A DNA stretch of 64,000 nucleotides from Agromyces sp. H17E-10 (GTDB lineage Bacteria; Actinomycetota; Actinomycetes; Actinomycetales; Microbacteriaceae), in contig NZ_CP095042.1 of assembly GCF_022919715.1 (NCBI RefSeq), positions 2,666,001 through 2,730,000 of the forward strand, in the 5' to 3' direction. The stretch's first letter is position 1; each line of letters opens with the position of its first letter. Positions 1-64,000 of the stretch are shown piece by piece. The notes beneath the pieces were generated by a model. That model saw only the letters and a list, made by a program, of their open reading frames with translations, made no database searches and was not told where the DNA came from. The translations under genes were made by a program, and so were the position numbers.

Positions 1-510
1 CACGAGCCGCAGTCGCGCGGCGTCGCAGGCGCGATCGCCGAGCTCAAGTCAGCCCTCGCCGATCTGCCGGCGGCCGGCGTGAACACCGACCCGCTCGCCT
101 GCCTCGCTCGGCTGCACGCCGCGAACGACGCACTGGATGCCGCGATCGCAGCCGTCCGCGAGCGTGCGACGCACCCCGCCTCGTCGCCCGAGCACGTACG
201 CCACGCTGTCTACGACGCCGACCAGCAGCTCGAGCTGGTGCGCGACACGATCGTCGGCCACCCGGGTTGGATCGGCCCCGAGGCCCTGGCGCAGCTGGCC
301 CAGTCAGAGCGCGTCCGGATCGATCTCGGCCACTACCTCGGCAGTTCGACCGCGCGGGTCACCCTGGCCGACGAAGACCACCGAGCGCACGTGATCGCCA
401 TGGCGCAGCACGTCGCCGACCTCGCCGGCGAAGCCCTGCACCTGGCCCGGCGCGACATCCGCGCGGCCCGCTTGCAGGATGCCGGGCGGCGGAGCGCCAT
501 GCTCGACTGA
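1..510 (+). CDS. C-terminal part of a TPM-domain-like protein (5' end outside window)
   Basis: The frame is open from the first base, so the true start lies upstream and only about 169 C-terminal residues are visible. They are alanine/arginine-rich and probably helical, with the pattern GPEALAQLAQSERVRIDLG followed by AQHVADLAGEALHLARRDI. This resembles the coiled-coil tail that follows the TPM (YgcG-like) domain and membrane segment in many actinobacterial proteins. The TPM domain itself is outside the window, so the assignment rests on the tail only and is tentative. The gene ends with TGA and is followed by a 142-bp gap in which I see no clear terminator. Confidence 0.5.
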   Translation, partial: HEPQSRGVAGAIAELKSALADLPAAGVNTDPLACLARLHAANDALDAAIAAVRERATHPASSPEHVRHAVYDADQQLELVRDTIVGHPGWIGPEALAQLAQSERVRIDLGHYLGSSTARVTLADEDHRAHVIAMAQHVADLAGEALHLARRDIRAARLQDAGRRSAMLD

Positions 511-652
511 CTGCAGCGCACACCGTGGGCGGCTCCCGTACGCGGCCGTGATTGACTGGGCTCGTGGATGACCTTCCGGAGCGCCTCGTCACGGTGGGGC
601 AGCCTTCTCCCGTGTTGATTCGGACGACTCGATCGCGTGTTGGACCTCGGTC

Positions 653-1030
653 ATGGGCGTCGACGCGGTTGGTGACGGCGGAGCTGTGAGCCTGGTCATC
701 GAGCCGGCCGGTGTGCCGGAGCCGGCGGTGATTGAGCTTGCAGCGACAGTCGGAACTCGGTTCGGCGAGTTCGCCGAGCTCGCCGGCGAGTATCTGCGCG
801 AACGGCTGCGTGAGCCGGAGTTCGCCCTCGGGCAGTCCGAACTCGTGAAGCTGGACGCTCCTGAGGTGCCGTTCGGCGAACCGGAGGCCGTGATCTGGGC
901 TGACGGGTCCTGGATGCTGCGGTTCGTCGAGTCGAGCCTCGAGATGGCCGACCCCTTCGGAATCGGCGTGCTGTTCGAGGGAACGACGCCGCAAGCGGTT
1001 GAGGACCTCTCGGGCGCCGACCCGGCGTAA
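653..1030 (+). CDS. Hypothetical protein, 125 aa
   Basis: An acidic soluble protein with no signal peptide or membrane segment. The central part (AELAGEYLRERL, then KLDAPEVPFGEPEAVIWADGSWMLRFVESSLEMADPFGIGV) alternates helix and strand as in a small globular domain. I do not recognise the family. ATG at 653 is taken as the start; GTG at 686 is possible and would remove 11 residues, and neither has a strong Shine-Dalgarno sequence. It stands alone between the TPM-like gene and the heat-shock gene. Confidence 0.6.
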   Translation: MGVDAVGDGGAVSLVIEPAGVPEPAVIELAATVGTRFGEFAELAGEYLRERLREPEFALGQSELVKLDAPEVPFGEPEAVIWADGSWMLRFVESSLEMADPFGIGVLFEGTTPQAVEDLSGADPA

Positions 1031-1178
1031 TCGCGCGCTGCGTCGCCCGCCTCGCGACGGACTCGCTACCGTTCTCGTTCCGACCATTCGACCCTTCTCC
1101 GCGATGACGGATGCCCCGCACTCGTGAATTCCGTAGGCGAGCGACACGATCCGGCGGCTCGCAGCACGCTCTTCGCAC

Positions 1179-1205
1179 TTAGCACTCGCGTGCCGAGAGT
1201 GCTAA
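1179..1205 (+). promoter_or_regulatory. CIRCE operator (HrcA binding site)
   Basis: The sequence is TTAGCACTC, nine bases, GAGTGCTAA, an exact match to the CIRCE inverted repeat bound by the heat-shock repressor HrcA. It lies 62 bp upstream of the hsp20 start codon, where it would occlude the promoter or early transcribed region. Confidence 0.93.
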
Positions 1206-1267
1206 TCTGGTAGGCGGGTGAGGATGACTCACTCAGGTCAATGGTGAACTGGAAGGAGACGAGACCA

Positions 1268-1696
1268 ATGGCCATGTACTGGGATCCGTTCCGGGAGATC
1301 GACCGCCTCGCCGAGTCCATGCGCGACGCGACGCAGGGGCCGCGGGTGATGCCCATCGATCTGCACCGCGACGGAGATCACTACGTTCTGGCAGCCGACC
1401 TTCCCGGTGTCGATCCGGGGTCGGTCGACGTCGATGTCGACGGGCAGCTGCTGACGATCCGGGCGGAGCGCACCCTGCGTTCGGAGAGCGGCACCGAGTG
1501 GCTCGTTCGCGAGCGCCCGAGCGGGTCGTTCCAGCGTCGGATCACCCTGGGTGACGGGCTCGACACCACGCAGATCAGCGCCCACTACGACAACGGGGTG
1601 CTGAGCGTGATCATCCCGATCAGCGAGATGGCGAAGCCGCGCAAGATCGCGGTCACGTCGACGCCGCACGCCGACAAGCAAGTCACTGCGAAGTAG
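1268..1696 (+). CDS. hsp20: Hsp20/alpha-crystallin family small heat-shock protein
   Basis: An ATP-independent holdase chaperone of 142 residues. After a short N-terminal segment (YWDPFREIDRL) comes an alpha-crystallin domain at about residues 28-125, with the conserved DLPGV and the C-terminal strand signature YDNGVLSVIIP. ATG at 1268 follows GGAAGGAG at 1251-1258 with good spacing; ATG at 1274 is the alternative. The perfect CIRCE element upstream indicates HrcA-controlled heat induction, which is more often seen on groES/groEL and dnaK loci. A GC-rich hairpin follows the stop codon. Confidence 0.95.
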   Translation: MAMYWDPFREIDRLAESMRDATQGPRVMPIDLHRDGDHYVLAADLPGVDPGSVDVDVDGQLLTIRAERTLRSESGTEWLVRERPSGSFQRRITLGDGLDTTQISAHYDNGVLSVIIPISEMAKPRKIAVTSTPHADKQVTAK

Positions 1697-1699
1697 ATC

Positions 1700-1727
1700 G
1701 CACCGGGCGGCCATCCGGTGCCCGGTG
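1700..1727 (+). terminator. Hairpin terminator after hsp20
   Basis: GCACCGG at 1700-1706 pairs with CCGGTGC at 1715-1721. An alternative eight-base pairing uses 1701-1708 with 1720-1727. It starts four bases after the hsp20 stop. There is no long T tract, as is usual in high-GC actinobacteria. Confidence 0.55.
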
Positions 1728-1797
1728 TTCGTGGCGCGTTCGGCTGCGAACGGCCGTCGTCCGCCGGGCCCGGTGGCCGGCCCCCGACAGGGAGCTG

Positions 1798-2049
1798 ATG
1801 ATGCAAGGGATTGCCGTTTCCGACGTCGCATCGCCGAATCGTGCGAGCGTGCCCGCACCGCTGACCCGACTCCGTGGCCGGCGTACGTCGACGGTCGACA
1901 CAGTCAAGGTGTCGATCATCGCGACGAACCCGCCGACCGGCGACGCGCTCGTCCTCGAGGGCGAAGGCGTCAGCGAGGAGCACGCGCTCGCGGTGGCGAA
2001 GGCGCGGGTTCCGCAGGGGTGGCGGACTGTGAGCTGCCGGCGGCATTGA
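1798..2049 (+). CDS. Small hypothetical protein, 83 aa
   Basis: A small basic protein. Residues 37-80 (KVSIIATNPPTGDALVLEGEG, then SEEHALAVAKARVPQGWRTVS) look like a compact beta-beta-alpha fold; the first 35 residues are low in conservation signals. ATG codons at 1798 and 1801 follow GGGAG just upstream. No family is recognised. The next gene starts 77 bp downstream on the same strand with its own ribosome binding site, so the two may share a transcript. Confidence 0.5.
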   Translation: MMQGIAVSDVASPNRASVPAPLTRLRGRRTSTVDTVKVSIIATNPPTGDALVLEGEGVSEEHALAVAKARVPQGWRTVSCRRH

Positions 2050-2126
2050 GCAGTCGCATCCGGGATGCGGGTGTGCGGTGCACCCCGCTCCCGGGTGTGT
2101 CTGCTCGACGACCAGAGGAGAGAATC

Positions 2127-2519
2127 GTGAACCAGAGCGGTGCGGGCTGGCGTCGATACGATCACACGATGTTCCCCGTGTTCCACGAGCGGTTCGAGGA
2201 GAAGTGGGGCGAGGGCACGGCGCCGTTCCTCGATCCGAGCGTCTACGACGCGGAGCAACCCCGGCCCCGCGCCCAATGGATCAACGTCGACACGGGGGCC
2301 GCCGTCGCGGTGGTACCAGTCTGGGAGGACGACCCGACGACCCGTTCGTTCGCGGTCTTCTACCTTCCGCCGAGCGGCGGGATCTGGGTGCTCCGGCCAC
2401 CGGGTCTGACCAGTTACATCGAATCCGCATCGGGGCGGGTGGGCGACGAAGTGACCCTGCGCAACGACTCGTTCCAGAAGGCGGTCGCGCACGCGGAGCG
2501 GTTCATCTACGGGGAGTGA
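2127..2519 (+). CDS. Hypothetical protein, 130 aa
   Basis: The GTG start at 2127 is chosen because AGAGGAGA at 2114-2121 sits at ideal spacing and the frame upstream has no coding character. The product is soluble with many aromatics (WINVDTG, VPVWEDD, FYLPPSGGIWVLRPPG) and resembles a beta-sandwich-like single-domain protein with no signal peptide. I do not recognise the family. It is followed by a 224-bp stretch without a convincing gene, then by a convergent small gene. Confidence 0.62.
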   Translation: MNQSGAGWRRYDHTMFPVFHERFEEKWGEGTAPFLDPSVYDAEQPRPRAQWINVDTGAAVAVVPVWEDDPTTRSFAVFYLPPSGGIWVLRPPGLTSYIESASGRVGDEVTLRNDSFQKAVAHAERFIYGE

Positions 2520-2743
2520 ACTGGCTTGAAGGCGGCCCCATGAGTGGCGGGAGCCCGGGTGCTGTGGCGCGGATGTGCTGGCCGGCCGCCGCCTCGGGCC
2601 GTCGGTCGATGGCGGCTCCGTGTCTCGCCAGCAGCGGACTTGCACCTCGTCAAGGTGACGCTGACCCCTCACGCCCTGGTTCGTACACGGTAGTGGGAGC
2701 GCCGACGGTCCACGCCACGAGCAGACCGCCGACGCTCCGCGGT

Positions 2744-2896
2744 TCACATCGACGCGCAGTGCTTGCAGAGCGGGTGACCACCAGTCCCCTGACGCTTGTT
2801 GTACCCGGGGATCTGCTGGCCGCTAGGACATTCGCTCTGATTGTGGTGAACGTCCGGGTCAGACGGGTTGATCGAGTAATACGGTGACACTCTCAT
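2744..2896 (-). CDS. Small conserved protein, 50 aa, with Cys/His-rich C-terminus
   Basis: A 50-residue protein starting MRVSPYYSINPSDPDVHHN. Cysteines lie in ECPSGQQIP and in the C-terminal LCKHCASM, a spacing that could bind zinc. The ATG at 2896 is set by AAAGGAG eight to ten bases upstream; the frame continues upstream but without coding signal. Similar short cysteine-containing proteins occur widely in Actinobacteria without known function; that statement is from memory of the family pattern. Confidence 0.65.
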   Translation of the reverse strand: MRVSPYYSINPSDPDVHHNQSECPSGQQIPGYNKRQGTGGHPLCKHCASM

Positions 2897-3026
2897 ATGC
2901 GCTCCTTTGCGGATGCGCCCTCTGGCGCATGTGCGAAAGTCTTCGATTGTGAGGTGATTTCGTAAAGACCCCTCTCCGAGGGTCACTCTGTCGCCGGTCG
3001 CCAATCACCCGGCAGGCCGACGAACG

Positions 3027-3836
3027 TCAGGGCATCAACGCCGACATCACCGACGTCCACGCCGCGACCGCCGCGATGGGCAACGCCGCAAACATCGCGA
3101 GCAGGCCGCCGACCGCCCACCACCGCCGACGCCCGCGCGCGCCGTCGACCTCGCGCCGCAGCCGCTCGAACGCGGCGACATCGGCTACGTCGAGCGTCGG
3201 CGCCTCATGCCACGTCGACGGTCGGGCCGCGGCATCCGCGAGCCGCTCGATCTCACCGGGCGGAACCGTCGCCGGCCGCGAACCCAGCCACTTGACCAAC
3301 TCGCGCTCGCGCAGCACGACGACGGTCGTCGGTCGTTCGCGCACGATGATCTTGCGGGCTCCGACGATCGCGATGATCGGCGTGACATCGACGAGTGCGC
3401 GCACCGCGACCGACAGCCGCTGCGATGCCCGCTTCGCCTCGAAGCCGGCGTTGCGCAGGTGATCGGTGCGCTGTCCGCTGACGAGCAGTCGCTTCGCGCC
3501 GAGCCAGATGTCTCGGCCCTCGTGGTGCTTCGCATTGATCGTGAAGACGCCGGGCGGGCCGATCACGACGTGGTCGATGTCACTCGATCCGCGGCCGATC
3601 GGCACCGAGTGGAACACGCGCCAGTCGGGCCCGAGCGCATCGAGCCGGCGGGCGACCTCGAGCTCGCCGAGCGCACCGAGGTACCAGGGCTCCGAGTCCG
3701 CGCTCAGCGGGGTGCGTCCGAACAGGCGTGCTCCCGCCGATCGCGGCGTTGCGTTCGATTGCGCCCGAAGGCACTCGGTGATCACGGATGCCGCGGGCTG
3801 ACGTGCGGCGAGCGAGACAGGCGCGGTGGAAGTCAT
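3027..3836 (-). CDS. NERD (nuclease-related domain) protein with C-terminal membrane anchor
   Basis: A 269-residue protein. Residues about 55-165 form a NERD domain: LGELEVARRLDAL with the conserved glutamate, then SSDIDHVVIGPPGVFTINAKHH with the Asp and Lys of a restriction-endonuclease-like core. The C-terminus has a hydrophobic helix after RGRRRWW, predicting a single membrane anchor. NERD proteins are suspected DNA-processing nucleases, but their role is mostly unproven. ATG at 3836 is chosen over the upstream in-frame codon because GGGGAGGG precedes it. Two GTGTG...CACAC palindromes lie upstream and may be operator sites. Confidence 0.8.
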   Translation of the reverse strand: MTSTAPVSLAARQPAASVITECLRAQSNATPRSAGARLFGRTPLSADSEPWYLGALGELEVARRLDALGPDWRVFHSVPIGRGSSDIDHVVIGPPGVFTINAKHHEGRDIWLGAKRLLVSGQRTDHLRNAGFEAKRASQRLSVAVRALVDVTPIIAIVGARKIIVRERPTTVVVLRERELVKWLGSRPATVPPGEIERLADAAARPSTWHEAPTLDVADVAAFERLRREVDGARGRRRWWAVGGLLAMFAALPIAAVAAWTSVMSALMP

Positions 3837-3933
3837 GATGAGTTCGCCCTCCCCGTCGCGCGGTCGCTCGGCTGGCGAACGCTTGAATTCGACCGTATTG
3901 GGCGGCGTCACGTGTTCGTGAGCCCCCGTTCGC

Positions 3934-3962
3934 GTGTGAAACACACCTGCCGTGTGGCACAC
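3934..3962 (-). promoter_or_regulatory. Tandem GTGTG/CACAC palindromes upstream of the NERD gene
   Basis: Two adjacent inverted repeats: GTGTG-AAA-CACAC at 3934-3946 and GTGTG-G-CACAC at 3952-3962, about 100 bp upstream of the NERD start codon and just downstream of the stop of the next minus-strand gene. The spacing suggests paired sites for a dimeric repressor. No known regulator is assigned. Confidence 0.35.
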
Positions 3963-3988
3963 AACGGCCAACGGAAGGGGCCAGCTCG

Positions 3989-4552
3989 CTACGGCTGCGG
4001 GGAGCTGCTGAGATAGCGGCCCGTGTCGAAGGACTCAAGTGGCGTGTCGCCTCGCATGTAGAGAGGATGGCGAGGGTGCCCACGCTTCGTGGGTTGTCCA
4101 AGTGACATCCAGTCGCAGCCTGCGGACGCCGTCAGCTGAAGGATGTCGAGGAGCATCGGCTGGAGATAGGGCCGGGATTCGATCAGCCCGCCCCATGCCG
4201 CCAGCAGAGTCAGCGGCCGGCCGTCGATGAATCTGGTGATCTGGCGATCGTTCTCAGCCTTGAGGTCTGGGCGATACACCCGGTCGAGGTCCTTCGGGTC
4301 CGTCGCGATCTGTGGGTACACGTTGAGCATCGTCCAGCTGTCAAAGCCGTTGTGCGCCGCGAAGCTGCTCACCCGCGAGATGGTGCGGTCAGGCGCGTTC
4401 GGTACCGCGGTGCTGGGGTTGATCCCGAAACAGACCAGCGGGTTGGAGCCCACGGTTCCGAGTACGAACCTCGCTGAACCGTCAGCAGCATGCTCGTAAA
4501 TCCACTCTTGGTCAACTGCCGGGATGTCAGGGCTTGCGATCAACTCATCCAC
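3989..4552 (-). CDS. DUF1643 family protein
   Basis: A 187-residue protein matching DUF1643: WIYEHAADGSARFVLGTVG, LVCFGINPSTAVPN, DSWTMLNVYPQ and a C-terminal GHPRHPLYMRGDTPLESFD are typical signatures. Function is unknown; homologues occur in mobile and defence-related contexts. The start is uncertain. GTG at 4552 is used because upstream in-frame codons run into the divergent gene and have no ribosome binding site, but a start a few residues upstream cannot be excluded. It is head-to-head with a GIY-YIG protein gene across about 190 bp. Confidence 0.8.
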   Translation of the reverse strand: MDELIASPDIPAVDQEWIYEHAADGSARFVLGTVGSNPLVCFGINPSTAVPNAPDRTISRVSSFAAHNGFDSWTMLNVYPQIATDPKDLDRVYRPDLKAENDRQITRFIDGRPLTLLAAWGGLIESRPYLQPMLLDILQLTASAGCDWMSLGQPTKRGHPRHPLYMRGDTPLESFDTGRYLSSSPQP

Positions 4553-4739
4553 GCTGCGAAGGTACCGGACGCCTCGGACGTGCCACCCAGTACCGAAGCG
4601 GGCAGGATGCAAATCGGTGGCGACCCGAGGTTGAGTGGAGACCGGTCGCCCCCATTCCGGGGCGCAACTCGGCGCAAGTGGCTGACGAGCCCGGGGCTTC
4701 TTCGTACGCTCGTATCCGTACCAAGGGGAGGGGCGTTGG

Positions 4740-5354
4740 ATGCCGCGCAGGGGCGAGAATCTCGACATCGACGAAGACGCCGTGAACGAGGCAGCCGAGA
4801 TGCTCGCGAGGCGGGGTGAACAAATCGACGTCCTACGCACATCCGTCCCCGACCTCCCAGGCCTGTACGCGTTCCACGCGGATGCCTCAGTGTGGCTCCT
4901 TCTCGGACTGGAATCGTCTGACGGCCCGCTCTATGTGGGCAAGGCAGAGCGAAGTCTCCGCTCCCGCGATGTGCGCACGCACTTCGAAGCCGGGAAGACC
5001 GGTTCATCGACTGTCCGTCGCTCGTTCGCCGCGCTCCTGCATGACGAGTTGAGCCTTCGCGCGATACCGCGAAACCCAGCGAAGCCCGCCCATTTCGCGA
5101 GCTTCGGCCTCGAGCCCGTGTCCGACGCTCGCTTGAGCGAGTGGATGCATGAGAGGTTGACCCTCTCGTGGTGGGCTTCCCCAGCGAATTTGCCGGTTCG
5201 ACCGTTCGAACGCGCAGTTATCTTCCGCTTCCAGCCGCCGCTCAATCTGACCGACGTAGAACGGCCGTCCCCGCGTCTGAAGGCAGCTCGTGCGCACCTG
5301 GCTCGCGAAGCCGCGGCATGGCGCCCGACCGATGAGGCGGCCGCGCTCACGTAG
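4740..5354 (+). CDS. GIY-YIG-like nuclease domain protein
   Basis: A 204-residue protein with a GIY-YIG-like core at about residues 40-125: PGLYAFHADASVWLLLG then GPLYVGKAERSLRSR, which supply the two short strand motifs and the catalytic-type tyrosine and arginine. The C-terminal part (RPFERAVIFRFQPPLNL) matches the end of the fold, where such proteins carry the metal-binding region. ATG at 4740 is preceded by AAGGGGAGGGG. It is divergent from the DUF1643 gene and may share its promoter region. Substrate unknown. Confidence 0.75.
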   Translation: MPRRGENLDIDEDAVNEAAEMLARRGEQIDVLRTSVPDLPGLYAFHADASVWLLLGLESSDGPLYVGKAERSLRSRDVRTHFEAGKTGSSTVRRSFAALLHDELSLRAIPRNPAKPAHFASFGLEPVSDARLSEWMHERLTLSWWASPANLPVRPFERAVIFRFQPPLNLTDVERPSPRLKAARAHLAREAAAWRPTDEAAALT

Positions 5355-5403
5355 CCCGGAGCTCCGAGGCGGCTCTCTAATACACGGACCGTTGGCGCGA
5401 TAT

Positions 5404-5424
5404 CGCGGCTGTTCGACAGCCGCG
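5404..5424. promoter_or_regulatory. Perfect inverted repeat between GIY-YIG and EamA genes
   Basis: CGCGGCTGT at 5404-5412, loop TCG, ACAGCCGCG at 5416-5424. It sits 50 bp after the stop of the GIY-YIG gene and 41 bp before the EamA start, so it may be a GC-rich terminator or an operator for the transporter. No T tract follows. Confidence 0.5.
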
Positions 5425-5464
5425 ACCCCGTGCCGATGTCGGACGTCAGCGGCAGAATGTCCAA

Positions 5465-6400
5465 GTGACTCGTCGTGGGCTGTTCCTCTTCATCGCGCTC
5501 GGCATCGCGTGGGGCATCCCATATCTGTTCATCAAGGTCGCCGTGGCAGAGCTCGACCCGGGCATGGTGGTGCTCGCGCGGTCGGCGCTCGCGGCGATCC
5601 TGCTGCTGCCGCTCGCGCGCTTCCGGCACGAGGTCGGGCCGGTGCTGCGGCGGTGGAAGCCGATGCTCGCGTACACCCTCGTCGAGATCGTGCTGCCGTG
5701 GTACTTCCTGAGCTCGGCCGAGCAGAGCCTGCCGAGCTCGACCGCCGGGCTGCTGCTCGCTGCGGTGCCGCTCGCGGGCGTGGGCATCGCGTTCCTCATG
5801 GGGCGGCCTGCGCGGCTCTCGGGCACCAACTGGGCCGGCATCGCGCTCGGCATGCTCGGTGTCGCTGCGCTCGTCGGGCTGGATGTCGCGGGGTCCGACC
5901 TGTTCGCCGTCGCCCAGATGGCCGTGGTCGTCGTCGGCTACGCGCTCGGCCCCGCGATCCTCGCGCGGTGGATGCCCGACCTACCCGGCATCGGCATCGT
6001 GGCCGTCTCGCTCGGCGCGACCGCCGTCATGTACGTCCCGTTCGTGCTCGCGACCGGCGGCGTGCCGACGGCGTGGCCGTCGACCCAGGTCATCGTCGCC
6101 GTCGTCGTGCTCGCCGTCGTCTGCAGCGCGCTCGCCTTCTTGCTCATGGTCGGCCTCATCGCCGAGATCGGCCCGGTCAAGGCGACCACGATCACCTACG
6201 TGAACCCGGCCGTGGCGATCATCGCCGGCGTCGTCGTGCTGGGGGAGCGCGTCACCGTCTGGACGATCGTCGGCTTCGCGCTCGTGCTGCTCGGGTCGTA
6301 TCTCGTCACGCGGCATCGCGCGACCCCTGCCGACCCGACAACGGATGTCGCACCCGAAGTCTCGGATGCACCCGTATCCCGGGGTCGCGGTGAGCTCTGA
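5465..6400 (+). CDS. EamA/DMT superfamily transporter
   Basis: An integral membrane protein of 311 residues with about ten hydrophobic helices in two EamA repeats, approximately residues 5-135 and 140-285. The sequence runs TRRGLFLFIALGIAWGIPYLFIKVAV at the start and ends in a hydrophilic tail after residue 285. DMT transporters export small metabolites or drugs; the substrate cannot be read from sequence. GTG at 5465 starts directly before the first helix. It converges on the flavin-reductase-like gene with only 24 bp between stops. Confidence 0.9.
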   Translation: MTRRGLFLFIALGIAWGIPYLFIKVAVAELDPGMVVLARSALAAILLLPLARFRHEVGPVLRRWKPMLAYTLVEIVLPWYFLSSAEQSLPSSTAGLLLAAVPLAGVGIAFLMGRPARLSGTNWAGIALGMLGVAALVGLDVAGSDLFAVAQMAVVVVGYALGPAILARWMPDLPGIGIVAVSLGATAVMYVPFVLATGGVPTAWPSTQVIVAVVVLAVVCSALAFLLMVGLIAEIGPVKATTITYVNPAVAIIAGVVVLGERVTVWTIVGFALVLLGSYLVTRHRATPADPTTDVAPEVSDAPVSRGRGEL

Positions 6401-6424
6401 TGGGCCCCCTGACCGGCGTGTGGC

Positions 6425-7030
6425 TCACCTGTGCATGGAGGCAGGGGTGTCGGAACGGTAGGAGTGGCCCAACTGTCCGCCGAGCCCGAAGTAGTGGCGG
6501 AAGTTGTAGATCAGGGGGCTCCACGCGCCCGGGTCGATGTGGTTCGTTCCGTGGACCACGATCTCGGATGCGGCGTGCACCATGCTCACGGCGACTTCGA
6601 CGATCACGAACCCTCCCGCGACCCCCGGGGTGATGCTGACCGCGGCGCCCTCCAGGTGCAGCGGGCACTCGGTCACCCGCGGCGGAGCGACCGTCGCCGA
6701 CGGCATCGACGTCAGGCCTGCAGCAGTGAACTTGTCAGCCTCGAACCGCATGCCCGTGGGCTTGGTCGCCGGCACCGGAAAACGGCCGGTCAGTGGTGCG
6801 AGCCGTTCGACGTGCTCCCACATTCCCGGCGATGGCACGTTCACGACGAGCTCGGGCCGCTCGCGGAGATTTGCGGCTGTCTGTCCGTCGGAGCCGACTC
6901 CGAGCACGAGCGTGTGGCCGAGCGCCCACGCTGATGAGATCGGTGCGAGGTTGGGCGTTCCGTCCGAGTTCATGGTCGTGATCAGCACGACCGGTGTTCC
7001 GAAGTACAGGATGCTCGGCTCGATGGCCAT
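6425..7030 (-). CDS. Flavin reductase-like (FMN-binding split-barrel) family protein
   Basis: A 201-residue protein of the flavin reductase-like family: PVVLITTMNSDGTPNLAPISSAWALG is the typical N-terminal strand pair with FMN-contacting Ser/Thr residues, and TAANLRERPELVVNVPS follows at the expected distance. Members bind FMN and reduce flavins or act in degradation pathways; the reaction here is unknown. ATG at 7030 is chosen; an in-frame GTG at 7078 or 7114 would add 16 or 28 residues without a better ribosome binding site. The gene is convergent with the EamA gene. Confidence 0.82.
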   Translation of the reverse strand: MAIEPSILYFGTPVVLITTMNSDGTPNLAPISSAWALGHTLVLGVGSDGQTAANLRERPELVVNVPSPGMWEHVERLAPLTGRFPVPATKPTGMRFEADKFTAAGLTSMPSATVAPPRVTECPLHLEGAAVSITPGVAGGFVIVEVAVSMVHAASEIVVHGTNHIDPGAWSPLIYNFRHYFGLGGQLGHSYRSDTPASMHR

Positions 7031-7202
7031 GAAGCCGCGGGTGTCGGTCGCTGGGTCGGTCTGGAGCGAAGGAGTCACCGAACGACGATACGGGCGAACT
7101 CTTTCGCTCAGCACCGATGTGTCGACGCAAGCGTGCGCGGTCGCTGTGCCGAGACCACGTCACAGCGTTGGCAGCCCTGATGATCCTCGACCCCGAACGA
7201 AT

Positions 7203-7236
7203 CGAGGGTAGGGCGGTTCATCCCGCCCTACCCTCG
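7203..7236. terminator. Strong 14-bp hairpin
   Basis: CGAGGGTAGGGCGG at 7203-7216, six-base loop, CCGCCCTACCCTCG at 7223-7236. It lies in the 387-bp gene-poor stretch 7031-7417, upstream of the flavin-reductase gene and downstream of the 61-aa gene on the minus strand, so it probably ends transcription from the latter. Apart from this hairpin and a doubtful 33-codon frame, nothing else was seen there. Confidence 0.6.
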
Positions 7237-7289
7237 TGGTGAATTCGGATCATCCCCGGATCAGTCCGCCCGAGGAACTCCGCTGCTCA

Positions 7290-7391
7290 TCAACGCCACC
7301 ACCAGTGCCCCATCGACGCCACCTCCTTGAACGGCCGGGCACCAGTCCCAAGTTCTGCACGATCTTCGATGCGTTCTGCAGTGATGTGCAT
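7290..7391 (-). CDS. Doubtful 33-aa peptide ending in GHWWWR
   Basis: An ATG at 7391 opens a 33-codon frame ending FKEVASMGHWWWR, between the 61-aa gene and the strong hairpin on the same strand. There is no convincing ribosome binding site (a weak GGAAG lies too far upstream). The Trp triplet arises from TGGTGGTGG. It is listed because the position before a terminator and the unusual ending deserve a check, not because translation is supported. Confidence 0.2.
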   Translation of the reverse strand: MHITAERIEDRAELGTGARPFKEVASMGHWWWR

Positions 7392-7417
7392 CGGTGCGCG
7401 GCCGGTACTTCCCGCCC

Positions 7418-7603
7418 TCAGTCGCCGTCGGCCGAGTCGCCGATGTCGCCCGCCTCGGCGGCCGACGGCTCCCAATCCTCGATCACCGCAGCACTCGTGC
7501 CGCCGAGCGCATCGCCGGCGCGCAGGTTCGCGCCCTCGAGTGCCCGCTGAATCGCGAGGTCGGTCTCCGACCCGGGGTCGACGTCTTGCCCATCGAATGA
7601 CAT
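7418..7603 (-). CDS. Small acidic hypothetical protein, 61 aa
   Basis: A 61-residue acidic protein (MSFDGQDVDPGSETDLAIQR...), rich in Asp, Glu, Gly and Ala and probably partly disordered. The ATG at 7603 has GGGAGG seven bases upstream on the minus strand, a strong translation signal. No family is recognised. It is divergent from the FAD-oxidase gene, from which it is separated by about 130 bp. Confidence 0.55.
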   Translation of the reverse strand: MSFDGQDVDPGSETDLAIQRALEGANLRAGDALGGTSAAVIEDWEPSAAEAGDIGDSADGD

Positions 7604-7732
7604 GGTGGCCTCCCTCCCGCCACCGTAGTCTGCGCTCCGCCGGCCCGACCAGACCCCGTTGGTTGTGGACCGGGTCTTGACGCCGGCGCCCGACCGGGGC
7701 ATTCTCGGCCGGAGGCAGACGGGGGAGTTGCT

Positions 7733-9058
7733 GTGCAGAAACTCGAACCAGGCGACGATGGCTACGACGACGCGCGACGCGTATGGAACGCGATGGTCGA
7801 CCGCAGGCCCCGCTACGTCATCGCGTGCGCGAGCGCCGAGGAGGTCGCCGACGCGATCCGCTTCGCCCGCGCGAACGACCTCGAGATCGGCGTGCGTTGC
7901 GGAGGGCACAGCATCGTCGGCCACGCCGTGCCCGACGGCGGCGTGATGATCGACTTGCGACCGCTCGGTTCGGTCGAGGTGGATGCCGCGGCGCGACGAG
8001 CCCGGGTACAAGGCGGTGCGCTGCTGGGTGCGCTCGATCGCGCGGCGCAGGCGCACGGACTCGCGACGACCGCGGGCAACGTCTCGCACACCGGTGTCGG
8101 CGGGCTGGCGCTCGGCGGAGGGATGGGCTGGCTCGCCCGCCAGCGCGGACTCACGTGCGACAACGTCGTCTCGTTCGAGGTCGTGACCGCCGACGGAGAG
8201 ATCCTCCGCGTCGACCGCGACTCGCACCCCGACTTGTTCTGGGCGCTCCGCGGGGGCGGCGGCAACTTCGGGGTGGTCACGGAGTTCGAGCTCGCCCTGC
8301 ACCCCGAGCCGGGCGACGTGCTCTCGGTCGAGTACCTCTACCCCGTGGCATCCGGTGCCGAAGCCATGCGCCGCTGGCGCGACGAGAGCGCCGCGGCCGA
8401 CCGTCGCGCGACCTACAACGCGACGATCTCCGACGGCACGCTGTCGCTCGGATTCGTCTGGGTCGGCGACCCGGTCGACGGTGAGGCCGCTGCGGCCGCG
8501 CTCGCGACGAGCCTCGCCGAGGTCGACGACGGCTTCGAGCGCGTGATCGTGCCGATGACGTACCTCGAGCTGCAGACCCGCGAAGACGACGACGAGGCGC
8601 ACGAGTGGCGCCGGTACTGGAAGGGCCACTACTTCAGCGATCTCACTGACGAGGTGATCGACGCGGTGCTCGCGCGCGACGGCGACGAGTTGCCGAACGT
8701 GAGCCTGCAGGCGTACGGCGGGGCGATCGCGGATGTCGCTCCGGGGGAGACGGCGTTCTCGCGGCGCGACACGGCGTTCGAGTTCGTGTGCGCATCGAAG
8801 TGGGTCGACGCTTTTGATGATGAGCGCCGGATCGCGGGCGCACGTCGGTATGCCGCGCCGCTCGAGCGGTTCGCGAGTGGCGCGTACGTCAACGCGCTCG
8901 CCGACGAAGGAGCCGCGGGCGTGCGGCGCGCGTACGCGCCCGAGCACCTCGCGCGGCTCACGGCGGTGAAGGATGCGTACGACCCGGCGAACGTGTTCCA
9001 TCTGAATCAGAACATCGTGCCGTCGGCTGAGCCCAGCCTCTCTGACCGTCAGGCATGA
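7733..9058 (+). CDS. FAD-binding oxidoreductase with BBE (berberine bridge) domain
   Basis: A 441-residue protein. Residues 25-195 form a PCMH-type FAD domain with RCGGHSIVGHAV, where the His in GGHS is the usual site of covalent FAD attachment, and GVGGLALGGGMGWLARQ. The C-terminus is a BBE domain (YAPEHLARLTAVKDAYDPANVFHLNQNI). Such enzymes oxidise sugars, alkaloids or polyphenolics using oxygen; the substrate is unknown. No signal peptide is seen, so it is probably cytoplasmic. GTG at 7733 is preceded by GGGGGAG. Confidence 0.92.
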   Translation: MQKLEPGDDGYDDARRVWNAMVDRRPRYVIACASAEEVADAIRFARANDLEIGVRCGGHSIVGHAVPDGGVMIDLRPLGSVEVDAAARRARVQGGALLGALDRAAQAHGLATTAGNVSHTGVGGLALGGGMGWLARQRGLTCDNVVSFEVVTADGEILRVDRDSHPDLFWALRGGGGNFGVVTEFELALHPEPGDVLSVEYLYPVASGAEAMRRWRDESAAADRRATYNATISDGTLSLGFVWVGDPVDGEAAAAALATSLAEVDDGFERVIVPMTYLELQTREDDDEAHEWRRYWKGHYFSDLTDEVIDAVLARDGDELPNVSLQAYGGAIADVAPGETAFSRRDTAFEFVCASKWVDAFDDERRIAGARRYAAPLERFASGAYVNALADEGAAGVRRAYAPEHLARLTAVKDAYDPANVFHLNQNIVPSAEPSLSDRQA

Positions 9059-9072
9059 CGTCACCGGCGGAG

Positions 9073-9150
9073 GTTCGCTTCGAGCGGGGCGACCACATAC
9101 CCACATCGCCACCGGTCAGCCGATCACATGACCACATGACCACGCCGCCG
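9073..9150. repeat. Dispersed GTGGnnATGTGG-type repeat, copy A
   Basis: The intergenic sequence contains GACCACATAC, GATCACATGACCACATGACCAC and flanking GTTCGCTTCGAGCGGGGCG. It aligns by eye with the elements at 53350-53423 and 60221-60280. All three occupy intergenic space and are built from short GACCACA or CCACAT direct repeats. Confidence 0.5.
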
Positions 9151-9212
9151 ACGGTGCGATACCCAGAACGGGGGCCTGCGCGAGCACACCGAGGCTGGAT
9201 AGCGTTCGCAGG

Positions 9213-9776
9213 GTGAACGACGAGTACTACGGGCGGGTCTACGGGCTCACCGACAGCGACCGGCATACCTACGGGGCTGAAGACATGCAGGAGCTCGTCA
9301 GCATCCTCTCGGCACTCGATCGCGAGAGCGGTGTCGAGCAGGATTCGCCGTGGCGCAGCGGCCGCGTCTGGGAGCGCGCGATGACCGCTCCTCGCCGGCG
9401 GATGCGTGGTCTTCTCGCGACCGGCGTGCCCCGTGAACCCGGTGTTCTCGTGTTCTTCGAAGACGGTCGACCGGTCTACGTGGGCACCGGTGCAGGAAAG
9501 ACCGGGCTCCGTGGGCGAATGCGCCAACACCTGGCGACGGGTACCGACCTCAGTTCCAGCACACTCCGCGCGAGCGTCGCCGTCGACGTCCTCGGCATCA
9601 GTCGGTGGACTGCGCGTCAGCGGCCGAGCGTGCTGCTCCAGTCGATGGTCGATGAGGTGAACGAGGTCATGGCCGAGCTCGAGGTCGCGTGGATCATCTG
9701 CAGCGATGCCGACGAGAGCAGGTCTCTGAAGGACGCACTCTGGTCGGAGTACAAGCCGGAGTACAACATCCTCTGA
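9213..9776 (+). CDS. GIY-YIG nuclease family protein
   Basis: A 187-residue protein with a GIY-YIG domain at about residues 70-187: REPGVLVFFEDGRPVYVGTG followed by GLRGRMRQHLATGT, and an ending LWSEYKPEYNIL in which the final Asn matches the conserved C-terminal Asn of the fold. The N-terminal 60 residues are acidic with no known motif. GTG at 9213 starts 155 bp after the oxidase, with repeat copy A between. The overall form resembles stand-alone GIY-YIG proteins of phage and defence neighbourhoods; the role is unknown. Confidence 0.82.
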   Translation: MNDEYYGRVYGLTDSDRHTYGAEDMQELVSILSALDRESGVEQDSPWRSGRVWERAMTAPRRRMRGLLATGVPREPGVLVFFEDGRPVYVGTGAGKTGLRGRMRQHLATGTDLSSSTLRASVAVDVLGISRWTARQRPSVLLQSMVDEVNEVMAELEVAWIICSDADESRSLKDALWSEYKPEYNIL

Positions 9777-9806
9777 GGCCGCGGGCGGCAGGCCGAGTGA
9801 CCCTGC

Positions 9807-10481
9807 CTACACGACGACCGCGATCGCGAACCCGTCCCACCCCTTCGCCCCGACGGTCTGCAGCGCCGTGGCATCCACCCTCGGATCAGACGCGAGCATC
9901 TCGACAGCCTGCCGCGCCCCGACCACCATCGAATCGTCGTTGTCGGGGTCGGCGACCTCGCCCGCCCGCACGACGTTGTCGACGACGATCACCGTTCCCG
10001 GCCGCCCGAGCCGAATCGCCCAGTCGAGGTAGATCGGGTTCGACTCCTTGTCGGCGTCGATGAACACCAGGTCGAACGGCTCGTCGCCGCGCTCGGCGAT
10101 CAGCGGCAGCGAGTCGGCGGCCCGACCGACGACGATCTCGACCTGCTCCGAGACCCTGGCGCGCTCGAAGTTCGCGCGCGCGACCTCGGCGTGGCGCGGT
10201 TCGAGTTCGAGGGTCACCACGCGCCCGTCGGGCCGGATGCCGCGGGCGAGCCAGATCGTCGAATATCCGCCGAGCGTGCCCACCTCGAGCACCCGCCTCG
10301 CACCAGACATGCGGGCGAGCAGGTTCAGCAGCTTGCCGGCGAGCGGTGTGACCTCGATCGCGGGAAGCCCGGCCGCCGCGGCGTCCGCCAGCGCTCTTGT
10401 CAACGTCGGATCATCGGCGACGAGGGTGCGCGCGAGAAAGCCGTCGACGCGCCGCCAGTCGCCGGGTGTGGAGAATGGCAT
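9807..10481 (-). CDS. SAM-dependent O-methyltransferase (family 3, COMT-like)
   Basis: A 224-residue class I methyltransferase. The SAM-binding motif I is RRVLEVGTLGGYSTIWLA at about residues 62-79, the acidic strand after it is VVTLELEP, and FDLVFIDADKESNPIYLDWA carries the metal- and substrate-binding Asp residues typical of catechol-like O-methyltransferases. VDNVVRAGEV follows. ATG at 10481 follows a region without coding signal. It is convergent with the second GIY-YIG gene. Confidence 0.92.
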   Translation of the reverse strand: MPFSTPGDWRRVDGFLARTLVADDPTLTRALADAAAAGLPAIEVTPLAGKLLNLLARMSGARRVLEVGTLGGYSTIWLARGIRPDGRVVTLELEPRHAEVARANFERARVSEQVEIVVGRAADSLPLIAERGDEPFDLVFIDADKESNPIYLDWAIRLGRPGTVIVVDNVVRAGEVADPDNDDSMVVGARQAVEMLASDPRVDATALQTVGAKGWDGFAIAVVV

Positions 10482-10583
10482 GTCCCCAGCCTGAGCGCGG
10501 CGGGGTGTCGCGTCAATGGCTGGGGTGCGAAGGAGCGTATCGAGACCAGCCCCCACGCGGTCACGCCGTCAGGCAAGCCCCAT

Positions 10584-11677
10584 TCAGACCGCCGTGTCGA
10601 CGATCCCCCGCTGCGCCGTGATCTGCCCGCGCATCTGATCGATGAGCCCGCGCAACGCAGCGTCGTCCTCATTCGAGATCGGGTCGGCGAACGCGTCGAG
10701 CGTGGCGGTCATCGCGGTGAGCCCGTCGGAGTAGGCCGGCTCGACGTTCGTCGGGATGTCGAGCGCCTCGAGCTGCCCGATGTTGAACGCGAGCTCACCC
10801 GAATTCGAGAGCAGCCGCCAGAACCCGTCCTCGTCGAGGGTGACGATCATGTCGTCGAGGTCCTTCTCCATGTCGTCGAGGTGCGAGTTCGCTTCGGTCT
10901 TGAACGCCGCCGCATCGACGGCGGCCGGCGGCGCCTGCGTCGGCGAGGGTTCGGCGGGCACCGCGGTCTCCGGCGCGGGCGCCGGTGTCGGGGATGCCGC
11001 GACGAACGGTTGCGGCTCAGGGGAGATCGAGCGTGTGGCCGCTCCGACCGCTCCAGTGATGATGTTGATCACGAGGCCGAGTGCGACGACGGCGCCGGTG
11101 ACGATCCACGCGATCTTCTTGTGCTGCTGGTAGCCCTGCAGCCGGTATCCCTGCTGGTCGCGCTGCGCCCCCGTGAGCACGAGGATGAGGTCGACCAGCC
11201 ACCAGATGCCGAGGCCGCCAAGGGTGAAGAGCTTGGCGAGGCCGGTGCCGACCTTGCCGAGGTAGAAGCGGTCGATGCCCCAGAGCCCGACGAGCCACGC
11301 CAGCAGCCAAGTCGCGACGAACGACTTCGGGCCCTCCCGGTAGTCGACGTCGGCATTCGGCGCGCCGTACGTCGGCATGGGCGGTGCGGGCGGCGCGGGC
11401 GGTGCGGACGGGCTGGGAGATACGGGTGGCCCAGGCGGCGCGGGTGGACTCGGCGGAGCGGCCGACGAGACACCGTACGCCGGCGGGTACACGGCGGTTG
11501 CGTGGGGCGACGGCACGGGCGCGGATGCCGGCGGGGCGGGGGAGGTGCCACGGGCGCGACAGGCGGTGCCGGCGGGAGTGGCGCGGTGTGCTGCGTCCAC
11601 GCGGCGCCGTCCCAGTAGCGCAGTGCGCCCCTGCCGTCGTCGTACCAGCCGGCCGGAAGGTTGCTCGGATCGCTCAC
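10584..11677 (-). pseudogene. DUF2510-TM2 domain protein gene with a one-base frameshift
   Basis: The 5' part (GTG at 11677) encodes a DUF2510 motif, PAGWYDDGRGALRYWDGAAWTQHTAP, then a proline-rich linker. The rest is in another frame: more linker, a TM2 domain ([21 protein letters not shown]...), and a soluble C-terminal domain with DDMEKDLDDM. Adding one C at the C5 run at 11538-11542 joins the two frames into 365 codons without a gap in the domain order. A sequencing error, a true disruption or slippage are all possible. The TM2 part is nearly identical to the one in the gene at 14806-15864. Confidence 0.75.
11056..11336 (-). repeat. 281-bp duplicated TM2 block, copy 1
   Basis: It aligns without gaps to 15410-15690 with 13 mismatches counted by eye (about 95% identity); the first 90 bases are identical. 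It encodes the TM2 domain and following helix. The rest of the two genes is not alignable, which suggests gene conversion or recent exchange of just this block. Confidence 0.85.
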
Positions 11678-11721
11678 GCTTTCGATCCTCTCGCTCGACT
11701 CCTGCGGTGTGCGTGTTTTCG

Positions 11722-11740
11722 GTCCCCCAGTCCGGGGGAC
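11722..11740 (+). promoter_or_regulatory. GTCCCCC-n5-GGGGGAC inverted repeat
   Basis: GTCCCCC at 11722-11728, AGTCC, GGGGGAC at 11734-11740, in the divergent gap between the frameshifted TM2 gene (start 11677) and the gene starting at 11760. The CCCC-five bases-GGGGG core recurs at 14696, 16030 and 25143 in this window. It may be an operator for a shared regulator. Confidence 0.45.
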
Positions 11741-11759
11741 GGATGGCTACGCTCGCCTT

Positions 11760-12155
11760 GTGACTCTCGCGCAACCGGCAGGCCCGACGCCCTACCTCGT
11801 CTCGATCGGCAACATGCACGCGACCCAGCAATGGCTGGTGACACCCGGCGGCAACTGGCCTCTCGCCGAGGTCAACGTGTCGACGAACGATCAGACCCAG
11901 GTCACGACGCACACGCCGGCCTGGGCGATCGTGATGGTCGTGCTGTTCATCTGGTTCTTCCTGCTGAGCCTGCTCTTCCTGCTCGCGAGGGAGAGCCGCG
12001 TGCAGGGCTTCATCTCGATCACGGTGCAGGCCAACGGACAGGCCTACGTCGAGAACGTGCCGGTATGGAGCGCGCAGGACCGCGCCGAGGTCTACAACCG
12101 AGTCGCCTACCTGCAGGGTCTGATCGGGCAGGAGCGGGCGCGCACGGCTTCGTAG
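11760..12155 (+). CDS. Single-pass membrane protein, hypothetical, 131 aa
   Basis: The GTG at 11760 begins TLAQPAGPTPYLVSIGNMHATQQWLVTPGG. A single hydrophobic helix, WAIVMVVLFIWFFLLSLLFLLA, lies at about residues 60-82 and is followed by a basic then mixed soluble C-terminus (ISITVQANGQAYVENVPV). Similar actinobacterial proteins are of unknown function. It is divergent from the TM2 gene with the GTCCCCC palindrome 20 bp before its start. The upstream frame is open but lacks coding character. Confidence 0.7.
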   Translation: MTLAQPAGPTPYLVSIGNMHATQQWLVTPGGNWPLAEVNVSTNDQTQVTTHTPAWAIVMVVLFIWFFLLSLLFLLARESRVQGFISITVQANGQAYVENVPVWSAQDRAEVYNRVAYLQGLIGQERARTAS

Positions 12156-12229
12156 AAGGACCGGCCCGGCGCATCGGAGTGCCGCATTGATGTTCGATTT
12201 TTTCGTTTTGCGAGCGTAGTATGGGTGCC

Positions 12230-12757
12230 ATGAGCACCCCGACCGACACGCCACGCGGTGCCCGAAAGGCACAGACCTACCTCCCCGAAGCGGATGCTCG
12301 CGAGGAGATTCTCGATTTCGCAGAGCTGATGCGCGAGCTCGAGGTCTTCCTGGCGCAGAACTCGTCCAAGGCTGCGCTCGTCGACCCCGAGGGCAAGGCT
12401 CGTCCGATCCCCGACGAGATCTTCCGCATCCTCGATCAGGTGACCAATGCCCTTGCCGCGGGCGAGGGCATCACGATCGTGCCTCAGGGCATGACCATGA
12501 CGACGCAGCAGGCGGCAGACTTTCTCGGCATCAGTCGCCCGACGCTCGTTCGTCTGCTCGAGGCCGGCGACATCCCGTTCGACAAGCCAGGTCGCCATCG
12601 TCGTGTGCGGTTGGAAGACCTGGTCGCCTACCAGGCGAACTTCCGGGCCGAACGGCGTGCCGCACTGCGTGAACTCCAGCGAGCCAGTGTCGATGCGAAG
12701 GTCAGGGTCGGAAGGCCTGACGACGTGAAGCGCCTCGCGGAGCTGGATCCTGAGTGA
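12230..12757 (+). CDS. Antitoxin with excisionase-type helix-turn-helix (PIN toxin partner)
   Basis: A 175-residue protein. The helix-turn-helix at about residues 90-140 reads MTTQQAADFLGISRPTLVRLLEAGDIPFDKPGRHRRVRLEDLVAY, the MerR/excisionase DNA-binding pattern of many antitoxins that pair with PIN toxins. It overlaps the toxin gene by four bases (GTGA), giving translational coupling. A TAGTAT box at 12217-12222 would place transcription initiation at about 12229-12230, so the mRNA may be leaderless from ATG 12230. ATG 12221 overlaps that box. Autoregulation is likely by family analogy. Confidence 0.85.
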   Translation: MSTPTDTPRGARKAQTYLPEADAREEILDFAELMRELEVFLAQNSSKAALVDPEGKARPIPDEIFRILDQVTNALAAGEGITIVPQGMTMTTQQAADFLGISRPTLVRLLEAGDIPFDKPGRHRRVRLEDLVAYQANFRAERRAALRELQRASVDAKVRVGRPDDVKRLAELDPE

Positions 12758-13305
12758 GCTTTCCGGCGTTCTTCGATACCAACGTGCTCTACGGGGCGCT
12801 GCTCAACGACTTCATCCTCGAACTCGCTGACCGCGGCTTGTTCCGGCCCCTGTGGTCTCAGGACGTCCTCTTCGAGCTGGCGAAGAACCTGGTCAAGAAC
12901 GGCGAGGACCCGTCGCTCGTCGAGAAGCGTGTCGGCACGATGGAGCTCTACTTCGCCGACGCGATGGTCAGCGGCTATGAAGATCTGGTGCCGACGATGA
13001 CGAACGACGCGAAGGATCGACACGTCCTCGCGGCCGCCGTCCGCGGAGGCGCAGAGGTGCTGGTGACCTTCAACACGAGGGACTTTCCGGCCGCTTCCGT
13101 CGATCCGTTCGATCTCGGGGTAGTCCACCCCGACGAATTCCTTCTCGACCAGCTCGACCTGTACCACGCGCCAACGCTGCGCGCCCTGGTCGAACTCGTC
13201 GAAGGATACGACTCTCCGGCGATGACCGTCGACGACTTCCTGCTGGCCCTGGCCCGTGCCGGGGTACCGAAGTTCGCCGACGCGGCTCGGGCGAAGCTCT
13301 ACTGA
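12754..13305 (+). CDS. PIN domain toxin (putative endoribonuclease)
   Basis: A 183-residue PIN domain protein. Acidic metal-binding residues appear in AFFDTNVLYGALL near the start, in DAKDRHVLAAAVRGGAEVLVTFNTRDFP in the middle, and as Glu and Asp between them. PIN toxins cleave RNA until bound by the cognate antitoxin, here the gene just upstream. The C-terminal extension (residues 130-183) is helical and typical of this toxin subfamily. GTG at 12754 overlaps the antitoxin stop. It is convergent with the unknown gene at 13330. Confidence 0.88.
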   Translation: MSFPAFFDTNVLYGALLNDFILELADRGLFRPLWSQDVLFELAKNLVKNGEDPSLVEKRVGTMELYFADAMVSGYEDLVPTMTNDAKDRHVLAAAVRGGAEVLVTFNTRDFPAASVDPFDLGVVHPDEFLLDQLDLYHAPTLRALVELVEGYDSPAMTVDDFLLALARAGVPKFADAARAKLY

Positions 13306-13329
13306 GTTCGCAGTCGCGAATCCCGACTC

Positions 13330-14592
13330 TCAGTCGTCAGCGGCCGCAGTTGCCGGATCCGCTCCGATTTCGGCCGCGAGTTCCGGTTTCACGCCCCGCT
13401 TGTCCTTGACCTTCTCCGCCTTGGCGAGGAGCGCGTCATCTCGTCGCTCCTGGATCTGGTCTCCCAGAGCCTTGGCTCGGTTCGCGACGTCCGCGCTCGT
13501 GGACCCGACGCGTGAGGCCGCGTCGCCGAGCAGCGCCTTCGCAGCGTGCCCCCATCGCGTCTGATCGAGCTGGTCGATTCCAGCGAGCTGCAGATCCGCG
13601 TGCTCCGCGAAGTCCTTGACGCTCTGGCCGAGGCGATTGGCATGGTTGGTCACGGCCTGCGAGCTGAACGGGTTCGCTACTCGCGCGAAGTTCGTCAGCT
13701 CAGCGCTCTTGCGCACCGACGAACCGATCGCTTCGAGGCTCTGGATGATGCGCGTTGTCCGATCCGCCCGCGCCACTTTGATGCCCTGACGGTGCGTCTC
13801 GAGCTGGCTCGGCTCGTCGTCCGCGACCCGGGCGAGCTCGAGCACGTACTGACGGTCTTGAAGCGCGAGCGTTCGAGCGAGCACACCGAGCCAGAATGGT
13901 GCGTCATTCTGAGCGACTTCGAGCGCCTTGGCCGACGCGTCGGTGTCACCGACGCGTTCGCTCACGTCCTCGGCGAGTGCATTCAACTGCGCGATCGCCT
14001 CAGCCTGCATAGTCTGCAGCGCCAACGAGTTGCCCTGCACCTTCGACCACGTGACGGAGGAGACGACTCCCGTCTCCCGGTAGATGCTGTCGGCCTCATC
14101 GATCGCCAGAGTGACCCCGCCGAGTTGGCCGAGGGTCTCGATCTTGCGCTGCTTCAGCAACCGATCGAGCTTGGCGTCGATGGCCGCGAGGTATTCCTTG
14201 ATCTCCGCCAGCGCAGCCTCCAACGAAGCCTGCGTCGCCATCGCGGCAAGAGCTGCAGGGGCAGCGGGCGTGAGGAGGGCAGCGTGTTCGAACTTGAGGT
14301 GCTTGAGGATTTGACCATTCTTGGCGCGCACCACTCCAGAGGTCACCTCGGACACCCCGCTCTTCTTGAGGAATGCCGCCGACTCCGACGTGAGCTTCAC
14401 CCAGCGCCCACTGTTCGCCTGGATCTGATCGACCGCTCCCAGTGCCCGGCCGGCCCGCGCCAAGGTCGTGCTCGTCATCTTGCGCGCGACCAACTGCGAC
14501 TGGCTATCGAAGACAGAGAGCGCCTTCTCCGACCCGAGAAAGAGGACACCGTCGTCGGTCTTGATGACCGCCATGGTCGCTTCGTCGCTCAT
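13330..14592 (-). CDS. Large alpha-helical hypothetical protein, 420 aa
   Basis: The N-terminus (VIKTDDGVLFLGSEKALSVFDSQSQLVARK) is beta-like, followed by LLTPAAPAALAAMATQASLEAALAEIKEYLAAIDAKLDRLLKQRK, a hydrophobic stretch then a coiled coil. The rest is helical with many charged residues. No catalytic motif is recognised. The organisation (short beta domain, hydrophobic helix, long helices) recalls phage-defence or toxin-like proteins of unknown mechanism, but I cannot name the family. The ATG at 14592 is the first in-frame codon. A CCCC-n5-GGGGG repeat lies about 100 bp upstream. Confidence 0.7.
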   Translation of the reverse strand: MSDEATMAVIKTDDGVLFLGSEKALSVFDSQSQLVARKMTSTTLARAGRALGAVDQIQANSGRWVKLTSESAAFLKKSGVSEVTSGVVRAKNGQILKHLKFEHAALLTPAAPAALAAMATQASLEAALAEIKEYLAAIDAKLDRLLKQRKIETLGQLGGVTLAIDEADSIYRETGVVSSVTWSKVQGNSLALQTMQAEAIAQLNALAEDVSERVGDTDASAKALEVAQNDAPFWLGVLARTLALQDRQYVLELARVADDEPSQLETHRQGIKVARADRTTRIIQSLEAIGSSVRKSAELTNFARVANPFSSQAVTNHANRLGQSVKDFAEHADLQLAGIDQLDQTRWGHAAKALLGDAASRVGSTSADVANRAKALGDQIQERRDDALLAKAEKVKDKRGVKPELAAEIGADPATAAADD

Positions 14593-14695
14593 ACGTCAAT
14601 CCTGCCCGAACGACTGGGGCGCCTCGGACCAGACGCAGCCCTCCGCTGCTCGCGATCCGCAAGATCACGGGGATCGCGCGCCATCGCCGCGCCCA

Positions 14696-14709
14696 CCCCA
14701 AAACGGGGG
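14696..14709 (-). promoter_or_regulatory. CCCC-AAAAC-GGGGG inverted repeat
   Basis: CCCC at 14696-14699, AAAAC, GGGGG at 14705-14709, in the 213-bp gap upstream of the gene starting at 14592. It has the same arm and spacer lengths as the sites at 11724, 16030 and 25143. Confidence 0.35.
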
Positions 14710-14752
14710 TAACGCCTTCACGTCGAGCCGTGGGGCGCGCCGGTCCGCGAGT

Positions 14753-14789
14753 GCGGTGCGGGTGCAGCCGGTCGCTGCACCCGCACCGC
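14753..14789 (-). terminator. 15-bp perfect hairpin terminator after the Ltp gene
   Basis: GCGGTGCGGGTGCAG at 14753-14767, seven-base loop, CTGCACCCGCACCGC at 14775-14789. On the minus strand it begins about 17 bases after the stop codon of the Ltp-TM2 gene. There is no T tract. Confidence 0.75.
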
Positions 14790-14805
14790 GCGTGGCGGTC
14801 GCTGG

Positions 14806-15864
14806 TCAGTACCCGTTCGCGCTCGCCCCGTGCTCGGCCTGCTCCTGCGTGAAGCCCTCGTAGACGAGCTGCTCGATCAGGCCCTCGCGCGAGAACGACA
14901 TGGTGTCGAGGTAGCTCTTGGCCTTCGCGGCGGCCTGCGCGTTCCAGTCGGGAGCGATGTGATCGACCGCGAACGTCGCGTCGGCGTTCGAGAAGCCCTC
15001 GTACTCGAGCTGTTCGATGAGCCCGGTGCGCGAGAACGCCATGAACCCGAGGTACGACTCCGCCTTGCCGACGGCCTGCTGCTGCCCCATGCTCATCGCC
15101 GGCGGCTGCTCGACGGTGAGCGTGATCGTCGAGCCCGGCTCGACCTCGGCGGCCGCAGGGCTGATCGACAGCACCTTCGCGGTGGCCTCGCCGTCGTAGA
15201 CGGCGATCAGCCCGACGGCTTCGAGCGCACCGGCCGCGTCGGCGGCGGTCATGCCGACGAGCCCCGTCGGAACGGCGACCATCACCGGTTCGGGGGCGGG
15301 CTCGGCTTCCTCCTGCGATGCGTCGGTCGCGGCATCCTCGGATGCCTCGACCACCGCCGCCGGACGATCATTGCTGCTCGACGCGACGCGGGCTGCGCCC
15401 GTGGCTCCCGTGATGATGTTGATCACGAGGCCGAGTGCGACGACGGCGCCGGTGACGATCCACGCGATCTTCTTGTGCTGCTGGTAGCCCTGCAGCCGGA
15501 ATCCCTGCTGGTCGCGCTGCGCACCCGTGAGCACCAGGATCAGGTCGACGAGCCACCAGATGCCGAGGCCGCCGAGGGTGAAGAGCTTCGCGAGGCCGGT
15601 GCCGACCTTGCCCAGGTAGAAGCGATCGATGCCCCAGAATCCGACGAGCCACGACAGCAGCCAGGTCGCGACGAACGACTTCGGGCCCTCAGGGGCGTCG
15701 GTGGGTGCGGCCGGAGCGGCTGCCGCGCCGTAGGGCTGCGGCGGTTCGGGCGGGGCGGGCGGCGCGGACTGCTCGGGCAGCGGAGACACCGGCGTAGCGC
15801 TCGGCGGCTGCGCGGACTCGCCCTGCGGCGGGTTCGGGATCGGAGGGATGGTGGGTTCGGACAT
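14806..15864 (-). CDS. TM2-PASTA-Ltp fusion protein (superinfection-exclusion-like)
   Basis: A 352-residue membrane protein. After a proline-rich cytosolic or linker region come a TM2 domain at about residues 60-160, an acidic linker, a PASTA-like segment ([24 protein letters not shown]...TITLTVEQ) and two Ltp repeats at the C-terminus ([20 protein letters not shown] and [20 protein letters not shown]), each followed by EGF and HI/GA motifs. Ltp repeats are named after a phage TP-J34 lipoprotein that blocks DNA injection, but bacterial copies are widespread and mostly untested. ATG at 15864 is the start. Confidence 0.85.
15410..15690 (-). repeat. 281-bp duplicated TM2 block, copy 2
   Basis: Partner of 11056-11336, in the same orientation and about 4.35 kb away. 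The two blocks bracket the PIN toxin-antitoxin pair and the 420-aa unknown gene, so recombination between them could delete or duplicate that segment. Confidence 0.85.
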
Positions 15865-16029
15865 GAGCCGGCCTCTCAATGAAGCGGATGCTGTCCACCC
15901 GGCGGGTGGCGGATCTGAAGCTATTGACGGGGTGCGACAAACGAAGGCTTCAGAGCGTGCGAAACGGATGCCTCGGGGCTTCAGCGGCTCGCGACATCCG
16001 CGCCGTTGCTGGGAAGTGCCAGGCCGCCG

Positions 16030-16043
16030 CCCCAGTACGGGGG
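16030..16043 (+). promoter_or_regulatory. CCCC-AGTAC-GGGGG inverted repeat
   Basis: CCCC at 16030-16033, AGTAC, GGGGG at 16039-16043, 43 bp before the ATG at 16086 and in the divergent gap with the Ltp-TM2 gene. The core is nearly the same as the element at 11724-11738. Confidence 0.45.
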
Positions 16044-16085
16044 TCAGGCGGTTCCCAAGGCCGATTTGAGTCGTACAGTCGGACT

Positions 16086-16610
16086 ATGAGTGAGCACAAC
16101 AGTGCGGGCTCAAGCAGTGCCCGCCCTTGGTACTTGCGATGGTGGGTGATCCTCATCGGGATAGCACTGATCATCTGGGCGATCAACGGTCTCCTGAATC
16201 CCGGAGGATCGGCCGACCCGGAGCCTGCCACCGACTCGAACTCAGAGGTTCAACCGCCGCCAGCCGAGCAGTTCCCCGATCCACCCTCCACGGCGGCAGC
16301 TGAGGAGAACGAATCGCCGGAGCCACCGCGACCTGATGCCGACGCCTTGACGGCCACATCGACCGGCCTCACTGCGACGTATGCGCAGGCGGCGTGCGAC
16401 GCGGCCATCACGGACTACCTGTACCCCGATGCGTGGAATCCTGCGTGGGTGCTCGGCAAGCTCGCGGAGCAGATCGAGGACGACCGATGGTTCTTGAAGG
16501 TCGAAGGTGAGGTCGAATCCGCCGCGGGTGGCGAGCTCCAGGTGAATGCCGAGTGCTACGTGAGCGGGACGAACGAAGCGCCGGTCGTCGACACCGTCAA
16601 CGTGTATTGA
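16086..16610 (+). CDS. Secreted or membrane-anchored hypothetical protein, 174 aa
   Basis: The N-terminus is MSEHNSAGSSSARPWYLRWWVILIGIALIIWAINGLLN, a signal anchor at about residues 17-38. A Pro/Glu-rich linker follows (residues 40-90), then a small extracellular domain with two cysteines (AACDAAITDYLYP and NAECYVSGTNEA). This layout is common in actinobacterial surface proteins of unknown function. It is divergent from the Ltp-TM2 gene, sharing the CCCC-n5-GGGGG site, and convergent with druE. Confidence 0.7.
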   Translation: MSEHNSAGSSSARPWYLRWWVILIGIALIIWAINGLLNPGGSADPEPATDSNSEVQPPPAEQFPDPPSTAAAEENESPEPPRPDADALTATSTGLTATYAQAACDAAITDYLYPDAWNPAWVLGKLAEQIEDDRWFLKVEGEVESAAGGELQVNAECYVSGTNEAPVVDTVNVY

Positions 16611-16680
16611 TCGATTCGGGGAATCAATGCGAAGCGTAGAAGTTCATGCTGCTCCTCGCGACAGTTGAGGCTGGTTCGCG

Positions 16681-19600
16681 TCAGGAACGCTGCGATCGGA
16701 TCGTCCGCTTGCCGGAGAAGACTCCTTCCAGCACCCGAAGCGGTGCTCGGTCGATCTCGACAAAGTCGGTAAGGCCGATTGTGGCGGTCGGGTAGGCAGC
16801 TTCCACTGCCGCAATCGCTGCGCCTTGTCGTTCGGACCAGAGACTTTCAGGCTGCCACCACAGTGGGTGACCAACGATGACGACTCCGTTGTGGTCCACC
16901 AACCGCAACACCGGTATGCCGAGCTCACCCGCTGGGCGAACGTCGACTCTGCCCGGATAGACGGTGCGAATGGCCTCCCCAACCCTCTCGATCGAATTGA
17001 ACCACCGATCAAGGTGAAGATCCGCCCCGGAGGCGAGGTCGACGAGGTCGAGTGAGAGGCGCCAGTCGAGCGCGCCGTGAAGTCGCTGGTTGTCCCAGGC
17101 GCGGAGGCAGTCGGGGCAGGAAGAGGTGCACCATGCGTGAGCGGCGTCCTCATACCGGCGGGTCAGCTCGGTGCGGCAGGTCGCGAGAAGCTTCGTGAAC
17201 TGCTCAGGCTCGCTGATCTGCGCGGCGTAACCAGCGCCATTTTCGATTGCGTCAGCGATGAAGATCTTCGCGGTGCTGATGCCGTTTCCCCGGAACGGGA
17301 GCAGTCCAGCCTGGAGTTCCTGCGGGTCGACGTCGAGTGCATCTTGGGCTGCACGCCGAAGGACTTCCGCGAACGACCAAAGCGCGGAAGAGCCCGCGGG
17401 AAGCGAGCCGTCGAGTGCGATGCGTTCGATGGGAACGTCGGTCCGGCTGATATCGATTGTCAACGCGTCTGTCACCCGGATCTCACCGATGACGGCGTTG
17501 CCAAGGGCTGCGCCTTGATCCTCCGGGAGCTTCCACTCTCCACGGTAATTCGGATTGACGGCGACCACCGACTGGTCATTCAGGCGAACAAGATCGAAAC
17601 CCCGACCGCTGTTGTCGTTGTACTCGACCACGCGGCTCTGCTCGTACAGTTCGACGCGGGCATTCTGAAGATCGTGTGTTCGGCTCGGGCTCCCGACCGG
17701 AGTGAAGACTGGTGCAGATCGACCTGAGGTAGCCGGTGTTGTGCCGCGGAAAGGTCGATCGCGATATGACGTGCGGAACCCCTTCGGCTCGTAGAGCTGG
17801 ACGGACTTCACGCTCGATCCACACTCGAGGCAAGCCGCCACGTGGGGGTCGAGCGAAGTTCGGCCGCACTCGGAACAGAGTGACAGTGAAATAGGTGCTC
17901 CCATCGGCTCGATGGCCTGCGAGAATCGACCGTGATACTCGTACGCGGCGAATCCGACTGCAAGATGCACTTGGCCGTCACGAATCACTTCCGCACCAGG
18001 GGCGTAGTTAGAGATGGCAACGTTCAGCGGTCGATCGGACACCACTGCAGAGTCCGCCTGACGACGATCCCGAACTTTTTCATGAAAGAGCTGTCGTACT
18101 CGAGATGGGAACCCGAACATCGGAAGCCATCCGGCGTGAGCGAGCTGGAAGCTGAGTTCCTTGCTATTCAGCCGATCGGGCGCATCGACGACTTCGTCCA
18201 CCTGCTTCACGAGCTCGTTCCTCGCCCAATCAATGATCTCGTCGACGTCGACGCCATCAAGCCCAGTGAATTCAGTAAGTCGAAACACGACTCGTTCGAC
18301 TTCTTTGGACGTCCGCAGCCAAGCACCGATCGAGCTTCGGTAGTCGGGCCAGTTCTCGGTCGAACCGAATACTCCGTGGATGCTGCCCGGTGTTTGTTTC
18401 GGAGGAAACGGCGAAGCCGCGAATGCTTGTCGGAGCAGTTCCGCGGCGACGACACGCTGGATGACCCTGCGCCGGCGAAGGTCGAGGCGTGGTGCAGGCG
18501 GGTCGTCACTTGCCATCCTCCGGGGATTCTGGAAGTAGTACTCGTCATGGGCGGAGTCACGACATGCGGTGATCGCGAAGGAGAACGGCTGGCCCTGCCG
18601 CCCAGCACGGCCGACGCGTTGCTGGTAATTGAACCTCTGCGGAGGCATGTTCGCCATCACCGTTGATGACAGCGAGCCGATATCGACGCCGGCCTCCATC
18701 GTCGTCGTCACGCTGAGTACGTCGTATCGATTCGTCAGGTTGTTCTCGTACGGCGCTGGGAGCTGGATGCCACGGAACCAACGCTGCCGGGTGCGCTGCT
18801 CGCTCAGCGGCTTCGTTTGTGCCGTCAACTCCGCTACAGCGATCCGTCGAGGCTCGTTTCGGGCGAGCCACTCGTAGTAATCAACGCGGGTGATCTCGGC
18901 GAGCGGGACTGCACGGAGTCCGCGCGAGTGGCACCCAGGGCTTGCACATACGCCGCCCGATGGGTGAAGGTGCCTGAACCCGCAGGCCTCGCATTCGTAA
19001 GCGGATTGGCTCGGCGGCTGAAAGATCAACTCCGAGGATTGGGATGCCAGCAACAGCCAGTCAGACGCAATCCCATCCACGACGCTCGAGTAGATCCAAG
19101 CGCCGATCTCTTCGTAAGCGACACCGTGGGCAGCGGCGATCGCTTCGAGGTAGGCCTTCACCGCGGCAGGGATTTCCGAAGACGGTCGTGCATGGGGCGC
19201 ACCGAGGATTCGGCCTCGCAATCCCAGAATGCGGATGCAGCTGTCGAAGATTTCCGTTGCTGCGTCTGCGCTGATTCCCACGGGAGCCTGCGAAACGTGC
19301 GTACGGGTGCTTGCCGACAGATAGGAGACTCCAGTCGATTCGAAGTCGCGTCGGTCGGTGTCGAACGCCGCTTGCGCGAGCTCGATATCAAGCAGTTTGC
19401 TGAATTCGTTGCGGCCAGCGAGCGAGACGGTCGCCGACAACTGCTCCCACATTCCAGCGAGCGGCGGCGGATAGTGCTGGTACCAGGGTTTGCCTTGAAA
19501 GGACCTTCCCTCCGAGCTGATACCGCCAGGCGGTACGCCGAGGCCCGTCAAGGTCGTTGTGATGCGATCCCGGACGAGCGTCCACGTCACCGAAGGAGTT

Positions 19601-22041
19601 TCCATCGCAGCCCGGATCTCCTCGAGACGGGCGATTTCCGAATCCGAGGCGAAATCGCCGGCGATCTTGAAATGAAGCCCAGCGATCTCGGGGTGAGCTT
19701 GAGCTGTTGCTAAAGCAATCTCGGACTCAGCAGGGGACAGTGTCCGTGTACCGGTGAGCATTGCCCGAACGATATCGACTGGGTTCTCGGGTGCCGCTTC
19801 GTGCAGTTCGCGACGTGCGATCTGCCGAAGTAGGTCTCGGTACTGACTCAGATTGAGTTGCGCTGCCGTGCGAGCGGCAGTGTCACGGTTGTCAGTGAAG
19901 ACGATCGTTCGGTACTGCTCGGGGGATGCACCCAGCGACCGCGTGAGCTGCGACACGAAGACTTGCGTCGTCTGCGCGGCGGAAGTGCTCAGAGCGCCGA
20001 TGGGCGAGCGCACCTCGCCCTCAGCGAATGACGCCTTGTCCTGGCCCGCGGCGGCACTACCGCAATGCGGGCATCGACTCGGCAACGCCGGGAGTCTGTC
20101 AGTGTTCTCAAGTTCCCCGCTGAACTGGATGCACCAGCCGGTCGGGCTTCGCAGACCCTTCAGCGAGAGCTTCCCTGCGGAATCGAGGGTTGCAGGTACC
20201 CAGGACGCTGAGTTGCCGCCGACCACGAATTTGGCGGCGCCGAGAGGCTGAGTCGCGTCGTACGCGGGCCAATACCAACGGTACTCAGCGCGTCGCCGGC
20301 GGTTGAGATACTGCGATGCCGACGAGGGGATCGCAAAAGGTGTGGGGCTCAAGATCTCCTCGCCTGGCGCAAGTCCGAGGACATAACCGCCGAGGCTCAC
20401 ATCGCCGCAGTCTTCGCATTGGAGCAACTCCAGGACTCGCGACCCGCAGTGCACACAGGTCGAAGACGGTGTCATCGTCAATGAACCGACGGGTCGGGTG
20501 CCCGAACCCCGGTCGTCGACGCCCGAACATGCTGGATCGACGCATGCCCAGAGACCTGGGAGGGAACGAGTGAAGAGGTGTGCGCGAAGCGGAATACTGG
20601 AGGGTGACGGCTGAGCGAGCGCGATCTTTTCAAGGACTGCATCGAATGCGGCATCGAGGGTGGGAGACGTGTCCTGGTCGGCGGGCTCCGTATCGAAGAA
20701 CCTAACGGAGAGGTCAGGGATCGATTCGGCGCGCGGAACACCGGTTTCGTCGATGCAGAGCGCCGCGATCCGCTGAGAGAGTTGCGCTGCCGACGGTAGC
20801 GAACTCGGATCCGTCGTGAGAGTCACGGGCTCACCACGCCTAGGTGTTTTCGGACGTCCGCCCGTCACGTAGAAATCATGACGGGGCACACCGAAGAACT
20901 GCTCCAGGAACGCGCTACTCGCATCTCCGTCACCCAGCGATGCGCTTGTCGCGACGATTCGGAGTTGGTGCGAGGTGGGCCCGAGCCCGAGCCGATCGAG
21001 CAGCTTCCTGATCACCAGTGCGATCTCGCTTCCACTGCTCCCGCGGTATGAATGGAGTTCGTCGACGACGAGGGTGAATTCGTGTGTCGAATCTGCTGAG
21101 AGCCACTCTCGTGTGGAGGAGAAGAACGACTCCTCCGAGGTGCGCATGAGCATGGCGTTGAGCATCGCGTAGTTCGTGACGACAACGTCGGGCGGTGCGG
21201 CGACCATGTCCCAGCGGGTGAGCATCTCATGGCGGCGCGGATCCGCGAATGCGGCAAGGTCGTTCGCTGTTCGATCTGATTCGAGGAGCAGGTCGAACTC
21301 GCGCTCGATTGCGCGCAGTTCGGCAGCGACATCGGCCACTGCGCGCGATGAAGCCGCAGGCCCGGGCGTGTTCGACCCAAGGGTGATACCTGTGAAGCGG
21401 CCGAACCAGAATCGTGCGTTCGGAGTTAGCCGCTCTGCCTCTCTGAACCCAAGCCGGAGGCGTGCAACCTGATCCTCGACAAGGGCATTGGTCGGGTACA
21501 AGACCATTGCCCGCATCGCAGCGGGTCGTAGTTCATCCCGCCGGAGCGAGGACCATTCCGGTTGAACATTGCGGGCCCACCAACGGTGCGCCTCGCGTGG
21601 CGCTGACCATGATTCCGATTCATCGACCAAACGGGCGATGATCGGCAGGAGGAAGGCTTCCGTCTTGCCGGAACCTGTGCCTGACGTCACAGCGATATGC
21701 CGTGGGCCGTCGGTGCTGAGCAGAACGCGTAGAGCGTCTGCCTGATGTTCACGCAACATCGGATCGCCGCCCGCGAACCTGCCGAAGACGGCCCGCCCTG
21801 CGACAATGGCTGCTGCTGGCTCGACCGTAAGTCCGTCGACTAGGCCAGCAATTGGCACGTCTGCAGGATAGGGCAGGACGGGTTCGAGCAGGGTGTCGCT
21901 GAAGAGACGGCCTGATCGCTCGAGCATCGATCGTCGCTCGGCCGCGAGGTCGGGGTGCCGGAAGCGATAGTTCGTCTCGATATAGCGAAGGAGAGCCTCC
22001 CGAAGGGATCGCTCGATGCTGGTGGGAGTGGGGGCATTCAC
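16681..22041 (-). CDS. druE: Druantia type III helicase DruE (DEAD/DEAH helicase with DUF1998)
   Basis: A 1786-residue helicase. Walker A is SGTGSGKT at about residues 120-127, DELH is near 327-330 and TSASL near 365. The C-terminal helicase motifs (TTTMEAGVDIG and FNYQQRVGRAGRQG) lie near 1125-1145. Zinc-type cysteine pairs appear near 495-535, 655, 1020 and 1395, and a DUF1998/MZB-like end near 1640 has WCTSSCPDCLRAWDNQ. Size and fused DUF1998 match DruE, and the partner upstream matches DruH, together giving Druantia type III. It overlaps druH by four bases. GC is lower than in the flanks. Confidence 0.82.
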   Translation of the reverse strand: MNAPTPTSIERSLREALLRYIETNYRFRHPDLAAERRSMLERSGRLFSDTLLEPVLPYPADVPIAGLVDGLTVEPAAAIVAGRAVFGRFAGGDPMLREHQADALRVLLSTDGPRHIAVTSGTGSGKTEAFLLPIIARLVDESESWSAPREAHRWWARNVQPEWSSLRRDELRPAAMRAMVLYPTNALVEDQVARLRLGFREAERLTPNARFWFGRFTGITLGSNTPGPAASSRAVADVAAELRAIEREFDLLLESDRTANDLAAFADPRRHEMLTRWDMVAAPPDVVVTNYAMLNAMLMRTSEESFFSSTREWLSADSTHEFTLVVDELHSYRGSSGSEIALVIRKLLDRLGLGPTSHQLRIVATSASLGDGDASSAFLEQFFGVPRHDFYVTGGRPKTPRRGEPVTLTTDPSSLPSAAQLSQRIAALCIDETGVPRAESIPDLSVRFFDTEPADQDTSPTLDAAFDAVLEKIALAQPSPSSIPLRAHLFTRSLPGLWACVDPACSGVDDRGSGTRPVGSLTMTPSSTCVHCGSRVLELLQCEDCGDVSLGGYVLGLAPGEEILSPTPFAIPSSASQYLNRRRRAEYRWYWPAYDATQPLGAAKFVVGGNSASWVPATLDSAGKLSLKGLRSPTGWCIQFSGELENTDRLPALPSRCPHCGSAAAGQDKASFAEGEVRSPIGALSTSAAQTTQVFVSQLTRSLGASPEQYRTIVFTDNRDTAARTAAQLNLSQYRDLLRQIARRELHEAAPENPVDIVRAMLTGTRTLSPAESEIALATAQAHPEIAGLHFKIAGDFASDSEIARLEEIRAAMETPSVTWTLVRDRITTTLTGLGVPPGGISSEGRSFQGKPWYQHYPPPLAGMWEQLSATVSLAGRNEFSKLLDIELAQAAFDTDRRDFESTGVSYLSASTRTHVSQAPVGISADAATEIFDSCIRILGLRGRILGAPHARPSSEIPAAVKAYLEAIAAAHGVAYEEIGAWIYSSVVDGIASDWLLLASQSSELIFQPPSQSAYECEACGFRHLHPSGGVCASPGCHSRGLRAVPLAEITRVDYYEWLARNEPRRIAVAELTAQTKPLSEQRTRQRWFRGIQLPAPYENNLTNRYDVLSVTTTMEAGVDIGSLSSTVMANMPPQRFNYQQRVGRAGRQGQPFSFAITACRDSAHDEYYFQNPRRMASDDPPAPRLDLRRRRVIQRVVAAELLRQAFAASPFPPKQTPGSIHGVFGSTENWPDYRSSIGAWLRTSKEVERVVFRLTEFTGLDGVDVDEIIDWARNELVKQVDEVVDAPDRLNSKELSFQLAHAGWLPMFGFPSRVRQLFHEKVRDRRQADSAVVSDRPLNVAISNYAPGAEVIRDGQVHLAVGFAAYEYHGRFSQAIEPMGAPISLSLCSECGRTSLDPHVAACLECGSSVKSVQLYEPKGFRTSYRDRPFRGTTPATSGRSAPVFTPVGSPSRTHDLQNARVELYEQSRVVEYNDNSGRGFDLVRLNDQSVVAVNPNYRGEWKLPEDQGAALGNAVIGEIRVTDALTIDISRTDVPIERIALDGSLPAGSSALWSFAEVLRRAAQDALDVDPQELQAGLLPFRGNGISTAKIFIADAIENGAGYAAQISEPEQFTKLLATCRTELTRRYEDAAHAWCTSSCPDCLRAWDNQRLHGALDWRLSLDLVDLASGADLHLDRWFNSIERVGEAIRTVYPGRVDVRPAGELGIPVLRLVDHNGVVIVGHPLWWQPESLWSERQGAAIAAVEAAYPTATIGLTDFVEIDRAPLRVLEGVFSGKRTIRSQRS

Positions 22042-25000
22042 AGCAGTCTCGCAATCATCTGCTCAGCGAACTCTGGCGTAATGGCGTGATACGCGAGTGT
22101 CCAACCCTTCCGGGTTGGCGTAGGCAGCTTGCCGCTCGAAAGAACAGCTGCCCGTTCGTAGAGGCCCGGTAGAGGGGTTCCGAGCGGCACGGAGAGCACT
22201 CGGTCACGCTTGTCATAACGAACGAGGCTGACCGCGGCCCAACTCGCTGCAATGTACTTCGCGGTATCTGACCGCACCTGCCGCGCCTCGTTCGATTCAA
22301 CGTCCGACTCCGACCGAACGAAGTAGTCGGCTCCGGCGAAGGAACGGGAACGGTAGGCGCCAGGTTGGTCGACGCTGTCGGCGCGAACCCAGCGTGCATC
22401 TTCAGGGGCGAAGCGCTCGGCCCTGCCCGCGACAAGCCCGGATCTCGTAGTCGCCAGATGTTTCGCGAGTTCGTTGATGTGCGGGAGCGTGAGGAGCATG
22501 TTCAGCCCAGCGTCTGTGGCGATCGTCGAGTCGAGGCGCACATCGTCGGGAATCGAATTGGCATCGATGCGCACCACGGGTACGGGTACCCCGACTCCGC
22601 TCGGCCAATCGGATGGGATGCCCCGTTCGTCCGCGGCGGAAAGCGCTGTGGCCAAGTCGACGTGTGACCAGGAACCCGTGAGCAGAAACCCGCCATCGAC
22701 TTCCGCCATCGAGGTCGCCGCGATCTCGAATGATCGCACGACGAGCGAGTCATCTCGTTCAGTCTCGATGACGCCGAGTGATTCGAGAGAACGAACGAAG
22801 TGGTGTTCGAACATTGCAGAGTTCTCGACCTGACGAGCGATCGCCGAGAGATCTGAGGAGTTCCCAGACCCCAGGTACACCAGCGCATCGACGGCGGCAT
22901 TCCAACTGCCGTGTTCGGGTGCAGGCTCGAAGTCGGCGAGGGGCCGAGGTTCAAGGGTTTTACGTTGTTGTTGGCGCTTGCGGGCCCGCCAATGGTCAGT
23001 CGGATATCGCTTCCTCAATCCGCACGTCGAACACACGCCGACCACATACGGTTCCTTTGAATCCGGCACCGCTCTCGGAAGTTGGAATCGGTGCCGACCA
23101 GTCAAGATGCACGACGTCGGCTCTGGGCGCGGGAGCACCACGGGGGACCCTTCAGCGGCGTGTTGCTCGCTATCTCCGACGACGGTGACCTCTGAGTGTG
23201 GTGCTGGGCTGCGGACCATCTGGCCGCCGACCAAGGTCAGGGCGCCGTCCACGATGAGCTCGCCCTCGATCGCCCTTGCGCGCAGCGGCCAGAGCCCATC
23301 TGCGCTGTCATGTCCGATGCCGATGGCGCGGGACCAGGAGGATTGATCGGGTTCAGCGGCCGAACGCACTCGGAGCGTTGTTGCTTGGATACTCCGACGG
23401 TCGCGCTTCAGAACAATGTCGTAGTCACCTTCGGCGGTGACGTAGCGGTCAAGTGGTATGACGATCGGCGGTGGCCCCGAATGGACCGAGACGGCCGCAT
23501 GTTGCTCGCCGAGCTCGCGGCGTTGAATTTCGATCTCGACGGGATGGTCATCGTCGGAGACCACCGTGAGTTCAGGTAGTGAGAGCGCGCTCCAACGAGT
23601 AAGCCGTCCTGGCATGCGGAATCCGCCTGCGAGGGTCATCTGCACTGTCAGTCGCGGAAGCAGCGCCTCAAGCCCAGCGCGTGGAGAGATCGGTGGCTGC
23701 AGCATCGTGACATCGACGAACAAGCTCCACCTCGGTGGGACGCCCTGGGCGCTTTGCACGCGCTTGAAGCCCGGCCGGGCGGCATCCTCGAGCATGCTCG
23801 CAGCTTGATCAGCGAGCGATTCATCCTCACTGACTAGAAGGGCCGCCCGCGCGCCGATCGGCATTCGGTCAGTTTCGATGAGGAGTCCGGTCAACGCGTC
23901 GAGTGCGAGGGGCACGACCTTCCTCGGTATGCGGGTCCGCGTTCCTGTGGGGTCATTGAGTCGAAGTACGCCGGCTAGACCCTGCGCCGCGGTGATGCCG
24001 TTCGGTTCGAACGGTATTGCGCTCGACCCGTTGCTCACACTGGTGTAGGTGACGGGTAGGTCACCATTCATCGTTTCGAGCGTGACCGGTGTGCCATCGC
24101 TATATGGAGGGCCGATGGCGACGAAACGGAACTCGTTGCCGAAGATGCCGAACTCTTCGCTCAGCCCGAGCCGAACCTCTCGCAGCTCGGCGGCCCCATC
24201 GGCCCGGCCGCGGCGCTTGGACCGCCCGTAGCGGGGAACTCCGTCCCACACGACGAGCTCGTTCACGGCGACATCGACGACTGCATCGCGTGCGCTCGAT
24301 TCCCACAAGCGTGCGAAGCTCTTCGAAGGTGGCGGGTCCGCGCTCGTGATCCAGTCGCCGAGGCTTGCTTCCATGTCGATGGCAGAGATCGCTGTGCCAG
24401 TTGGAAGTCCCGTTTCCTCGAACATTCGGAGGAGCTGTTTTCGCTCCGCCTCACGCACCACTGCCTGGGAAACAGGCAGGCCGATGTATCGGTGCGAAAG
24501 AGCAACAGCCGTTGGAAGCCCGATCTCTCCGTCGAAGGATTCGAGCCAGGCGGCGAGAGCCGCCCAGTACGACTCCGAGTGGTGTTGGAACGCTGTGCGG
24601 AAACGACCCTCGTCACTCTCGGGCAGACCGAGCAACCGATTGAGGTGTGCGTAGTAGGCGTTCGTATGGATATCGGATTGGGCCGAGTCGCCCATATGCT
24701 CGGCAGCCATCGTGAACACGACGAGAAGAGCGACGATCGGCGGATGGGGCGGGCGTTTGCCTGCGGTGATGGCTCGCCTGAATCGAGGAGTCCATCTGTC
24801 CAAATCCCGGTTGAACTCGTCGAGCATGTTGACCCCCGGGTGGCGGATCGGCAATCGCGCTCGTACCGCGAACTGCAATCCGAGCGTGAACTCGTCGCGA
24901 TCCAGAGACAGCGACTGAGCGGCGTCTGCGAGCACTGCGTCATCGAGATCGAGGTACACGGGCTGCCCCGCGCGCGTGGGCGAGAAGTAGGCTTCGACGA

Positions 25001-25064
25001 GCGCCGAGTTGTACTCCTCGTACGTGAGCGTTCGTGGCGTCTGCGTCGAGTCGTCTCTGATCAT
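22038..25064 (-). CDS. druH: Druantia type III protein DruH
   Basis: A 1008-residue protein with no recognisable enzyme motif. One possible zinc pair, GVCSTCGLRKRYPTDH, lies near residue 678; the rest mixes helical N-terminal and beta-rich central regions. Size and position directly before a DruE-type helicase, with a four-base stop-start overlap, match DruH, whose function in Druantia is unknown. ATG at 25064 is chosen because GAAGGA precedes it; upstream in-frame codons have no such signal. The assignment rests mostly on operon context. A CCCC-n5-GGGGG repeat lies 79 bp upstream. Confidence 0.72.
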   Translation of the reverse strand: MIRDDSTQTPRTLTYEEYNSALVEAYFSPTRAGQPVYLDLDDAVLADAAQSLSLDRDEFTLGLQFAVRARLPIRHPGVNMLDEFNRDLDRWTPRFRRAITAGKRPPHPPIVALLVVFTMAAEHMGDSAQSDIHTNAYYAHLNRLLGLPESDEGRFRTAFQHHSESYWAALAAWLESFDGEIGLPTAVALSHRYIGLPVSQAVVREAERKQLLRMFEETGLPTGTAISAIDMEASLGDWITSADPPPSKSFARLWESSARDAVVDVAVNELVVWDGVPRYGRSKRRGRADGAAELREVRLGLSEEFGIFGNEFRFVAIGPPYSDGTPVTLETMNGDLPVTYTSVSNGSSAIPFEPNGITAAQGLAGVLRLNDPTGTRTRIPRKVVPLALDALTGLLIETDRMPIGARAALLVSEDESLADQAASMLEDAARPGFKRVQSAQGVPPRWSLFVDVTMLQPPISPRAGLEALLPRLTVQMTLAGGFRMPGRLTRWSALSLPELTVVSDDDHPVEIEIQRRELGEQHAAVSVHSGPPPIVIPLDRYVTAEGDYDIVLKRDRRSIQATTLRVRSAAEPDQSSWSRAIGIGHDSADGLWPLRARAIEGELIVDGALTLVGGQMVRSPAPHSEVTVVGDSEQHAAEGSPVVLPRPEPTSCILTGRHRFQLPRAVPDSKEPYVVGVCSTCGLRKRYPTDHWRARKRQQQRKTLEPRPLADFEPAPEHGSWNAAVDALVYLGSGNSSDLSAIARQVENSAMFEHHFVRSLESLGVIETERDDSLVVRSFEIAATSMAEVDGGFLLTGSWSHVDLATALSAADERGIPSDWPSGVGVPVPVVRIDANSIPDDVRLDSTIATDAGLNMLLTLPHINELAKHLATTRSGLVAGRAERFAPEDARWVRADSVDQPGAYRSRSFAGADYFVRSESDVESNEARQVRSDTAKYIAASWAAVSLVRYDKRDRVLSVPLGTPLPGLYERAAVLSSGKLPTPTRKGWTLAYHAITPEFAEQMIARLL

Positions 25065-25142
25065 CGGTGATCCTTCGGAGGTAGGGCTACGACCGAGGCT
25101 ACGAGCACAGCGAGATCGGCGGCGAAGGAACTCGGCGTTGTG

Positions 25143-25156
25143 CCCCGAAATGGGGG
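25143..25156 (-). promoter_or_regulatory. CCCC-GAAAT-GGGGG inverted repeat upstream of druH
   Basis: CCCC at 25143-25146, GAAAT, GGGGG at 25152-25156. It lies in the 163-bp gap between the DISARM-linked operon and druH and has the same geometry as three elements near the TM2 genes. Confidence 0.4.
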
Positions 25157-25227
25157 TCACGCGCAGCGCGCCGGTCCGCCCCGCTTGCTCCCCTGATGAG
25201 ACCGTGCACGACCGACTGCGGTGAGTG

Positions 25228-25695
25228 CTAGAGACCGCGGATCAGCGCTTGAATTCCGGCGTATTTCGGCCGGAGCTCGCCCTCGGCCCGGTAGCGCCGG
25301 AGGGTGTCGAATCTGGTCGGAGGAGCGGAATCGATGATGTGTGCGACGCGCGGGGACGACAGCATCGAATCGATTCCTGACTTCCAGATGGTCCACGTCG
25401 CCCGAGTGACGCGGCCCTGCTCGTACATGTCCGCTTCGTCCTCGCAGAGTTGGACGTAGGCGAACAGTGCTTCTTGTTCGCTTCGTCTTCGATGCCATGG
25501 GCCGCGTGTTCCGAGTTGAGCTTCAACACTCAGCCGGTCCATGATCGCCCAGTAGCGCTGGGAGTAGAGATGCTCGAATTGTCGGTGGCCTTGTCGTGTC
25601 ATGAGCCACAGCTGGAAGACCGCGAAGATGCCACCAACGATGACGACGATGCCGCCGATCGCTGTGACCCAGTTGATGAAGTCTCTGATGTCCAT
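25228..25695 (-). CDS. Small membrane-anchored protein at the end of the DISARM operon
   Basis: A 155-residue protein starting MDIRDFINWVTAIGGIVVIVGGIFAVFQLWLM, an N-terminal transmembrane helix at about residues 8-32. A helical cytosolic domain follows with conserved-looking RYWAIMDRL, EDEADMYEQGRVTRATW and YRAEGELRPKYAGIQ. No enzyme motif is visible. It starts six bases after the stop of the HNH gene, so it is almost certainly cotranscribed with the DISARM genes. I do not recognise it as a described DISARM component. It may couple the system to the membrane or be a passenger. Confidence 0.7.
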   Translation of the reverse strand: MDIRDFINWVTAIGGIVVIVGGIFAVFQLWLMTRQGHRQFEHLYSQRYWAIMDRLSVEAQLGTRGPWHRRRSEQEALFAYVQLCEDEADMYEQGRVTRATWTIWKSGIDSMLSSPRVAHIIDSAPPTRFDTLRRYRAEGELRPKYAGIQALIRGL

Positions 25696-25701
25696 TGTCT
25701 G

Positions 25702-26592
25702 CTACGCCGCAAAGCCTTCGAATCGCTCCGAGAGACGTTCCCGCGATGGCCAGTCGACCTTCCGCTTAGGCAACGCAAGCGTCCGTCCGTGCATATCCTG
25801 CAACCCGTGGCGCAGCATCGGTCCATCTATCTCGTCGAGGAGGTCGCGGTCGATGCGCACTTCGTAGTCCGGTGTGATTCCCAGGAGGTTCCGGTCGTAC
25901 GAGGCATGGTGGATCTTGCAGAGAGCAAGTCCGTTGGTGATCCGGGCCAGTCCCGAGAGGTCGCCATCGGCGACGATGTGGGCGGCATCGAGCAGCTCTG
26001 CGTGCTTCAGCGAACAGACCGCGCAGGTCGCGTCATATGCGCGCAGCACTCGCGCACGGAACATCGGCTGATGCAGCCGCTGCCGCACGACCCGTTCCGC
26101 GTAACGGCGTTCGTCGGGAGTGGGCGCGAGCGGGTCTCCGAAGAATCGAAGCGTTTCGTCGAGTGCAATGTGAACCTGCCGCGCGTCCGGGTCGTCGTGC
26201 ACGATGTACACGGGGTAGTAGGCCACGTAATAGCCGTCCCGTACGCCGTGGAAGTAGACGAGCGGTTCGCCTTCCGCGTAGGCGTTGCGGAGCTTGACAT
26301 TGTCGCCGCCGTCTTTCGACTGGTACGAGTATCGGACCAGGCCATCGGGGCGGATTTCGTCGTCGTATCCGTGGTTCTTGGCGCTGGTCATGATCGACAG
26401 CGTCGAGGCGAAATCGGCAGGGTTCCGGATGCCGCGTGCCTGATCGAGCAGCGGGATCCGCTCGCCTCGGAAGCGATAGTTGATGAGCTCGGCCCGGCTG
26501 AACTCGTAGGTGCCCGCGAACATGAGTTCGTCGAGCCACCGGAACACATCCTGGCGAATCGCCTGCTGCTCCTCGCGTGATCTCACACTCAT
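25702..26592 (-). CDS. HNH endonuclease with SRA/YDG-like N-terminal domain
   Basis: A 296-residue putative restriction endonuclease (COG3440-like). Residues 180-245 are an HNH nuclease: CAVC at 190-193, AHI at 204-206, NG at 220-221, C225, HH at 228-229 and YDRN. Residues 60-135 (SAKNHGYDDE, DGLVRYSYQ, DNVKLRNAYAEGEPLVYFHG, YYPVYIV) resemble the SRA/YDG modified-cytosine reader in the order of Y-D-D, N, L, G-x-P and R/HG elements. It could therefore be a modification-dependent enzyme or the R subunit of a type II system. Its start overlaps the vsr stop by four bases. Confidence 0.82.
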   Translation of the reverse strand: MSVRSREEQQAIRQDVFRWLDELMFAGTYEFSRAELINYRFRGERIPLLDQARGIRNPADFASTLSIMTSAKNHGYDDEIRPDGLVRYSYQSKDGGDNVKLRNAYAEGEPLVYFHGVRDGYYVAYYPVYIVHDDPDARQVHIALDETLRFFGDPLAPTPDERRYAERVVRQRLHQPMFRARVLRAYDATCAVCSLKHAELLDAAHIVADGDLSGLARITNGLALCKIHHASYDRNLLGITPDYEVRIDRDLLDEIDGPMLRHGLQDMHGRTLALPKRKVDWPSRERLSERFEGFAA

Positions 26593-27029
26593 CCCCTCCG
26601 CTCGGTCTGGTCCGGATAGGTGCGGACGGCGGCCTCGATGGTGGCCGCAACTCGCGCAGCGACTTCATGTTCCCAGAAACGCAGCACGGTCCACCCAGCG
26701 GCTGCAAGACGAGCATCGGTGTCGCGGTCGCGTGAGATATTGGCTTCGAGCTTCGGCGCCCAATAGTCCGCGTTCTGTTTAGGGTGGGTCGCGTGCTCGG
26801 GGCAGCCGTGCCAGAAGCATCCGTCGATGAATACGGCGACCTTCGCGCGCGTGAAGACGATGTCCGCTCGACGCCGTCGCAGCGTCGCGAGTGGCGCATA
26901 GTCGACTCTGTATCGCAGTCCGCGAGCGTGCAGCAGCCTGCGAACCGCGAGTTCGGTCGTCGTGTCGCGCCGCTTGTTCGAGAGCATCGATTTCCGTGTG
27001 CCCTCCGACGTCGCCCAGGAGTCAGCCAT
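26589..27029 (-). CDS. vsr: Very short patch repair endonuclease (Vsr)
   Basis: A 146-residue Vsr protein. Catalytic and structural elements are RADIVFTR with Asp56, FIDGCFWHGCPEH at 67-79 with the metal and zinc ligands, and WTVLRFWEHE near 113-122. Vsr nicks the DNA strand with T at T:G mismatches created by deamination of 5-methylcytosine, so it normally protects genomes that carry a C5 methyltransferase. Here that partner is likely the methylase gene at 40818, at the other end of the same operon. It overlaps drmC by eight bases and the HNH gene by four. Confidence 0.95.
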   Translation of the reverse strand: MADSWATSEGTRKSMLSNKRRDTTTELAVRRLLHARGLRYRVDYAPLATLRRRRADIVFTRAKVAVFIDGCFWHGCPEHATHPKQNADYWAPKLEANISRDRDTDARLAAAGWTVLRFWEHEVAARVAATIEAAVRTYPDQTERRG

Positions 27030-27738
27030 TCGCGTTACCTGGGGCCAGCTCGTAGAGATGCCCCTCGTTCAGCAGTGCGGAGAACCGCTGACGCATCCCC
27101 GAGGCGAATTCGGAGTCGCGGATGATCACACCGGCCTCGAGGTTGCGTTCGTGCGCCGCCTCGCTGAGATTCGCACTCGTGATGAAGGCTGCTCGCGAGT
27201 CGACGATCACCACCTTCGAATGCTGAATACCGCCATCCGGGCCGGGCTTGAATCCCAAGAATCTTGCGCCGTACAGCTGCTCTTGCATCCACCCGGCTGT
27301 CTTGCCGCCGTTCAGCTTCGGGTCGACCAGCACGGTCGTCTTCACCCCGCGGGCGATGGCCTTCCACAATGACTTCAGGTACGCCGACGTGGGGCTGGCC
27401 GAGTAGGTCGAAGCGAACACGTCCTCCGTCGCCTCGTCGACGAGATGGGCGAGCGCGGCCGTCGTGTGGTCGCCGTCTCCAGGGAACGTCGGCCCGCTCC
27501 ACACAGCGCGCAAGTCGGTCCCGTTCGCCGCCGCTGCCGCGGCGAAACCGCGGAGCACGGCGGCGAGCTGATCAGCGCCGAGAACTTCGAAGCCCTCGCC
27601 CAGCAGCTTCTGCGCGGCCGGATTGGTGAGCTTCGATGCGGCCTTCGAAAGGCTCCCGTCGATCTCGAGGCTCGACGCCAGCTTCAGCGCCTGCGATGGC
27701 GACACCACGCGTGCCAGCTCCTCGAGCGCCCCGCTCAT
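27022..27738 (-). CDS. drmC: DISARM protein DrmC (phospholipase D-like)
   Basis: A 238-residue protein with one PLD-type HKD motif: QHSKVVIVDSRAAFITSANLSEAA, with His173, Lys175 and Asp180, followed by ERNLEAGVII. The N-terminal half is helical. DrmC is the PLD-fold member of the DISARM core trio; its role is unclear and it was reported dispensable in one system. The start is one base after the drmB stop, and the gene overlaps vsr by eight bases, showing tight coupling. Confidence 0.92.
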   Translation of the reverse strand: MSGALEELARVVSPSQALKLASSLEIDGSLSKAASKLTNPAAQKLLGEGFEVLGADQLAAVLRGFAAAAAANGTDLRAVWSGPTFPGDGDHTTAALAHLVDEATEDVFASTYSASPTSAYLKSLWKAIARGVKTTVLVDPKLNGGKTAGWMQEQLYGARFLGFKPGPDGGIQHSKVVIVDSRAAFITSANLSEAAHERNLEAGVIIRDSEFASGMRQRFSALLNEGHLYELAPGNANG

Positions 27739-27739
27739 C

Positions 27740-29827
27740 TCAGCTCACTACTCCTGCCTTGACGCCCACAAGCAACGGTGCGAGTCCATGCGACCCCTCG
27801 TGCAGGTCGAGCACGAAGCGACGATCGAGGAACCTGTTCGCTCGTTCGCACGACGTCTCCGAGAGGAAGGCGCAGAAATGGCACGCGGCGCCGTGGAGGA
27901 AGTCCTCCTGATCCTTCGGCACGCGGTGCGCGCAGATCGGGTCCGACGAGCAGCGCTCCGCACGATGCAGTGCCTCGAGCATGACCTCTTCGAGCCGTTC
28001 GGTTCGCGCGAGGTCGACGAGCCCGCCGAGCGTCCCTTCGCTGTCTGGTGACGTGGTCGTGATCAGGATGCCTGCCGCCGGCGCGCGGTCGTCCTCTTCC
28101 CGCCACGCGTAGATTCGCTCCGAGAGCGAAGCCGAACCGTACCCGCTCGACATCGCCATCTCTCGGATGAGCAGGTGCGAGAGTGTGTGCAGCGCCCAGT
28201 AGCGGGGCGGCGGCATCCGCTCGTCGGCGTCGAGCTCGGCGGCGGTGCGACTCTGCCGCCGGGCGAGGTTGCGTTCATGCGCCGCGACGTGATCCTCCCA
28301 TACTCGGCTCTCGAGCACCGACGCCTCCCAAGCGGCGATCACCGGCTCGGAGAATCGGATGAACATTCCTTCGCCGCGATCCTCCGTCGCCGGCACCCAT
28401 TTCGGCCTCCCCGAGATCGCGATTGGCACCACGCGAGCTGCGTCGTCGCCGACGCGGTCGAGGGCGTCGATGCGCGTGAACCCGATGAAGGCGTTGGCCT
28501 TGCGAATACGGTCGACGGCGATGACCTCCTGCACGGCGGAGCCGAGCGACGAGGCCACAGCCACCGGGTGCACCTTGAACCCGTTGCGCCGGTCTTCTGC
28601 GAGGAACTCGTCGGGATGGGTGAGCGTCGCCCACTCGGGCACGAGCAGATGATTCGGGTCGTACCCGACCGGCCCTGCAGCAGCGGGCGCGAGCGGCGGA
28701 AGGTCGCCCTTCGCGACCTGGATCGCCTGCCAGAGGTCCTCATCGGAGATGCCGGCGAACTTCTCCACCATGTGCTCGGGCGCGAACTGGCGCCAGCCGA
28801 CTACTGAGGCGAGCGAGGTCAGCTTCGCGACTTGCGCGGGTGGCAGTCCCAGCACCTCGTCGACGGTGTCGGCAGGCTTCGGCTCTTTGCGCGACGGCAG
28901 TACGAGCACACTGATCGTCGCAGGGAACCACTGGTTGGCTGCTCCCAGCAGCATCAGTCTGACCTCGCCGTCGCACGGCTTATCGGCCGGCGCGAACGTC
29001 GGCAGGTGCGGGTGGCGGCCGCGGCACTTCGGCAGGGATGCCTCGCCACCGGCTCTCGTGATCTCGGCGATGTTGCGCGACGAGTCGCATTGGACGCAGA
29101 CGATGGAGACCTGCGGTCCCAAGTTCGAGCGCCACTCGCGCATTCTGAGCTGAGGATTGGCGACGCATTCCTTGCGGTTGCCGTCGGCGCCGTGCACCCA
29201 ATCGTTGTAGGGGAACTCGTCGAGGTGCCCGTTCGTGCAGGCGATGAGATAGCGCGCCGGCACGGCGACGCGATCGCGCCCGTCGCCCTTGAATCGTCCC
29301 CTGCATTTGCGGTGCACGAACCGCGCCATGTCCGGCCGATGCTTGCGGGTGTTCTCGAACTCGAAGACGTTCGCCGACACGGGCGCGAGCAGGTCGCATC
29401 CGGTGCATCGGAGCCACTGCGGGAACACTCGCGTCGGAATACCGATCGGCGTCGTGTCGCCGCCGAGTTCATCGGGCAGCCACGGTGGCTGCCTTAGCTC
29501 CCCGATTTGGGTCCCGAGCTGGCGCCGCACTGCCTCGATGAGCCGCGGCACGAGAACGAGCGTCGGGTCGCCGCCCATGCGGGCATACGCGGTATCCCAC
29601 GAATCGATACCCTGCGGCATCACCGAGAGGTGCGGCAAGTCGACCGACGATCCGATGCCCGACGTGTAGAGCATGGCGTTCGGGCGGATGGAACCGACGC
29701 GGGCGCGATTCTTCCCCTTCTGCGGCCCGTCGGCGAACGGGTCGGCGACATCGCCGGGGATGCCGACGCTCTCAGCGGCCGCATCGTCGTTCTGAGCGGT
29801 AACCATGGTTTCGATTTCGTCGCTCAT
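27740..29827 (-). CDS. drmB: DISARM protein DrmB (DUF1998)
   Basis: A 695-residue protein. Cysteine pairs occur in the N-terminal half (CTGCDLLAP, HRKCRG, CTNGHLDEFPYNDW, CVQCDSS), and the DUF1998 helicase-associated region is at the C-terminus: HTLSHLLIREMAMSSGYGSASLSERIYA and GAACHFCAFLSETSCERANRF. DrmB forms a complex with the helicase DrmA. ATG at 29827 overlaps the drmA stop as ATGA, and AAGGAT lies upstream, so the longer in-frame start is rejected. Confidence 0.95.
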   Translation of the reverse strand: MSDEIETMVTAQNDDAAAESVGIPGDVADPFADGPQKGKNRARVGSIRPNAMLYTSGIGSSVDLPHLSVMPQGIDSWDTAYARMGGDPTLVLVPRLIEAVRRQLGTQIGELRQPPWLPDELGGDTTPIGIPTRVFPQWLRCTGCDLLAPVSANVFEFENTRKHRPDMARFVHRKCRGRFKGDGRDRVAVPARYLIACTNGHLDEFPYNDWVHGADGNRKECVANPQLRMREWRSNLGPQVSIVCVQCDSSRNIAEITRAGGEASLPKCRGRHPHLPTFAPADKPCDGEVRLMLLGAANQWFPATISVLVLPSRKEPKPADTVDEVLGLPPAQVAKLTSLASVVGWRQFAPEHMVEKFAGISDEDLWQAIQVAKGDLPPLAPAAAGPVGYDPNHLLVPEWATLTHPDEFLAEDRRNGFKVHPVAVASSLGSAVQEVIAVDRIRKANAFIGFTRIDALDRVGDDAARVVPIAISGRPKWVPATEDRGEGMFIRFSEPVIAAWEASVLESRVWEDHVAAHERNLARRQSRTAAELDADERMPPPRYWALHTLSHLLIREMAMSSGYGSASLSERIYAWREEDDRAPAAGILITTTSPDSEGTLGGLVDLARTERLEEVMLEALHRAERCSSDPICAHRVPKDQEDFLHGAACHFCAFLSETSCERANRFLDRRFVLDLHEGSHGLAPLLVGVKAGVVS

Positions 29828-32800
29828 TTCGCATCCTTCTTCGTGGTGAACGTCCACTTCGGTGCGTTGCCGCCGAGGGTTTCGGCGAGCTTGCCCGGGA
29901 AGGGCGAGACCAGTAGATCGATCTCGGGCTGCACCTCGCGCATCGAGTTCGCGACCTGGAAGAGGCGATCACCCTCTTCTCCGATCGAATCCTCGGGACT
30001 CACGAGCAGCGGAACGACGTGCTGCTTCGGCAGGGTCTTCCGCGCGTACGTGAGCGCTCCGCTCTGCGCATCGGACCGCTCGGTCCATTCGTCGAGGCGC
30101 AGCACGAGCTTGCTCATGGCGAGGTCGGCGGCGTGATCATCGCCCGCTTGTGCGACTCGGGCGACGATCTTCCCCACCAGTTCATCGACCGCCGACCGCC
30201 GCTGAACGATGCGGCCGGCTCCTGTTGTCGCGTCGGGCGAGAGCGAGGCGATCGTCGTCGCGGCATCCATCACCCGTGCGGCCGACACGATGAGTCCGGT
30301 GAGTCCGCGCTCGAGGGAGGCCTCCGAGAACGGAGTCACCGACAGTGCCTCCACGTTCGCGTAGAAGGTGTTGTGGTAGTGCTCGAACTGCTCGTAGTGC
30401 GCCATGTCGCGCGGGCGCGATCGGTTCGCGAGCGTCACGACGAGCCCGGGCTTGGATGCCTCGCGGCCGACGCGCGACGACGCCTGGATGTATTCGGCGG
30501 TGTTCTTCGGCTGTCCGACGATGAGCATAAGCCCGAGGCGCGGTACGTCGACGCCCACCTGGAGCATCGAAGTCGCGAGCACGACGTCGAATGGAAGGTC
30601 GCGGTCCGGCAGCTTTTGGCCGGCCTTGAGCTTCGCAGCGATCTCGGCACGGCCGAGCGTCGAATCGAGCGAGGGATCGAACGGTGACGCGAGATGCGTG
30701 AGCGTGCGCCCGATCTCCGACGACGAGATGCGCGAGGTGAGTTCGCCGATCTTCAGCGGAGTTCGACGCCGCAGGTACCCGCTGTTCTTGTCGGGGTTGC
30801 TCACGCGCGTCGTAACATCGTCCTCGAGATACCGTCGCATGCCGGCGAGCTCGCGCGTCGCTGAGAAGTAATCCACGAGCGTGAGGTACGGCTCGGCTGC
30901 GGCGCCGTGCGCGTCGAGCAGCTTCTGCCCGGCGAGCAGCAGGATCTCGCTGAGACGGATCTCGGCGAGGGTGAGCCGCGCACCGTGCAGGCAGACGCCG
31001 AGGTACAGCCGACCCGGCTCGTCCTCGAGCGGCACCTCCTTCGAGAAGAAGGTGTCGCTGACCGCGAGCACCTGCGGCGGGAAGACCTCGACGTCGCGGG
31101 CGTAGAGCTTCTGCACCTGATCGCCGGCCTTGCGCACGGTGGCGGTCGAAGCGATGACGAGCGGTTTCACGGGCTTCGTGGATGCCTCATCGCCGAGCTC
31201 CCAGCTCGAGAGCACGTCGATCGCGCCCTCGAAGAGCCCGACCGCTGTGCCGAGTGCGCCGGTGATGAGGTGGAGCTCGTCTTGGATGATCAGGTCCGGT
31301 GGTCGGAGCCGGCCGACGGTCGTCACCTGTGTGGGCGGGTACGTTCGCCCGTTCTTCTTCGACGCGTTGTGATGCTCGGCGCCGCAGACGCTCGCGTCGG
31401 TGTCGGCGTGCTTGTACCCGTGCCGTGGGCACTTCTTCGCGACGTACCCGAACAGGCTCGCGGCCTCGCCCTCGCGAGCGAGTCGCGCGAACTTGTCGAC
31501 GGTGGCGAGCAGGAACGTCGGCGGATGCCGGTAGATCTCGTCATCGACTGTGAGCACGGGCAAGCCCTCGACCGCCGAGCCACCGGCGGCGAACGGACAA
31601 CCTGAACGTTTGTCGCCGCAGTACACGCGGATGCGCTTCTCGACGTCGTCCGCTTCGACGTTGCTCTTGCCGTTGATCGCGGTACCGCACCACGGGCAGT
31701 GATCGAACTGCAGCACCGACAGGCCGTACGCCGAGTTGCCCTCGCTCTCGCGGACATCCTTCACCTGCTCGGCTGCCTCGGAGAAACGTTTCGGGCTGAC
31801 GCTCGACCCGACCCAGAGCCCGATACGGAACGGCACCGAACCCCAGGTCGCCGGGTCTTCGCGACGCACGAGTTCAGCTGCGCAGAGCAGCGTGGTCGCA
31901 CGGATGAACTGCTGCGAGGTGAGCAGTCGAAGCGTGTAGCGCATGAGTACGGCGACGCCATCGCCTCCGTCGAGCATCCCCTCCGGGGTCTGCACCGAGC
32001 CCTGCAGCCGGCGGATGCCGAACGTGAACGCCGCCAGCCCGAGGTAGGCCTCGGTCTTGCCACCACCGGTCGGGAAGAACAGCAGTTCGGCGCGCGGGAA
32101 GTCGGAGGACCGCCGCTTGTGCGTCGGGTCGACGACCGACGGGAGTTGCATGAGGATGAACGCGAGCTGGAACGCGCGCCATGACGCGGCTTTGTCGCCC
32201 TTTGCGTTGATCTTGTCGACGGCTTCGGCGATCTTCAGCGTGGGCTGCTCGATGCGAAGCGCGGCGACCTGCGACCGCAGTCGCTGGTCGCGCATCGTGC
32301 GGTTCATGAACCAGAAGGCCTTGCGCGCCTCCTCGCTCTCCGTGAGCAGGTTGAGCCCCTCGCCGAGGCGCTTCAATGCGGCTCGTCCGTCCGCGACGCC
32401 GATCTCGCCCTCGGTGCGCAGGTGTGCAGGAAGGTGCGCGTTCTTCACCTCCTCCTTGTCGAGCCAAGCGGAATACGCATCGACGATCGGCTGCAAGCCG
32501 GCGACGAGCTCCCCTGCGGAGGCCTCCATGAGCGCACGCATGCTCAGCACCGCGCCCTCGACCTCGGGAGCGCGAGTCTGCGGCACCTCAGCGGTCGGAA
32601 GCCAGGTGGTGCGCACGGCAATCGCGCGCCGCGCATCGTCGAGGGCGACGTCCCAGGTCGCCGACGCGGTGCGGCCGACGGCGAATTCGAGCCGGTCGCG
32701 GTAGAGCAGGTCGAGTCGTCTTACCTCGGGGTCGCGAGACTTGCGGTCGTGCTCGATCGCGTCGCGAGTCGGCAGGAATACCGCTGATGAGCCGTCGAGC

Positions 32801-33516
32801 GAGGTGACCTCGAGCTCGGCCTGGAACAGCCAGAGCTTCGGTGGCAGCTCGCGCCCGGTAACTGCCGTGTTCAGAAGTGCCGCCTCGACGACGCGGCTGC
32901 CTTCGTGGTCGAATACCTCGACTGAGATTGCGACGTCGTCGCCGAGATCCCGCCGCGTGGATTCATCGCTCGGAACGGCTGCGAGATCGATCTCGACAGG
33001 TACGTCGAACGGTGTGCGGTCGTAGTAGGTCTGGATCTTGCCGGTGTCGGGGTCGGTTTCACGGCGCGAGGCGTATCGGCCCCAACGTGCAGTGAACCGC
33101 AGCGAGGTCGTGTCGGCTGCGACCTGGAAGCGCAGACCCATCGAAGACGGCGCGATGATCTTGGACTCCGGCCCGCGGTCCTCGTCGGGTTCGCTGGGGG
33201 AGGCTTCGCCGACCGATTCGTCTTCGTCGACCGGCACGCCCTGCACCTCATGGGCGTCGGAGAGATCTGAGACCGCGAGGGTTTCGTCGTTACGGACGTC
33301 GTCGAGCGAGGTCGGCTTCGGCATCGAGCTGGCCGCGCTCGACGCGGCGCCCTCAAGGAGCGAGATCGGCGCGAGCGCTCCGGAGAGGTAGCGGGCACGT
33401 GGCGTGCCGACGATCTCCTCGTTCGGGCCGTCCCACGGGCCGACCAGGTCACGACCGAGCAGATCGAGCAGCTCGCCGCGCACCTGTGCCGACGTGATCG
33501 TGGATGCCTCGGCCAT
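29824..33516 (-). CDS. drmA: DISARM helicase DrmA
   Basis: A 1230-residue SF2 helicase. Walker A is PTGGGKTEAYLGL near residue 485, QDELHLITG near 745, ASTATV near 790, and the C-terminal motifs TSMLQVGVDVPRLGLMLIVGQPKNTAEYIQASSRVGRE near 990-1020. An acidic, probably disordered insert lies at about residues 60-130. DrmA with DrmB is the DNA-binding core of DISARM, recognising 5'-ended or unmodified phage DNA. ATG at 33516 overlaps the drmMI stop (ATGA), which fixes the start 52 codons inside the longest frame. Confidence 0.96.
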   Translation of the reverse strand: MAEASTITSAQVRGELLDLLGRDLVGPWDGPNEEIVGTPRARYLSGALAPISLLEGAASSAASSMPKPTSLDDVRNDETLAVSDLSDAHEVQGVPVDEDESVGEASPSEPDEDRGPESKIIAPSSMGLRFQVAADTTSLRFTARWGRYASRRETDPDTGKIQTYYDRTPFDVPVEIDLAAVPSDESTRRDLGDDVAISVEVFDHEGSRVVEAALLNTAVTGRELPPKLWLFQAELEVTSLDGSSAVFLPTRDAIEHDRKSRDPEVRRLDLLYRDRLEFAVGRTASATWDVALDDARRAIAVRTTWLPTAEVPQTRAPEVEGAVLSMRALMEASAGELVAGLQPIVDAYSAWLDKEEVKNAHLPAHLRTEGEIGVADGRAALKRLGEGLNLLTESEEARKAFWFMNRTMRDQRLRSQVAALRIEQPTLKIAEAVDKINAKGDKAASWRAFQLAFILMQLPSVVDPTHKRRSSDFPRAELLFFPTGGGKTEAYLGLAAFTFGIRRLQGSVQTPEGMLDGGDGVAVLMRYTLRLLTSQQFIRATTLLCAAELVRREDPATWGSVPFRIGLWVGSSVSPKRFSEAAEQVKDVRESEGNSAYGLSVLQFDHCPWCGTAINGKSNVEADDVEKRIRVYCGDKRSGCPFAAGGSAVEGLPVLTVDDEIYRHPPTFLLATVDKFARLAREGEAASLFGYVAKKCPRHGYKHADTDASVCGAEHHNASKKNGRTYPPTQVTTVGRLRPPDLIIQDELHLITGALGTAVGLFEGAIDVLSSWELGDEASTKPVKPLVIASTATVRKAGDQVQKLYARDVEVFPPQVLAVSDTFFSKEVPLEDEPGRLYLGVCLHGARLTLAEIRLSEILLLAGQKLLDAHGAAAEPYLTLVDYFSATRELAGMRRYLEDDVTTRVSNPDKNSGYLRRRTPLKIGELTSRISSSEIGRTLTHLASPFDPSLDSTLGRAEIAAKLKAGQKLPDRDLPFDVVLATSMLQVGVDVPRLGLMLIVGQPKNTAEYIQASSRVGREASKPGLVVTLANRSRPRDMAHYEQFEHYHNTFYANVEALSVTPFSEASLERGLTGLIVSAARVMDAATTIASLSPDATTGAGRIVQRRSAVDELVGKIVARVAQAGDDHAADLAMSKLVLRLDEWTERSDAQSGALTYARKTLPKQHVVPLLVSPEDSIGEEGDRLFQVANSMREVQPEIDLLVSPFPGKLAETLGGNAPKWTFTTKKDAK

Positions 33517-36500
33517 CAGAACATCGCTCCTTCGGGCTTCTCGGATTCCTCGAGGCTCTTGCCGCGCTTCGCCTTCTTCGGGTTCTGCGGCGCCTCGATC
33601 GCCGCGCGCCGGTGGTTCTCCTCGAGCAGCCGATCGAGGATCTCGACGCGGGCCGCCGGGCTCACCGTCCACCGCTCCATCTGCCGGTAGGTGTGGAAAC
33701 CGTGGTCGAGCGGGATGTCGGTCCAGCCGTAGGCCTCCATCACCGCTTCGTCGATCTGCATGTGGATCGACCGGATGAGGTCGACATCGGCATCCCCTTG
33801 GACATCGGGGGAGTTCACGAGGTTGTACAGCGCTGTAAGCCCGAGCTGACGGCGCAACATGATCTCGCGTCGATCGCCGTCGAGCTGCTCGCCGAGCCCC
33901 CGCATGCGTTCACTATTCGTTGGGCGCGGCAACGTTCCGAAGACTGATTGCGGGGAGTAACGAACTCGACTCTCAAGCGTCGAGCTGTACGTGAAGGACC
34001 AAAGCAAATGTGCAGCGGACGATAGGAACGCGAGATCAGCTCCATCGTTCAGTGCCAAAACGACGACCTGTTCGCTGAAGACCTGCGTCGATACGCAGAG
34101 CGAAGGGAGGACGACCTTGCTTACGCGCGGAATGGCGATGACCTGGGCCGTATCGGCGATTGCACGGTAGAGGCCGGGACGTCTCTCCGCATACTGCCAC
34201 CAACGATCCGGGAGAGGGGTGCGAAGGACGAAAGTACCGTCTGGTCGCGTTCGCCGTCGTTCGGGCAGAACGAGCTCTTCGACTCTGCCGAACGCAGCAG
34301 GAAACATGCGGGCGCGAGACTCGCTACTGTCGAAGAAGTCGATAATCATTCGGCTGGCGTCGTTTGAAGGTCTTGAGACGAGGTCTTCACCACTTAGGTA
34401 TGGGCGGATGACCCTTTCGGAGCCCGGGTCCTCTTGGATGAGTGCCTGTGCCTCATCACTGGTCATTGCGAATCCGGTGCCAAGAGGACTTGATCCCTGG
34501 AACGCGACGCCTGCATTCTCCCGAAGCTCAAAGGGTATGCCGTTACCGCGACCCTGCGGTTCAAGCATCGAGGATACTTTCGAGACAGGTACTCCATCTG
34601 CGATGACGCGAACCTCGGCGGAGAGATCCGAGTTCGTCGCCCAGATGGCCGCAAACTCCAAGTTGGCGTTTCGAGAAGGCCATTTCGCGCTCCTCACAGC
34701 CCGGAATACGGTGACCGAAACACCTACTAGCTGGTCGAGACCAACTTCGCGGGTCACGCCCTGAGCCACGGTGTTAGTTGCGATGAGGCCGAATGTTGCC
34801 TCCGACGCGCGCATGAGAGCGTGGCTGCGCAACACGAAGTATGCGACAAGGTCCGCGGTACCCGGCTGCCCGTCTGCAACCACCTCGACCAGCAATGATC
34901 GTGCGCTTGCACCAATGGCCCCCACAAGCTTCTGGCTGCCAAGGAACGGCGGATTCCCGATGATCGCATCGAATCCGCCGTGGTCGTGAACCACATCGGG
35001 TGCTTCGAGGATCCAGTGCAGCGGCTTCCAGCGCGCTTCGCCGGTGTCGACGGTCGGCGTGAGTCCGGCATCGATGATCGCGTCGAGCCGCCGCCGCTCA
35101 CCTGCCGAGCCATCGACCGGGTACGCATCGCGGAGCGCCTCCGCGAGCTCGTCGTAACGCTCCTCGAGCTTGCGACCGGGCTTCCCGCCCTCGAGCAGGC
35201 CCGCGGCGATGATGCCGTCGGCGACATCGCGGAGCTTCGCTGTGACGTGCTTCGATTGCTCGAGCAGGGCGCGTTTCGCGCGGGTCGAGCGCATGCGGTC
35301 GGCGTCGTCGACCTGCCCGGAGGCGAGTTCGCGGCGGAGCCGCGCGGCATCCTCGAGGTCCTTGTCGACGTCGAACGCGGCGAGCTGGCGCTTCACCGAA
35401 TCCTTCGGGTAGATGTGCTGTGCCTTCAGCTGCGCTTCGGTCGTCACGCCGAGCAGCGAGTTGCCGTGGAACACGCGGTCGTCGACGAACGAGAACGGCT
35501 TGCCCGGGTCCATCGAGATGAGCCAGAGCGAGAGTTTGCACATCTCGACCGCCATGCCGTTGATATCGGCGCCGTAGAGGCAGCGGGCGACGATCTCGCG
35601 AACTGCGAACCGTTTCGGGTCGTCGCCGCCGATCGGCACGCCTTCGAGTTCGCGTGCCTCGATGAGCCGATCGGCGAGGTACCGCGCGGCCGCGACGAGG
35701 AATGCACCGGATCCGGCGGCGATATCGGCGACCTTGAGATCGAGGATCTCGGCCGACGAGCGCAGCTTCCAATGCGTCGAATCTTCGACATCGAGCGGAC
35801 CCGGCGAATAGACGAGCGGCTCGAGGGCGTGCAGCACGACTTCTTCCGCAAGGGAACGGGGCGTGTAGTGCGTGCCGGTGTTCGCGCGCTGCGACGACTC
35901 GGTCATGACGAGGCCGCCAGCGGGCACCACGTAGGGGAAACCGCGCAGGTCGTCGCGGATGAGCGCGTGGAACGGCTCGAGTCGCGCGGCGAGTTCGTCG
36001 TCGCCGAGCAGGGCGTGCCGCAGCCGCGTGCGGGCGTCGGCCGCGGCATCCGCATCGACCGTGCCGTAGGCTTTCGCGATCTGACCCGCGGTGCGGGACT
36101 TCGCGTGCTCCTGCGTCTTCTTGAGATGCGCGACGAGCTTTTCACCGAAGTCCTTCGGCGACGAGGCATCCGTTGCGAGTTGTTCGAGTTCGCGGAGCGG
36201 GATCTCGGGCTCGAAGCCCGCCTTGCCGTGCAGACCGACGATCACCTCGGCCACGTACTCGGCCGAGTACCCGAGCAGGCCCTCGTAGACGTACCCGATC
36301 TGCTCGACGTCGAGGTCGCGGAACGAGAGCTGCATGGCCCCGTCTTCGATGGTCTGCACGGCGCGGAGTACTGCGAGCATCGCTCGGTCGGTGAGGCGCA
36401 CCTGCAGGCGGCCCTGCGCATCCGTCGCCTGCAGCCACGGGAAGCGACCTGGGTCGAAGAGCGAGCCGCCGTAGGCGGGCATCCGCGCGTCGGGGTACGA

Positions 36501-37565
36501 GACGCCGTTGAACACCGCATTGCTCGCGGCGAGCAGGCGGTGCCACGCCTCCCACGAGTGGTCGAGGGCCTCATCCGACGTCGCCGTCGCCGCGCGCTGG
36601 AGCTGCTCGCGAAGGCCCGCGATCGCATACGACGACCGGTAGAGGTCGTGCTCGGGCAGGAGCCCTCGCTCCTCGGCGAAGAGCAGGAAGACGATGCGCA
36701 TGAGCATCGTGACGGCGCCCTCGTAGACCAGTTTCGGGTCTTCCGGTAGCGGCGATGAGTCGCCGTGGGCGATCGCGCGCAGGTGCGTGTCGGACATCGA
36801 CTGCAGCACGAGCTCGACCGCGCGGCGAACCTGGTCGCCGAGCGCCTCGGTGATCTGCTCGGCGCTGGCAACGCTCTCGGCGAAGAGGAGCGGGAGACGC
36901 TTCTCGGGCTGGCCGCCGGCGATCGACGCGAAGCTCGCGAGGGAGAGGAACGCGTCGCGGCTCGGGCGTTCCTCCCGCCAGAGGAGGGCGTCCCAGACGC
37001 CGCTCGCAGTAGTGACATCCTTCGCCGCCGAGACGAGCGCCCACCAGCGACCATCGGTGACGATGCCGATCGTCGTGCCGGTCTCGCGGAGAAGAACCGC
37101 CATGCGGTCGATCGCGTTCGCCGACCACCCGTCGGCACCGACCGAGCGGAGGTTCTCGGTCCGGTCGACGACCGTGACGAGGGCTGCGGGGGCGTCGCCG
37201 TCGCCGCCGTCGAGGGCCGCGAACGGAGTCACCATCACGGCCCCGTTCGGCGACTTCGCTTCGATGCCCGTCGGCGAGAGCTGGAGGTCATCCGACCAGT
37301 CGAGCAGGGTGCGCAGCACCGCCTCGACCCAGCGATCGCGGCTCTCCGCGTACTCTTCGGCGCTCGACGACCACGCCGTCGACCAGCGCGCGAACTCGTC
37401 GACGAAGGTCGCATTCACGTCGTCGACCGAGGCATCCGCCTTCGGCAACCCCTGCGGGTAGAACGACTTCAACGCCGTCCGCGAAAGGAAGGGACCGTCG
37501 GCATCGATGATCGACAGCCATTCCCATTCAGGGGTGCGGCTCTTGCGGAACGGTCTAGCGGCCAC
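33516..37565 (-). CDS. drmMI: DISARM adenine methyltransferase DrmMI (Eco57I-like)
   Basis: A 1349-residue N6-adenine methyltransferase. The SAM motif I is DIAAGSGAFLVAAARYL near residue 615 and the catalytic NPPF is in AIIGNPPFLGSQ near 870. Residues about 890-1220 form the likely target-recognition region. In class 1 DISARM this enzyme marks host DNA as self. GTG at 37565 has GGAG seven bases upstream and overlaps drmD by 11 bases. The recognition region (33920-34930) is visibly lower in GC: three sampled 60-base lines have 30, 35 and 33 G/C, against 48 and 39 in two lines of the N-terminal half. Confidence 0.93.
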   Translation of the reverse strand: MAARPFRKSRTPEWEWLSIIDADGPFLSRTALKSFYPQGLPKADASVDDVNATFVDEFARWSTAWSSSAEEYAESRDRWVEAVLRTLLDWSDDLQLSPTGIEAKSPNGAVMVTPFAALDGGDGDAPAALVTVVDRTENLRSVGADGWSANAIDRMAVLLRETGTTIGIVTDGRWWALVSAAKDVTTASGVWDALLWREERPSRDAFLSLASFASIAGGQPEKRLPLLFAESVASAEQITEALGDQVRRAVELVLQSMSDTHLRAIAHGDSSPLPEDPKLVYEGAVTMLMRIVFLLFAEERGLLPEHDLYRSSYAIAGLREQLQRAATATSDEALDHSWEAWHRLLAASNAVFNGVSYPDARMPAYGGSLFDPGRFPWLQATDAQGRLQVRLTDRAMLAVLRAVQTIEDGAMQLSFRDLDVEQIGYVYEGLLGYSAEYVAEVIVGLHGKAGFEPEIPLRELEQLATDASSPKDFGEKLVAHLKKTQEHAKSRTAGQIAKAYGTVDADAAADARTRLRHALLGDDELAARLEPFHALIRDDLRGFPYVVPAGGLVMTESSQRANTGTHYTPRSLAEEVVLHALEPLVYSPGPLDVEDSTHWKLRSSAEILDLKVADIAAGSGAFLVAAARYLADRLIEARELEGVPIGGDDPKRFAVREIVARCLYGADINGMAVEMCKLSLWLISMDPGKPFSFVDDRVFHGNSLLGVTTEAQLKAQHIYPKDSVKRQLAAFDVDKDLEDAARLRRELASGQVDDADRMRSTRAKRALLEQSKHVTAKLRDVADGIIAAGLLEGGKPGRKLEERYDELAEALRDAYPVDGSAGERRRLDAIIDAGLTPTVDTGEARWKPLHWILEAPDVVHDHGGFDAIIGNPPFLGSQKLVGAIGASARSLLVEVVADGQPGTADLVAYFVLRSHALMRASEATFGLIATNTVAQGVTREVGLDQLVGVSVTVFRAVRSAKWPSRNANLEFAAIWATNSDLSAEVRVIADGVPVSKVSSMLEPQGRGNGIPFELRENAGVAFQGSSPLGTGFAMTSDEAQALIQEDPGSERVIRPYLSGEDLVSRPSNDASRMIIDFFDSSESRARMFPAAFGRVEELVLPERRRTRPDGTFVLRTPLPDRWWQYAERRPGLYRAIADTAQVIAIPRVSKVVLPSLCVSTQVFSEQVVVLALNDGADLAFLSSAAHLLWSFTYSSTLESRVRYSPQSVFGTLPRPTNSERMRGLGEQLDGDRREIMLRRQLGLTALYNLVNSPDVQGDADVDLIRSIHMQIDEAVMEAYGWTDIPLDHGFHTYRQMERWTVSPAARVEILDRLLEENHRRAAIEAPQNPKKAKRGKSLEESEKPEGAMF

Positions 37566-40500
37566 CGGAGGTCTCCAGTTTCTCGACGTCTTCGGGGGTG
37601 AGGGCGAACACGAGCGCCGCGACGAAGGTGTGGGCCTGCACGTCGCGGTAACGGCGCTCGACCGATTCGCGCTCGACGCGCTGCTCCTCGTCGAGCAACG
37701 AGAGGCGTGTGCGCACGCGGGCGAGGTCCTGCTCGCGTTGCTGTCTCTCCTCCGCCAGCTGGAACAGCATCTCCTCGCCGGCACGACGGGCTTCGTCAGC
37801 CGTTGCGAGGGTACCTTCGAGCGTGCTCCGGAAGCGATCGAAGATCTGATCGACCGCGGCGAGGTCGGACTCGCGGCGACCCTGCAGACTCGCCTCGACC
37901 TCGAGGCGTCGCCGTTCCGCACGCCGTGCGATGGCGTCGGCAACGCGGGCTCGCATGCCATCGGAGTGCGACGCATCCGAGTTCCAATGCGAGACGATTC
38001 GAGCGAGTGCACCGGGCCCAGGCATCGAGATTCGGGAGCCGTCGAGCGTGGTCACAAGGAGGTCTTCGGCCTTCTCGATGCCGAGTTCCCGTCGCTGATT
38101 GAAACGAGTACCCGCGAGGAAGACCTCCTCGTGCAGCCGCACACCGCCTTCGCCGACGAGAACGAGCCGTGCGACGCCGGCAGCGAACGACTGGTCGAGG
38201 CCGTCGACGACGACGGCGCTGACGCCGCGTACCTGGTCGGTGCGCGTCCACACCTGGCCGCGGAGTTCACGAGCAGCGCGCTGGATGAGCGGGTGGCCGA
38301 GGTGCGCGTAGACGACGTCGGTCTGGTGCTTCGCGCGCTCCTCGTCGAAGGTGATCGGGCGGAGGACGCCCGGGGCGAGGCGGGTATCGAGGCCGGCGAG
38401 GGCGGGAACCCACGTCTTCGAAAGACCCGAGGGAACCTCGAAGAGTCGAGTTTCGTACTTGTCGAACAGCTCGATCAAGGCCGGTTGGCCGGAGACGCGC
38501 AGGCCCTCCTCGAACACTCGCAGCAGGTTGTCCTCGTGCAGGTGCATGCGGTCGCGCGAACCCTCCAGCCGCTCGGCCAAGCGCGTCAGATCGGCGCGTT
38601 GCTTCTGCTCGGCGTTCAGCACGCGGTTGATAACCTGCTCTCCAGCATCCGTCTTCACCTTGCGCGCCGGACCCTCGCCGAAACCGAGTTCGCGCTGCAG
38701 GTCGGGCGCGATGATCTCGTTCGCGTGCACACCGTCGTGGTCTGCGTTGGCGATCTTGCTCGCCAACCGGGCGAGCAACTCGGTGTCTTTCGCATACGGG
38801 CGGTCGTTCGACTTCGCGGCGCGCGGGTGCCACACGAGCGGTGTTTCGGTCTGGCCGAACCGGTCGATGCGGCCGATGCGTTGCTCCAGCCGGTTCGGGT
38901 TGAACGGGATATCGAAGCTCACGAGCCGGTGGCAGTGATTCTGCAGGTCGATGCCCTCGCCCGCGGCATCCGTCGCGAGCAGAATGCGTATCGGCTCGTT
39001 CCTCGGTGACGCCGTGAAGCGGGCACGGATCTCCTCGCGGGTCTCGGCATCCGTCGAGCCGTCGATAATGGCGAGCCGATCGCCTCCGAGGCCCCGCGAC
39101 TCGAGCACATCCCGCAGCCACTCGAGCGTCGACACGTACTCGGTGAAGATCACGATGCGCTCATCGCCCCAGCCGAATCCGGGCACGATCAGCTCGCCGT
39201 CGATGAGCGCGAGCAGCGCCTCGAGCTTGGTGTCGGGACGCCCCTCGTATCGGTTGCCCCAGGCGATCAGTTGCTCGAGATCGGTCTTGTCCTGCTCCGT
39301 GAGCGCGACTTGTGCCCGTTTCGCGGTGCGCAGGGCCTCGAGCTCGGGCTGCTCGAGGCGGCCCTCCTCCTCATCGGCCGCCTCGTCGCCGAGGATGTCG
39401 TCGTAATCCGGAAGCTGCAGGTCATCGTCGCCTCTCGCAGCCAGGTACGCCTCGGCGGTGCTCGCGAAGGCGACCGGCGATGAGAAGAAGCGCTTCTTGA
39501 GGATCAGGGTCGCAAGGTCGGAGGCGCGCTTGCCGCGCTCCTGCTTCACCGCCTGATTCCGGCGTCTGGTGAACGCGATCAGCGTGTCGTAGGCGTCGGC
39601 CTCGTCATCGGTGGGATCGAACACGAGTTGCTTCACCTCGCGGAGCATGAAGCCTTCGTCGGGCAGATCGCGCTTGAGGCGGCGTACAGCCACCTGCTTC
39701 AATGCTTCCTCATCGAGGTCGGCGCCACGGGCGAACCGCTGCGGGTCGATCATCTCGAGCAGCGCCGTGAACGACTCGGTGTAGCCGTTGTGCGGAGTCG
39801 CGCTGAGGAAGAGGCGATGCTCGCAGAGCTCGGCGAGTCGGCGAACGGCGATCGTGCGCTGGCTGTCGACGGCATAGCGGGCCTTGTCGCCGTTCGTTCC
39901 GCGGCTCGGCGTCGCCGGTGCGACGTGGTGGGCCTCGTCGACGACCAGGATGTCGAACGCACGGCGGTCGGCCGTCTTGTTGTCCTTCACGCTCGCGTAG
40001 ACCTCTTCGAGCATGCGTTCGGCGCGGGGCGACGGCAGCCACGACATCGACACGATGACTCGCGGGTAGACCTTGAAGGGGTTCGCGTGCACGCCGAACG
40101 TGCGGCGGAAGCTCTTCATCGTGTCTGAGTTGACGATCTCGAAGTGCAGGCCGAACTTGTCGCGCAGTTCCTCCTGCCATTTGATGACGAGACCCGCCGG
40201 GCAGACGACGATCACCGAGCGGGCGCGATGGCGGAGCAGGAGCTCCTGGATCACCAGGCCCGCCTCGATCGTCTTGCCGAGGCCGACGTCGTCGGCGAGC
40301 AGCATGTTCGCGCGCGGGGCGTCGATTGCGCGCCGGAGGGGCTCGAGCTGGTACGCCTCGACCGATGCGCTGGAACGGAAAGGAGCCTGGAGCGTTCTCG
40401 GGTCGGCGCTCGTCAGCGCACCCCAGCGGAGCGCATCGACGTACGCGGCGAACGTCTTCGGGTCGTCGAACCGATCGGGACGGATGGTCTCGGGGAGGCC

Positions 40501-40755
40501 CTGCTCGCGCACGACGCTGCGGCCGGGCTCGAGCTCCCAGATCACCGTGAGCTCGTGGCCGTAGTGCTCCTCTTCGACGGACTGCAGCGTGATCGCGTGC
40601 TGCAGCTCTGCTCGGCCGTCGTCGGCGCTGCTGCGGGGGAGCGACTGCGCCGAGACATCGGTGACCGACCAGCGCGCACCGCGCACGTTGACGAGGTTGC
40701 CGATTTCCGGCACCTCGAGCGAAGTGATTCGCGTCTCTTCATCGATGACGGTCAA
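37555..40755 (-). CDS. drmD: DISARM SNF2-like helicase DrmD
   Basis: A 1066-residue SNF2-family ATPase. Motif I is DDVGLGKTIEAGL near residues 155-167, DEAHH is near 275, SATPHNG follows, and the C-terminal motifs include FTEYVST, TDAAGEGIDLQ and EQRIGRIDRFGQ near 628. A long coiled coil with many Arg and Glu ends the protein. DrmD is the marker of class 1 DISARM. The start is taken as TTG at 40755, with GGAGGAAGGA about nine bases upstream; no ATG fits the family N-terminus better. Confidence 0.94.
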   Translation of the reverse strand: MTVIDEETRITSLEVPEIGNLVNVRGARWSVTDVSAQSLPRSSADDGRAELQHAITLQSVEEEHYGHELTVIWELEPGRSVVREQGLPETIRPDRFDDPKTFAAYVDALRWGALTSADPRTLQAPFRSSASVEAYQLEPLRRAIDAPRANMLLADDVGLGKTIEAGLVIQELLLRHRARSVIVVCPAGLVIKWQEELRDKFGLHFEIVNSDTMKSFRRTFGVHANPFKVYPRVIVSMSWLPSPRAERMLEEVYASVKDNKTADRRAFDILVVDEAHHVAPATPSRGTNGDKARYAVDSQRTIAVRRLAELCEHRLFLSATPHNGYTESFTALLEMIDPQRFARGADLDEEALKQVAVRRLKRDLPDEGFMLREVKQLVFDPTDDEADAYDTLIAFTRRRNQAVKQERGKRASDLATLILKKRFFSSPVAFASTAEAYLAARGDDDLQLPDYDDILGDEAADEEEGRLEQPELEALRTAKRAQVALTEQDKTDLEQLIAWGNRYEGRPDTKLEALLALIDGELIVPGFGWGDERIVIFTEYVSTLEWLRDVLESRGLGGDRLAIIDGSTDAETREEIRARFTASPRNEPIRILLATDAAGEGIDLQNHCHRLVSFDIPFNPNRLEQRIGRIDRFGQTETPLVWHPRAAKSNDRPYAKDTELLARLASKIANADHDGVHANEIIAPDLQRELGFGEGPARKVKTDAGEQVINRVLNAEQKQRADLTRLAERLEGSRDRMHLHEDNLLRVFEEGLRVSGQPALIELFDKYETRLFEVPSGLSKTWVPALAGLDTRLAPGVLRPITFDEERAKHQTDVVYAHLGHPLIQRAARELRGQVWTRTDQVRGVSAVVVDGLDQSFAAGVARLVLVGEGGVRLHEEVFLAGTRFNQRRELGIEKAEDLLVTTLDGSRISMPGPGALARIVSHWNSDASHSDGMRARVADAIARRAERRRLEVEASLQGRRESDLAAVDQIFDRFRSTLEGTLATADEARRAGEEMLFQLAEERQQREQDLARVRTRLSLLDEEQRVERESVERRYRDVQAHTFVAALVFALTPEDVEKLETSGGR

Positions 40756-40817
40756 ACCGATCGTCCTTCCTCCGGATGCCAGCAGAGCCTTTCAGTATGC
40801 CGGGATCGGCGTCGGCT

Positions 40818-41993
40818 TCAAGCCGGCAGCGCGTTCGGCGATTCGCCCGTCTGCCCAGTGATCGCGCGGAACTTCAGGATCTCCTCGAAGATCGCTGACC
40901 CCAGTTGTGGGGGTACCGCGTTGCCGATCATGGTCGCGAGAGCCGACCGGGTCGGGCATGCCGAGAAGTCGAAGTAGTCGGGAAAGCCTTGAATGCGTGC
41001 GGCCTCGTGCGCGGTCAGGGCGCGGGGGAGGTCGGGATGCATGTAGCGGCCCTGTCCGATACTGCCGAAGCCGCTGGTGATCGTCTGCGCGGGCTCTGTC
41101 CATTTAAGGCGGCCGTACATCGATTTGTACGAATGGGAGTCCTGGTGACAGGTGGGCCGAAGGCGATTCGGGAGGTCGTATTCGTCGTTGTCGAGCAGCC
41201 ACTGCATGCGCGTCAGGTTGTCGGCCTTGGCCTGAGGAGCACGGTCGATCAGGGAGTCGGATTCGACTCCCACAAGATCGCCGATCGCCCACTCGAGATC
41301 GTGTTCGATCGGGTTGGCGGAGATGTTCGCGAAGAGATCTTCTGGCGGGATTTCTCCCCGCTTGGTCGCGAGCAGGATATGGCGCCTGCGCGTCTGAGCG
41401 ACGCCCAGTGAGTCGACCCCGACGACCTGGTGCTCGACCTGGTACTCGAGGCTCTTCAGGTGCCGCTCCGCGCGGGCCACTACGCCCTCGCCGTCATGCC
41501 GGTCGCGAAGCACAGCCGGGACGTTCTCGATGATGATGACGCTCGGGTCGAGGACCTCTGCGGCGCGCACCATTCGAAGGTAGAGCGCATTCTTCGCATC
41601 GACTCGTCGCGTGTGGTTGTTGAGGTTGCTGTGCCCTTGGCAGGGCGGACCGCCGACGAGCGCGGTGATGTCGCCGAGTTCGCCCTTCAGTCGACGTTCA
41701 GCAAGTGTGAGCGGCTCACCGAGCGTTCCATCGAAGTACGTTTCGATCGATTCGGCCTCCACGCGTTCCGCCTCGACGAAGTTCGCCGAGTACACCTCGG
41801 TCGCGAGCGACTCGAAATCGACGGCGAGTGCAACTTCGAGGGCTTGCTCATGAATCTGGAGAGCCTGGGCGATACCGAGCGTGAGTCCGCCGCAGCCCGC
41901 GAACAAATCGACCAGGCGGATCTTTTCCGAGCCGGCACTGAAATCCGGACGTTCGCGCGCTCGCAATGGATGCCGAGAGGCCACCGTCGTCAT
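40818..41993 (-). CDS. C5-cytosine DNA methyltransferase
   Basis: A 391-residue Dcm-type methylase. Motif I is DLFAGCGGLTLG at about residues 29-40, motif IV is GGPPCQGHSN with catalytic Cys118, motif VI is IIIENVP at 154-160, motif VIII is AQTRRRHILLA, and motif X is MIGNAVPP near the end. The region between VIII and X is the target-recognition domain. Class 2 DISARM uses a cytosine methylase (DrmMII), but this operon is class 1, so the gene is extra and may instead pair with Vsr and the HNH nuclease downstream. The gap to drmD is 62 bp. ATG at 41993 is the start. Confidence 0.95.
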   Translation of the reverse strand: MTTVASRHPLRARERPDFSAGSEKIRLVDLFAGCGGLTLGIAQALQIHEQALEVALAVDFESLATEVYSANFVEAERVEAESIETYFDGTLGEPLTLAERRLKGELGDITALVGGPPCQGHSNLNNHTRRVDAKNALYLRMVRAAEVLDPSVIIIENVPAVLRDRHDGEGVVARAERHLKSLEYQVEHQVVGVDSLGVAQTRRRHILLATKRGEIPPEDLFANISANPIEHDLEWAIGDLVGVESDSLIDRAPQAKADNLTRMQWLLDNDEYDLPNRLRPTCHQDSHSYKSMYGRLKWTEPAQTITSGFGSIGQGRYMHPDLPRALTAHEAARIQGFPDYFDFSACPTRSALATMIGNAVPPQLGSAIFEEILKFRAITGQTGESPNALPA

Positions 41994-42088
41994 GTGAGTC
42001 AACACTACTGATCGGAGCCTGCGCGGAGAGAACGGGTCGCGTCGATACGATGACGACAACTCGCACTCGATACGGAAGCGGATTCACC
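41994..42088. promoter_or_regulatory. Divergent promoter region of the defence operon and the helicase gene
   Basis: Ninety-five bases separate the start codons of the methyltransferase (minus) and helicase (plus) genes, so both promoters must lie here or overlap the coding ends. No clear -35/-10 pair or large palindrome could be singled out by eye. Joint control of both strands is inferred from the geometry. Confidence 0.4.
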
Positions 42089-44386
42089 ATGCCCAACGTC
42101 GTCTGGACGAACCTCAAGGGGCCCGACCACGACAAGATGGTCAAGGCGAAGATCTACTCGTTCCTCGAGAAGCTGCGCGAGGACGATACGGCTCCCGGTC
42201 TGCATATCGAGAAGATGCAGAACCCGGCTGATCCGAGAGCTCGCACAGGCCGCGTCGATCGCGGGCTTCGCGCGGTGCTCTACCGGCTCGAAACGAGCGA
42301 GAAGGACCGCACCTACGTCTACGTCGGCACATTCGAGCACGACGAGGGCAGCGAGTACGCCCGAACGCGTGTGCTCAAGTACAACCCGATCAACGGGGTC
42401 GCCGAGCTCATCGCAGCGTCGATGCCCGACACGACGGCGGCCGCCCATGCGGCTGCAGGCAGGAGCGATGAGCGGGCTCTGCCGAAAGATTCGTCGTACC
42501 TCGAGACGCAGTTCAACTACACGCGGGCGAACCTCGTGGATGAACTCGGCTTCGACGAGGCATCCGCCCTGCTGCTGCTCGACGCCACGAGCGAAGACGA
42601 GGTGCTCGCGGTCGCAGATGGCTTCGAGAACGCGTGGCAGCAGACGGCCGCGCTCGGCCTCGCCGTCGGCGACTCGCTCGCGAAGATCCGGCTGGATCTC
42701 GGCCTCGCCGAAGAGCCGGCCACGGTCGACATACCGGAGACCGAAGATGAACGGATTCTGCGGGCGCTCGAGCACCCGGCATCCAAGATGCAGTTCACGT
42801 TCGTGGAGAACGACGACGAACTTCGCCGCATCATCGACGGAGGCGACTTCGGCGCGTGGCGCGTCTTCCTGCACCCGGAACAGCAGCGTTACGCGAGCGG
42901 CAGCTGGAACGGTCCGTTCCGCCTCACTGGTGGTGCCGGCACCGGAAAGACTGTGGTGCTTCTGCACCGCGCCCGCCACCTCGCCGAGGCGAACCCGGCC
43001 GCCAAGATCGTGCTCACGACCTTCACTCGCGCGCTCGCTGAGAACCTCAAGCGCGACCTCGATCGCCTCGACGAATCTCTGCCAGCTGCGGGAGCTCTGG
43101 GGGACCACGGAATCCTGGTGCGCGGGGTCGATCAGCTGGCGACAGCGGTCCGGCTCAAGGCCGGGAAAGGCTTCGCGGCTGCGGCTGCCGCCGTGTTCGG
43201 CGAGGCTCCTGCAGCCATTACGCATGTGATCTCGAACAACGACGGGTGGTCGGAGGCGATCTCGACCGTCGACCCCGACCTGACCGATCAGTTGCGGCAT
43301 GCCTCGTTCTTCGAAGGCGAGTACTTGCAGGTCGTGCTGCCGGCTCGGGTGACGACGGTTGAGGAGTACTTCGCCATCCGTCGCCCGGGCCGGGTCGTCG
43401 CCTTGGATAGGAAGAAGCGCACAGAGGTCTGGCGGGTGATCGAGCAGTACCGTTCGAACTCGCGTGCATCAGGAACGATCGGCTGGGCTGAACAATCGTC
43501 GATCGCCGCCGCCTGGCTCGACCTCCATGGAGACGCGGCCGGAGTGCTCGCAGATCACGTCCTCGTCGACGAGGGCCAGGATCTCAACCCGTCGCAATGG
43601 CAGTTCCTGCGGGCTCTCGCCAGGCCGGGCGCCGACGACCTCTTCGTCGCAGAGGACACGCATCAGCGAATCTACGGGCAGCACGTCGTGCTCGCCCGCT
43701 ACGGAATCCGGATCGTCGGACGGTCGCGGCGGCTCACGCTCAACTACCGCACGACCGAGGAGAACCTGCGGTACGCACTCGGAGTGCTCGCGGGTGCGGA
43801 GTACCTCGACAGCTCGAACGAGGGGGAGGGTGTCAGCGGGTATCGATCGGCACGCCGTGGGCCGCTACCCATGTCGATCACCGCAGCGAACACGGACGAG
43901 ATGGACGAGCGCATCGGAGATCTCGTACGCGAGTGGCTCGAGGAGGGCATCGAGCCGTCGACAGTGGCCATTCTCGCTCGGACCCGGCGTGACGCGACCG
44001 CGGCGCGCGATGCGCTCAACGCTCGGTCGGTTCACGTCGACGTGATCACAGCGCAGCAGTCCGGCGGAGACAAGCCCGTCGCTCTCACCATGCACACGGC
44101 GAAGGGCATGGAGTTCAGTCGCGTCGTGCTCTACGACATCTCCGACGGCGTCGTGCCGAACGTACACGCGATTCGCAGCGCCGCGCCGGAGGAGCGCGAT
44201 GATGCGATGCTGCGCGAGCGTTCACTCCTGTATGTCGCCGCCAGCCGAGCGCGGGACGCACTCGTCGTGGCGTGGCAGGGTGCCCCGTCACCGCTCATCG
44301 GATCGTCGCCGCGGGCCGACGCGCCGTCGCATTCCCCGCTCAGCGGCTCAGGATCGCCTCGCGGGGTCGCGCGTCCCGCGACATGA
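42089..44386 (+). CDS. UvrD/Rep-like SF1 helicase with RelE-like N-terminal domain
   Basis: A 765-residue protein. Residues 1-105 (KAKIYSFLEKLREDDTAPGLHIEKM, then VDRGLRAVLYRLE and VYVGTFEHDE) resemble a RelE/ParE toxin-like fold seen fused to some helicases. An SF1 helicase follows: GGAGTGKTVVLL near 283, VDEGQDLNPSQW near 490, EDTHQRIYG, LNYRTTEE, MHTAKGMEFSRVVLYD near 668 and LLYVAASRARDAL near 710. The C-terminus is Ser/Pro-rich. ATG at 42089 is chosen with GGAAG upstream; ATG at 42050 is possible. It is divergent from the DISARM operon and 40 bp before the DUF262 gene. Confidence 0.88.
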   Translation: MPNVVWTNLKGPDHDKMVKAKIYSFLEKLREDDTAPGLHIEKMQNPADPRARTGRVDRGLRAVLYRLETSEKDRTYVYVGTFEHDEGSEYARTRVLKYNPINGVAELIAASMPDTTAAAHAAAGRSDERALPKDSSYLETQFNYTRANLVDELGFDEASALLLLDATSEDEVLAVADGFENAWQQTAALGLAVGDSLAKIRLDLGLAEEPATVDIPETEDERILRALEHPASKMQFTFVENDDELRRIIDGGDFGAWRVFLHPEQQRYASGSWNGPFRLTGGAGTGKTVVLLHRARHLAEANPAAKIVLTTFTRALAENLKRDLDRLDESLPAAGALGDHGILVRGVDQLATAVRLKAGKGFAAAAAAVFGEAPAAITHVISNNDGWSEAISTVDPDLTDQLRHASFFEGEYLQVVLPARVTTVEEYFAIRRPGRVVALDRKKRTEVWRVIEQYRSNSRASGTIGWAEQSSIAAAWLDLHGDAAGVLADHVLVDEGQDLNPSQWQFLRALARPGADDLFVAEDTHQRIYGQHVVLARYGIRIVGRSRRLTLNYRTTEENLRYALGVLAGAEYLDSSNEGEGVSGYRSARRGPLPMSITAANTDEMDERIGDLVREWLEEGIEPSTVAILARTRRDATAARDALNARSVHVDVITAQQSGGDKPVALTMHTAKGMEFSRVVLYDISDGVVPNVHAIRSAAPEERDDAMLRERSLLYVAASRARDALVVAWQGAPSPLIGSSPRADAPSHSPLSGSGSPRGVARPAT

Positions 44387-44426
44387 TGTTGACCAGACAA
44401 CCGGCGGGCATTGAAGGGGGAGCCTG

Positions 44427-46217
44427 ATGGCGAAGTATCACGTAACCCAGTCAGCAGTTACGCAGCTACTCGAGGACGTTCGACGCGAGCACATCGCGAT
44501 CCCGGAGCTCCAGAGACCATTCGTCTGGGACAGCGTGAAAGTCCGCGACCTGATGGATTCGCTGTATAACGGCTACCCCGTGGGTTACTTGATCACGTGG
44601 CAATCGGTCGGCGCCCATCTCAAGGGCGGCCAAGTCGCAGCGCACCAGCAGATCCTGATTGACGGTCAGCAGCGCATCACCGCTCTCCGGGCCGCAGTCG
44701 CTGGACTGAAAGTCGTCAACAAGCGCTACAAGTCCGTCCGCATCACGATCGCGTTCAACCCCGTGACCGAAGAGTTCGCGACACTGACCCCCGTCATCGC
44801 GAAGAATCCCGAATGGATCTCCGACATCAGCGAACTCTTCACCGCTCCGTCGACCTACGGTTTCGTGAAGGCCTACTTCGAAGCGAACGAGCACGTCGAT
44901 CATGCGGCGGTCGAGGCGAACATCGCGCGACTCGAAGGCATCAAGAACGCGCAGATCGGCATCATCGCTCTGAACGACGATCTCGATGTCGAGACTGTCT
45001 CCGAGATCTTCATCCGCATCAATTCGAAGGGTGTGCCTCTGAGCAGTGCCGACTTCGCGATGAGCAAGATCGCCACCTACGGAGAGCGAGGCCGCAACCT
45101 CCGCAAGCTGATCGACTACTTCTCCCATCTCGCGATCGCGCCCCATGCCTACGCCGACATTCATGAGAACGATTCGGAGTTCGTCGCTTCCGGTTACCTC
45201 AAAACGATCGCCTGGTTGAAGGACGATGCGGAGGATCTCTACGACCCCGCGTACAGCGACATCATTCGTGTCGCCGGACTGGTCGGATTCAGTCGTGGTA
45301 AGGCATCGTCGATCGTCTCCGAATTGTCAGGGCGAGACCCGGAAACTCGGAAGGTTGACGAAGCACGTATTCCGGTGGCGTACGACAAGCTCGAGTCGGC
45401 GCTGCTCGAGATCGTCAAGAAGTACCACTACGAGAACTTCATCATGCTGATCAAGTCAGCCGGCTTTATCGCATCCGCGATGATCGGCTCGAAGAATGCG
45501 CTGAACTTCGCTTTCGCGTTGTACCTCCGTCTTCGGCAGGACGACAGCGTCTCCGAAGGCGAGCGGAAGCGGATCGTCCGACGATGGTTCGTGATGTCCA
45601 TGCTCACGGGCCGACACTCCGGCAGCTTCGAATCGACCTGGGAGCAGGATATTCGTCGGATCGGTGCGATGGGGGCGGGGAACTACCTCGCCCAAATCGA
45701 GGAGTCCGATCTATCCGACGGCTATTGGGGGGTTTCTCTCCCGAACGCCCTCGAGACGACCAGTACGACCAGCCCCTTCTTCCAAACCTTCCTCGCAGCG
45801 CAAGTGGCCTCGGGCGTTCGTGGTTTTCTCTCGAAAAGCATCACGGTGGCTGCGATGCACCAGCAGTCGGGCGACATCCATCACATCGTTCCGAAGGATT
45901 ACCTGCAGAAGAACGGCTACCCCGACCGGGCAGACTATAATCAGGTCGCGAACTTCGCGCTGACCGAAACGTCGATCAACATCAGCATCAGCAACAAACC
46001 TCCGGTCCAGTACATGGCTGAGGTGCACCGGCAGATCGAGTCGGGCACGCTCACACTCGGCGAGATCACGGACGCGAATGACCTCGAGCGGAATTTCGTC
46101 GAGAACGCCATCCCGGGACGGCTCGCGGACCTGACGGCGGAGCACTACGCGGAATTCCTCGACGAACGGCGCCGACTCATGGCGGCGGTTATCCGCTCGT
46201 ACTACGAGAGCCTTTGA
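44427..46217 (+). CDS. DUF262/HNH (GmrSD-like) restriction protein
   Basis: A 596-residue protein. The DUF262 (GmrS-like ParB/Srx-fold) motifs are IPELQRPFVWD at 25-35 and ILIDGQQRITAL at 76-87. A helical middle follows, then a DUF1524-like HNH region near residue 484, DIHHIVPKDYLQKNGY, followed by NQVANFALTE. GmrSD systems cut glucosylated or otherwise modified phage DNA using NTP; single-chain relatives are common in defence islands. ATG at 44427 has GGGGGAG six bases upstream. It may form one operon with the helicase gene before it. Confidence 0.9.
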   Translation: MAKYHVTQSAVTQLLEDVRREHIAIPELQRPFVWDSVKVRDLMDSLYNGYPVGYLITWQSVGAHLKGGQVAAHQQILIDGQQRITALRAAVAGLKVVNKRYKSVRITIAFNPVTEEFATLTPVIAKNPEWISDISELFTAPSTYGFVKAYFEANEHVDHAAVEANIARLEGIKNAQIGIIALNDDLDVETVSEIFIRINSKGVPLSSADFAMSKIATYGERGRNLRKLIDYFSHLAIAPHAYADIHENDSEFVASGYLKTIAWLKDDAEDLYDPAYSDIIRVAGLVGFSRGKASSIVSELSGRDPETRKVDEARIPVAYDKLESALLEIVKKYHYENFIMLIKSAGFIASAMIGSKNALNFAFALYLRLRQDDSVSEGERKRIVRRWFVMSMLTGRHSGSFESTWEQDIRRIGAMGAGNYLAQIEESDLSDGYWGVSLPNALETTSTTSPFFQTFLAAQVASGVRGFLSKSITVAAMHQQSGDIHHIVPKDYLQKNGYPDRADYNQVANFALTETSINISISNKPPVQYMAEVHRQIESGTLTLGEITDANDLERNFVENAIPGRLADLTAEHYAEFLDERRRLMAAVIRSYYESL

Positions 46218-46330
46218 TGAGGCGGCTGGGCGGCGCCGACCCGTCAGCATGCCTGTCCATCCATGTGCGCGCCCATCTTGAACGCCTCTGTGGATCGTCG
46301 GCACGGCGGGTGCCCGATAGGTGCTTCGTG

Positions 46331-46855
46331 CTAGCGGACTAGCGCCACTCCCAGCGAAGCTGCCACGCCGGCCACGACCCCCCAGATCACGATCGACACG
46401 ATCTGCCACGCGATCACCGCGTTGCGGTTCGCGCCGAACGAGACCATCGCCGCCGAGGTGAACTGGCTGGGCAGCACGAACGGGCCGAGCAGGCTGACGC
46501 CGGCGACGCCGTACTTGTCGAATGCGCGGCGCACCTTCTCGCGGCGGGCCGGTGCGAGGCCGTCGGTCGACGGCTCGGGCGAGCCCGCCGACAGTGTCGA
46601 GCCGCCGGCGGTAGCAGCCTTCCCCGCCACCACCTTCGAACGCACCCCGTGCGCGGCGAACACGAACCCGAGCATCGACAGCACGTTGCCGATCACGGCC
46701 ACCCCGATCGCGACCGCCGGCGGCAGGCCGATGAGCACGCCGACGACCGAGCCGAAGTACGAGTCGATGAACGGAACGGCCGAGATGAGCATCACCCCGA
46801 ACCACTGGAGGAAGTCGGGGAGCGAGGAGGCGAAGTCCTGGAGTGCGTCGAGCAT
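46331..46855 (-). CDS. Small multi-drug export-type membrane protein
   Basis: A 174-residue protein with about four hydrophobic helices: PDFLQWFGVMLISAVPFIDSYFG, VVGVLIGLPPAVAIGVAVIGNVL, YGVAGVSLLGPFVLPSQFTSAAMVSFGA and VSIVIWGVVAGVAASLGVAL. The acidic-to-Pro sequence AVPFIDSYFG and the LGPFVLPSQFT re-entrant-like segment recall DedA-like or small multi-drug export proteins. A hydrophilic cytosolic loop lies at residues 75-110. ATG at 46855 has AAAGGACT upstream. The substrate is unknown. It is divergent from the histidine kinase gene. Confidence 0.72.
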   Translation of the reverse strand: MLDALQDFASSLPDFLQWFGVMLISAVPFIDSYFGSVVGVLIGLPPAVAIGVAVIGNVLSMLGFVFAAHGVRSKVVAGKAATAGGSTLSAGSPEPSTDGLAPARREKVRRAFDKYGVAGVSLLGPFVLPSQFTSAAMVSFGANRNAVIAWQIVSIVIWGVVAGVAASLGVALVR

Positions 46856-47015
46856 GACGAGTCCTTTCAGAGGGTGAAGACGGAGATGCACGGCAGTTCC
46901 CTTCGGCGAACCAGGGGAACGGAACCGAGCTGATGCATCAAGCCTCCGAAAACCCATGCCTCCCCGGCAGTGCCGCCACGTCACCCCTTCCTGTGCGAAT
47001 CCACACGCGCCCGGC

Positions 47016-47029
47016 GTGACAAATGTCAC
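47016..47029 (+). promoter_or_regulatory. GTGACA-AA-TGTCAC operator upstream of the two-component genes
   Basis: A 14-bp palindrome, GTGACA at 47016-47021, AA, TGTCAC at 47024-47029, 19 bp before the kinase start. A palindrome of this form just upstream of a DesK/LuxR-type pair is likely the binding site of the cognate response regulator. Confidence 0.5.
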
Positions 47030-47047
47030 TGGCATAGGCTCGGCCAC

Positions 47048-48319
47048 ATGCCTGCCGAACCCGCCGCCCGCAGCGTGCACACGACCTGGTTGTACACACT
47101 CGCGTCGATCGTGTTCTTCTTCGGGTTCTTCGATTTGATCGTCGGGCTGAGCATGTTCGAGACGGTGATGGATGCCGCGGGTGGTGGTTTCGATACGGGT
47201 GCTGGCGCGCCCTACTCAACCAACGAAATGCTCGCCATCGCGGTGCTCGCGCTGCAGATCATCGCGACCGCGACGCAGCTGCGGTACTGCTGGTTCCTGC
47301 GGGTCGGGCGCGGCGGCGGACTGCCCCACCCCGGCTGGACGGTCGCGCTCGTCGCCCCCGCGGCACTCGTCTGGCTCCTCGGCCTCGCAACTCCCGGCGA
47401 CGCACTCGTCGCCGCCGTGCCGCTGTGGGCCGCGGCATCCCTCATCGCCGCCCTGCTGCCGAAGCCGCAACGGCGACTCGCGCTGCTCGTCGGCGCGATC
47501 CTCACGGGAGCGCACGTCGCGATCTTCACCGCGCTGCACGGCACGCCGGCACAAGAAGGCCCGCAGAGCTCGAACACCTTCATGATCGGCCTCTTCGCGA
47601 TCATGCTGCCGATCATGCTGCTCACGAGCCTCTGGTGGTGGGAGGTCGTCGTGCAGCTCGATCGCAACCGCCGCACCGCCGCCGAGCTCGCCGTCACGCA
47701 GGAGCGGCTGCGCTTCGCGTCCGACCTGCACGACATCCAGGGGCACCACCTGCAGGTCATCTCGCTGAAGTCCGAACTCGCCGAGCGGCTGCTCGAGATC
47801 GATCCGGCCGCCGCGCGCGAACTCGTGCACGAGACCCGCATGATCGCGAAGGAGGCCCTCGAAGAGACCCGCTCGCTCGTCGCCGGCTACCGGCAGGTCG
47901 CCTTCGACGACGAGTTCGAGAACGCCCGTGAGGTGCTCACCGCGTCGGGCGCCGCCTGCGAGCTGCGGCTCGGCGCCCTGCCCGAGGATGCCGCCGCGCA
48001 GAGCGCGCTCGCCTCGGTCGTGCGCGAGGCGACGACGAACATCCTGCGCCACAGCGAGGCGGCGAGGGTCACCATTACGCTCGCGACCGAGGGCGGCCGA
48101 TGCGAACTGCGCATCGTGAACGACGGCATTCCGACGACGGATGCCTCGGCGCCGGCGACTCCCCGCGGCGCCGGGTCGCGCGCGCCCGGGTCGGGACTCG
48201 CGGGCCTGCGCGAGCGGCTCGCCGCCGTCGGCGGCAGCCTCGAACACCGCGAGGATGCCTCGGCCGGCACGTTCGAACTCACCGCGACCGTCCCCGTACG
48301 AGCTGGGGTCTCGGCATGA
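47048..48319 (+). CDS. DesK-like sensor histidine kinase
   Basis: A 423-residue kinase with about six membrane helices in residues 15-205 (LASIVFFFGFFDLIVGLSM, then several Ala/Leu-rich helices and a WWWEVVVQL end). The HisKA_3 dimerisation helix has ASDLHDIQGHHLQVISLKSELAERL with phospho-acceptor His near residue 228, followed by an HATPase with VVREATTNILRHSEAARVTI and GLAGLRERLAAVGGSLE. ATG at 47048 is chosen because the frame upstream has no membrane character. Its stop overlaps the response regulator start (ATGA). The signal it senses is unknown. Confidence 0.92.
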   Translation: MPAEPAARSVHTTWLYTLASIVFFFGFFDLIVGLSMFETVMDAAGGGFDTGAGAPYSTNEMLAIAVLALQIIATATQLRYCWFLRVGRGGGLPHPGWTVALVAPAALVWLLGLATPGDALVAAVPLWAAASLIAALLPKPQRRLALLVGAILTGAHVAIFTALHGTPAQEGPQSSNTFMIGLFAIMLPIMLLTSLWWWEVVVQLDRNRRTAAELAVTQERLRFASDLHDIQGHHLQVISLKSELAERLLEIDPAAARELVHETRMIAKEALEETRSLVAGYRQVAFDDEFENAREVLTASGAACELRLGALPEDAAAQSALASVVREATTNILRHSEAARVTITLATEGGRCELRIVNDGIPTTDASAPATPRGAGSRAPGSGLAGLRERLAAVGGSLEHREDASAGTFELTATVPVRAGVSA

Positions 48320-48981
48320 GCGCCCCCCTTTCCGAGCCCTGCGGTGCAGCGGGCACGGTCGAGGATGTCTCGAGCCGAGGCATCCGCCTCATGATCGCCG
48401 ATGACGAGCACCTCATTCGGGGTGCGCTCGTCGCCCTGCTGAACCTCGAGCCCGACATCGAGGTCGTCGCGACCGCCGACAACGGCGCCGCCGCCGTCGA
48501 TGAGGCGATCGCGGCGCGACCCGACGTGTGCCTGCTCGACCTCGAGATGCCCGAGGCCGACGGGCTCGAGGCGGCCGCGCGCATCCTCGCGACGGTGTCG
48601 ACCCGGGTCGTGATCGTCACCCGGCACGCCCGCCCGGGGGTGTTGCGGCGGGCGCTCGCGACGAAGGTGTCGGGGTTCGTGCCGAAGTCGACGCCGGCCG
48701 AAGAGCTCGCACATGTCATCCGAGACGTCGCCGCCGGCCGCCGCTACATCGACCCCGAGATCGCTGCCGCCGCCCTGACCGCGGAGCGCTGCCCGCTCAC
48801 CGACCGCGAGCTCGACGCGCTGCGGTTCAGCCGGTCGACGATGAGCGTGCAGCAGATCGCCGACCGCCTGCACCTCGCGCAGGGCACGGTGCGCAACTAC
48901 CTCTCGTCGGCGATGACGAAGCTCGACGCCACGTCGCGCCACGAGGCCGCCGAGAAGGCCTGGCAGCAGGGGTGGATCTGA
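48316..48981 (+). CDS. NarL/LuxR-type response regulator
   Basis: A 221-residue regulator. The receiver domain has acidic pair DD at 29-30, phospho-acceptor Asp75 in LLDLEMPEADG, and Lys in FVPKST. The C-terminal LuxR helix-turn-helix is PLTDRELDALRFSRSTMSVQQIADRLHLAQGTVRNYLSSAMTKL. It overlaps the kinase gene by four bases, so the two are translated together, and they probably bind the palindrome at 47016. The MFS pump gene is convergent, so it is not in the same operon. Confidence 0.94.
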   Translation: MSAPLSEPCGAAGTVEDVSSRGIRLMIADDEHLIRGALVALLNLEPDIEVVATADNGAAAVDEAIAARPDVCLLDLEMPEADGLEAAARILATVSTRVVIVTRHARPGVLRRALATKVSGFVPKSTPAEELAHVIRDVAAGRRYIDPEIAAAALTAERCPLTDRELDALRFSRSTMSVQQIADRLHLAQGTVRNYLSSAMTKLDATSRHEAAEKAWQQGWI

Positions 48982-48999
48982 GCGGCGCTTCAGCGCCGC
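48982..48999. terminator. Bidirectional hairpin between response regulator and MFS genes
   Basis: GCGGCGC at 48982-48988, tetraloop TTCA, GCGCCGC at 48993-48999, directly after the response regulator stop and overlapping the stop codon of the MFS gene on the other strand. Confidence 0.6.
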
Positions 49000-50417
49000 C
49001 GCATCGCCGGCGCCTGCAGGGGAGCCGCCTCGGCATGCGGCACCGACAGGCCCTGCACCGGGCTCGGGTTCTGGATGCCCACCGCGGAGACCACCGCGCC
49101 GATGAGCATGCCCATCGCTGCCGCAGCCACGAGCTGGTGGAAGCTGGCGAGGTCGATCACGGCCGAACCGCCGAGTGAGCCGGCCAGCGCTACGGCGATG
49201 AGGCCCGCCACCCGGGAGACGGCGTTGTTCGTCGCCGAGGCGATGCCCGAGTGCGTCGACTCGACGGCACCGAGGATGGTCGCGGTCAGCGGCGCCACGG
49301 TGATCGCGAGGCCCAGGCCGAAGAGCAGCACGGCGGGCAGCACCTGCGTGAGGTAGTCGGCCTCCTCGGTGATGCGGAGCATCAGCGCGAAGCCCGTGCC
49401 GGCGACCAACGGTCCGACGGTCATCATCAGGCGGGGGCCGAGCCTCCCGCTCAGCCGGCCGAAGAACGCCGACAGCGCGATGAGCACGATGCTCGACGGC
49501 ACCATCGCGAAGCCCGCGAGCGTGGCGCTGTAGCCGGCACCCTGCTGTAGGAAGACCGCGAGCGCGAACGTGCCGATCGAGAGTCCGCCGTAGACGAAGA
49601 AGGTGGCGACGTTGCCCACCGAGAAGTTGCGTGCACGGAAGATGCCGAGCGGCAGCATCGGCTGCGGTGCTCGTCGTTCCCAGAGCACGAATGCGACGAA
49701 GCTCACGAGACCGAGTGCGAGTGCGCCGACGATGATCGGCGAGCCCCAGCCGAACCGAGGCTGCTCGATCAGGGCGAAGACGGGCAGGCCGAGGCCTGCG
49801 ATGCCGAGCAGGGCGCCGATGACATCGACGCGGGTACCGGCTGCGCGTGGGGCGTCGGGAGCAAGACCGCGCATGAGGATGAGCGTGACCGCGATCGGCA
49901 GCACGTTGATCCCGAAGACCCATCGCCACGACAGCCAGTCGACGAGCAGTCCGCCGAGCACGGGGCCGGCGATGCTGGCGACGCTCGTGAATGCCGTCCA
50001 CGTGCCGATCGCCCGCGCCTTGGTGCCGTCGGCGAACGCGTCGAGGATGAGCGCGAGCGAACTGGGCACGAGCAGCGCACCGGCCACACCCTGCAGGGCG
50101 CGTGCCGCGATGAGCAGTTCGGCGCTCGGAGCGAGTGCGCACGCGAGCGAGGCGAAGCCGAAGCCGATGAGCCCGGCGAGCAGCACGCGCTTGCGACCGA
50201 ACACATCGGAGAGCGACCCGGCGAGCAGGATGATTGAGCCGAGCGTGAGCAGGTACGCGTCGACGATCCACTGCTGCGATGCGAGGCCGCCGCCGAGCTC
50301 CTCGCTGATCGCCGGAAGGGCGACGTGCACGACGCTGCCATCGAGGAAGGCGATGAAGCTCGCGAGTATCGCGACACTCAGCACGGTTCGCTGCTGTCGC
50401 GTCATCCAGGTGGCCAT
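48990..50417 (-). CDS. MFS transporter, DHA2 (EmrB/QacA) family
   Basis: A 475-residue protein with about 14 transmembrane helices. The opening SVAILASFIAFLDGSVVHVALPAI carries the DHA2 motif D1-type LDGSVVHVALP, GSLSDVFGRKRVLL is motif A, and the middle has FGRLSGRLGPRLMMTVG, the second-half version of motif A. These are H+-coupled multidrug exporters. The C-terminus ends in a short charged tail. ATG at 50417 is followed by an in-frame ATG at 50405. The gene has its own 180-bp upstream region with a GC-rich inverted repeat at 50552-50569. Confidence 0.93.
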   Translation of the reverse strand: MATWMTRQQRTVLSVAILASFIAFLDGSVVHVALPAISEELGGGLASQQWIVDAYLLTLGSIILLAGSLSDVFGRKRVLLAGLIGFGFASLACALAPSAELLIAARALQGVAGALLVPSSLALILDAFADGTKARAIGTWTAFTSVASIAGPVLGGLLVDWLSWRWVFGINVLPIAVTLILMRGLAPDAPRAAGTRVDVIGALLGIAGLGLPVFALIEQPRFGWGSPIIVGALALGLVSFVAFVLWERRAPQPMLPLGIFRARNFSVGNVATFFVYGGLSIGTFALAVFLQQGAGYSATLAGFAMVPSSIVLIALSAFFGRLSGRLGPRLMMTVGPLVAGTGFALMLRITEEADYLTQVLPAVLLFGLGLAITVAPLTATILGAVESTHSGIASATNNAVSRVAGLIAVALAGSLGGSAVIDLASFHQLVAAAAMGMLIGAVVSAVGIQNPSPVQGLSVPHAEAAPLQAPAMRRR

Positions 50418-50596
50418 GCGATCCCGCTTCCCGCGCCGGTGCCCTGTGCGGCGTGTGCCGCAGCGGAGTCGGTGCTGCTCGTGTGTACGCAGTGTCGTCC
50501 GGGACCGGTTCCGCCCGGCGACGTCACGAGGTGCGCGTACCTTAGCTACGACCGCGCGCGGCCGCGCGGTGTGACAGGGTCCTGCAGGGATGCGGC

Positions 50597-50866
50597 CTAA
50601 CGATGCACGTGCGACGGCTCCCCGGTGATGCCCGAGATGTCCTTCTCCGTCACGTGCAGCAGCCGCTCGGCGAGATCGCGCAGCGCGCGGGCGACCGCGA
50701 GCTCCTCGCCGATCGCGGGCACGTTCGGGTCGAACGGGTTGCGATCGGCCTTGCCGACGCCGGTCACCTCCCGCCCCGCGGGCGTGCGCACCGTGGCCTC
50801 AGCCATCGTGGTGTTCTCTTCTTCGTCGATGTCGACGGTGACGCTCCACTGCTTCGTCGCATCCAT
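50597..50866 (-). CDS. DUF1876 domain protein, 89 aa
   Basis: A small acidic protein matching DUF1876: WSVTVDIDEEENTTMAEATVRTPAGREVTGVGKADRNP, then IGEELAVARALRDLAERLL. The family is found in Actinobacteria and is of unknown function (a dsRBD-like fold has been suggested for related proteins). ATG at 50866 has GGAAGGTGGTG upstream; the longer frame upstream lacks such a signal. Confidence 0.88.
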   Translation of the reverse strand: MDATKQWSVTVDIDEEENTTMAEATVRTPAGREVTGVGKADRNPFDPNVPAIGEELAVARALRDLAERLLHVTEKDISGITGEPSHVHR

Positions 50867-50942
50867 GGAACTCACCACCTTCCGGTCCGGTTCCACCTTT
50901 CAGGCTAGCGACGTGCGGCCCGCGCGGCGAGGGGAGGTCGCG

Positions 50943-51728
50943 TCAGCCCACCGGCGCGGGCACAGGGTTCGCGGCGCGTTGCGAGATGCCCTCGGTGATG
51001 CCGCGGATGACGAGCCACGCGAGCGGTGCGGCCGCCAGCAGGAGCACCTCGGCGGCCAGGTTCACCCACATCGCGACGCGGAGGGTCTCGAGGTCCTCGG
51101 CACCCAGGTAGATGCGGGTCGCCTGCGTGGACACGAAGTTGCTGACGACCCAGAGCAGCCACCAGGCGATCTGCCACGAGGGGCGCGTTCGTCCGACCGC
51201 TCGCCAGAGGTCGGAGATGTTCTGGTACGGGAACCAGAGGCAGATGATGGGCACGAACCAGGCTCCCGCTTGCCAGCCCGGTACGCGCCGCGTCAGCCCT
51301 CGCACCTGCTTGGCCACTCGGTACTGCCAGATGACCCAGAGCACGCCGGCCGTGAGGAGGAAGACCGGCCCCGCGATGCTGACCACGGCGGTCGCCAGGT
51401 CGTACACGTCGAACCGGTCGAGGTTCGCGTCGTCGCCGCCGAGGAAGTCGGTGACCGCGACGATGCCGAAGACCTCGACGCCGATCGTGACGATGCACAT
51501 GACGGCGCTCACGACCAGGAGCACCTGGACGGCCACCGCGAGCCTGGCGATGGCGTTGGTCGCCGCCGGCCCCGGATCGGCCAGGTAGATCGGCTGCGGC
51601 TGCGCGTGCGGCTGCGCCGCCTGCGGTTGCGCCGGACCCCACTGTGCGCCGTCCCACCACCGCAGCTCCGACGATCCGTCGGGCGCCGGGTACCACCCGG
51701 CAGGAGGGGAGGTGGGGGTGTGGGTCAT
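50943..51728 (-). CDS. DUF2510-DUF4328 membrane protein
   Basis: A 261-residue protein. The N-terminal DUF2510 motif is PAGWYPAPDGSSELRWWDGAQWGPAQPQ, followed by a Gln/Pro-rich linker and four to five membrane helices of the DUF4328 type (LLVVSAVMCIVTIGVEVF, FLLTAGVLWVIWQYRVAKQVRGL, WFVPIICLWFPYQNISDLW). DUF2510 proteins are common in actinobacterial membranes; function unknown. ATG at 51728 is preceded by a GAGGGAGCC signal. A perfect palindrome lies about 85 bp upstream. Confidence 0.88.
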   Translation of the reverse strand: MTHTPTSPPAGWYPAPDGSSELRWWDGAQWGPAQPQAAQPHAQPQPIYLADPGPAATNAIARLAVAVQVLLVVSAVMCIVTIGVEVFGIVAVTDFLGGDDANLDRFDVYDLATAVVSIAGPVFLLTAGVLWVIWQYRVAKQVRGLTRRVPGWQAGAWFVPIICLWFPYQNISDLWRAVGRTRPSWQIAWWLLWVVSNFVSTQATRIYLGAEDLETLRVAMWVNLAAEVLLLAAAPLAWLVIRGITEGISQRAANPVPAPVG

Positions 51729-51812
51729 CGCTGGCTCCCTCGGAGATCGTCGTCGATTCGGGTGCGATCCGGACAGTTCTCTCCGCAGGATCGGATGCAA
51801 CTCTAGCGACCC

Positions 51813-51830
51813 GTCTGAGGTACCTCAGAC
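51813..51830. promoter_or_regulatory. 18-bp perfect palindrome GTCTGAGGTACCTCAGAC
   Basis: A perfect palindrome in the 237-bp divergent gap between the DUF4328 gene (start 51728) and the small gene at 51966. A further TCTGAGG half-site follows at 51834-51840 and a TACCTCAG half-site near 51895. This looks like an operator for a dimeric regulator that controls one or both genes. Confidence 0.55.
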
Positions 51831-51965
51831 GCTTCTGAGGCACGGCCCGCGCGATGCGCCCGCGAAGATACGGCACCCGCCCGATACGACCCGCCTACCT
51901 CAGCGACGAATCTGATCTCAGGCGGTCGGAACCCGGCCGCGAAGCATCCGAAAGGGATCGGAACC

Positions 51966-52151
51966 ATGGACCTCGCAGCCGGCTTCATCGCCACCACCCT
52001 CGGCCGCAACGACGCCGAGTTCGCCACCGGAGCCAACGAGCGCCGCCGCACCGCAGGCGAGCGCCGCGCCATCGAGCGCGCCGATCGCGCGTCGCGCGTC
52101 GGCCGCCTGCACCGGCTCGCGCACCGCCTGCACCTGCACCCCGCGCACTGA
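51966..52151 (+). CDS. Small basic hypothetical protein, 61 aa
   Basis: A 61-residue protein (MDLAAGFIATTLGRNDAEFATGANERRRTAG...), amphipathic at the start and very Arg/His-rich at the C-terminus (LHRLAHRLHLHPAH). AAAGGGATC upstream may serve as ribosome binding site. The family is not recognised, and the frame lies in GC-rich DNA where short open frames are common, so it is only moderately supported. Confidence 0.45.
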   Translation: MDLAAGFIATTLGRNDAEFATGANERRRTAGERRAIERADRASRVGRLHRLAHRLHLHPAH

Positions 52152-52164
52152 GCGGGCATCCGGT

Positions 52165-52665
52165 TCACGGCATCGAACCGGATGCCGCGGGCCCGCCGTT
52201 ATCCGAACCGGATGCGGCGCCGCCGGCCGCACTCGAACCGGATGCTGCACCCCCACCGGGATTCGAACCCGGCCGCGCCTCGTGCAGCAGCCGGAACTCG
52301 TGCCGCCGCAGCAGCTTCAGCAACCACGAGGCGGGCGGGCCGAAGGCGCGGCGCCCCGCCCCGGTCTCGAACGGCTCGATGCCGTCGACCTCGTACTCCC
52401 GGCCCTTCCAGACGACGGTCGCCCGGCCCGCGGCCACGATGTTGCGGTACCAATTCACCTCGGGTCCATAGGTGAGCTCGGCGACGAATCCCTCGGGCGC
52501 CCGCGCGAGGATGACCGGCGTCTCGAAGACCTTGCCGCTCTTGCGCCCGGTGTGCCGGATGAGCGCGAACGGCCCGCCGCCGCGTCGCGCCGCCCGCAGC
52601 GTCAGCGGGTTGAGCGTGCGCTGCAGCACTTTCAGGAATCCGTGCTTGAACCGCCCCATCGCCAT
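52165..52665 (-). CDS. Ddn-like F420-dependent nitroreductase family (DUF385) protein
   Basis: A 166-residue split-barrel protein. LRAARRGGGPFALIRHTGRKSGKVFETPVILARAPEGFVAEL and GPEVNWYRNIVAAGRATVVWKGREYEVD are the Ddn/FDOR-B signatures that bind the deazaflavin F420. The family reduces nitro compounds and quinones in F420-producing Actinobacteria. The usual protein ends near residue 130; here a Gly/Ser-rich tail of about 38 residues follows, built on repeated GGATGC-type DNA. The convergent small gene ends 13 bp away. Confidence 0.85.
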   Translation of the reverse strand: MAMGRFKHGFLKVLQRTLNPLTLRAARRGGGPFALIRHTGRKSGKVFETPVILARAPEGFVAELTYGPEVNWYRNIVAAGRATVVWKGREYEVDGIEPFETGAGRRAFGPPASWLLKLLRRHEFRLLHEARPGSNPGGGAASGSSAAGGAASGSDNGGPAASGSMP

Positions 52666-52813
52666 GCTTCGTTTCTATCGAGATCACACGCCCGTGTGGA
52701 CCCCGCCCCGACGCGAGGCGCCGACGCGCATCGACACCCGTCGGCCGAATGTCGGAGGCCCCGTCTAACGTCGTGATCTTCGGCTGAGCCCGGAGTCACT
52801 TCAGGAGACGACC

Positions 52814-53284
52814 ATGGGGTTCGACTCTTCCCGCGCCATTCCGACGGCGCACCCGGCGGTCGCGCAGGATCTGCCCGCACCGACGGCCGCACTGCCCATG
52901 CCCGCACGACCCACCTCGACGGCGGCCGCCGCGATCGAGCTCGTCGCGTCCAAGACCCGCGCGGCCGAGGCTGCCCGCCGCCGTCTCGACCAGGCGAAGT
53001 TCACCACCGACGTCAAAGACCTCGAGCTGCGCCTCGCGATCATCGACGACCGCTTCGAACGGCTCGCCACCCGGCCTGAGGACCTCTACGACGACTGGCG
53101 TCGCGACACCGTCGGCCGCATCCGCGCGCTCGCCCAGCAGGCGCGTCGCCTCGAGGAGTCCGGTGCACTCGAGCCGCACCTCCGCGACCGCGTCGCCGCG
53201 CTGCTGCTCACCCTGCGACACCGCCTCGGCGCGCTCGATGCGCGGCGCACGGCGCTCCACCCTCACGGTCGTCGTGGGCGGTGA
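52814..53284 (+). CDS. Hypothetical helical protein, 156 aa
   Basis: A 40-residue Ala/Pro-rich N-terminus is followed by a likely coiled-coil region at 45-150 (KTRAAEAARRRLDQAKFTTDVKDLELRLAIIDDRFERLAT, then RRDTVGRIRALAQQARRLEESG). No enzyme motif or membrane segment is seen. The ATG at 52814 lies 148 bp after the Ddn-like gene start on the other strand. Not recognised. Confidence 0.55.
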   Translation: MGFDSSRAIPTAHPAVAQDLPAPTAALPMPARPTSTAAAAIELVASKTRAAEAARRRLDQAKFTTDVKDLELRLAIIDDRFERLATRPEDLYDDWRRDTVGRIRALAQQARRLEESGALEPHLRDRVAALLLTLRHRLGALDARRTALHPHGRRGR

Positions 53285-53349
53285 CGGTGAGCGTGCTGTC
53301 GGCTGTCGGCTGTCGGCTGTCGGCGTCGGCTGCCGGCTCCCGGGAGGCA

Positions 53350-53423
53350 AGTTCGCTCTTTGGGGGCCGACCACAATTCCACATGACCACAGGGTGGGCG
53401 ACCACAATTCCACAATTCCACAC
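53350..53423. repeat. Dispersed GACCACAATTCCACA repeat, copy B
   Basis: The element reads GACCACAATTCCACATGACCACAGGGTGGGCGACCACAATTCCACAATTCCACAC in two stretches between 53350 and 53423. Its reverse complement aligns by eye with 60221-60280. It is preceded by four tandem GCTGTCGG-like units. Confidence 0.5.
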
Positions 53424-53451
53424 GGTTCGCGGAGGGATCCTCCTGCCGGGT

Positions 53452-53492
53452 GGTTTCGATACGCGTCAGACTGCGTCGGGCGCTCCTCAACC
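53452..53492 (-). repeat. REP-like GGTTGAG...CGAAACC element
   Basis: On the plus strand this reads GGTTTCGATACGCG...CTCCTCAACC. Its terminal GGTTGA (minus strand) contains the stop codon of the glutaminase gene. Confidence 0.65.
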
Positions 53493-54722
53493 GACCGGTG
53501 CGGCGAGCACCCCGTCGGGGTCGCGCACCTCGACGCGTGGCCGCCCGTCGGCGAGCGACCCCATCGTCTCGGGCAGCGCGCTGAAGATCTTGCGCGAGCC
53601 CGCGGCCACCCGCGTCACCGCGGTGAAGTCGAGCACGAGGCATCCGTGATCGCCGACCAGGGGAGCGAGCCGGGTCAGCACCTCCTCGGCCTCACTGAAC
53701 AGGATCTCCCCGCGCAGCACCGCGACCGTCTCACCGCCGTCGGCGTCATCCCGCGTGAGCGACGCGATCGGCGACAGCGGCGCACCGTGGTGCTGCAGCA
53801 TGTGCAGTCCGTGCCGCTGCGACAGCAGTTCGAGGGTCGCGACGCCGCGCACGCTGTTGCCCCGCGCGTCGAGGCGCGGGCTGAACGTGCCGATGCCGAA
53901 CTGTCCGGGCTGCACCGCAGCGATGCCGCCGCCCACGCCGCTCTTCGCGGGCAGGCCCACACGCACCATCCAATCGCCCGACTCGTCGTACATGCCGCAG
54001 CTCGTCATGACCGCGGTGGTCCAGCGCGCGGCATCCTCGCTGATGACGCGCTCGCGCGTGACCGGATTCACCCCGCCCGTCGCGAACGTCGCCGCCATGA
54101 TCGCGAGGTCGCGGGCGTTCACGCTGATCGAGCACTGCCTGAAGTACGCGAGCGTCGCCACGTCGACGGCCGACCCCAGGGTGCCGGCCGAGCGGGTGAG
54201 GTACGCGAGCGCGCGGTTGCGATCGCCCGTGGATGCCTCGGACGAGTACACGTCCTCGTCGACGCGCAGGTCGCGGCCGGCGAAGCGCTCGATGCCCGCG
54301 CGCACCGCGTCGAACTTCGCGTCGGCGGTGTCGCCCGCCATGAGCGAGGTCATCACGATCGCGCCGGCGTTGATCATCGGGTTGCGGGGGCGGCCGGATG
54401 CCTCGTCGAGACTGATCGCGTTGAACGGTTCGCCGCTCGGCTCGAGGTCGACGTGCTTCGTCACCTCCGCGAGACCGAGCGCGTCGACGGCCAGCGCGAA
54501 CACGAACGGCTTCGACACCGACTGGATCGTGAACTCCGCCTCGACGTCGCCCGCCTCGTGCACGATGCCGTGCGTGCTCGCGAGTGCGGCGCCGAGCCGG
54601 TCGGGGTCGACCTTCGCGAGCTCGGGAATGTAGTCGGCGACCGCTCCGTCGGTGCGATCTCGCACATCGTCGAGCACCGATTCGAGTGCGTGTCGTACCG
54701 GATCCCCCAACGCGGCAGCCAT
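53487..54722 (-). CDS. glsA: Glutaminase A with C-terminal STAS domain
   Basis: A 411-residue protein. Residues 1-300 are a beta-lactamase-fold glutaminase: FTIQSVSKPFVFALA with the catalytic Ser-x-x-Lys, NPMINAGAIVMTSL, GDRNRALAYL, TFATGGVNPVT and AKSGVGGGI. It hydrolyses glutamine to glutamate and ammonia. A STAS-like domain follows (residues 310-400, GCLVLDFTAVTRVAAGSRKIF), a fusion common in Actinobacteria. The stop codon TGA lies inside a REP-like repeat, giving the ending PVG. ATG at 54722 is the start. Confidence 0.94.
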   Translation of the reverse strand: MAAALGDPVRHALESVLDDVRDRTDGAVADYIPELAKVDPDRLGAALASTHGIVHEAGDVEAEFTIQSVSKPFVFALAVDALGLAEVTKHVDLEPSGEPFNAISLDEASGRPRNPMINAGAIVMTSLMAGDTADAKFDAVRAGIERFAGRDLRVDEDVYSSEASTGDRNRALAYLTRSAGTLGSAVDVATLAYFRQCSISVNARDLAIMAATFATGGVNPVTRERVISEDAARWTTAVMTSCGMYDESGDWMVRVGLPAKSGVGGGIAAVQPGQFGIGTFSPRLDARGNSVRGVATLELLSQRHGLHMLQHHGAPLSPIASLTRDDADGGETVAVLRGEILFSEAEEVLTRLAPLVGDHGCLVLDFTAVTRVAAGSRKIFSALPETMGSLADGRPRVEVRDPDGVLAAPVG

Positions 54723-54749
54723 GCGGTCAGCCTACGACCGACCTCGGCC

Positions 54750-54792
54750 GGTTGAGTAGCGCCGGCGCGGAGCGACGACGCGTATCGAAACC
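54750..54792 (+). repeat. REP-like GGTTGAG...CGAAACC element
   Basis: GGTTGAGTAGCGCC...CGTATCGAAACC, in the short divergent gap between glsA and the F420 reductase gene. Confidence 0.7.
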
Positions 54793-54829
54793 AGGGGAAC
54801 AACCCGCCGCGCCTCGCGTTGCATCCACC

Positions 54830-55480
54830 ATGACCACTCTCGGAATCATCGGAGCAGGACACATCGGCAGCCAGGTCGCCCGCGCGGCCGTCAAGCACGG
54901 GTACTCGGTGGTGATCGCGAACTCGCGCGGCCCCGAGACGCTCGAGGGCCTCATCGACGAGCTCGGCCCCTCGGCCCGCGCCGCCACCGCCCCCGAAGCC
55001 GCGGCCGCCGCCGACATCGCCGTCGTCACGGTGCCGTTCAAGGCGTACGGGTCGATCCCGGTCGAGCCGCTCGCGGGCAAGATCGTCATCGACACCGACA
55101 ACTACTACTGGGAGCGCGACGGCCACGTGCCTGCCCTCGACGAGGGCCGCGACACCGTCACCGGCATGCTGCAGAAGCACCTGCCCACGAGCCACGTCGC
55201 CAAGGGCTTCAACCACATCACCGCCGCCGACATCACGACCGACGGACGTCCCGCCGGCGACCCGGCCCGCCGCGCGCTCGCGACGGCGAGCGACCACGAG
55301 GATGCCGCGGCCTTCGTCACCTCGCTCTACGACGAGTTCGGATTCGACACCGTGAACGTCGGCCCGCTCGACGACAGCTGGCGCGTCGAGCGCGACCAGC
55401 CGGCCTACGAGTCGGGCGCACAGACCCGCGACGAGCTCGTCGCCAACCTCGCGAAGGCCGAACGCCGCACGGCCGGTTGA
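54830..55480 (+). CDS. NADPH-dependent F420 reductase-like protein
   Basis: A 216-residue Rossmann protein. TLGIIGAGHIGSQVARAAVKHGYSVVIANSRGPE is the NAD(P)-binding GxGxxG motif with a basic end suited to NADP. AADIAVVTVPF and GKIVIDTDNYY follow the F420:NADP oxidoreductase pattern, and VAKGFNHI resembles the cofactor-binding region. Together with the Ddn-like gene 2.2 kb away, it fits an organism that makes F420. The stop codon TGA lies within a REP-like repeat, giving the ending TAG. Confidence 0.85.
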   Translation: MTTLGIIGAGHIGSQVARAAVKHGYSVVIANSRGPETLEGLIDELGPSARAATAPEAAAAADIAVVTVPFKAYGSIPVEPLAGKIVIDTDNYYWERDGHVPALDEGRDTVTGMLQKHLPTSHVAKGFNHITAADITTDGRPAGDPARRALATASDHEDAAAFVTSLYDEFGFDTVNVGPLDDSWRVERDQPAYESGAQTRDELVANLAKAERRTAG

Positions 55481-55568
55481 GTAGCGTCGGCGCGAAGCGA
55501 CGACGCGTATCGAAACCACCAGCTCGGGGTTTCGATACGCGTGCTCCTTCGTCGCGCGCGACTCACCC
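55475..55568. repeat. Two REP-like elements in inverted orientation
   Basis: Copy 55475-55517 (GGTTGAGTAGCGTCG...CGAAACC) is followed by 55528-55568 (GGTTTCGATACGCG...GACTCACCC) in reverse orientation, a BIME-like pair between the reductase and the fucosidase. The first copy contains the stop codon of the reductase gene. Confidence 0.7.
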
Positions 55569-55601
55569 GGCGAAATTCGCCGTAAAGATCCGATCGAATT
55601 A

Positions 55602-55616
55602 CTGACCTCCGGTCAG
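55602..55616 (+). promoter_or_regulatory. CTGACC-TCC-GGTCAG inverted repeat
   Basis: A six-base-arm inverted repeat 134 bp before the fucosidase start. It may be an operator for that gene, but the regulator is unknown. Confidence 0.35.
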
Positions 55617-55749
55617 CAGAACGCTGGGGTCGCCCGAGTTTGCGGGCGGCATCCGCCACCCCGTTGCTTAAACATCGGATGACTACTACGCTCGCGACCG
55701 GGCGGCAGTGTCGCCGCCCCGAGTGACGACCGCTGGAGTGACGTAGACG

Positions 55750-58700
55750 ATGACCGCGCCGACCGCCCTGACCGACCGACGAACACCGACACCATCGAGC
55801 GCACGGCGCACCCGCCGACGTTCCCTCGCCCTCATCGCCGCACTCGGCGTTGCGCTCGCCGGACTCGCGCCCGCGGGCCTTGCCAGCGCCGCCGAGGGCG
55901 ACGACCTCGACATCCGCTTCGGCGGTTCGCTCGTCGGCACGACCGCCTACACGACCACCGAGGGCGAGCAGATGCGCGGCGTCGTGCGACGCATCGCCGG
56001 CGGCGAGGAGCAGCTCGCCGCGGGCGGCGTGCGCCTGCACGGCGCAACGGAGGGGATCCGCTTCGAGGCGGCCGACTTCTCGTTCGGCGGCGCGACGCCG
56101 ACGCCCGGCTTCGTCGCCGAGGTCGAGTTCACCCCGACCGGTGCGCAGTCCGACATGGCGACGATCCTCTCGGCCGCGGGCAACCTCTACGTGCGCACGC
56201 AGGGCGGCAAGCTCGTCTACGGCTTCGACTCGTACGACGGCTCGAGCTGGTCGAGCCACCGCGGCGAGGCACCCGTGCCGGCTGCGGGCGTCGCCCACCA
56301 GCTCTCGGTGCAGTACGTCACCTCCGACGACGGCGCCGTGCTGCACACCTGGCTCGACGGCGTCGAGCTGCAGACCCTCGCGTCCGACGCGGGCGTCGGC
56401 GTGCAGTCGGCCTCGACCAACGCCTTCGGCTTCGGCAACGAGGTGCACCCCGCCGGCGCCGGCCGCGGCATCGTCGGCGACCTCGGTCGCGTACGCGTCG
56501 TCGGCGACGTCGCCGCCTACGACCCCGAGCTCTTCGAGTTCCAGCCGGCCCCGATCACGACGACACTCCTCGACGTCGGCTTCGACGGCGGGGCGGATGC
56601 CGCGGCGTACACGCCCGCGGCCGGTGAGCGCCTCGACGGTGCCGTCGCGCTGCGCAGCACCGCGACCGTGTCGGGCGGCGACCTGCAGCTCGGCGGCGGC
56701 AACCAGGCGGCCGACTTCACCGCGTCCGAGAACCTGTTCACCGCGGCATCCCTCGACCGCGCCTTCGTGATCGAGACCGAGTTCACCGCCACAGGCGCGC
56801 AGTCCGACCTCGCGACCCTCGCCGCCGTCGGCGGCAACCTCAGCGCCCGCTACCGCAGCGACGGCCTGCAGTACGGGTTCAGTGCGAACGTCGGCGGCAC
56901 CTGGCACGACTACATGGGCAAGGTCGCCCTGCCGGCCGCGGGCACGGCGCACGTGCTCTCGCTCGCCTACCTTCCCGGCGCGACCGAGACGAAGGTCGTC
57001 GCCTGGCTCGACGGCAAGGAACTGCCCGAGATCACCGCCCCCGCACCGTCGACTCGCAACACGAAGGTCACCCAGACCCTCGCGATCGGCAACGAGGTGC
57101 CCGCGATCGGCAACCGCGGCTTCAAGGGAACCGTCGAACGCACCCGGTTCGCGCTGCTGAACGGGGAGTTCGAGAACGCCGCGTTCCGCTACCAGGAGCT
57201 CGACGTGCCGATGCCGTGCCTGCCGCTCGGCGACGTATCGCCCGCGAACTACATCCAGGTGACGAGCGCCGACTGCCCGGCCAATGTGCTCGCGAAGGCG
57301 TCGCTCGTGCGGCCTACCGAGCAGCAGCTCGACTGGCAGGAGCTCGGCCTCACCGCCTTCGTGCACTTCGGCATCAACACCTTCTACAACCAGGAGTGGG
57401 GTCACGGCACCGAGGACCTCTCGAAGTTCCAGCCGACGGGCGAGCTCGACGTCGACGCGTGGGTGAAGTCGCTGCGCGACAGCGGGCACCGCATGGCGAT
57501 CCTGACGCTCAAGCACCACGACGGATTCCTGCTCTACCCGTCGCGCTACTCGACCTTCGACGTCGCCTCGACGCCGTGGAAGGACGGCAAGGGCGACATC
57601 GTGCGCGACTTCACGACCGCGGCGCACAAATACGGGCTGAAGGTCGGTCTCTACATGTCGCCCGCCGACTCGCACGAGGAGCAGTTCGGCGTCTTCGGCA
57701 ACGGCAGCGCGAAGACCCCGCGCACGATCCCGACCCTCGTCGAGGGCGATGACCGTGCCGGCAAGGACCTGCCGACGTTCGAGTACTCGGCGACCGACTA
57801 CGGCGCGTTCTTCCTCAACACGCTCTACGAGGTGCTCACCCAGTACGGGCAGGTCGACGAGGTCTGGTTCGACGGCGCCGCCGGCAACACCGGCAAGCAG
57901 GAGTTCTACGACTATCCCGCGTTCTACGACCTCATCGGCAAGCTGCAGCCGAACGCCGTCGTCGCGGTCGGCGGGCGCGACGTGCGCTGGGTCGGCAACG
58001 AGGCGGGCTCGGCCCGGCAGGACGAGTGGGCACCGGTGCCGATCAGCGACGCCGGCGACGGCGGCAAGATCGGCGTCGTCGGCGGCGGAACCTTCGAGCA
58101 GGTCGGTTCGGCAGCGATGCTGCAGACCGCGGTCGCGAGCGGCGCGAATGCGCTGCACTGGTGGCCGACCGAGTCGGACATGAAGCTCACGCAGGGCTGG
58201 TTCGCGCACCCGACCGACACCCCGAAGACCCCGTCGGCACTGCTGGGCCACTACCTCGGCACGACCGGTCGCAACTCGGTCATGCTGCTCAACACGCCGC
58301 CCACGACGACCGGCACGTTCGCACCGGCGTCGGTCGCGGCCCTCGACGGGTTCGCCGCCGAGCGGCGCAAGGCGTTCTCCCTCGACCACGCGCTCGGCGT
58401 GCCGGTCGCGGTCGGCGCCGATGCCGAGGCATCCGCGGCCCTGACCGACGGCAACCGCCGCTCGTCGTGGGTGAGCGCGAGCGCCGAGCCGGGCGACGTT
58501 GTGATCGACCTGGGGTCGGCGAAGCCGATCCGCCGCATCGAGCTCGGCGAGGGCGTCATGGACCACGGGCAGGTCGTCGAGAAGTTCTCGATCGACGCCG
58601 AGGTCGACGGCAAGTGGGTCGAGGTCGCCAAGGCCGGAACGATCGGCGTGAGCCGCATCGTCACCCTGTCGCAGACGGTCACGGCGCAGCGGTTCCGCGT

Positions 58701-59415
58701 GTCGGTCGACCAGGCGCGCGCGCCGTGGTCGCTCGCGACGCTCGCGCTCTACGAGCAGCTCGCCGACGACCCGGGCAAGCGCACCGAGGTCTACCTCGAC
58801 TGCGCCGCGCCTGCCGCGGGCGACGGAAGCGTCGACCGGCCGTTCACGTCGCTCGAGCAGTTCCGCACCGCGGAGCTCGCCACGGGCGCGCAGGTGAACG
58901 TCATGTCGGGCAGCGAGTGCGCCGACTCGTCGACGCCGTTCTGGGGCTACGGCACCGCTGACAAGCCGATCGTGGTGTCGGTCTACGGCGGCGACGTCGA
59001 GCCGACCTTCGGCGAGCGCTCGATGGAGGACGTGTTCGGCGGCCTCACCGCCCAGGGCTGGCGCGTCGACGTGCCGAACCCGATCGAGCCCGGCTCGGAG
59101 GCGGTGACGCTCACCGTGTGCCGCGCCGCCATGGGCGAGGAGGTCGAGGTCTCGGTCGCCGGGTTCGCCCGCGGCGCGGAGGTCGCCCTCGCGCTCGCAC
59201 CGAAGACGCCCAAGGGCTCGTCGAGCGCCCTCGGCTCGGTCGTCGCCGGCGCCGACGGCACGGCGTCGACCACGCTGACGCTGCCCGATACGCATCCCGG
59301 CCTCCGCATCGTGACGGCAACCGTCGGGGATGCCGCGGCCGAGGCCCGGCTCGTCGTGACGCCGTCCGCGGCGTCGAAGGCGGCCGGCGACGGGTGCGAA
59401 GTGGAGTCGGAGTGA
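55750..59415 (+). CDS. Secreted GH29 alpha-L-fucosidase with LamG-like and CBM32-like domains
   Basis: A 1221-residue extracellular enzyme. A signal peptide ends near residue 47 (GLASA/AEG). Two LamG-like domains occupy about 52-255 and 265-475. The GH29 catalytic domain spans about 510-850: TAFVHFGINTFYNQEW, LKHHDGFLLYPS and VWFDGAAGN with nucleophile Asp near 707. An F5/8-type (CBM32-like) domain lies at about 890-1010 (LTDGNRRSSWVSA...VIDLGSAKPI), and a C-terminal Ig-like region has no LPXTG. It removes fucose from glycans outside the cell. ATG at 55750 is the start. Confidence 0.93.
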   Translation: MTAPTALTDRRTPTPSSARRTRRRSLALIAALGVALAGLAPAGLASAAEGDDLDIRFGGSLVGTTAYTTTEGEQMRGVVRRIAGGEEQLAAGGVRLHGATEGIRFEAADFSFGGATPTPGFVAEVEFTPTGAQSDMATILSAAGNLYVRTQGGKLVYGFDSYDGSSWSSHRGEAPVPAAGVAHQLSVQYVTSDDGAVLHTWLDGVELQTLASDAGVGVQSASTNAFGFGNEVHPAGAGRGIVGDLGRVRVVGDVAAYDPELFEFQPAPITTTLLDVGFDGGADAAAYTPAAGERLDGAVALRSTATVSGGDLQLGGGNQAADFTASENLFTAASLDRAFVIETEFTATGAQSDLATLAAVGGNLSARYRSDGLQYGFSANVGGTWHDYMGKVALPAAGTAHVLSLAYLPGATETKVVAWLDGKELPEITAPAPSTRNTKVTQTLAIGNEVPAIGNRGFKGTVERTRFALLNGEFENAAFRYQELDVPMPCLPLGDVSPANYIQVTSADCPANVLAKASLVRPTEQQLDWQELGLTAFVHFGINTFYNQEWGHGTEDLSKFQPTGELDVDAWVKSLRDSGHRMAILTLKHHDGFLLYPSRYSTFDVASTPWKDGKGDIVRDFTTAAHKYGLKVGLYMSPADSHEEQFGVFGNGSAKTPRTIPTLVEGDDRAGKDLPTFEYSATDYGAFFLNTLYEVLTQYGQVDEVWFDGAAGNTGKQEFYDYPAFYDLIGKLQPNAVVAVGGRDVRWVGNEAGSARQDEWAPVPISDAGDGGKIGVVGGGTFEQVGSAAMLQTAVASGANALHWWPTESDMKLTQGWFAHPTDTPKTPSALLGHYLGTTGRNSVMLLNTPPTTTGTFAPASVAALDGFAAERRKAFSLDHALGVPVAVGADAEASAALTDGNRRSSWVSASAEPGDVVIDLGSAKPIRRIELGEGVMDHGQVVEKFSIDAEVDGKWVEVAKAGTIGVSRIVTLSQTVTAQRFRVSVDQARAPWSLATLALYEQLADDPGKRTEVYLDCAAPAAGDGSVDRPFTSLEQFRTAELATGAQVNVMSGSECADSSTPFWGYGTADKPIVVSVYGGDVEPTFGERSMEDVFGGLTAQGWRVDVPNPIEPGSEAVTLTVCRAAMGEEVEVSVAGFARGAEVALALAPKTPKGSSSALGSVVAGADGTASTTLTLPDTHPGLRIVTATVGDAAAEARLVVTPSAASKAAGDGCEVESE

Positions 59416-59426
59416 GTGCCCCCGCT

Positions 59427-59469
59427 GGTTGAGTAGCGCCGGCGCGAAGCGACGGTGCGTGTCGAACCC
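59427..59469 (+). repeat. REP-like element, divergent copy
   Basis: GGTTGAGTAGCGCCGGCGCG...GTGTCGAACCC, 11 bp after the fucosidase stop. It differs from the consensus near the end. Confidence 0.6.
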
Positions 59470-59500
59470 CCGTTGCCCGACTTTCGAGTTCGGGTCACGG

Positions 59501-59634
59501 GGTTTCGATACGCGTGCTCCTTCGTCGCTCGCTCCTCAACCGGCGGAGGGGTACGCGTGCTCCTTCGTCGCTCGCTACTCAACCGGCGGAGGGGTACGCG
59601 TGCTCCTTCGTCGCTCGCTACTCAACCGGCGGAG
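59501..59634. repeat. REP-like element followed by 43-bp tandem repeats
   Basis: A GGTTTCGATACGCG... copy at 59501-59541 continues into units TACGCGTGCTCCTTCGTCG...CGGCGGAGGGG with starts at 59509, 59552 and 59595, a period of exactly 43 bp. The units are almost identical, so they are a recent tandem expansion of the REP element's end. Confidence 0.8.
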
Positions 59635-59645
59635 TGCCCCAGCGG

Positions 59646-60164
59646 TCAGAGGGGAGTGGAGCTCGCGATCGCGCGCTCGAGGGCCGGCTTGTCGAAGAGC
59701 TCGAGGCGCGTCGCCGACTCGATGTGCACCCGTGTGCGCAGCAGCTTCGAGGCGATCGCCTCGAGCGCGTACGCCTCGCCGCTGCCCCGGTGCAGCGCGG
59801 TCGTGACGAGCAGCTCGACCGGAGGCCGCGGGGGAGTCCACGGAGCGTCGTCGTCGGGGTCGTCGTCGCCGGCCTCGTCCTCGTCGGCGTCGCGGTCGTC
59901 GCCCACGTGCAGGACGCGGATGTCGACCGCCTCGCGCTTCGCGAACACCCGGATGAGTTCGTCGCGTCGCAGCGCGAGGCGGTCGGCGACAGGCAGTTCG
60001 TCGAACGTGACCCGTCCATCGACCCGCACGATCGACCCGCGCCGTTCGGCGTACTCGGCGATCGCGTCGGCGATGACGTAGGTCTTCGTGCTGTCGAGCA
60101 AGTACGCGAGATCGGTGATCGCCCGGTGGGTGCCGTCGTCGACCCTGATGGTTCGTGTCGCCAT
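59646..60164 (-). CDS. Ribbon-helix-helix-like protein, 172 aa
   Basis: The N-terminal 46 residues (TRTIRVDDGTHRAITDLAYLL, then TKTYVIADAIAEYAERRG) resemble a CopG/Arc-type ribbon-helix-helix DNA-binding domain. A linker of Asp residues follows at 95-112, then a C-terminal helical part (LLVTTALHRGSGEAYALEAIASKLLRTRVHIESATRLELFD). It may be an antitoxin-like regulator, but no toxin gene is adjacent. ATG at 60164 has GGAGGGAACATG-type upstream bases. Confidence 0.65.
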   Translation of the reverse strand: MATRTIRVDDGTHRAITDLAYLLDSTKTYVIADAIAEYAERRGSIVRVDGRVTFDELPVADRLALRRDELIRVFAKREAVDIRVLHVGDDRDADEDEAGDDDPDDDAPWTPPRPPVELLVTTALHRGSGEAYALEAIASKLLRTRVHIESATRLELFDKPALERAIASSTPL

Positions 60165-60220
60165 GTTCCCTCCTTGCTGTGATCGCCGTTCGGTTCAGCC
60201 GACGATCTACTTCCTAGACG

Positions 60221-60280
60221 GTGTGGAGATGTGGATTTGTGTCCTGCCGCCCTGTGGACATGTGGAACTGTGCACAGGGC
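60221..60280 (+). repeat. Dispersed GTGTGGAnATGTGG repeat, copy C
   Basis: GTGTGGAGATGTGGATTTGT then GCCCTGTGGACATGTGGAACTGTGCACAGGGC. It aligns with the reverse complement of copy B. It lies in the 379-bp gap 60165-60543, which otherwise holds only the palindrome at 60412 and the promoter region of the next gene. Confidence 0.5.
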
Positions 60281-60411
60281 CTGCGGAGGGATACTCCCAC
60301 CGCGAACGCTGCCGCGACGGAGAGGCGGCGACGAGTTGGGTGCAGGCATCCACGTGGCGGCTGTGGAGGACAGGTGAGCGCGACCGGCCGTTCGGGTGTG
60401 GACGACTCGCC

Positions 60412-60425
60412 GGGGAGTGCTCCCC
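60412..60425 (+). promoter_or_regulatory. GGGGAG-TG-CTCCCC palindrome
   Basis: A 14-bp inverted repeat 118 bp before the GTG start at 60544. A possible operator for the membrane-protein operon; no regulator is known. Confidence 0.35.
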
Positions 60426-60543
60426 ATCGAGCGGGTCACCGGCGACCAGTAGCATCGGGTGGCGGTGCCGCTCCGGTGCCGAATCACCGTGCGCGATACC
60501 ACGGGCACGCCGACCCCTTGCACGGAATCCCCTTGGAGGACTC

Positions 60544-61353
60544 GTGACGTTCGATCCGTCCGCGCCGGTGCCGCCGGTACCCCAGCCGCCGGCGCAGCCG
60601 CCCGTGCAGGTACAAGCCCCTGCACCGCAGGCACCCGTGCCGCAGTCCGAGCGCCCGAAGGGCTTCGCCGGTGCGCTGACGGCGGCGATCATCGTGTCGG
60701 CGCTGCCCGTCATCGTGATCCCGGCGATCATGATCTGGATGTTCGTCTCGATCGCCCAGCTGCCGTCGACGACCGACGACCCGTACGCCGGCGCCTGGAC
60801 CGACGACCCGTACGCCGAAGATCCGCTCGCCGAAGACCCCGCCGCCGCGGGCGATCTGCCGATCGACCTGCCGTGGGATCTCGAGGTCGACGGCGCTGCG
60901 TACATCGCGCTCGCCTCGAGCTTCCCCGCCGACGACGCCTGGACGGCCGACGCCTCCGACGGCGGCAACTCGATGACCTACCAGAACGCCGCCACCGGCT
61001 GCTCGGTCTGGTACACGAACGGCAGCGACGGCTCCGACCTCACAGGCGACGACGACCGCACCGCGAGCCTCGCGCTCATCGACTCGACGTTCGGCACGAC
61101 GGTCGACCCGGCGAACGCCTACGACGTCGCGCTCATCGCGGGCGACGGTGTCGACACCGGCGTGGCCGACGCCGTCGCGATCGACCTCGAGGGCGACCGC
61201 TACTACACGGTCATCGCTCGCAGCATCACCGACCTCGGCGAAGCCGTGATCGTCTCCGTCGACTGCGACGCCGCCGAGAAGCTGCCCGACGCCGTCGCCG
61301 CCGCCACCGACCTCTTGACCGTCGGCCTCGTGCCGGCCGACACCGTGGAGTGA
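60544..61353 (+). CDS. Membrane-anchored hypothetical protein, 269 aa
   Basis: A Pro/Ala/Gln-rich N-terminus (residues 1-38) precedes one membrane helix (FAGALTAAIIVSALPVIVIPAIMIWMFVSIA). An acidic linker with repeated DPYA/EDP units follows, then an extracellular domain with two cysteines (ATGCSVWYTNGSDG and VDCDAAEK). GTG at 60544 has GGAGGA just upstream. It is the first gene of a three-gene operon with gaps of 5 and 3 bp. Function unknown. Confidence 0.7.
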   Translation: MTFDPSAPVPPVPQPPAQPPVQVQAPAPQAPVPQSERPKGFAGALTAAIIVSALPVIVIPAIMIWMFVSIAQLPSTTDDPYAGAWTDDPYAEDPLAEDPAAAGDLPIDLPWDLEVDGAAYIALASSFPADDAWTADASDGGNSMTYQNAATGCSVWYTNGSDGSDLTGDDDRTASLALIDSTFGTTVDPANAYDVALIAGDGVDTGVADAVAIDLEGDRYYTVIARSITDLGEAVIVSVDCDAAEKLPDAVAAATDLLTVGLVPADTVE

Positions 61354-61358
61354 CCGAG

Positions 61359-61985
61359 ATGTTCCTCACCGAAACCCAGACGAACCCGAGCGACGTCCTC
61401 TCCGTGCTCGGCCCGGTCTTCGCCTTCTACGGCTTCTTCTTCCTCTACGCGGTCGCGCAGTACGTGCTCATGGGCATCTTCCTGTCGAAGGTCTTCGTGA
61501 AGACGGGCAACGAGGGATGGCCGGCGTGGGTGCCGATCTACAACTCGTGGCGCATCCTCGAGATCGCCGGCTACCAGGGCTGGATCGCCCTGCTCTCGCT
61601 CGTGCCGTTCGCGAACATCGTCGCGCTCGTCTACCTGATCATGGCCGTCAACCGCCTCAACAAGGGCTTCGGACGCTCCGCCGGCTGGACCGTGCTGTAC
61701 GTCTTCCTGCCACTCATCTGGGGTGCGCTCATCGGTTACGGCCGCACCGAGCCGTGGCGTGGTCCGAGCGCCTGGATGCTGCAGCCCGAGTACCCCGGAT
61801 ACCCGCAGCCGGCCGGTCAGCCGTATCCGCCGCAGGCGACGCCGTACCCGCCGCAAGCCTCGCCATACTCGCCGCAGGCCACCCCGTACGCGCCGCAGGC
61901 AGCCGCGCCGTACTCCACGGCCGCGGCGACCCCTCCGGTCCCGCCCACCCCGCCCCAGCCCACCGACCCGAACCCAGGAGCCTGA
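61359..61985 (+). CDS. DUF5684-like membrane protein
   Basis: A 208-residue protein with about four helices in residues 15-125 (VFAFYGFFFLYAVAQYVLMGIFLSKVF, then IALLSLVPFANIVALVYLIMAV and WTVLYVFLPLIWGALIGYG). The AWVPIYNSWRILEIAG motif between helices is typical of DUF5684 proteins. The C-terminus is a Pro/Gln/Tyr-rich tail built on PYPPQAT-like repeats. It starts five bases after the previous stop with GGAG upstream. Confidence 0.82.
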   Translation: MFLTETQTNPSDVLSVLGPVFAFYGFFFLYAVAQYVLMGIFLSKVFVKTGNEGWPAWVPIYNSWRILEIAGYQGWIALLSLVPFANIVALVYLIMAVNRLNKGFGRSAGWTVLYVFLPLIWGALIGYGRTEPWRGPSAWMLQPEYPGYPQPAGQPYPPQATPYPPQASPYSPQATPYAPQAAAPYSTAAATPPVPPTPPQPTDPNPGA

Positions 61986-61988
61986 CCC

Positions 61989-62354
61989 ATGACCCAGCTC
62001 ATCCTCTCCGGCAACGACCAGCAGACCGTGCCCGTCGTCATCGAGATCTCGCGCGGCCTCGGCTACGAGGCGACCCAGCCGAACCCCGGCAGCATCAAGC
62101 TCGAGCGCGGCGACTTCTCGAAGACGATGCTGCTCGGTGCGATGGCGGGCAAGAACTTCCACATCTCGTTCACCTTCGACATCGGCGTCGACCAGTACGG
62201 CAACACCTGGCTGCGCTTCGACGAGGCCACCGGACTCGGCGCCGTCAAGGGCGGCGCGATCGGCTACTCGAAGACGAAGAAGGCGTACGCCGAATACCTC
62301 GCCGCCCTGCGGCAGCAGACGAGCGAACGCGGCATCCTGCTCGGCGAGCAGTAG
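61989..62354 (+). CDS. Hypothetical protein, 121 aa
   Basis: A soluble alpha/beta protein (TQLILSGNDQQTVPVVIEISRGLGYEATQPNPGSIKLERG, ending KKAYAEYLAALRQQTSERGI). No membrane segment or enzyme motif. It starts three bases after the DUF5684-like gene. The family is not recognised, though the even coding signal supports a real gene. It may act with its two membrane-protein neighbours. Confidence 0.7.
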   Translation: MTQLILSGNDQQTVPVVIEISRGLGYEATQPNPGSIKLERGDFSKTMLLGAMAGKNFHISFTFDIGVDQYGNTWLRFDEATGLGAVKGGAIGYSKTKKAYAEYLAALRQQTSERGILLGEQ

Positions 62355-62382
62355 CGGTCCGCGCCGCCGTCACGGGAAAACG

Positions 62383-62396
62383 TGAGAGCGCTCCCT
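62383..62396 (+). promoter_or_regulatory. LacI-type operator TGAGAGCGCTCCCT
   Basis: Near-palindromic around CGCG-type centre GCGC (one mismatch), matching the TGGGAGCGCTCCCA-like operators of LacI-family regulators in Actinobacteria. It lies 74 bp upstream of the ROK gene. Control of that gene by a sugar-responsive LacI protein is inferred. Confidence 0.5.
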
Positions 62397-62469
62397 GCCC
62401 TTTTCTCCATCGATGTGACAAACTCGGAGGAGGCGGGTCGTATCGTTGCGACTCGAGGGAGGGCGTGAG

Positions 62470-63768
62470 ATGGCACAGGCTCCGACGACCACGCTCTCCG
62501 AACGGGTATCGTCGGCGCAGCCGCAGGCATCCGGCGCCCAAGCCCGCCGGGGCACGAACCTGCCGCGCATGGGTGACTTCAACCGCTCGGTCATCTTCGA
62601 CGCGATCCGTCGCGCGCCCGAGGGGCGCAGCCGGGTCGAGCTCGTCGAGATGACGGGGCTCTCGACCCAGACGGTGAGCAACATCGCGCGGCGCCTGCTC
62701 GACGACGAACTCATCGTCGAGGCGGGCAAGGCGAGCGCCGCGGGGCTCGGCAAGCCGCGCACGATCCTGCGGCTGAATCCCGAGGGGCACTACGCCGCGG
62801 GCGTGCACATCGACCCCGCCGTCATCACGTTCGTGCTGCTCGACCTCACCGGGCAGGTCGTCGCGCACAACCGGTTGAAGACCCCGACGGCGGCCGATCC
62901 CGACCACGTGATGGCCCGCATCCACGACCGCTTCGAGCAGCTCGTCGCCGAGTCCGGCGTCGCCCGCGAGAAGATCGTCGGCCTCGGGCTCGCCGCACCG
63001 GGCCCGATCGACCAGGAGCGCGGCATCATCGTCGATCCGCCGAACCTGCACGGCTGGCACCGGGTTCCGCTGCGCGACGCGCTCGAGGCGTCGACGGGGC
63101 TGCCCGTGCTCGTCGACAAAGACGTGACCGCCGCCGCCGTCGCCGAGACCTGGGTCGGCGGCGAGACCGGCACCGGTTCGTTCGTCTTCTTCTACATCGG
63201 CACGGGCATCGGCGCCGGACTCGTGCTCGGCGACGAGCTCATGCGCGGCGTCTCGGGCAACGCGGGCGAGATCGGGCACATCGTCACCGACCCCGACGGT
63301 CCGCCGTGCGGGTGCGGCCAGCGCGGCTGCATCGCCGTCACCATCACGCCGCAGTCGATGGTCGACGAGGCCGAGGCGACCGGCGTGCTCGCCCCAGCAC
63401 CGCACGAGACGCCCCGCGAGATCGACGCGCAGTTCGACCTGCTCTGCGAGGCGGCTTCGAACGGGGATGCCGCGGCCGGCGCCATCCTCGACCGCGCCGC
63501 CGATCGCACCGCGCGCGCGGTCGCCGCGCTCACGAACCTGCTCGACGTCGACCGCGTCGTCTTCGGTGGACCGTTCTGGGCACGCCTCGAGGCGAGGTAC
63601 CTCGAGCGCATCCCGCGACTGCTCGACGAGTACAGCGCGACGTCGGCGGTGCGCGGGCTCGGCGTCGCGGGCACGGGCGTGGGTGACGACGTCGCCGCCG
63701 TGGGTGCCGCGAGCCTCGTGCTCGAGCGCAGCTTCACCCCCTCGGCGACGCGCCTGCTGCTCGACTGA
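62470..63768 (+). CDS. ROK family transcriptional regulator/sugar kinase
   Basis: A 432-residue protein. Residues 30-100 are a winged helix (FNRSVIFDAIRRAPEGRSRVELVEMTGLSTQTVSNIARRLL), followed by a ROK domain: HIDPAVITFVLLDLTG as the ATP-binding phosphate motif, LGLAAPGPIDQERGII, GTGIGAGLVLGDELMRGVSGNAGEIGHI and the zinc motif CGCGQRGC. The presence of the DNA-binding domain makes it a repressor-type ROK protein that senses a sugar. ATG at 62470 has GGGAGG upstream. A LacI-type operator precedes it. Confidence 0.93.
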   Translation: MAQAPTTTLSERVSSAQPQASGAQARRGTNLPRMGDFNRSVIFDAIRRAPEGRSRVELVEMTGLSTQTVSNIARRLLDDELIVEAGKASAAGLGKPRTILRLNPEGHYAAGVHIDPAVITFVLLDLTGQVVAHNRLKTPTAADPDHVMARIHDRFEQLVAESGVAREKIVGLGLAAPGPIDQERGIIVDPPNLHGWHRVPLRDALEASTGLPVLVDKDVTAAAVAETWVGGETGTGSFVFFYIGTGIGAGLVLGDELMRGVSGNAGEIGHIVTDPDGPPCGCGQRGCIAVTITPQSMVDEAEATGVLAPAPHETPREIDAQFDLLCEAASNGDAAAGAILDRAADRTARAVAALTNLLDVDRVVFGGPFWARLEARYLERIPRLLDEYSATSAVRGLGVAGTGVGDDVAAVGAASLVLERSFTPSATRLLLD

Positions 63769-63799
63769 GTCGCAGCGCAGTGACGACAACCCATCCGCT

Positions 63800-63946
63800 G
63801 GTTGAGGAGCGCCGACGCGGAGCGGCGACGCGTCTCGAAACCCACTCCGCAGGTTGAGTAGCGCCGACGCGGAGCGGCGACGCGTCTCGAAACCCACTCC
63901 GCAGGTTGAGTAGCGCCGGCGCGCAGCGGCGACGCGTATCGAAACC
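63800..63946 (+). repeat. Three REP-like elements with 52-bp period
   Basis: Copies begin at 63800, 63852 and 63904, exactly 52 bp apart. Each reads GGTTGAG(G/T)AGCGCCG...CGAAACC with two or three differences. They follow the ROK gene stop by 32 bp. Confidence 0.8.
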
Positions 63947-63976
63947 GGGTCAGCCGCTCTCGAGACGGGGTCACCC

Positions 63977-64000
63977 GGTTTCGATACGCGTCCGACTTCG
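63977..64000 (-). repeat. REP-like element cut by the window end
   Basis: GGTTTCGATACGCGTC at 63977 begins a copy in the opposite orientation to the three before it; the end of the window truncates it. Confidence 0.6.

Follow-up and report, generated by a model that had tools for sequence, protein, structure and literature searches.

Closest described systems

The DISARM system of Serratia sp. SCBI belongs to class 1. Its operon is described as carrying an adenine (m6A) as well as a cytosine (m5C) methylase, and methylated DNA is reported to lower the ATPase activity of DrmAB (Bravo et al. 2022, PMC9142583). Druantia type II, for which PADLOC makes DruG a requisite, is described with adjacent, overlapping genes for DruE2 and DruF2 and, on the strand of these genes, a methylase of the DruM2 type; its canonical form is stated to have been identified only in Proteobacteria (PMC8565338). 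TagI is an actinobacterial enzyme of about 300 aa with an N-terminal SRA and a C-terminal HNH domain; according to the account of this enzyme, a Dcm-based search in its host gave no likely methylase gene, and SRA-HNH enzymes were toxic in Dcm+ E. coli (PMC6212794). The ARMADA II - Druantia III arrays of E. coli, which join two co-directional systems with YprA-family helicases, are reported to show synergy against some phages, and Druantia I and II are reported to contain an inactive McrB-like protein (Bell et al. 2025, PMC12458937).

We analysed a window of 64,000 nucleotides from Agromyces sp. H17E-10 (NZ_CP095042.1, positions 2,666,001 to 2,730,000), and its defence cluster resembles each of these systems in part. 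Like the Serratia operon it has genes for m6A and m5C methylases, so the occurrence of both types, which a first-pass annotation had offered as a novelty, is already known; different from that operon, Vsr, an SRA-HNH-like nuclease, a 155-aa protein and druF-druE follow drmC. It shares the adjacent, overlapping druE and druF with Druantia type II, but DruG was absent among the matches listed for the 11 cluster proteins (the top 25 for four proteins of the DISARM side), and the DruM2-like methylase, on the same strand, is 15.7 kb off, beyond DISARM. The nuclease has the predicted domain order, size and kind of host of TagI, but the two sequences resemble each other weakly, in the HNH part alone (profile E 0.017), and the string of genes here also holds a C5 methylase that looks intact. 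The two co-directional helicase systems recall the E. coli arrays, but here they are class 1 DISARM and a Druantia II-like pair, with a single C5 methylase that is possibly shared.

Gene organization of the cluster

The cluster spans about 25 kb of the minus strand as one co-directional string, in the order C5 methylase, drmD, drmMI, drmA, drmB, drmC, vsr, HNH nuclease, 155-aa gene, druF and druE. The order from the methylase to the 155-aa gene, as first annotated, was confirmed with gene calls, PADLOC and NCBIfam. The operon had been thought to end at the 155-aa gene, but the string runs past 25228 on the same strand: after 163 nt it continues with druF and druE, down to the end of druE at 16681.

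With start codons as chosen by the gene caller, the methylase is separated from drmD by 62 nt, the gap that was first reported. The overlaps are 11 nt for drmD/drmMI, 1 nt for drmMI/drmA, 4 nt for drmA/drmB, 8 nt for drmC/vsr and 4 nt for vsr/HNH; continuous overlaps had been claimed from drmD to the HNH gene, and this holds at every junction except drmB-drmC, where there is a gap of 1 nt. The HNH gene and the 155-aa gene are 6 nt apart, and druF and druE overlap by 4 nt. Gene content and junctions support the earlier idea of a composite locus, in which an extra nuclease and methylases of two kinds are encoded in a closely packed string.

A simple gene caller preferred on the whole window a plus-strand frame (25570-26580) over the HNH and 155-aa genes, and recovered both when given the excised cluster alone. 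The HNH call is supported by homology; support for the 155-aa call comes only from two weak plasmid matches. The 155-aa protein (25228..25695) matched no family in PADLOC, Pfam or NCBIfam and had no relative at E 1e-4 in 197 other genomes of the order. It had been labelled a membrane protein, and this label comes down to a single apolar stretch near the N-terminus, judged by eye. Known motifs were located by text match in the 8 proteins checked. A terminator scan of the minus strand (24500-43000) found no terminator-like site, and it says little as it yielded fewer sites than shuffled sequences; a promoter scan, uninformative in this GC-rich genome, also gave none, against 1.5 in shuffles. The 163-nt gap upstream of druF could hold a promoter.

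Class 1 DISARM and its C5 methylase

The gene set of class 1 DISARM was complete, with DrmD and DrmMI together with DrmA, DrmB and DrmC in one string. The SNF2-like helicase gene drmD (37555..40755, TTG start as called) matched PADLOC with 1198 bits and NCBIfam DISARM_DrmD with 1160.7 bits, against a cut-off of 610. It is followed by the adenine methylase gene drmMI (33516..37565; 1531 bits in PADLOC), in which residues about 951-1250 are hypervariable by identity profile, the helicase gene drmA (29824..33516; 1004 bits), drmB (27740..29827; 224 bits), encoding a DUF1998/MZB protein with the Pfam MZB domain, and the PLD-family nuclease gene drmC (27022..27738; 184 bits and Pfam PLDc_2).

The C5 cytosine methylase (40818..41993) matched Pfam PF00145 (1.6e-45) and, as its best PADLOC model, DruM2 (PDLC00033, 1.2e-105); relatives of this gene occur in both DISARM and Druantia II loci. 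The model points to a methylase of Druantia type II, but the gene stands at the head of DISARM, and in G254, G284 and G384 its nearest relatives (63-67% identity) also head class 1 DISARM. The tree, with 29 rows of which 6 had long branches or odd composition, was used for the starred 8-row clade, and places the window methylase with these three methylases of group f10. A Rubrobacter plasmid has a further clade member, 48% identical, in a locus of the order Vsr-methylase-DruF-DruE. The member from G551, which also has DruM2 as its best model, belongs to a DISARM-like operon that lacks drmD. The window methylase is the one C5 methylase found in its own genome. Among phage relatives, the best 5 of 370 matching records reached about 31% or less, and a scan of viral contigs with the window methylase found no relative.

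The unit from the methylase to drmC is kept in G254, G284 and G384, which probably belong to Demequinaceae; drmD is 80-82% identical, the flanks differ, no vsr, HNH gene or druFE is at these loci, and druF had no match at E 1e-20 in these genomes. A search for the same order had been suggested, and it recovered this part in the three genomes but not the whole string. It also goes against the earlier picture of DISARM nested inside a restriction-modification-repair set, because the unit exists without vsr and HNH genes at the locus. The supposition that the cytosine methylase is a class 2 feature is not supported either: it lies directly upstream of drmD in five of the 13 other class 1 loci that are complete in the sample (excluding L069, L072, L077 and L078 on truncated contigs), and the C5 methylase HMM had no match in the remaining eight. 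Across the 17 genomes with close DrmB, a C5 methylase was beside drmD in five, only elsewhere in seven and absent at E 1e-10 in five (G018, G197, G229, G342, G213). These 17 are the genomes with DrmB at E 4.7e-112 or better; of the weaker matches, in 21 of the 38 other genomes, loci L080 and L081 were examined as well.

Druantia II-like druF-druE

Both DruE and DruF of Druantia type II were found: druE (16681..22041), a YprA-family helicase gene whose helicase motifs are present by text match, has 1467 bits to DruE2, and druF (22038..25064) matches DruF2 at 1.4e-204. Because DruG was not among the matches listed, we call the pair Druantia II-like. The structure model of DruF (pLDDT 69.5) gave no informative fold match, and a plasmid search returned three weak matches and no close druF.

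In 12 of the 14 other genomes with Druantia, a C5 methylase lies no more than 10 kb from druF; about 0.15 such cases are expected by chance. At the Kocuria loci L082 and L089, kept among the 22 other druF loci, both a C5 methylase and a druE match are missing. Elsewhere druFE neighbours include C5 methylases with NaeI-, HpaII-, SacI- or GIY-YIG-domain nucleases, and in some of these cases Vsr is present too. Set against the counts beside drmD, these neighbourhoods make the cytosine mark look near-regular for druF and optional for class 1 DISARM.

Vsr and the SRA-HNH-like nuclease

The very-short-patch mismatch endonuclease gene vsr (26589..27029) matched NCBIfam TIGR00632 with 127.1 bits (cut-off 97.85) and PADLOC with 58 bits, and it is the one Vsr found in the genome. 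Four of seven clade relatives of the methylase are associated with a Vsr: one gene lies between the two in G456, they adjoin in G749 and on the Rubrobacter plasmid, and they are fused in G551. The Vsr tree has no starred fork and cannot tell whose Vsr this is.

The C-terminal domain of the HNH protein (25702..26592) matched Pfam HNH_2 over the cut-off, with its motifs present, and the N-terminal half matched the SRA fold on a low-confidence structure model. In type IV enzymes the SRA domain recognizes modified cytosine. The protein is thus weakly suggested to be an SRA-HNH nuclease of the TagI kind, dependent on modified cytosine. Since the model has low confidence and the nearest NCBIfam model is a phosphorothioate-dependent enzyme (66 bits, below the cut-off of 180), it may read another modification. 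One weaker PADLOC match (39 bits) is labelled type II restriction enzyme.

Matches to the HNH protein occur in nine of 31 other genomes; seven cover nearly the full length, and only one of these is near DISARM. Two of the three genomes whose DISARM-methylase unit is closest have a relative, as do five of 28 others, numbers too few to use. A C5 methylase or Vsr was in view at none of the 11 HNH loci checked outside DISARM and Druantia clusters. At L094 a C5 methylase and a distant HNH relative (23%) lie beside druFE.

Among plasmid relatives of the HNH protein, one adjoins a type I restriction-modification set and another is about 6 kb from a phosphorothioation-associated gene.

The methylase, Vsr and HNH nuclease had been read as a type II restriction-modification-repair set. 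The association of methylase and Vsr stands, as it recurs in relatives; the HNH protein as restriction partner is not supported, given the SRA model and the relatives without methylase. We considered the HNH protein as the endonuclease cognate to the C5 methylase and rejected this role on the SRA-HNH model and relatives with no C5 methylase in view; by the structure model it looks modification-dependent instead.

Genomic island and search for a second union

The cluster lies in a variable genomic island of 37 kb (9026..46343). The sibling genomes G371 and G418 align with the window up to 9025-9026 and again from 46343-46344, and they carry other genes at this site, one being a C5 methylase. 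UvrD-like and GmrSD-like genes adjoin the cluster on the opposite strand. GC3 is 0.835 in the DISARM core (31 pieces) and 0.707 in the vsr-to-druE block (23 pieces; p 9.5e-8), so the two blocks come from two sources; the methylase is intermediate at 0.77.

At the 22 other druF loci, one of them truncated, the stretch examined held no DISARM genes; tblastn matches of about 43 to 70 residues to helicase motifs of drmD or drmA, seen at L021, L027, L028 and L029, were not counted as DISARM. This comparison counted matches of at least 50 bits, with lower ones for vsr, the HNH gene and the 155-aa gene only. In the sample of 396 genomes of the order, druF (14 genomes) and DrmB (39) co-occur only in the strain's own genome, with about 1.4 expected, so the counts give no sign of selection for a DISARM-Druantia union. 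The scan of genome contigs, which used a single peptide pattern and gave 13 druF loci, tests the absence of a second union weakly. The union, with a single C5 methylase that both systems may share, had no second case among the loci searched and is an unusual combination of known systems.

Proposed origin and function of the cluster

We propose, with a probability of about one half, that this is a composite defence cluster from two ready-made systems with a single cytosine mark serving both. The first block would be class 1 DISARM headed by its C5 methylase, the unit also present in three other genomes, and the second the Druantia II-like druF-druE, without a methylase of its own. The middle part, closely coupled to the DISARM end, is made up of Vsr, the SRA-HNH-like nuclease and the small protein. 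DrmMI (m6A) and the C5 methylase (m5C) would mark host DNA, and DrmD/DrmAB and DruE would attack DNA or replication intermediates without marks. Vsr would mend T:G mismatches from deaminated 5mC at methylase sites. The SRA-HNH enzyme may cut incoming DNA with cytosines modified in other contexts (5mC or 5hmC), which would otherwise escape both systems. Because the genome has one C5 methylase, Druantia must share the cytosine mark of DISARM, if it needs one. We infer the joint transcription across the 163-nt gap, the sharing of the mark and the enzyme activities.

Plain stacking in a defence island, where DISARM with its methylase, the repair gene, a solo modification-dependent nuclease and the Druantia II-like pair work independently, is a serious alternative, to which we give somewhat less than even odds. 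The variable island with other genes in siblings, the differing base composition, the single instance of the union, the HNH relatives without C5 methylase or Vsr in view and the UvrD-like and GmrSD-like neighbours all fit with it. It accounts poorly for the start-stop overlaps that bind vsr and the HNH gene to drmC, and for the regular closeness of druF to a C5 methylase elsewhere, while here only one is found, beyond DISARM. Improbable in our judgement is an insertion of the DISARM core into a Druantia II operon, by which druM was separated from vsr-HNH-druF-druE. DruM2 as the best model, the Rubrobacter plasmid locus and the intermediate GC3 of the methylase agree with such an event, but the nearest relatives head DISARM in genomes without a druF match, so methylase and DISARM were already one unit, and the clade also serves the operon of G551.

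The set of methylase, Vsr and HNH nuclease parted by DISARM seems to us very improbable. Vsr commonly accompanies the methylase clade, C5 methylases stand with nucleases of the NaeI, HpaII, SacI or GIY-YIG domains beside druFE elsewhere, L094 has both a methylase and an HNH relative there, and PADLOC has its weak type II label; against these are the SRA fold, from a weak model, and the 11 HNH loci with C5 methylase and Vsr absent from view. We also hold it as a long shot that the 5mC writer and the 5mC-dependent nuclease are a deliberate pair, with one cytosine mark gating three effectors. The methylase would then mark the host in a context spared by the SRA-HNH enzyme, or mark invading DNA for the enzyme to cut in a later round, as in a Pgl-like modify-then-cut scheme, and this mark would also protect the host from DISARM and Druantia. 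If so, two effectors would attack the absence of the mark and one its misplacement.

For the proposed composite cluster, the predicted SRA-HNH gene beside an apparently intact C5 methylase poses a sharp question and counts against the proposal: the toxicity in Dcm+ E. coli argues for a silent nuclease, a silent methylase or contexts that do not meet. The absence of a second union among the loci searched, the 163-nt gap and the low confidence of the HNH model also weigh against it. The locus also touches the question how Druantia II tells self from non-self. As druF is regularly near a C5 methylase of differing lineage, sometimes with a restriction enzyme, the gene neighbourhoods suggest that the methylase may be exchangeable, and that Druantia II may lean on whatever cytosine mark the cell has.

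Gene content of the cluster

On the minus strand of the window, from 41993 to 16681, eleven co-directional genes were called in the order C5 methylase, drmD, drmMI, drmA, drmB, drmC, vsr, HNH, a 155-aa gene, druF and druE. The names were given by PADLOC, with DrmD and Vsr named by NCBIfam too, and the last two genes were matched as DruF2 and DruE2. The first-pass annotation, which described a class 1 DISARM inside an apparent split restriction-modification-Vsr set, had given the gene order as far as 25228 in agreement with our result, but it ended the cluster there and therefore missed the Druantia part, which continues on the same strand. Motifs known for these families were found by text match in the methylase (including GGPPCQ), DrmD, DrmMI, DrmA, DrmC, Vsr, HNH and DruE.

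In the stretch that starts with drmD and ends with the 155-aa gene, neighbouring genes either overlap by 1 to 11 nt or are 1 to 6 nt apart. The methylase is separated from drmD by 62 nt and the 155-aa gene from druF by 163 nt; druF and druE share 4 nt. Terminator-like sites were absent from the minus strand in 24500-43000, in a scan which gave fewer sites than shuffled sequences and is little informative. When genes were called on the whole window, a frame on the plus strand was preferred at the place of HNH and the 155-aa gene; the HNH gene is supported by homology and the 155-aa gene weakly so. The 155-aa protein (25228-25695) had no relative in 197 other genomes of the order, and weak relatives (36%) were found on two Streptomyces plasmids, one of them near integrase and primase genes.

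Genomic island

The window aligns with two genomes of the same genus, G371 and G418, as far as 9025-9026, and the alignment resumes at 46343-46344, so the cluster lies within a variable island of 37.3 kb. GC3 was 0.835 in the DISARM core and 0.707 in the block spanning vsr to druE, compared over 31 and 23 segments, each about 150 codons long (Mann-Whitney p 9.5e-8), and this difference points to two sources; the methylase has a GC3 of 0.77. In the same slot, G418 carries a C5 methylase (L113:7227-8459), whose sister in the tree is the methylase beside druFE of Microbacterium sp. Marseille-Q6648 (L094). As a side observation, the slot looks like a hot spot for cytosine-marking defence.

A UvrD-like helicase gene with GajB-like PADLOC matches, followed by a GmrSD_N gene, lies divergent from the cluster on the plus strand (42089-46217) and is a candidate further defence pair. 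Also within the island, genes for HTH_17 and PIN-domain proteins with overlapping ends (12221-13305, plus strand) are likely a toxin-antitoxin pair. Two stretches of the window, about 11050-11409 and 15404-15769, are 88% alike, the latter inside a Ltp/TM2/PASTA lipoprotein gene (14806-15864).

Relatives of the DISARM part

DrmB was matched at 1e-30 in 39 of 396 genomes of the order, own genome included. Loci were taken from the 17 best DrmB genomes other than our own, 13 with full drmD and drmMI and four cut by contig ends. Three complete loci (G254, G284 and G384, probably Demequinaceae) have the same order from methylase through drmD, drmMI, drmA and drmB to drmC with 60-82% identity; their flanking genes differ from the window on both sides, and vsr, HNH and druFE had no match there. 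In two others (G392 and G137), a distant C5 methylase and Vsr are just upstream of drmD, and neither was found in the stretches examined of the other eight. Counted per genome (n=17, E 1e-10), a C5 methylase is beside drmD in five, elsewhere only in seven and not found in five, thus it looks optional for class 1 DISARM. The DISARM operon of Serratia SCBI is like the window in having both methylase kinds (PMC9142583). In another genome, G018, an HNH relative (46-47%; L067:1039-1917) follows a class 1 DISARM, about 3 kb after its drmB and in opposite orientation, and no C5 methylase was found in that genome.

Compared with the three close copies in blocks of 50 residues, DrmMI shows 58-96% identity up to residue 900, and identity falls to 18-66% at residues 951-1250, where the three copies are equally divergent among themselves (16-50%). 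This hypervariable region, compared across the four closely related DISARM operons, points to frequent exchange of the target-recognition part. It is overlapped by a stretch of low GC3 (33966-34865, residues about 901-1200; 0.63-0.64 vs 0.80-0.92 in the remaining gene). Specificity swapping of DrmMI is suggested here as a side observation.

Relatives of the Druantia part

druF was present in 14 of the 396 order genomes, own included, and in two of 60 genus genomes, that is, our own and one further. A scan of genome contigs gave 13 druF loci, five of them already in these sets, and the comparison set was 22 other loci, one truncated. A C5 methylase was within 10 kb of druF in 12 of 14 other druF genomes (exceptions G077 and G133; chance expectation about 0.15) and Vsr in five of 14, while at the eight extra loci a C5 methylase was in view at five. 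Some of these methylases adjoin restriction enzymes of the NaeI, HpaII or SacI families, or GIY-YIG or DUF4928 proteins (family scan of 10 neighbouring proteins, two without family). They are spread over several lineages in the tree, so the methylase beside druF seems to be exchangeable. Our own genome yielded a single C5 methylase, which precedes drmD and is 15.7 kb away from druF.

Proposed working and methylase lineage

DrmMI and the C5 methylase would set m6A and m5C as self marks. Unmarked DNA would be attacked by DrmD/DrmAB and by DruE with DruF, cytosine-modified DNA by the HNH protein (predicted N-terminal SRA fold, TagI-like in a weak model), and Vsr would serve upkeep. Of this scheme only the parts are observed in the window, and we infer the enzyme activities, joint transcription across the gap before druF and use of one mark by both systems. 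The main alternative, plain stacking in a defence hot spot, gains support from the lack of a second instance of the union: DISARM genes were absent from the stretch examined at all 22 other druF loci, short helicase-motif matches aside, and in the order sample our own genome alone matched druF (1e-20) together with DrmB (1e-30). A literature search of titles and abstract openings, with subscription papers mostly outside, found no description of a DISARM-Druantia union.

The window methylase falls in a clade of eight (support 100/99), including the three copies heading DISARM in G254, G284 and G384. Vsr accompanies the methylase in four of seven clade relatives: it is 1.7 kb away in G456, adjoining in G749, fused to the methylase in G551 (568 aa, L162:531-2237), and on a Rubrobacter plasmid it is followed by the methylase, a DruF-like gene and DruE2. 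The fusion of G551 heads a DISARM-like operon with a 769-aa gene and then DrmA-, DrmB- and DrmC-like genes, in which drmD and drmMI were not seen. Vsr is thus a common companion of this clade, and from its known role it would be sensible only where 5mC is really made. Since clade members occur in both kinds of locus, one methylase lineage serves both DISARM and Druantia II.
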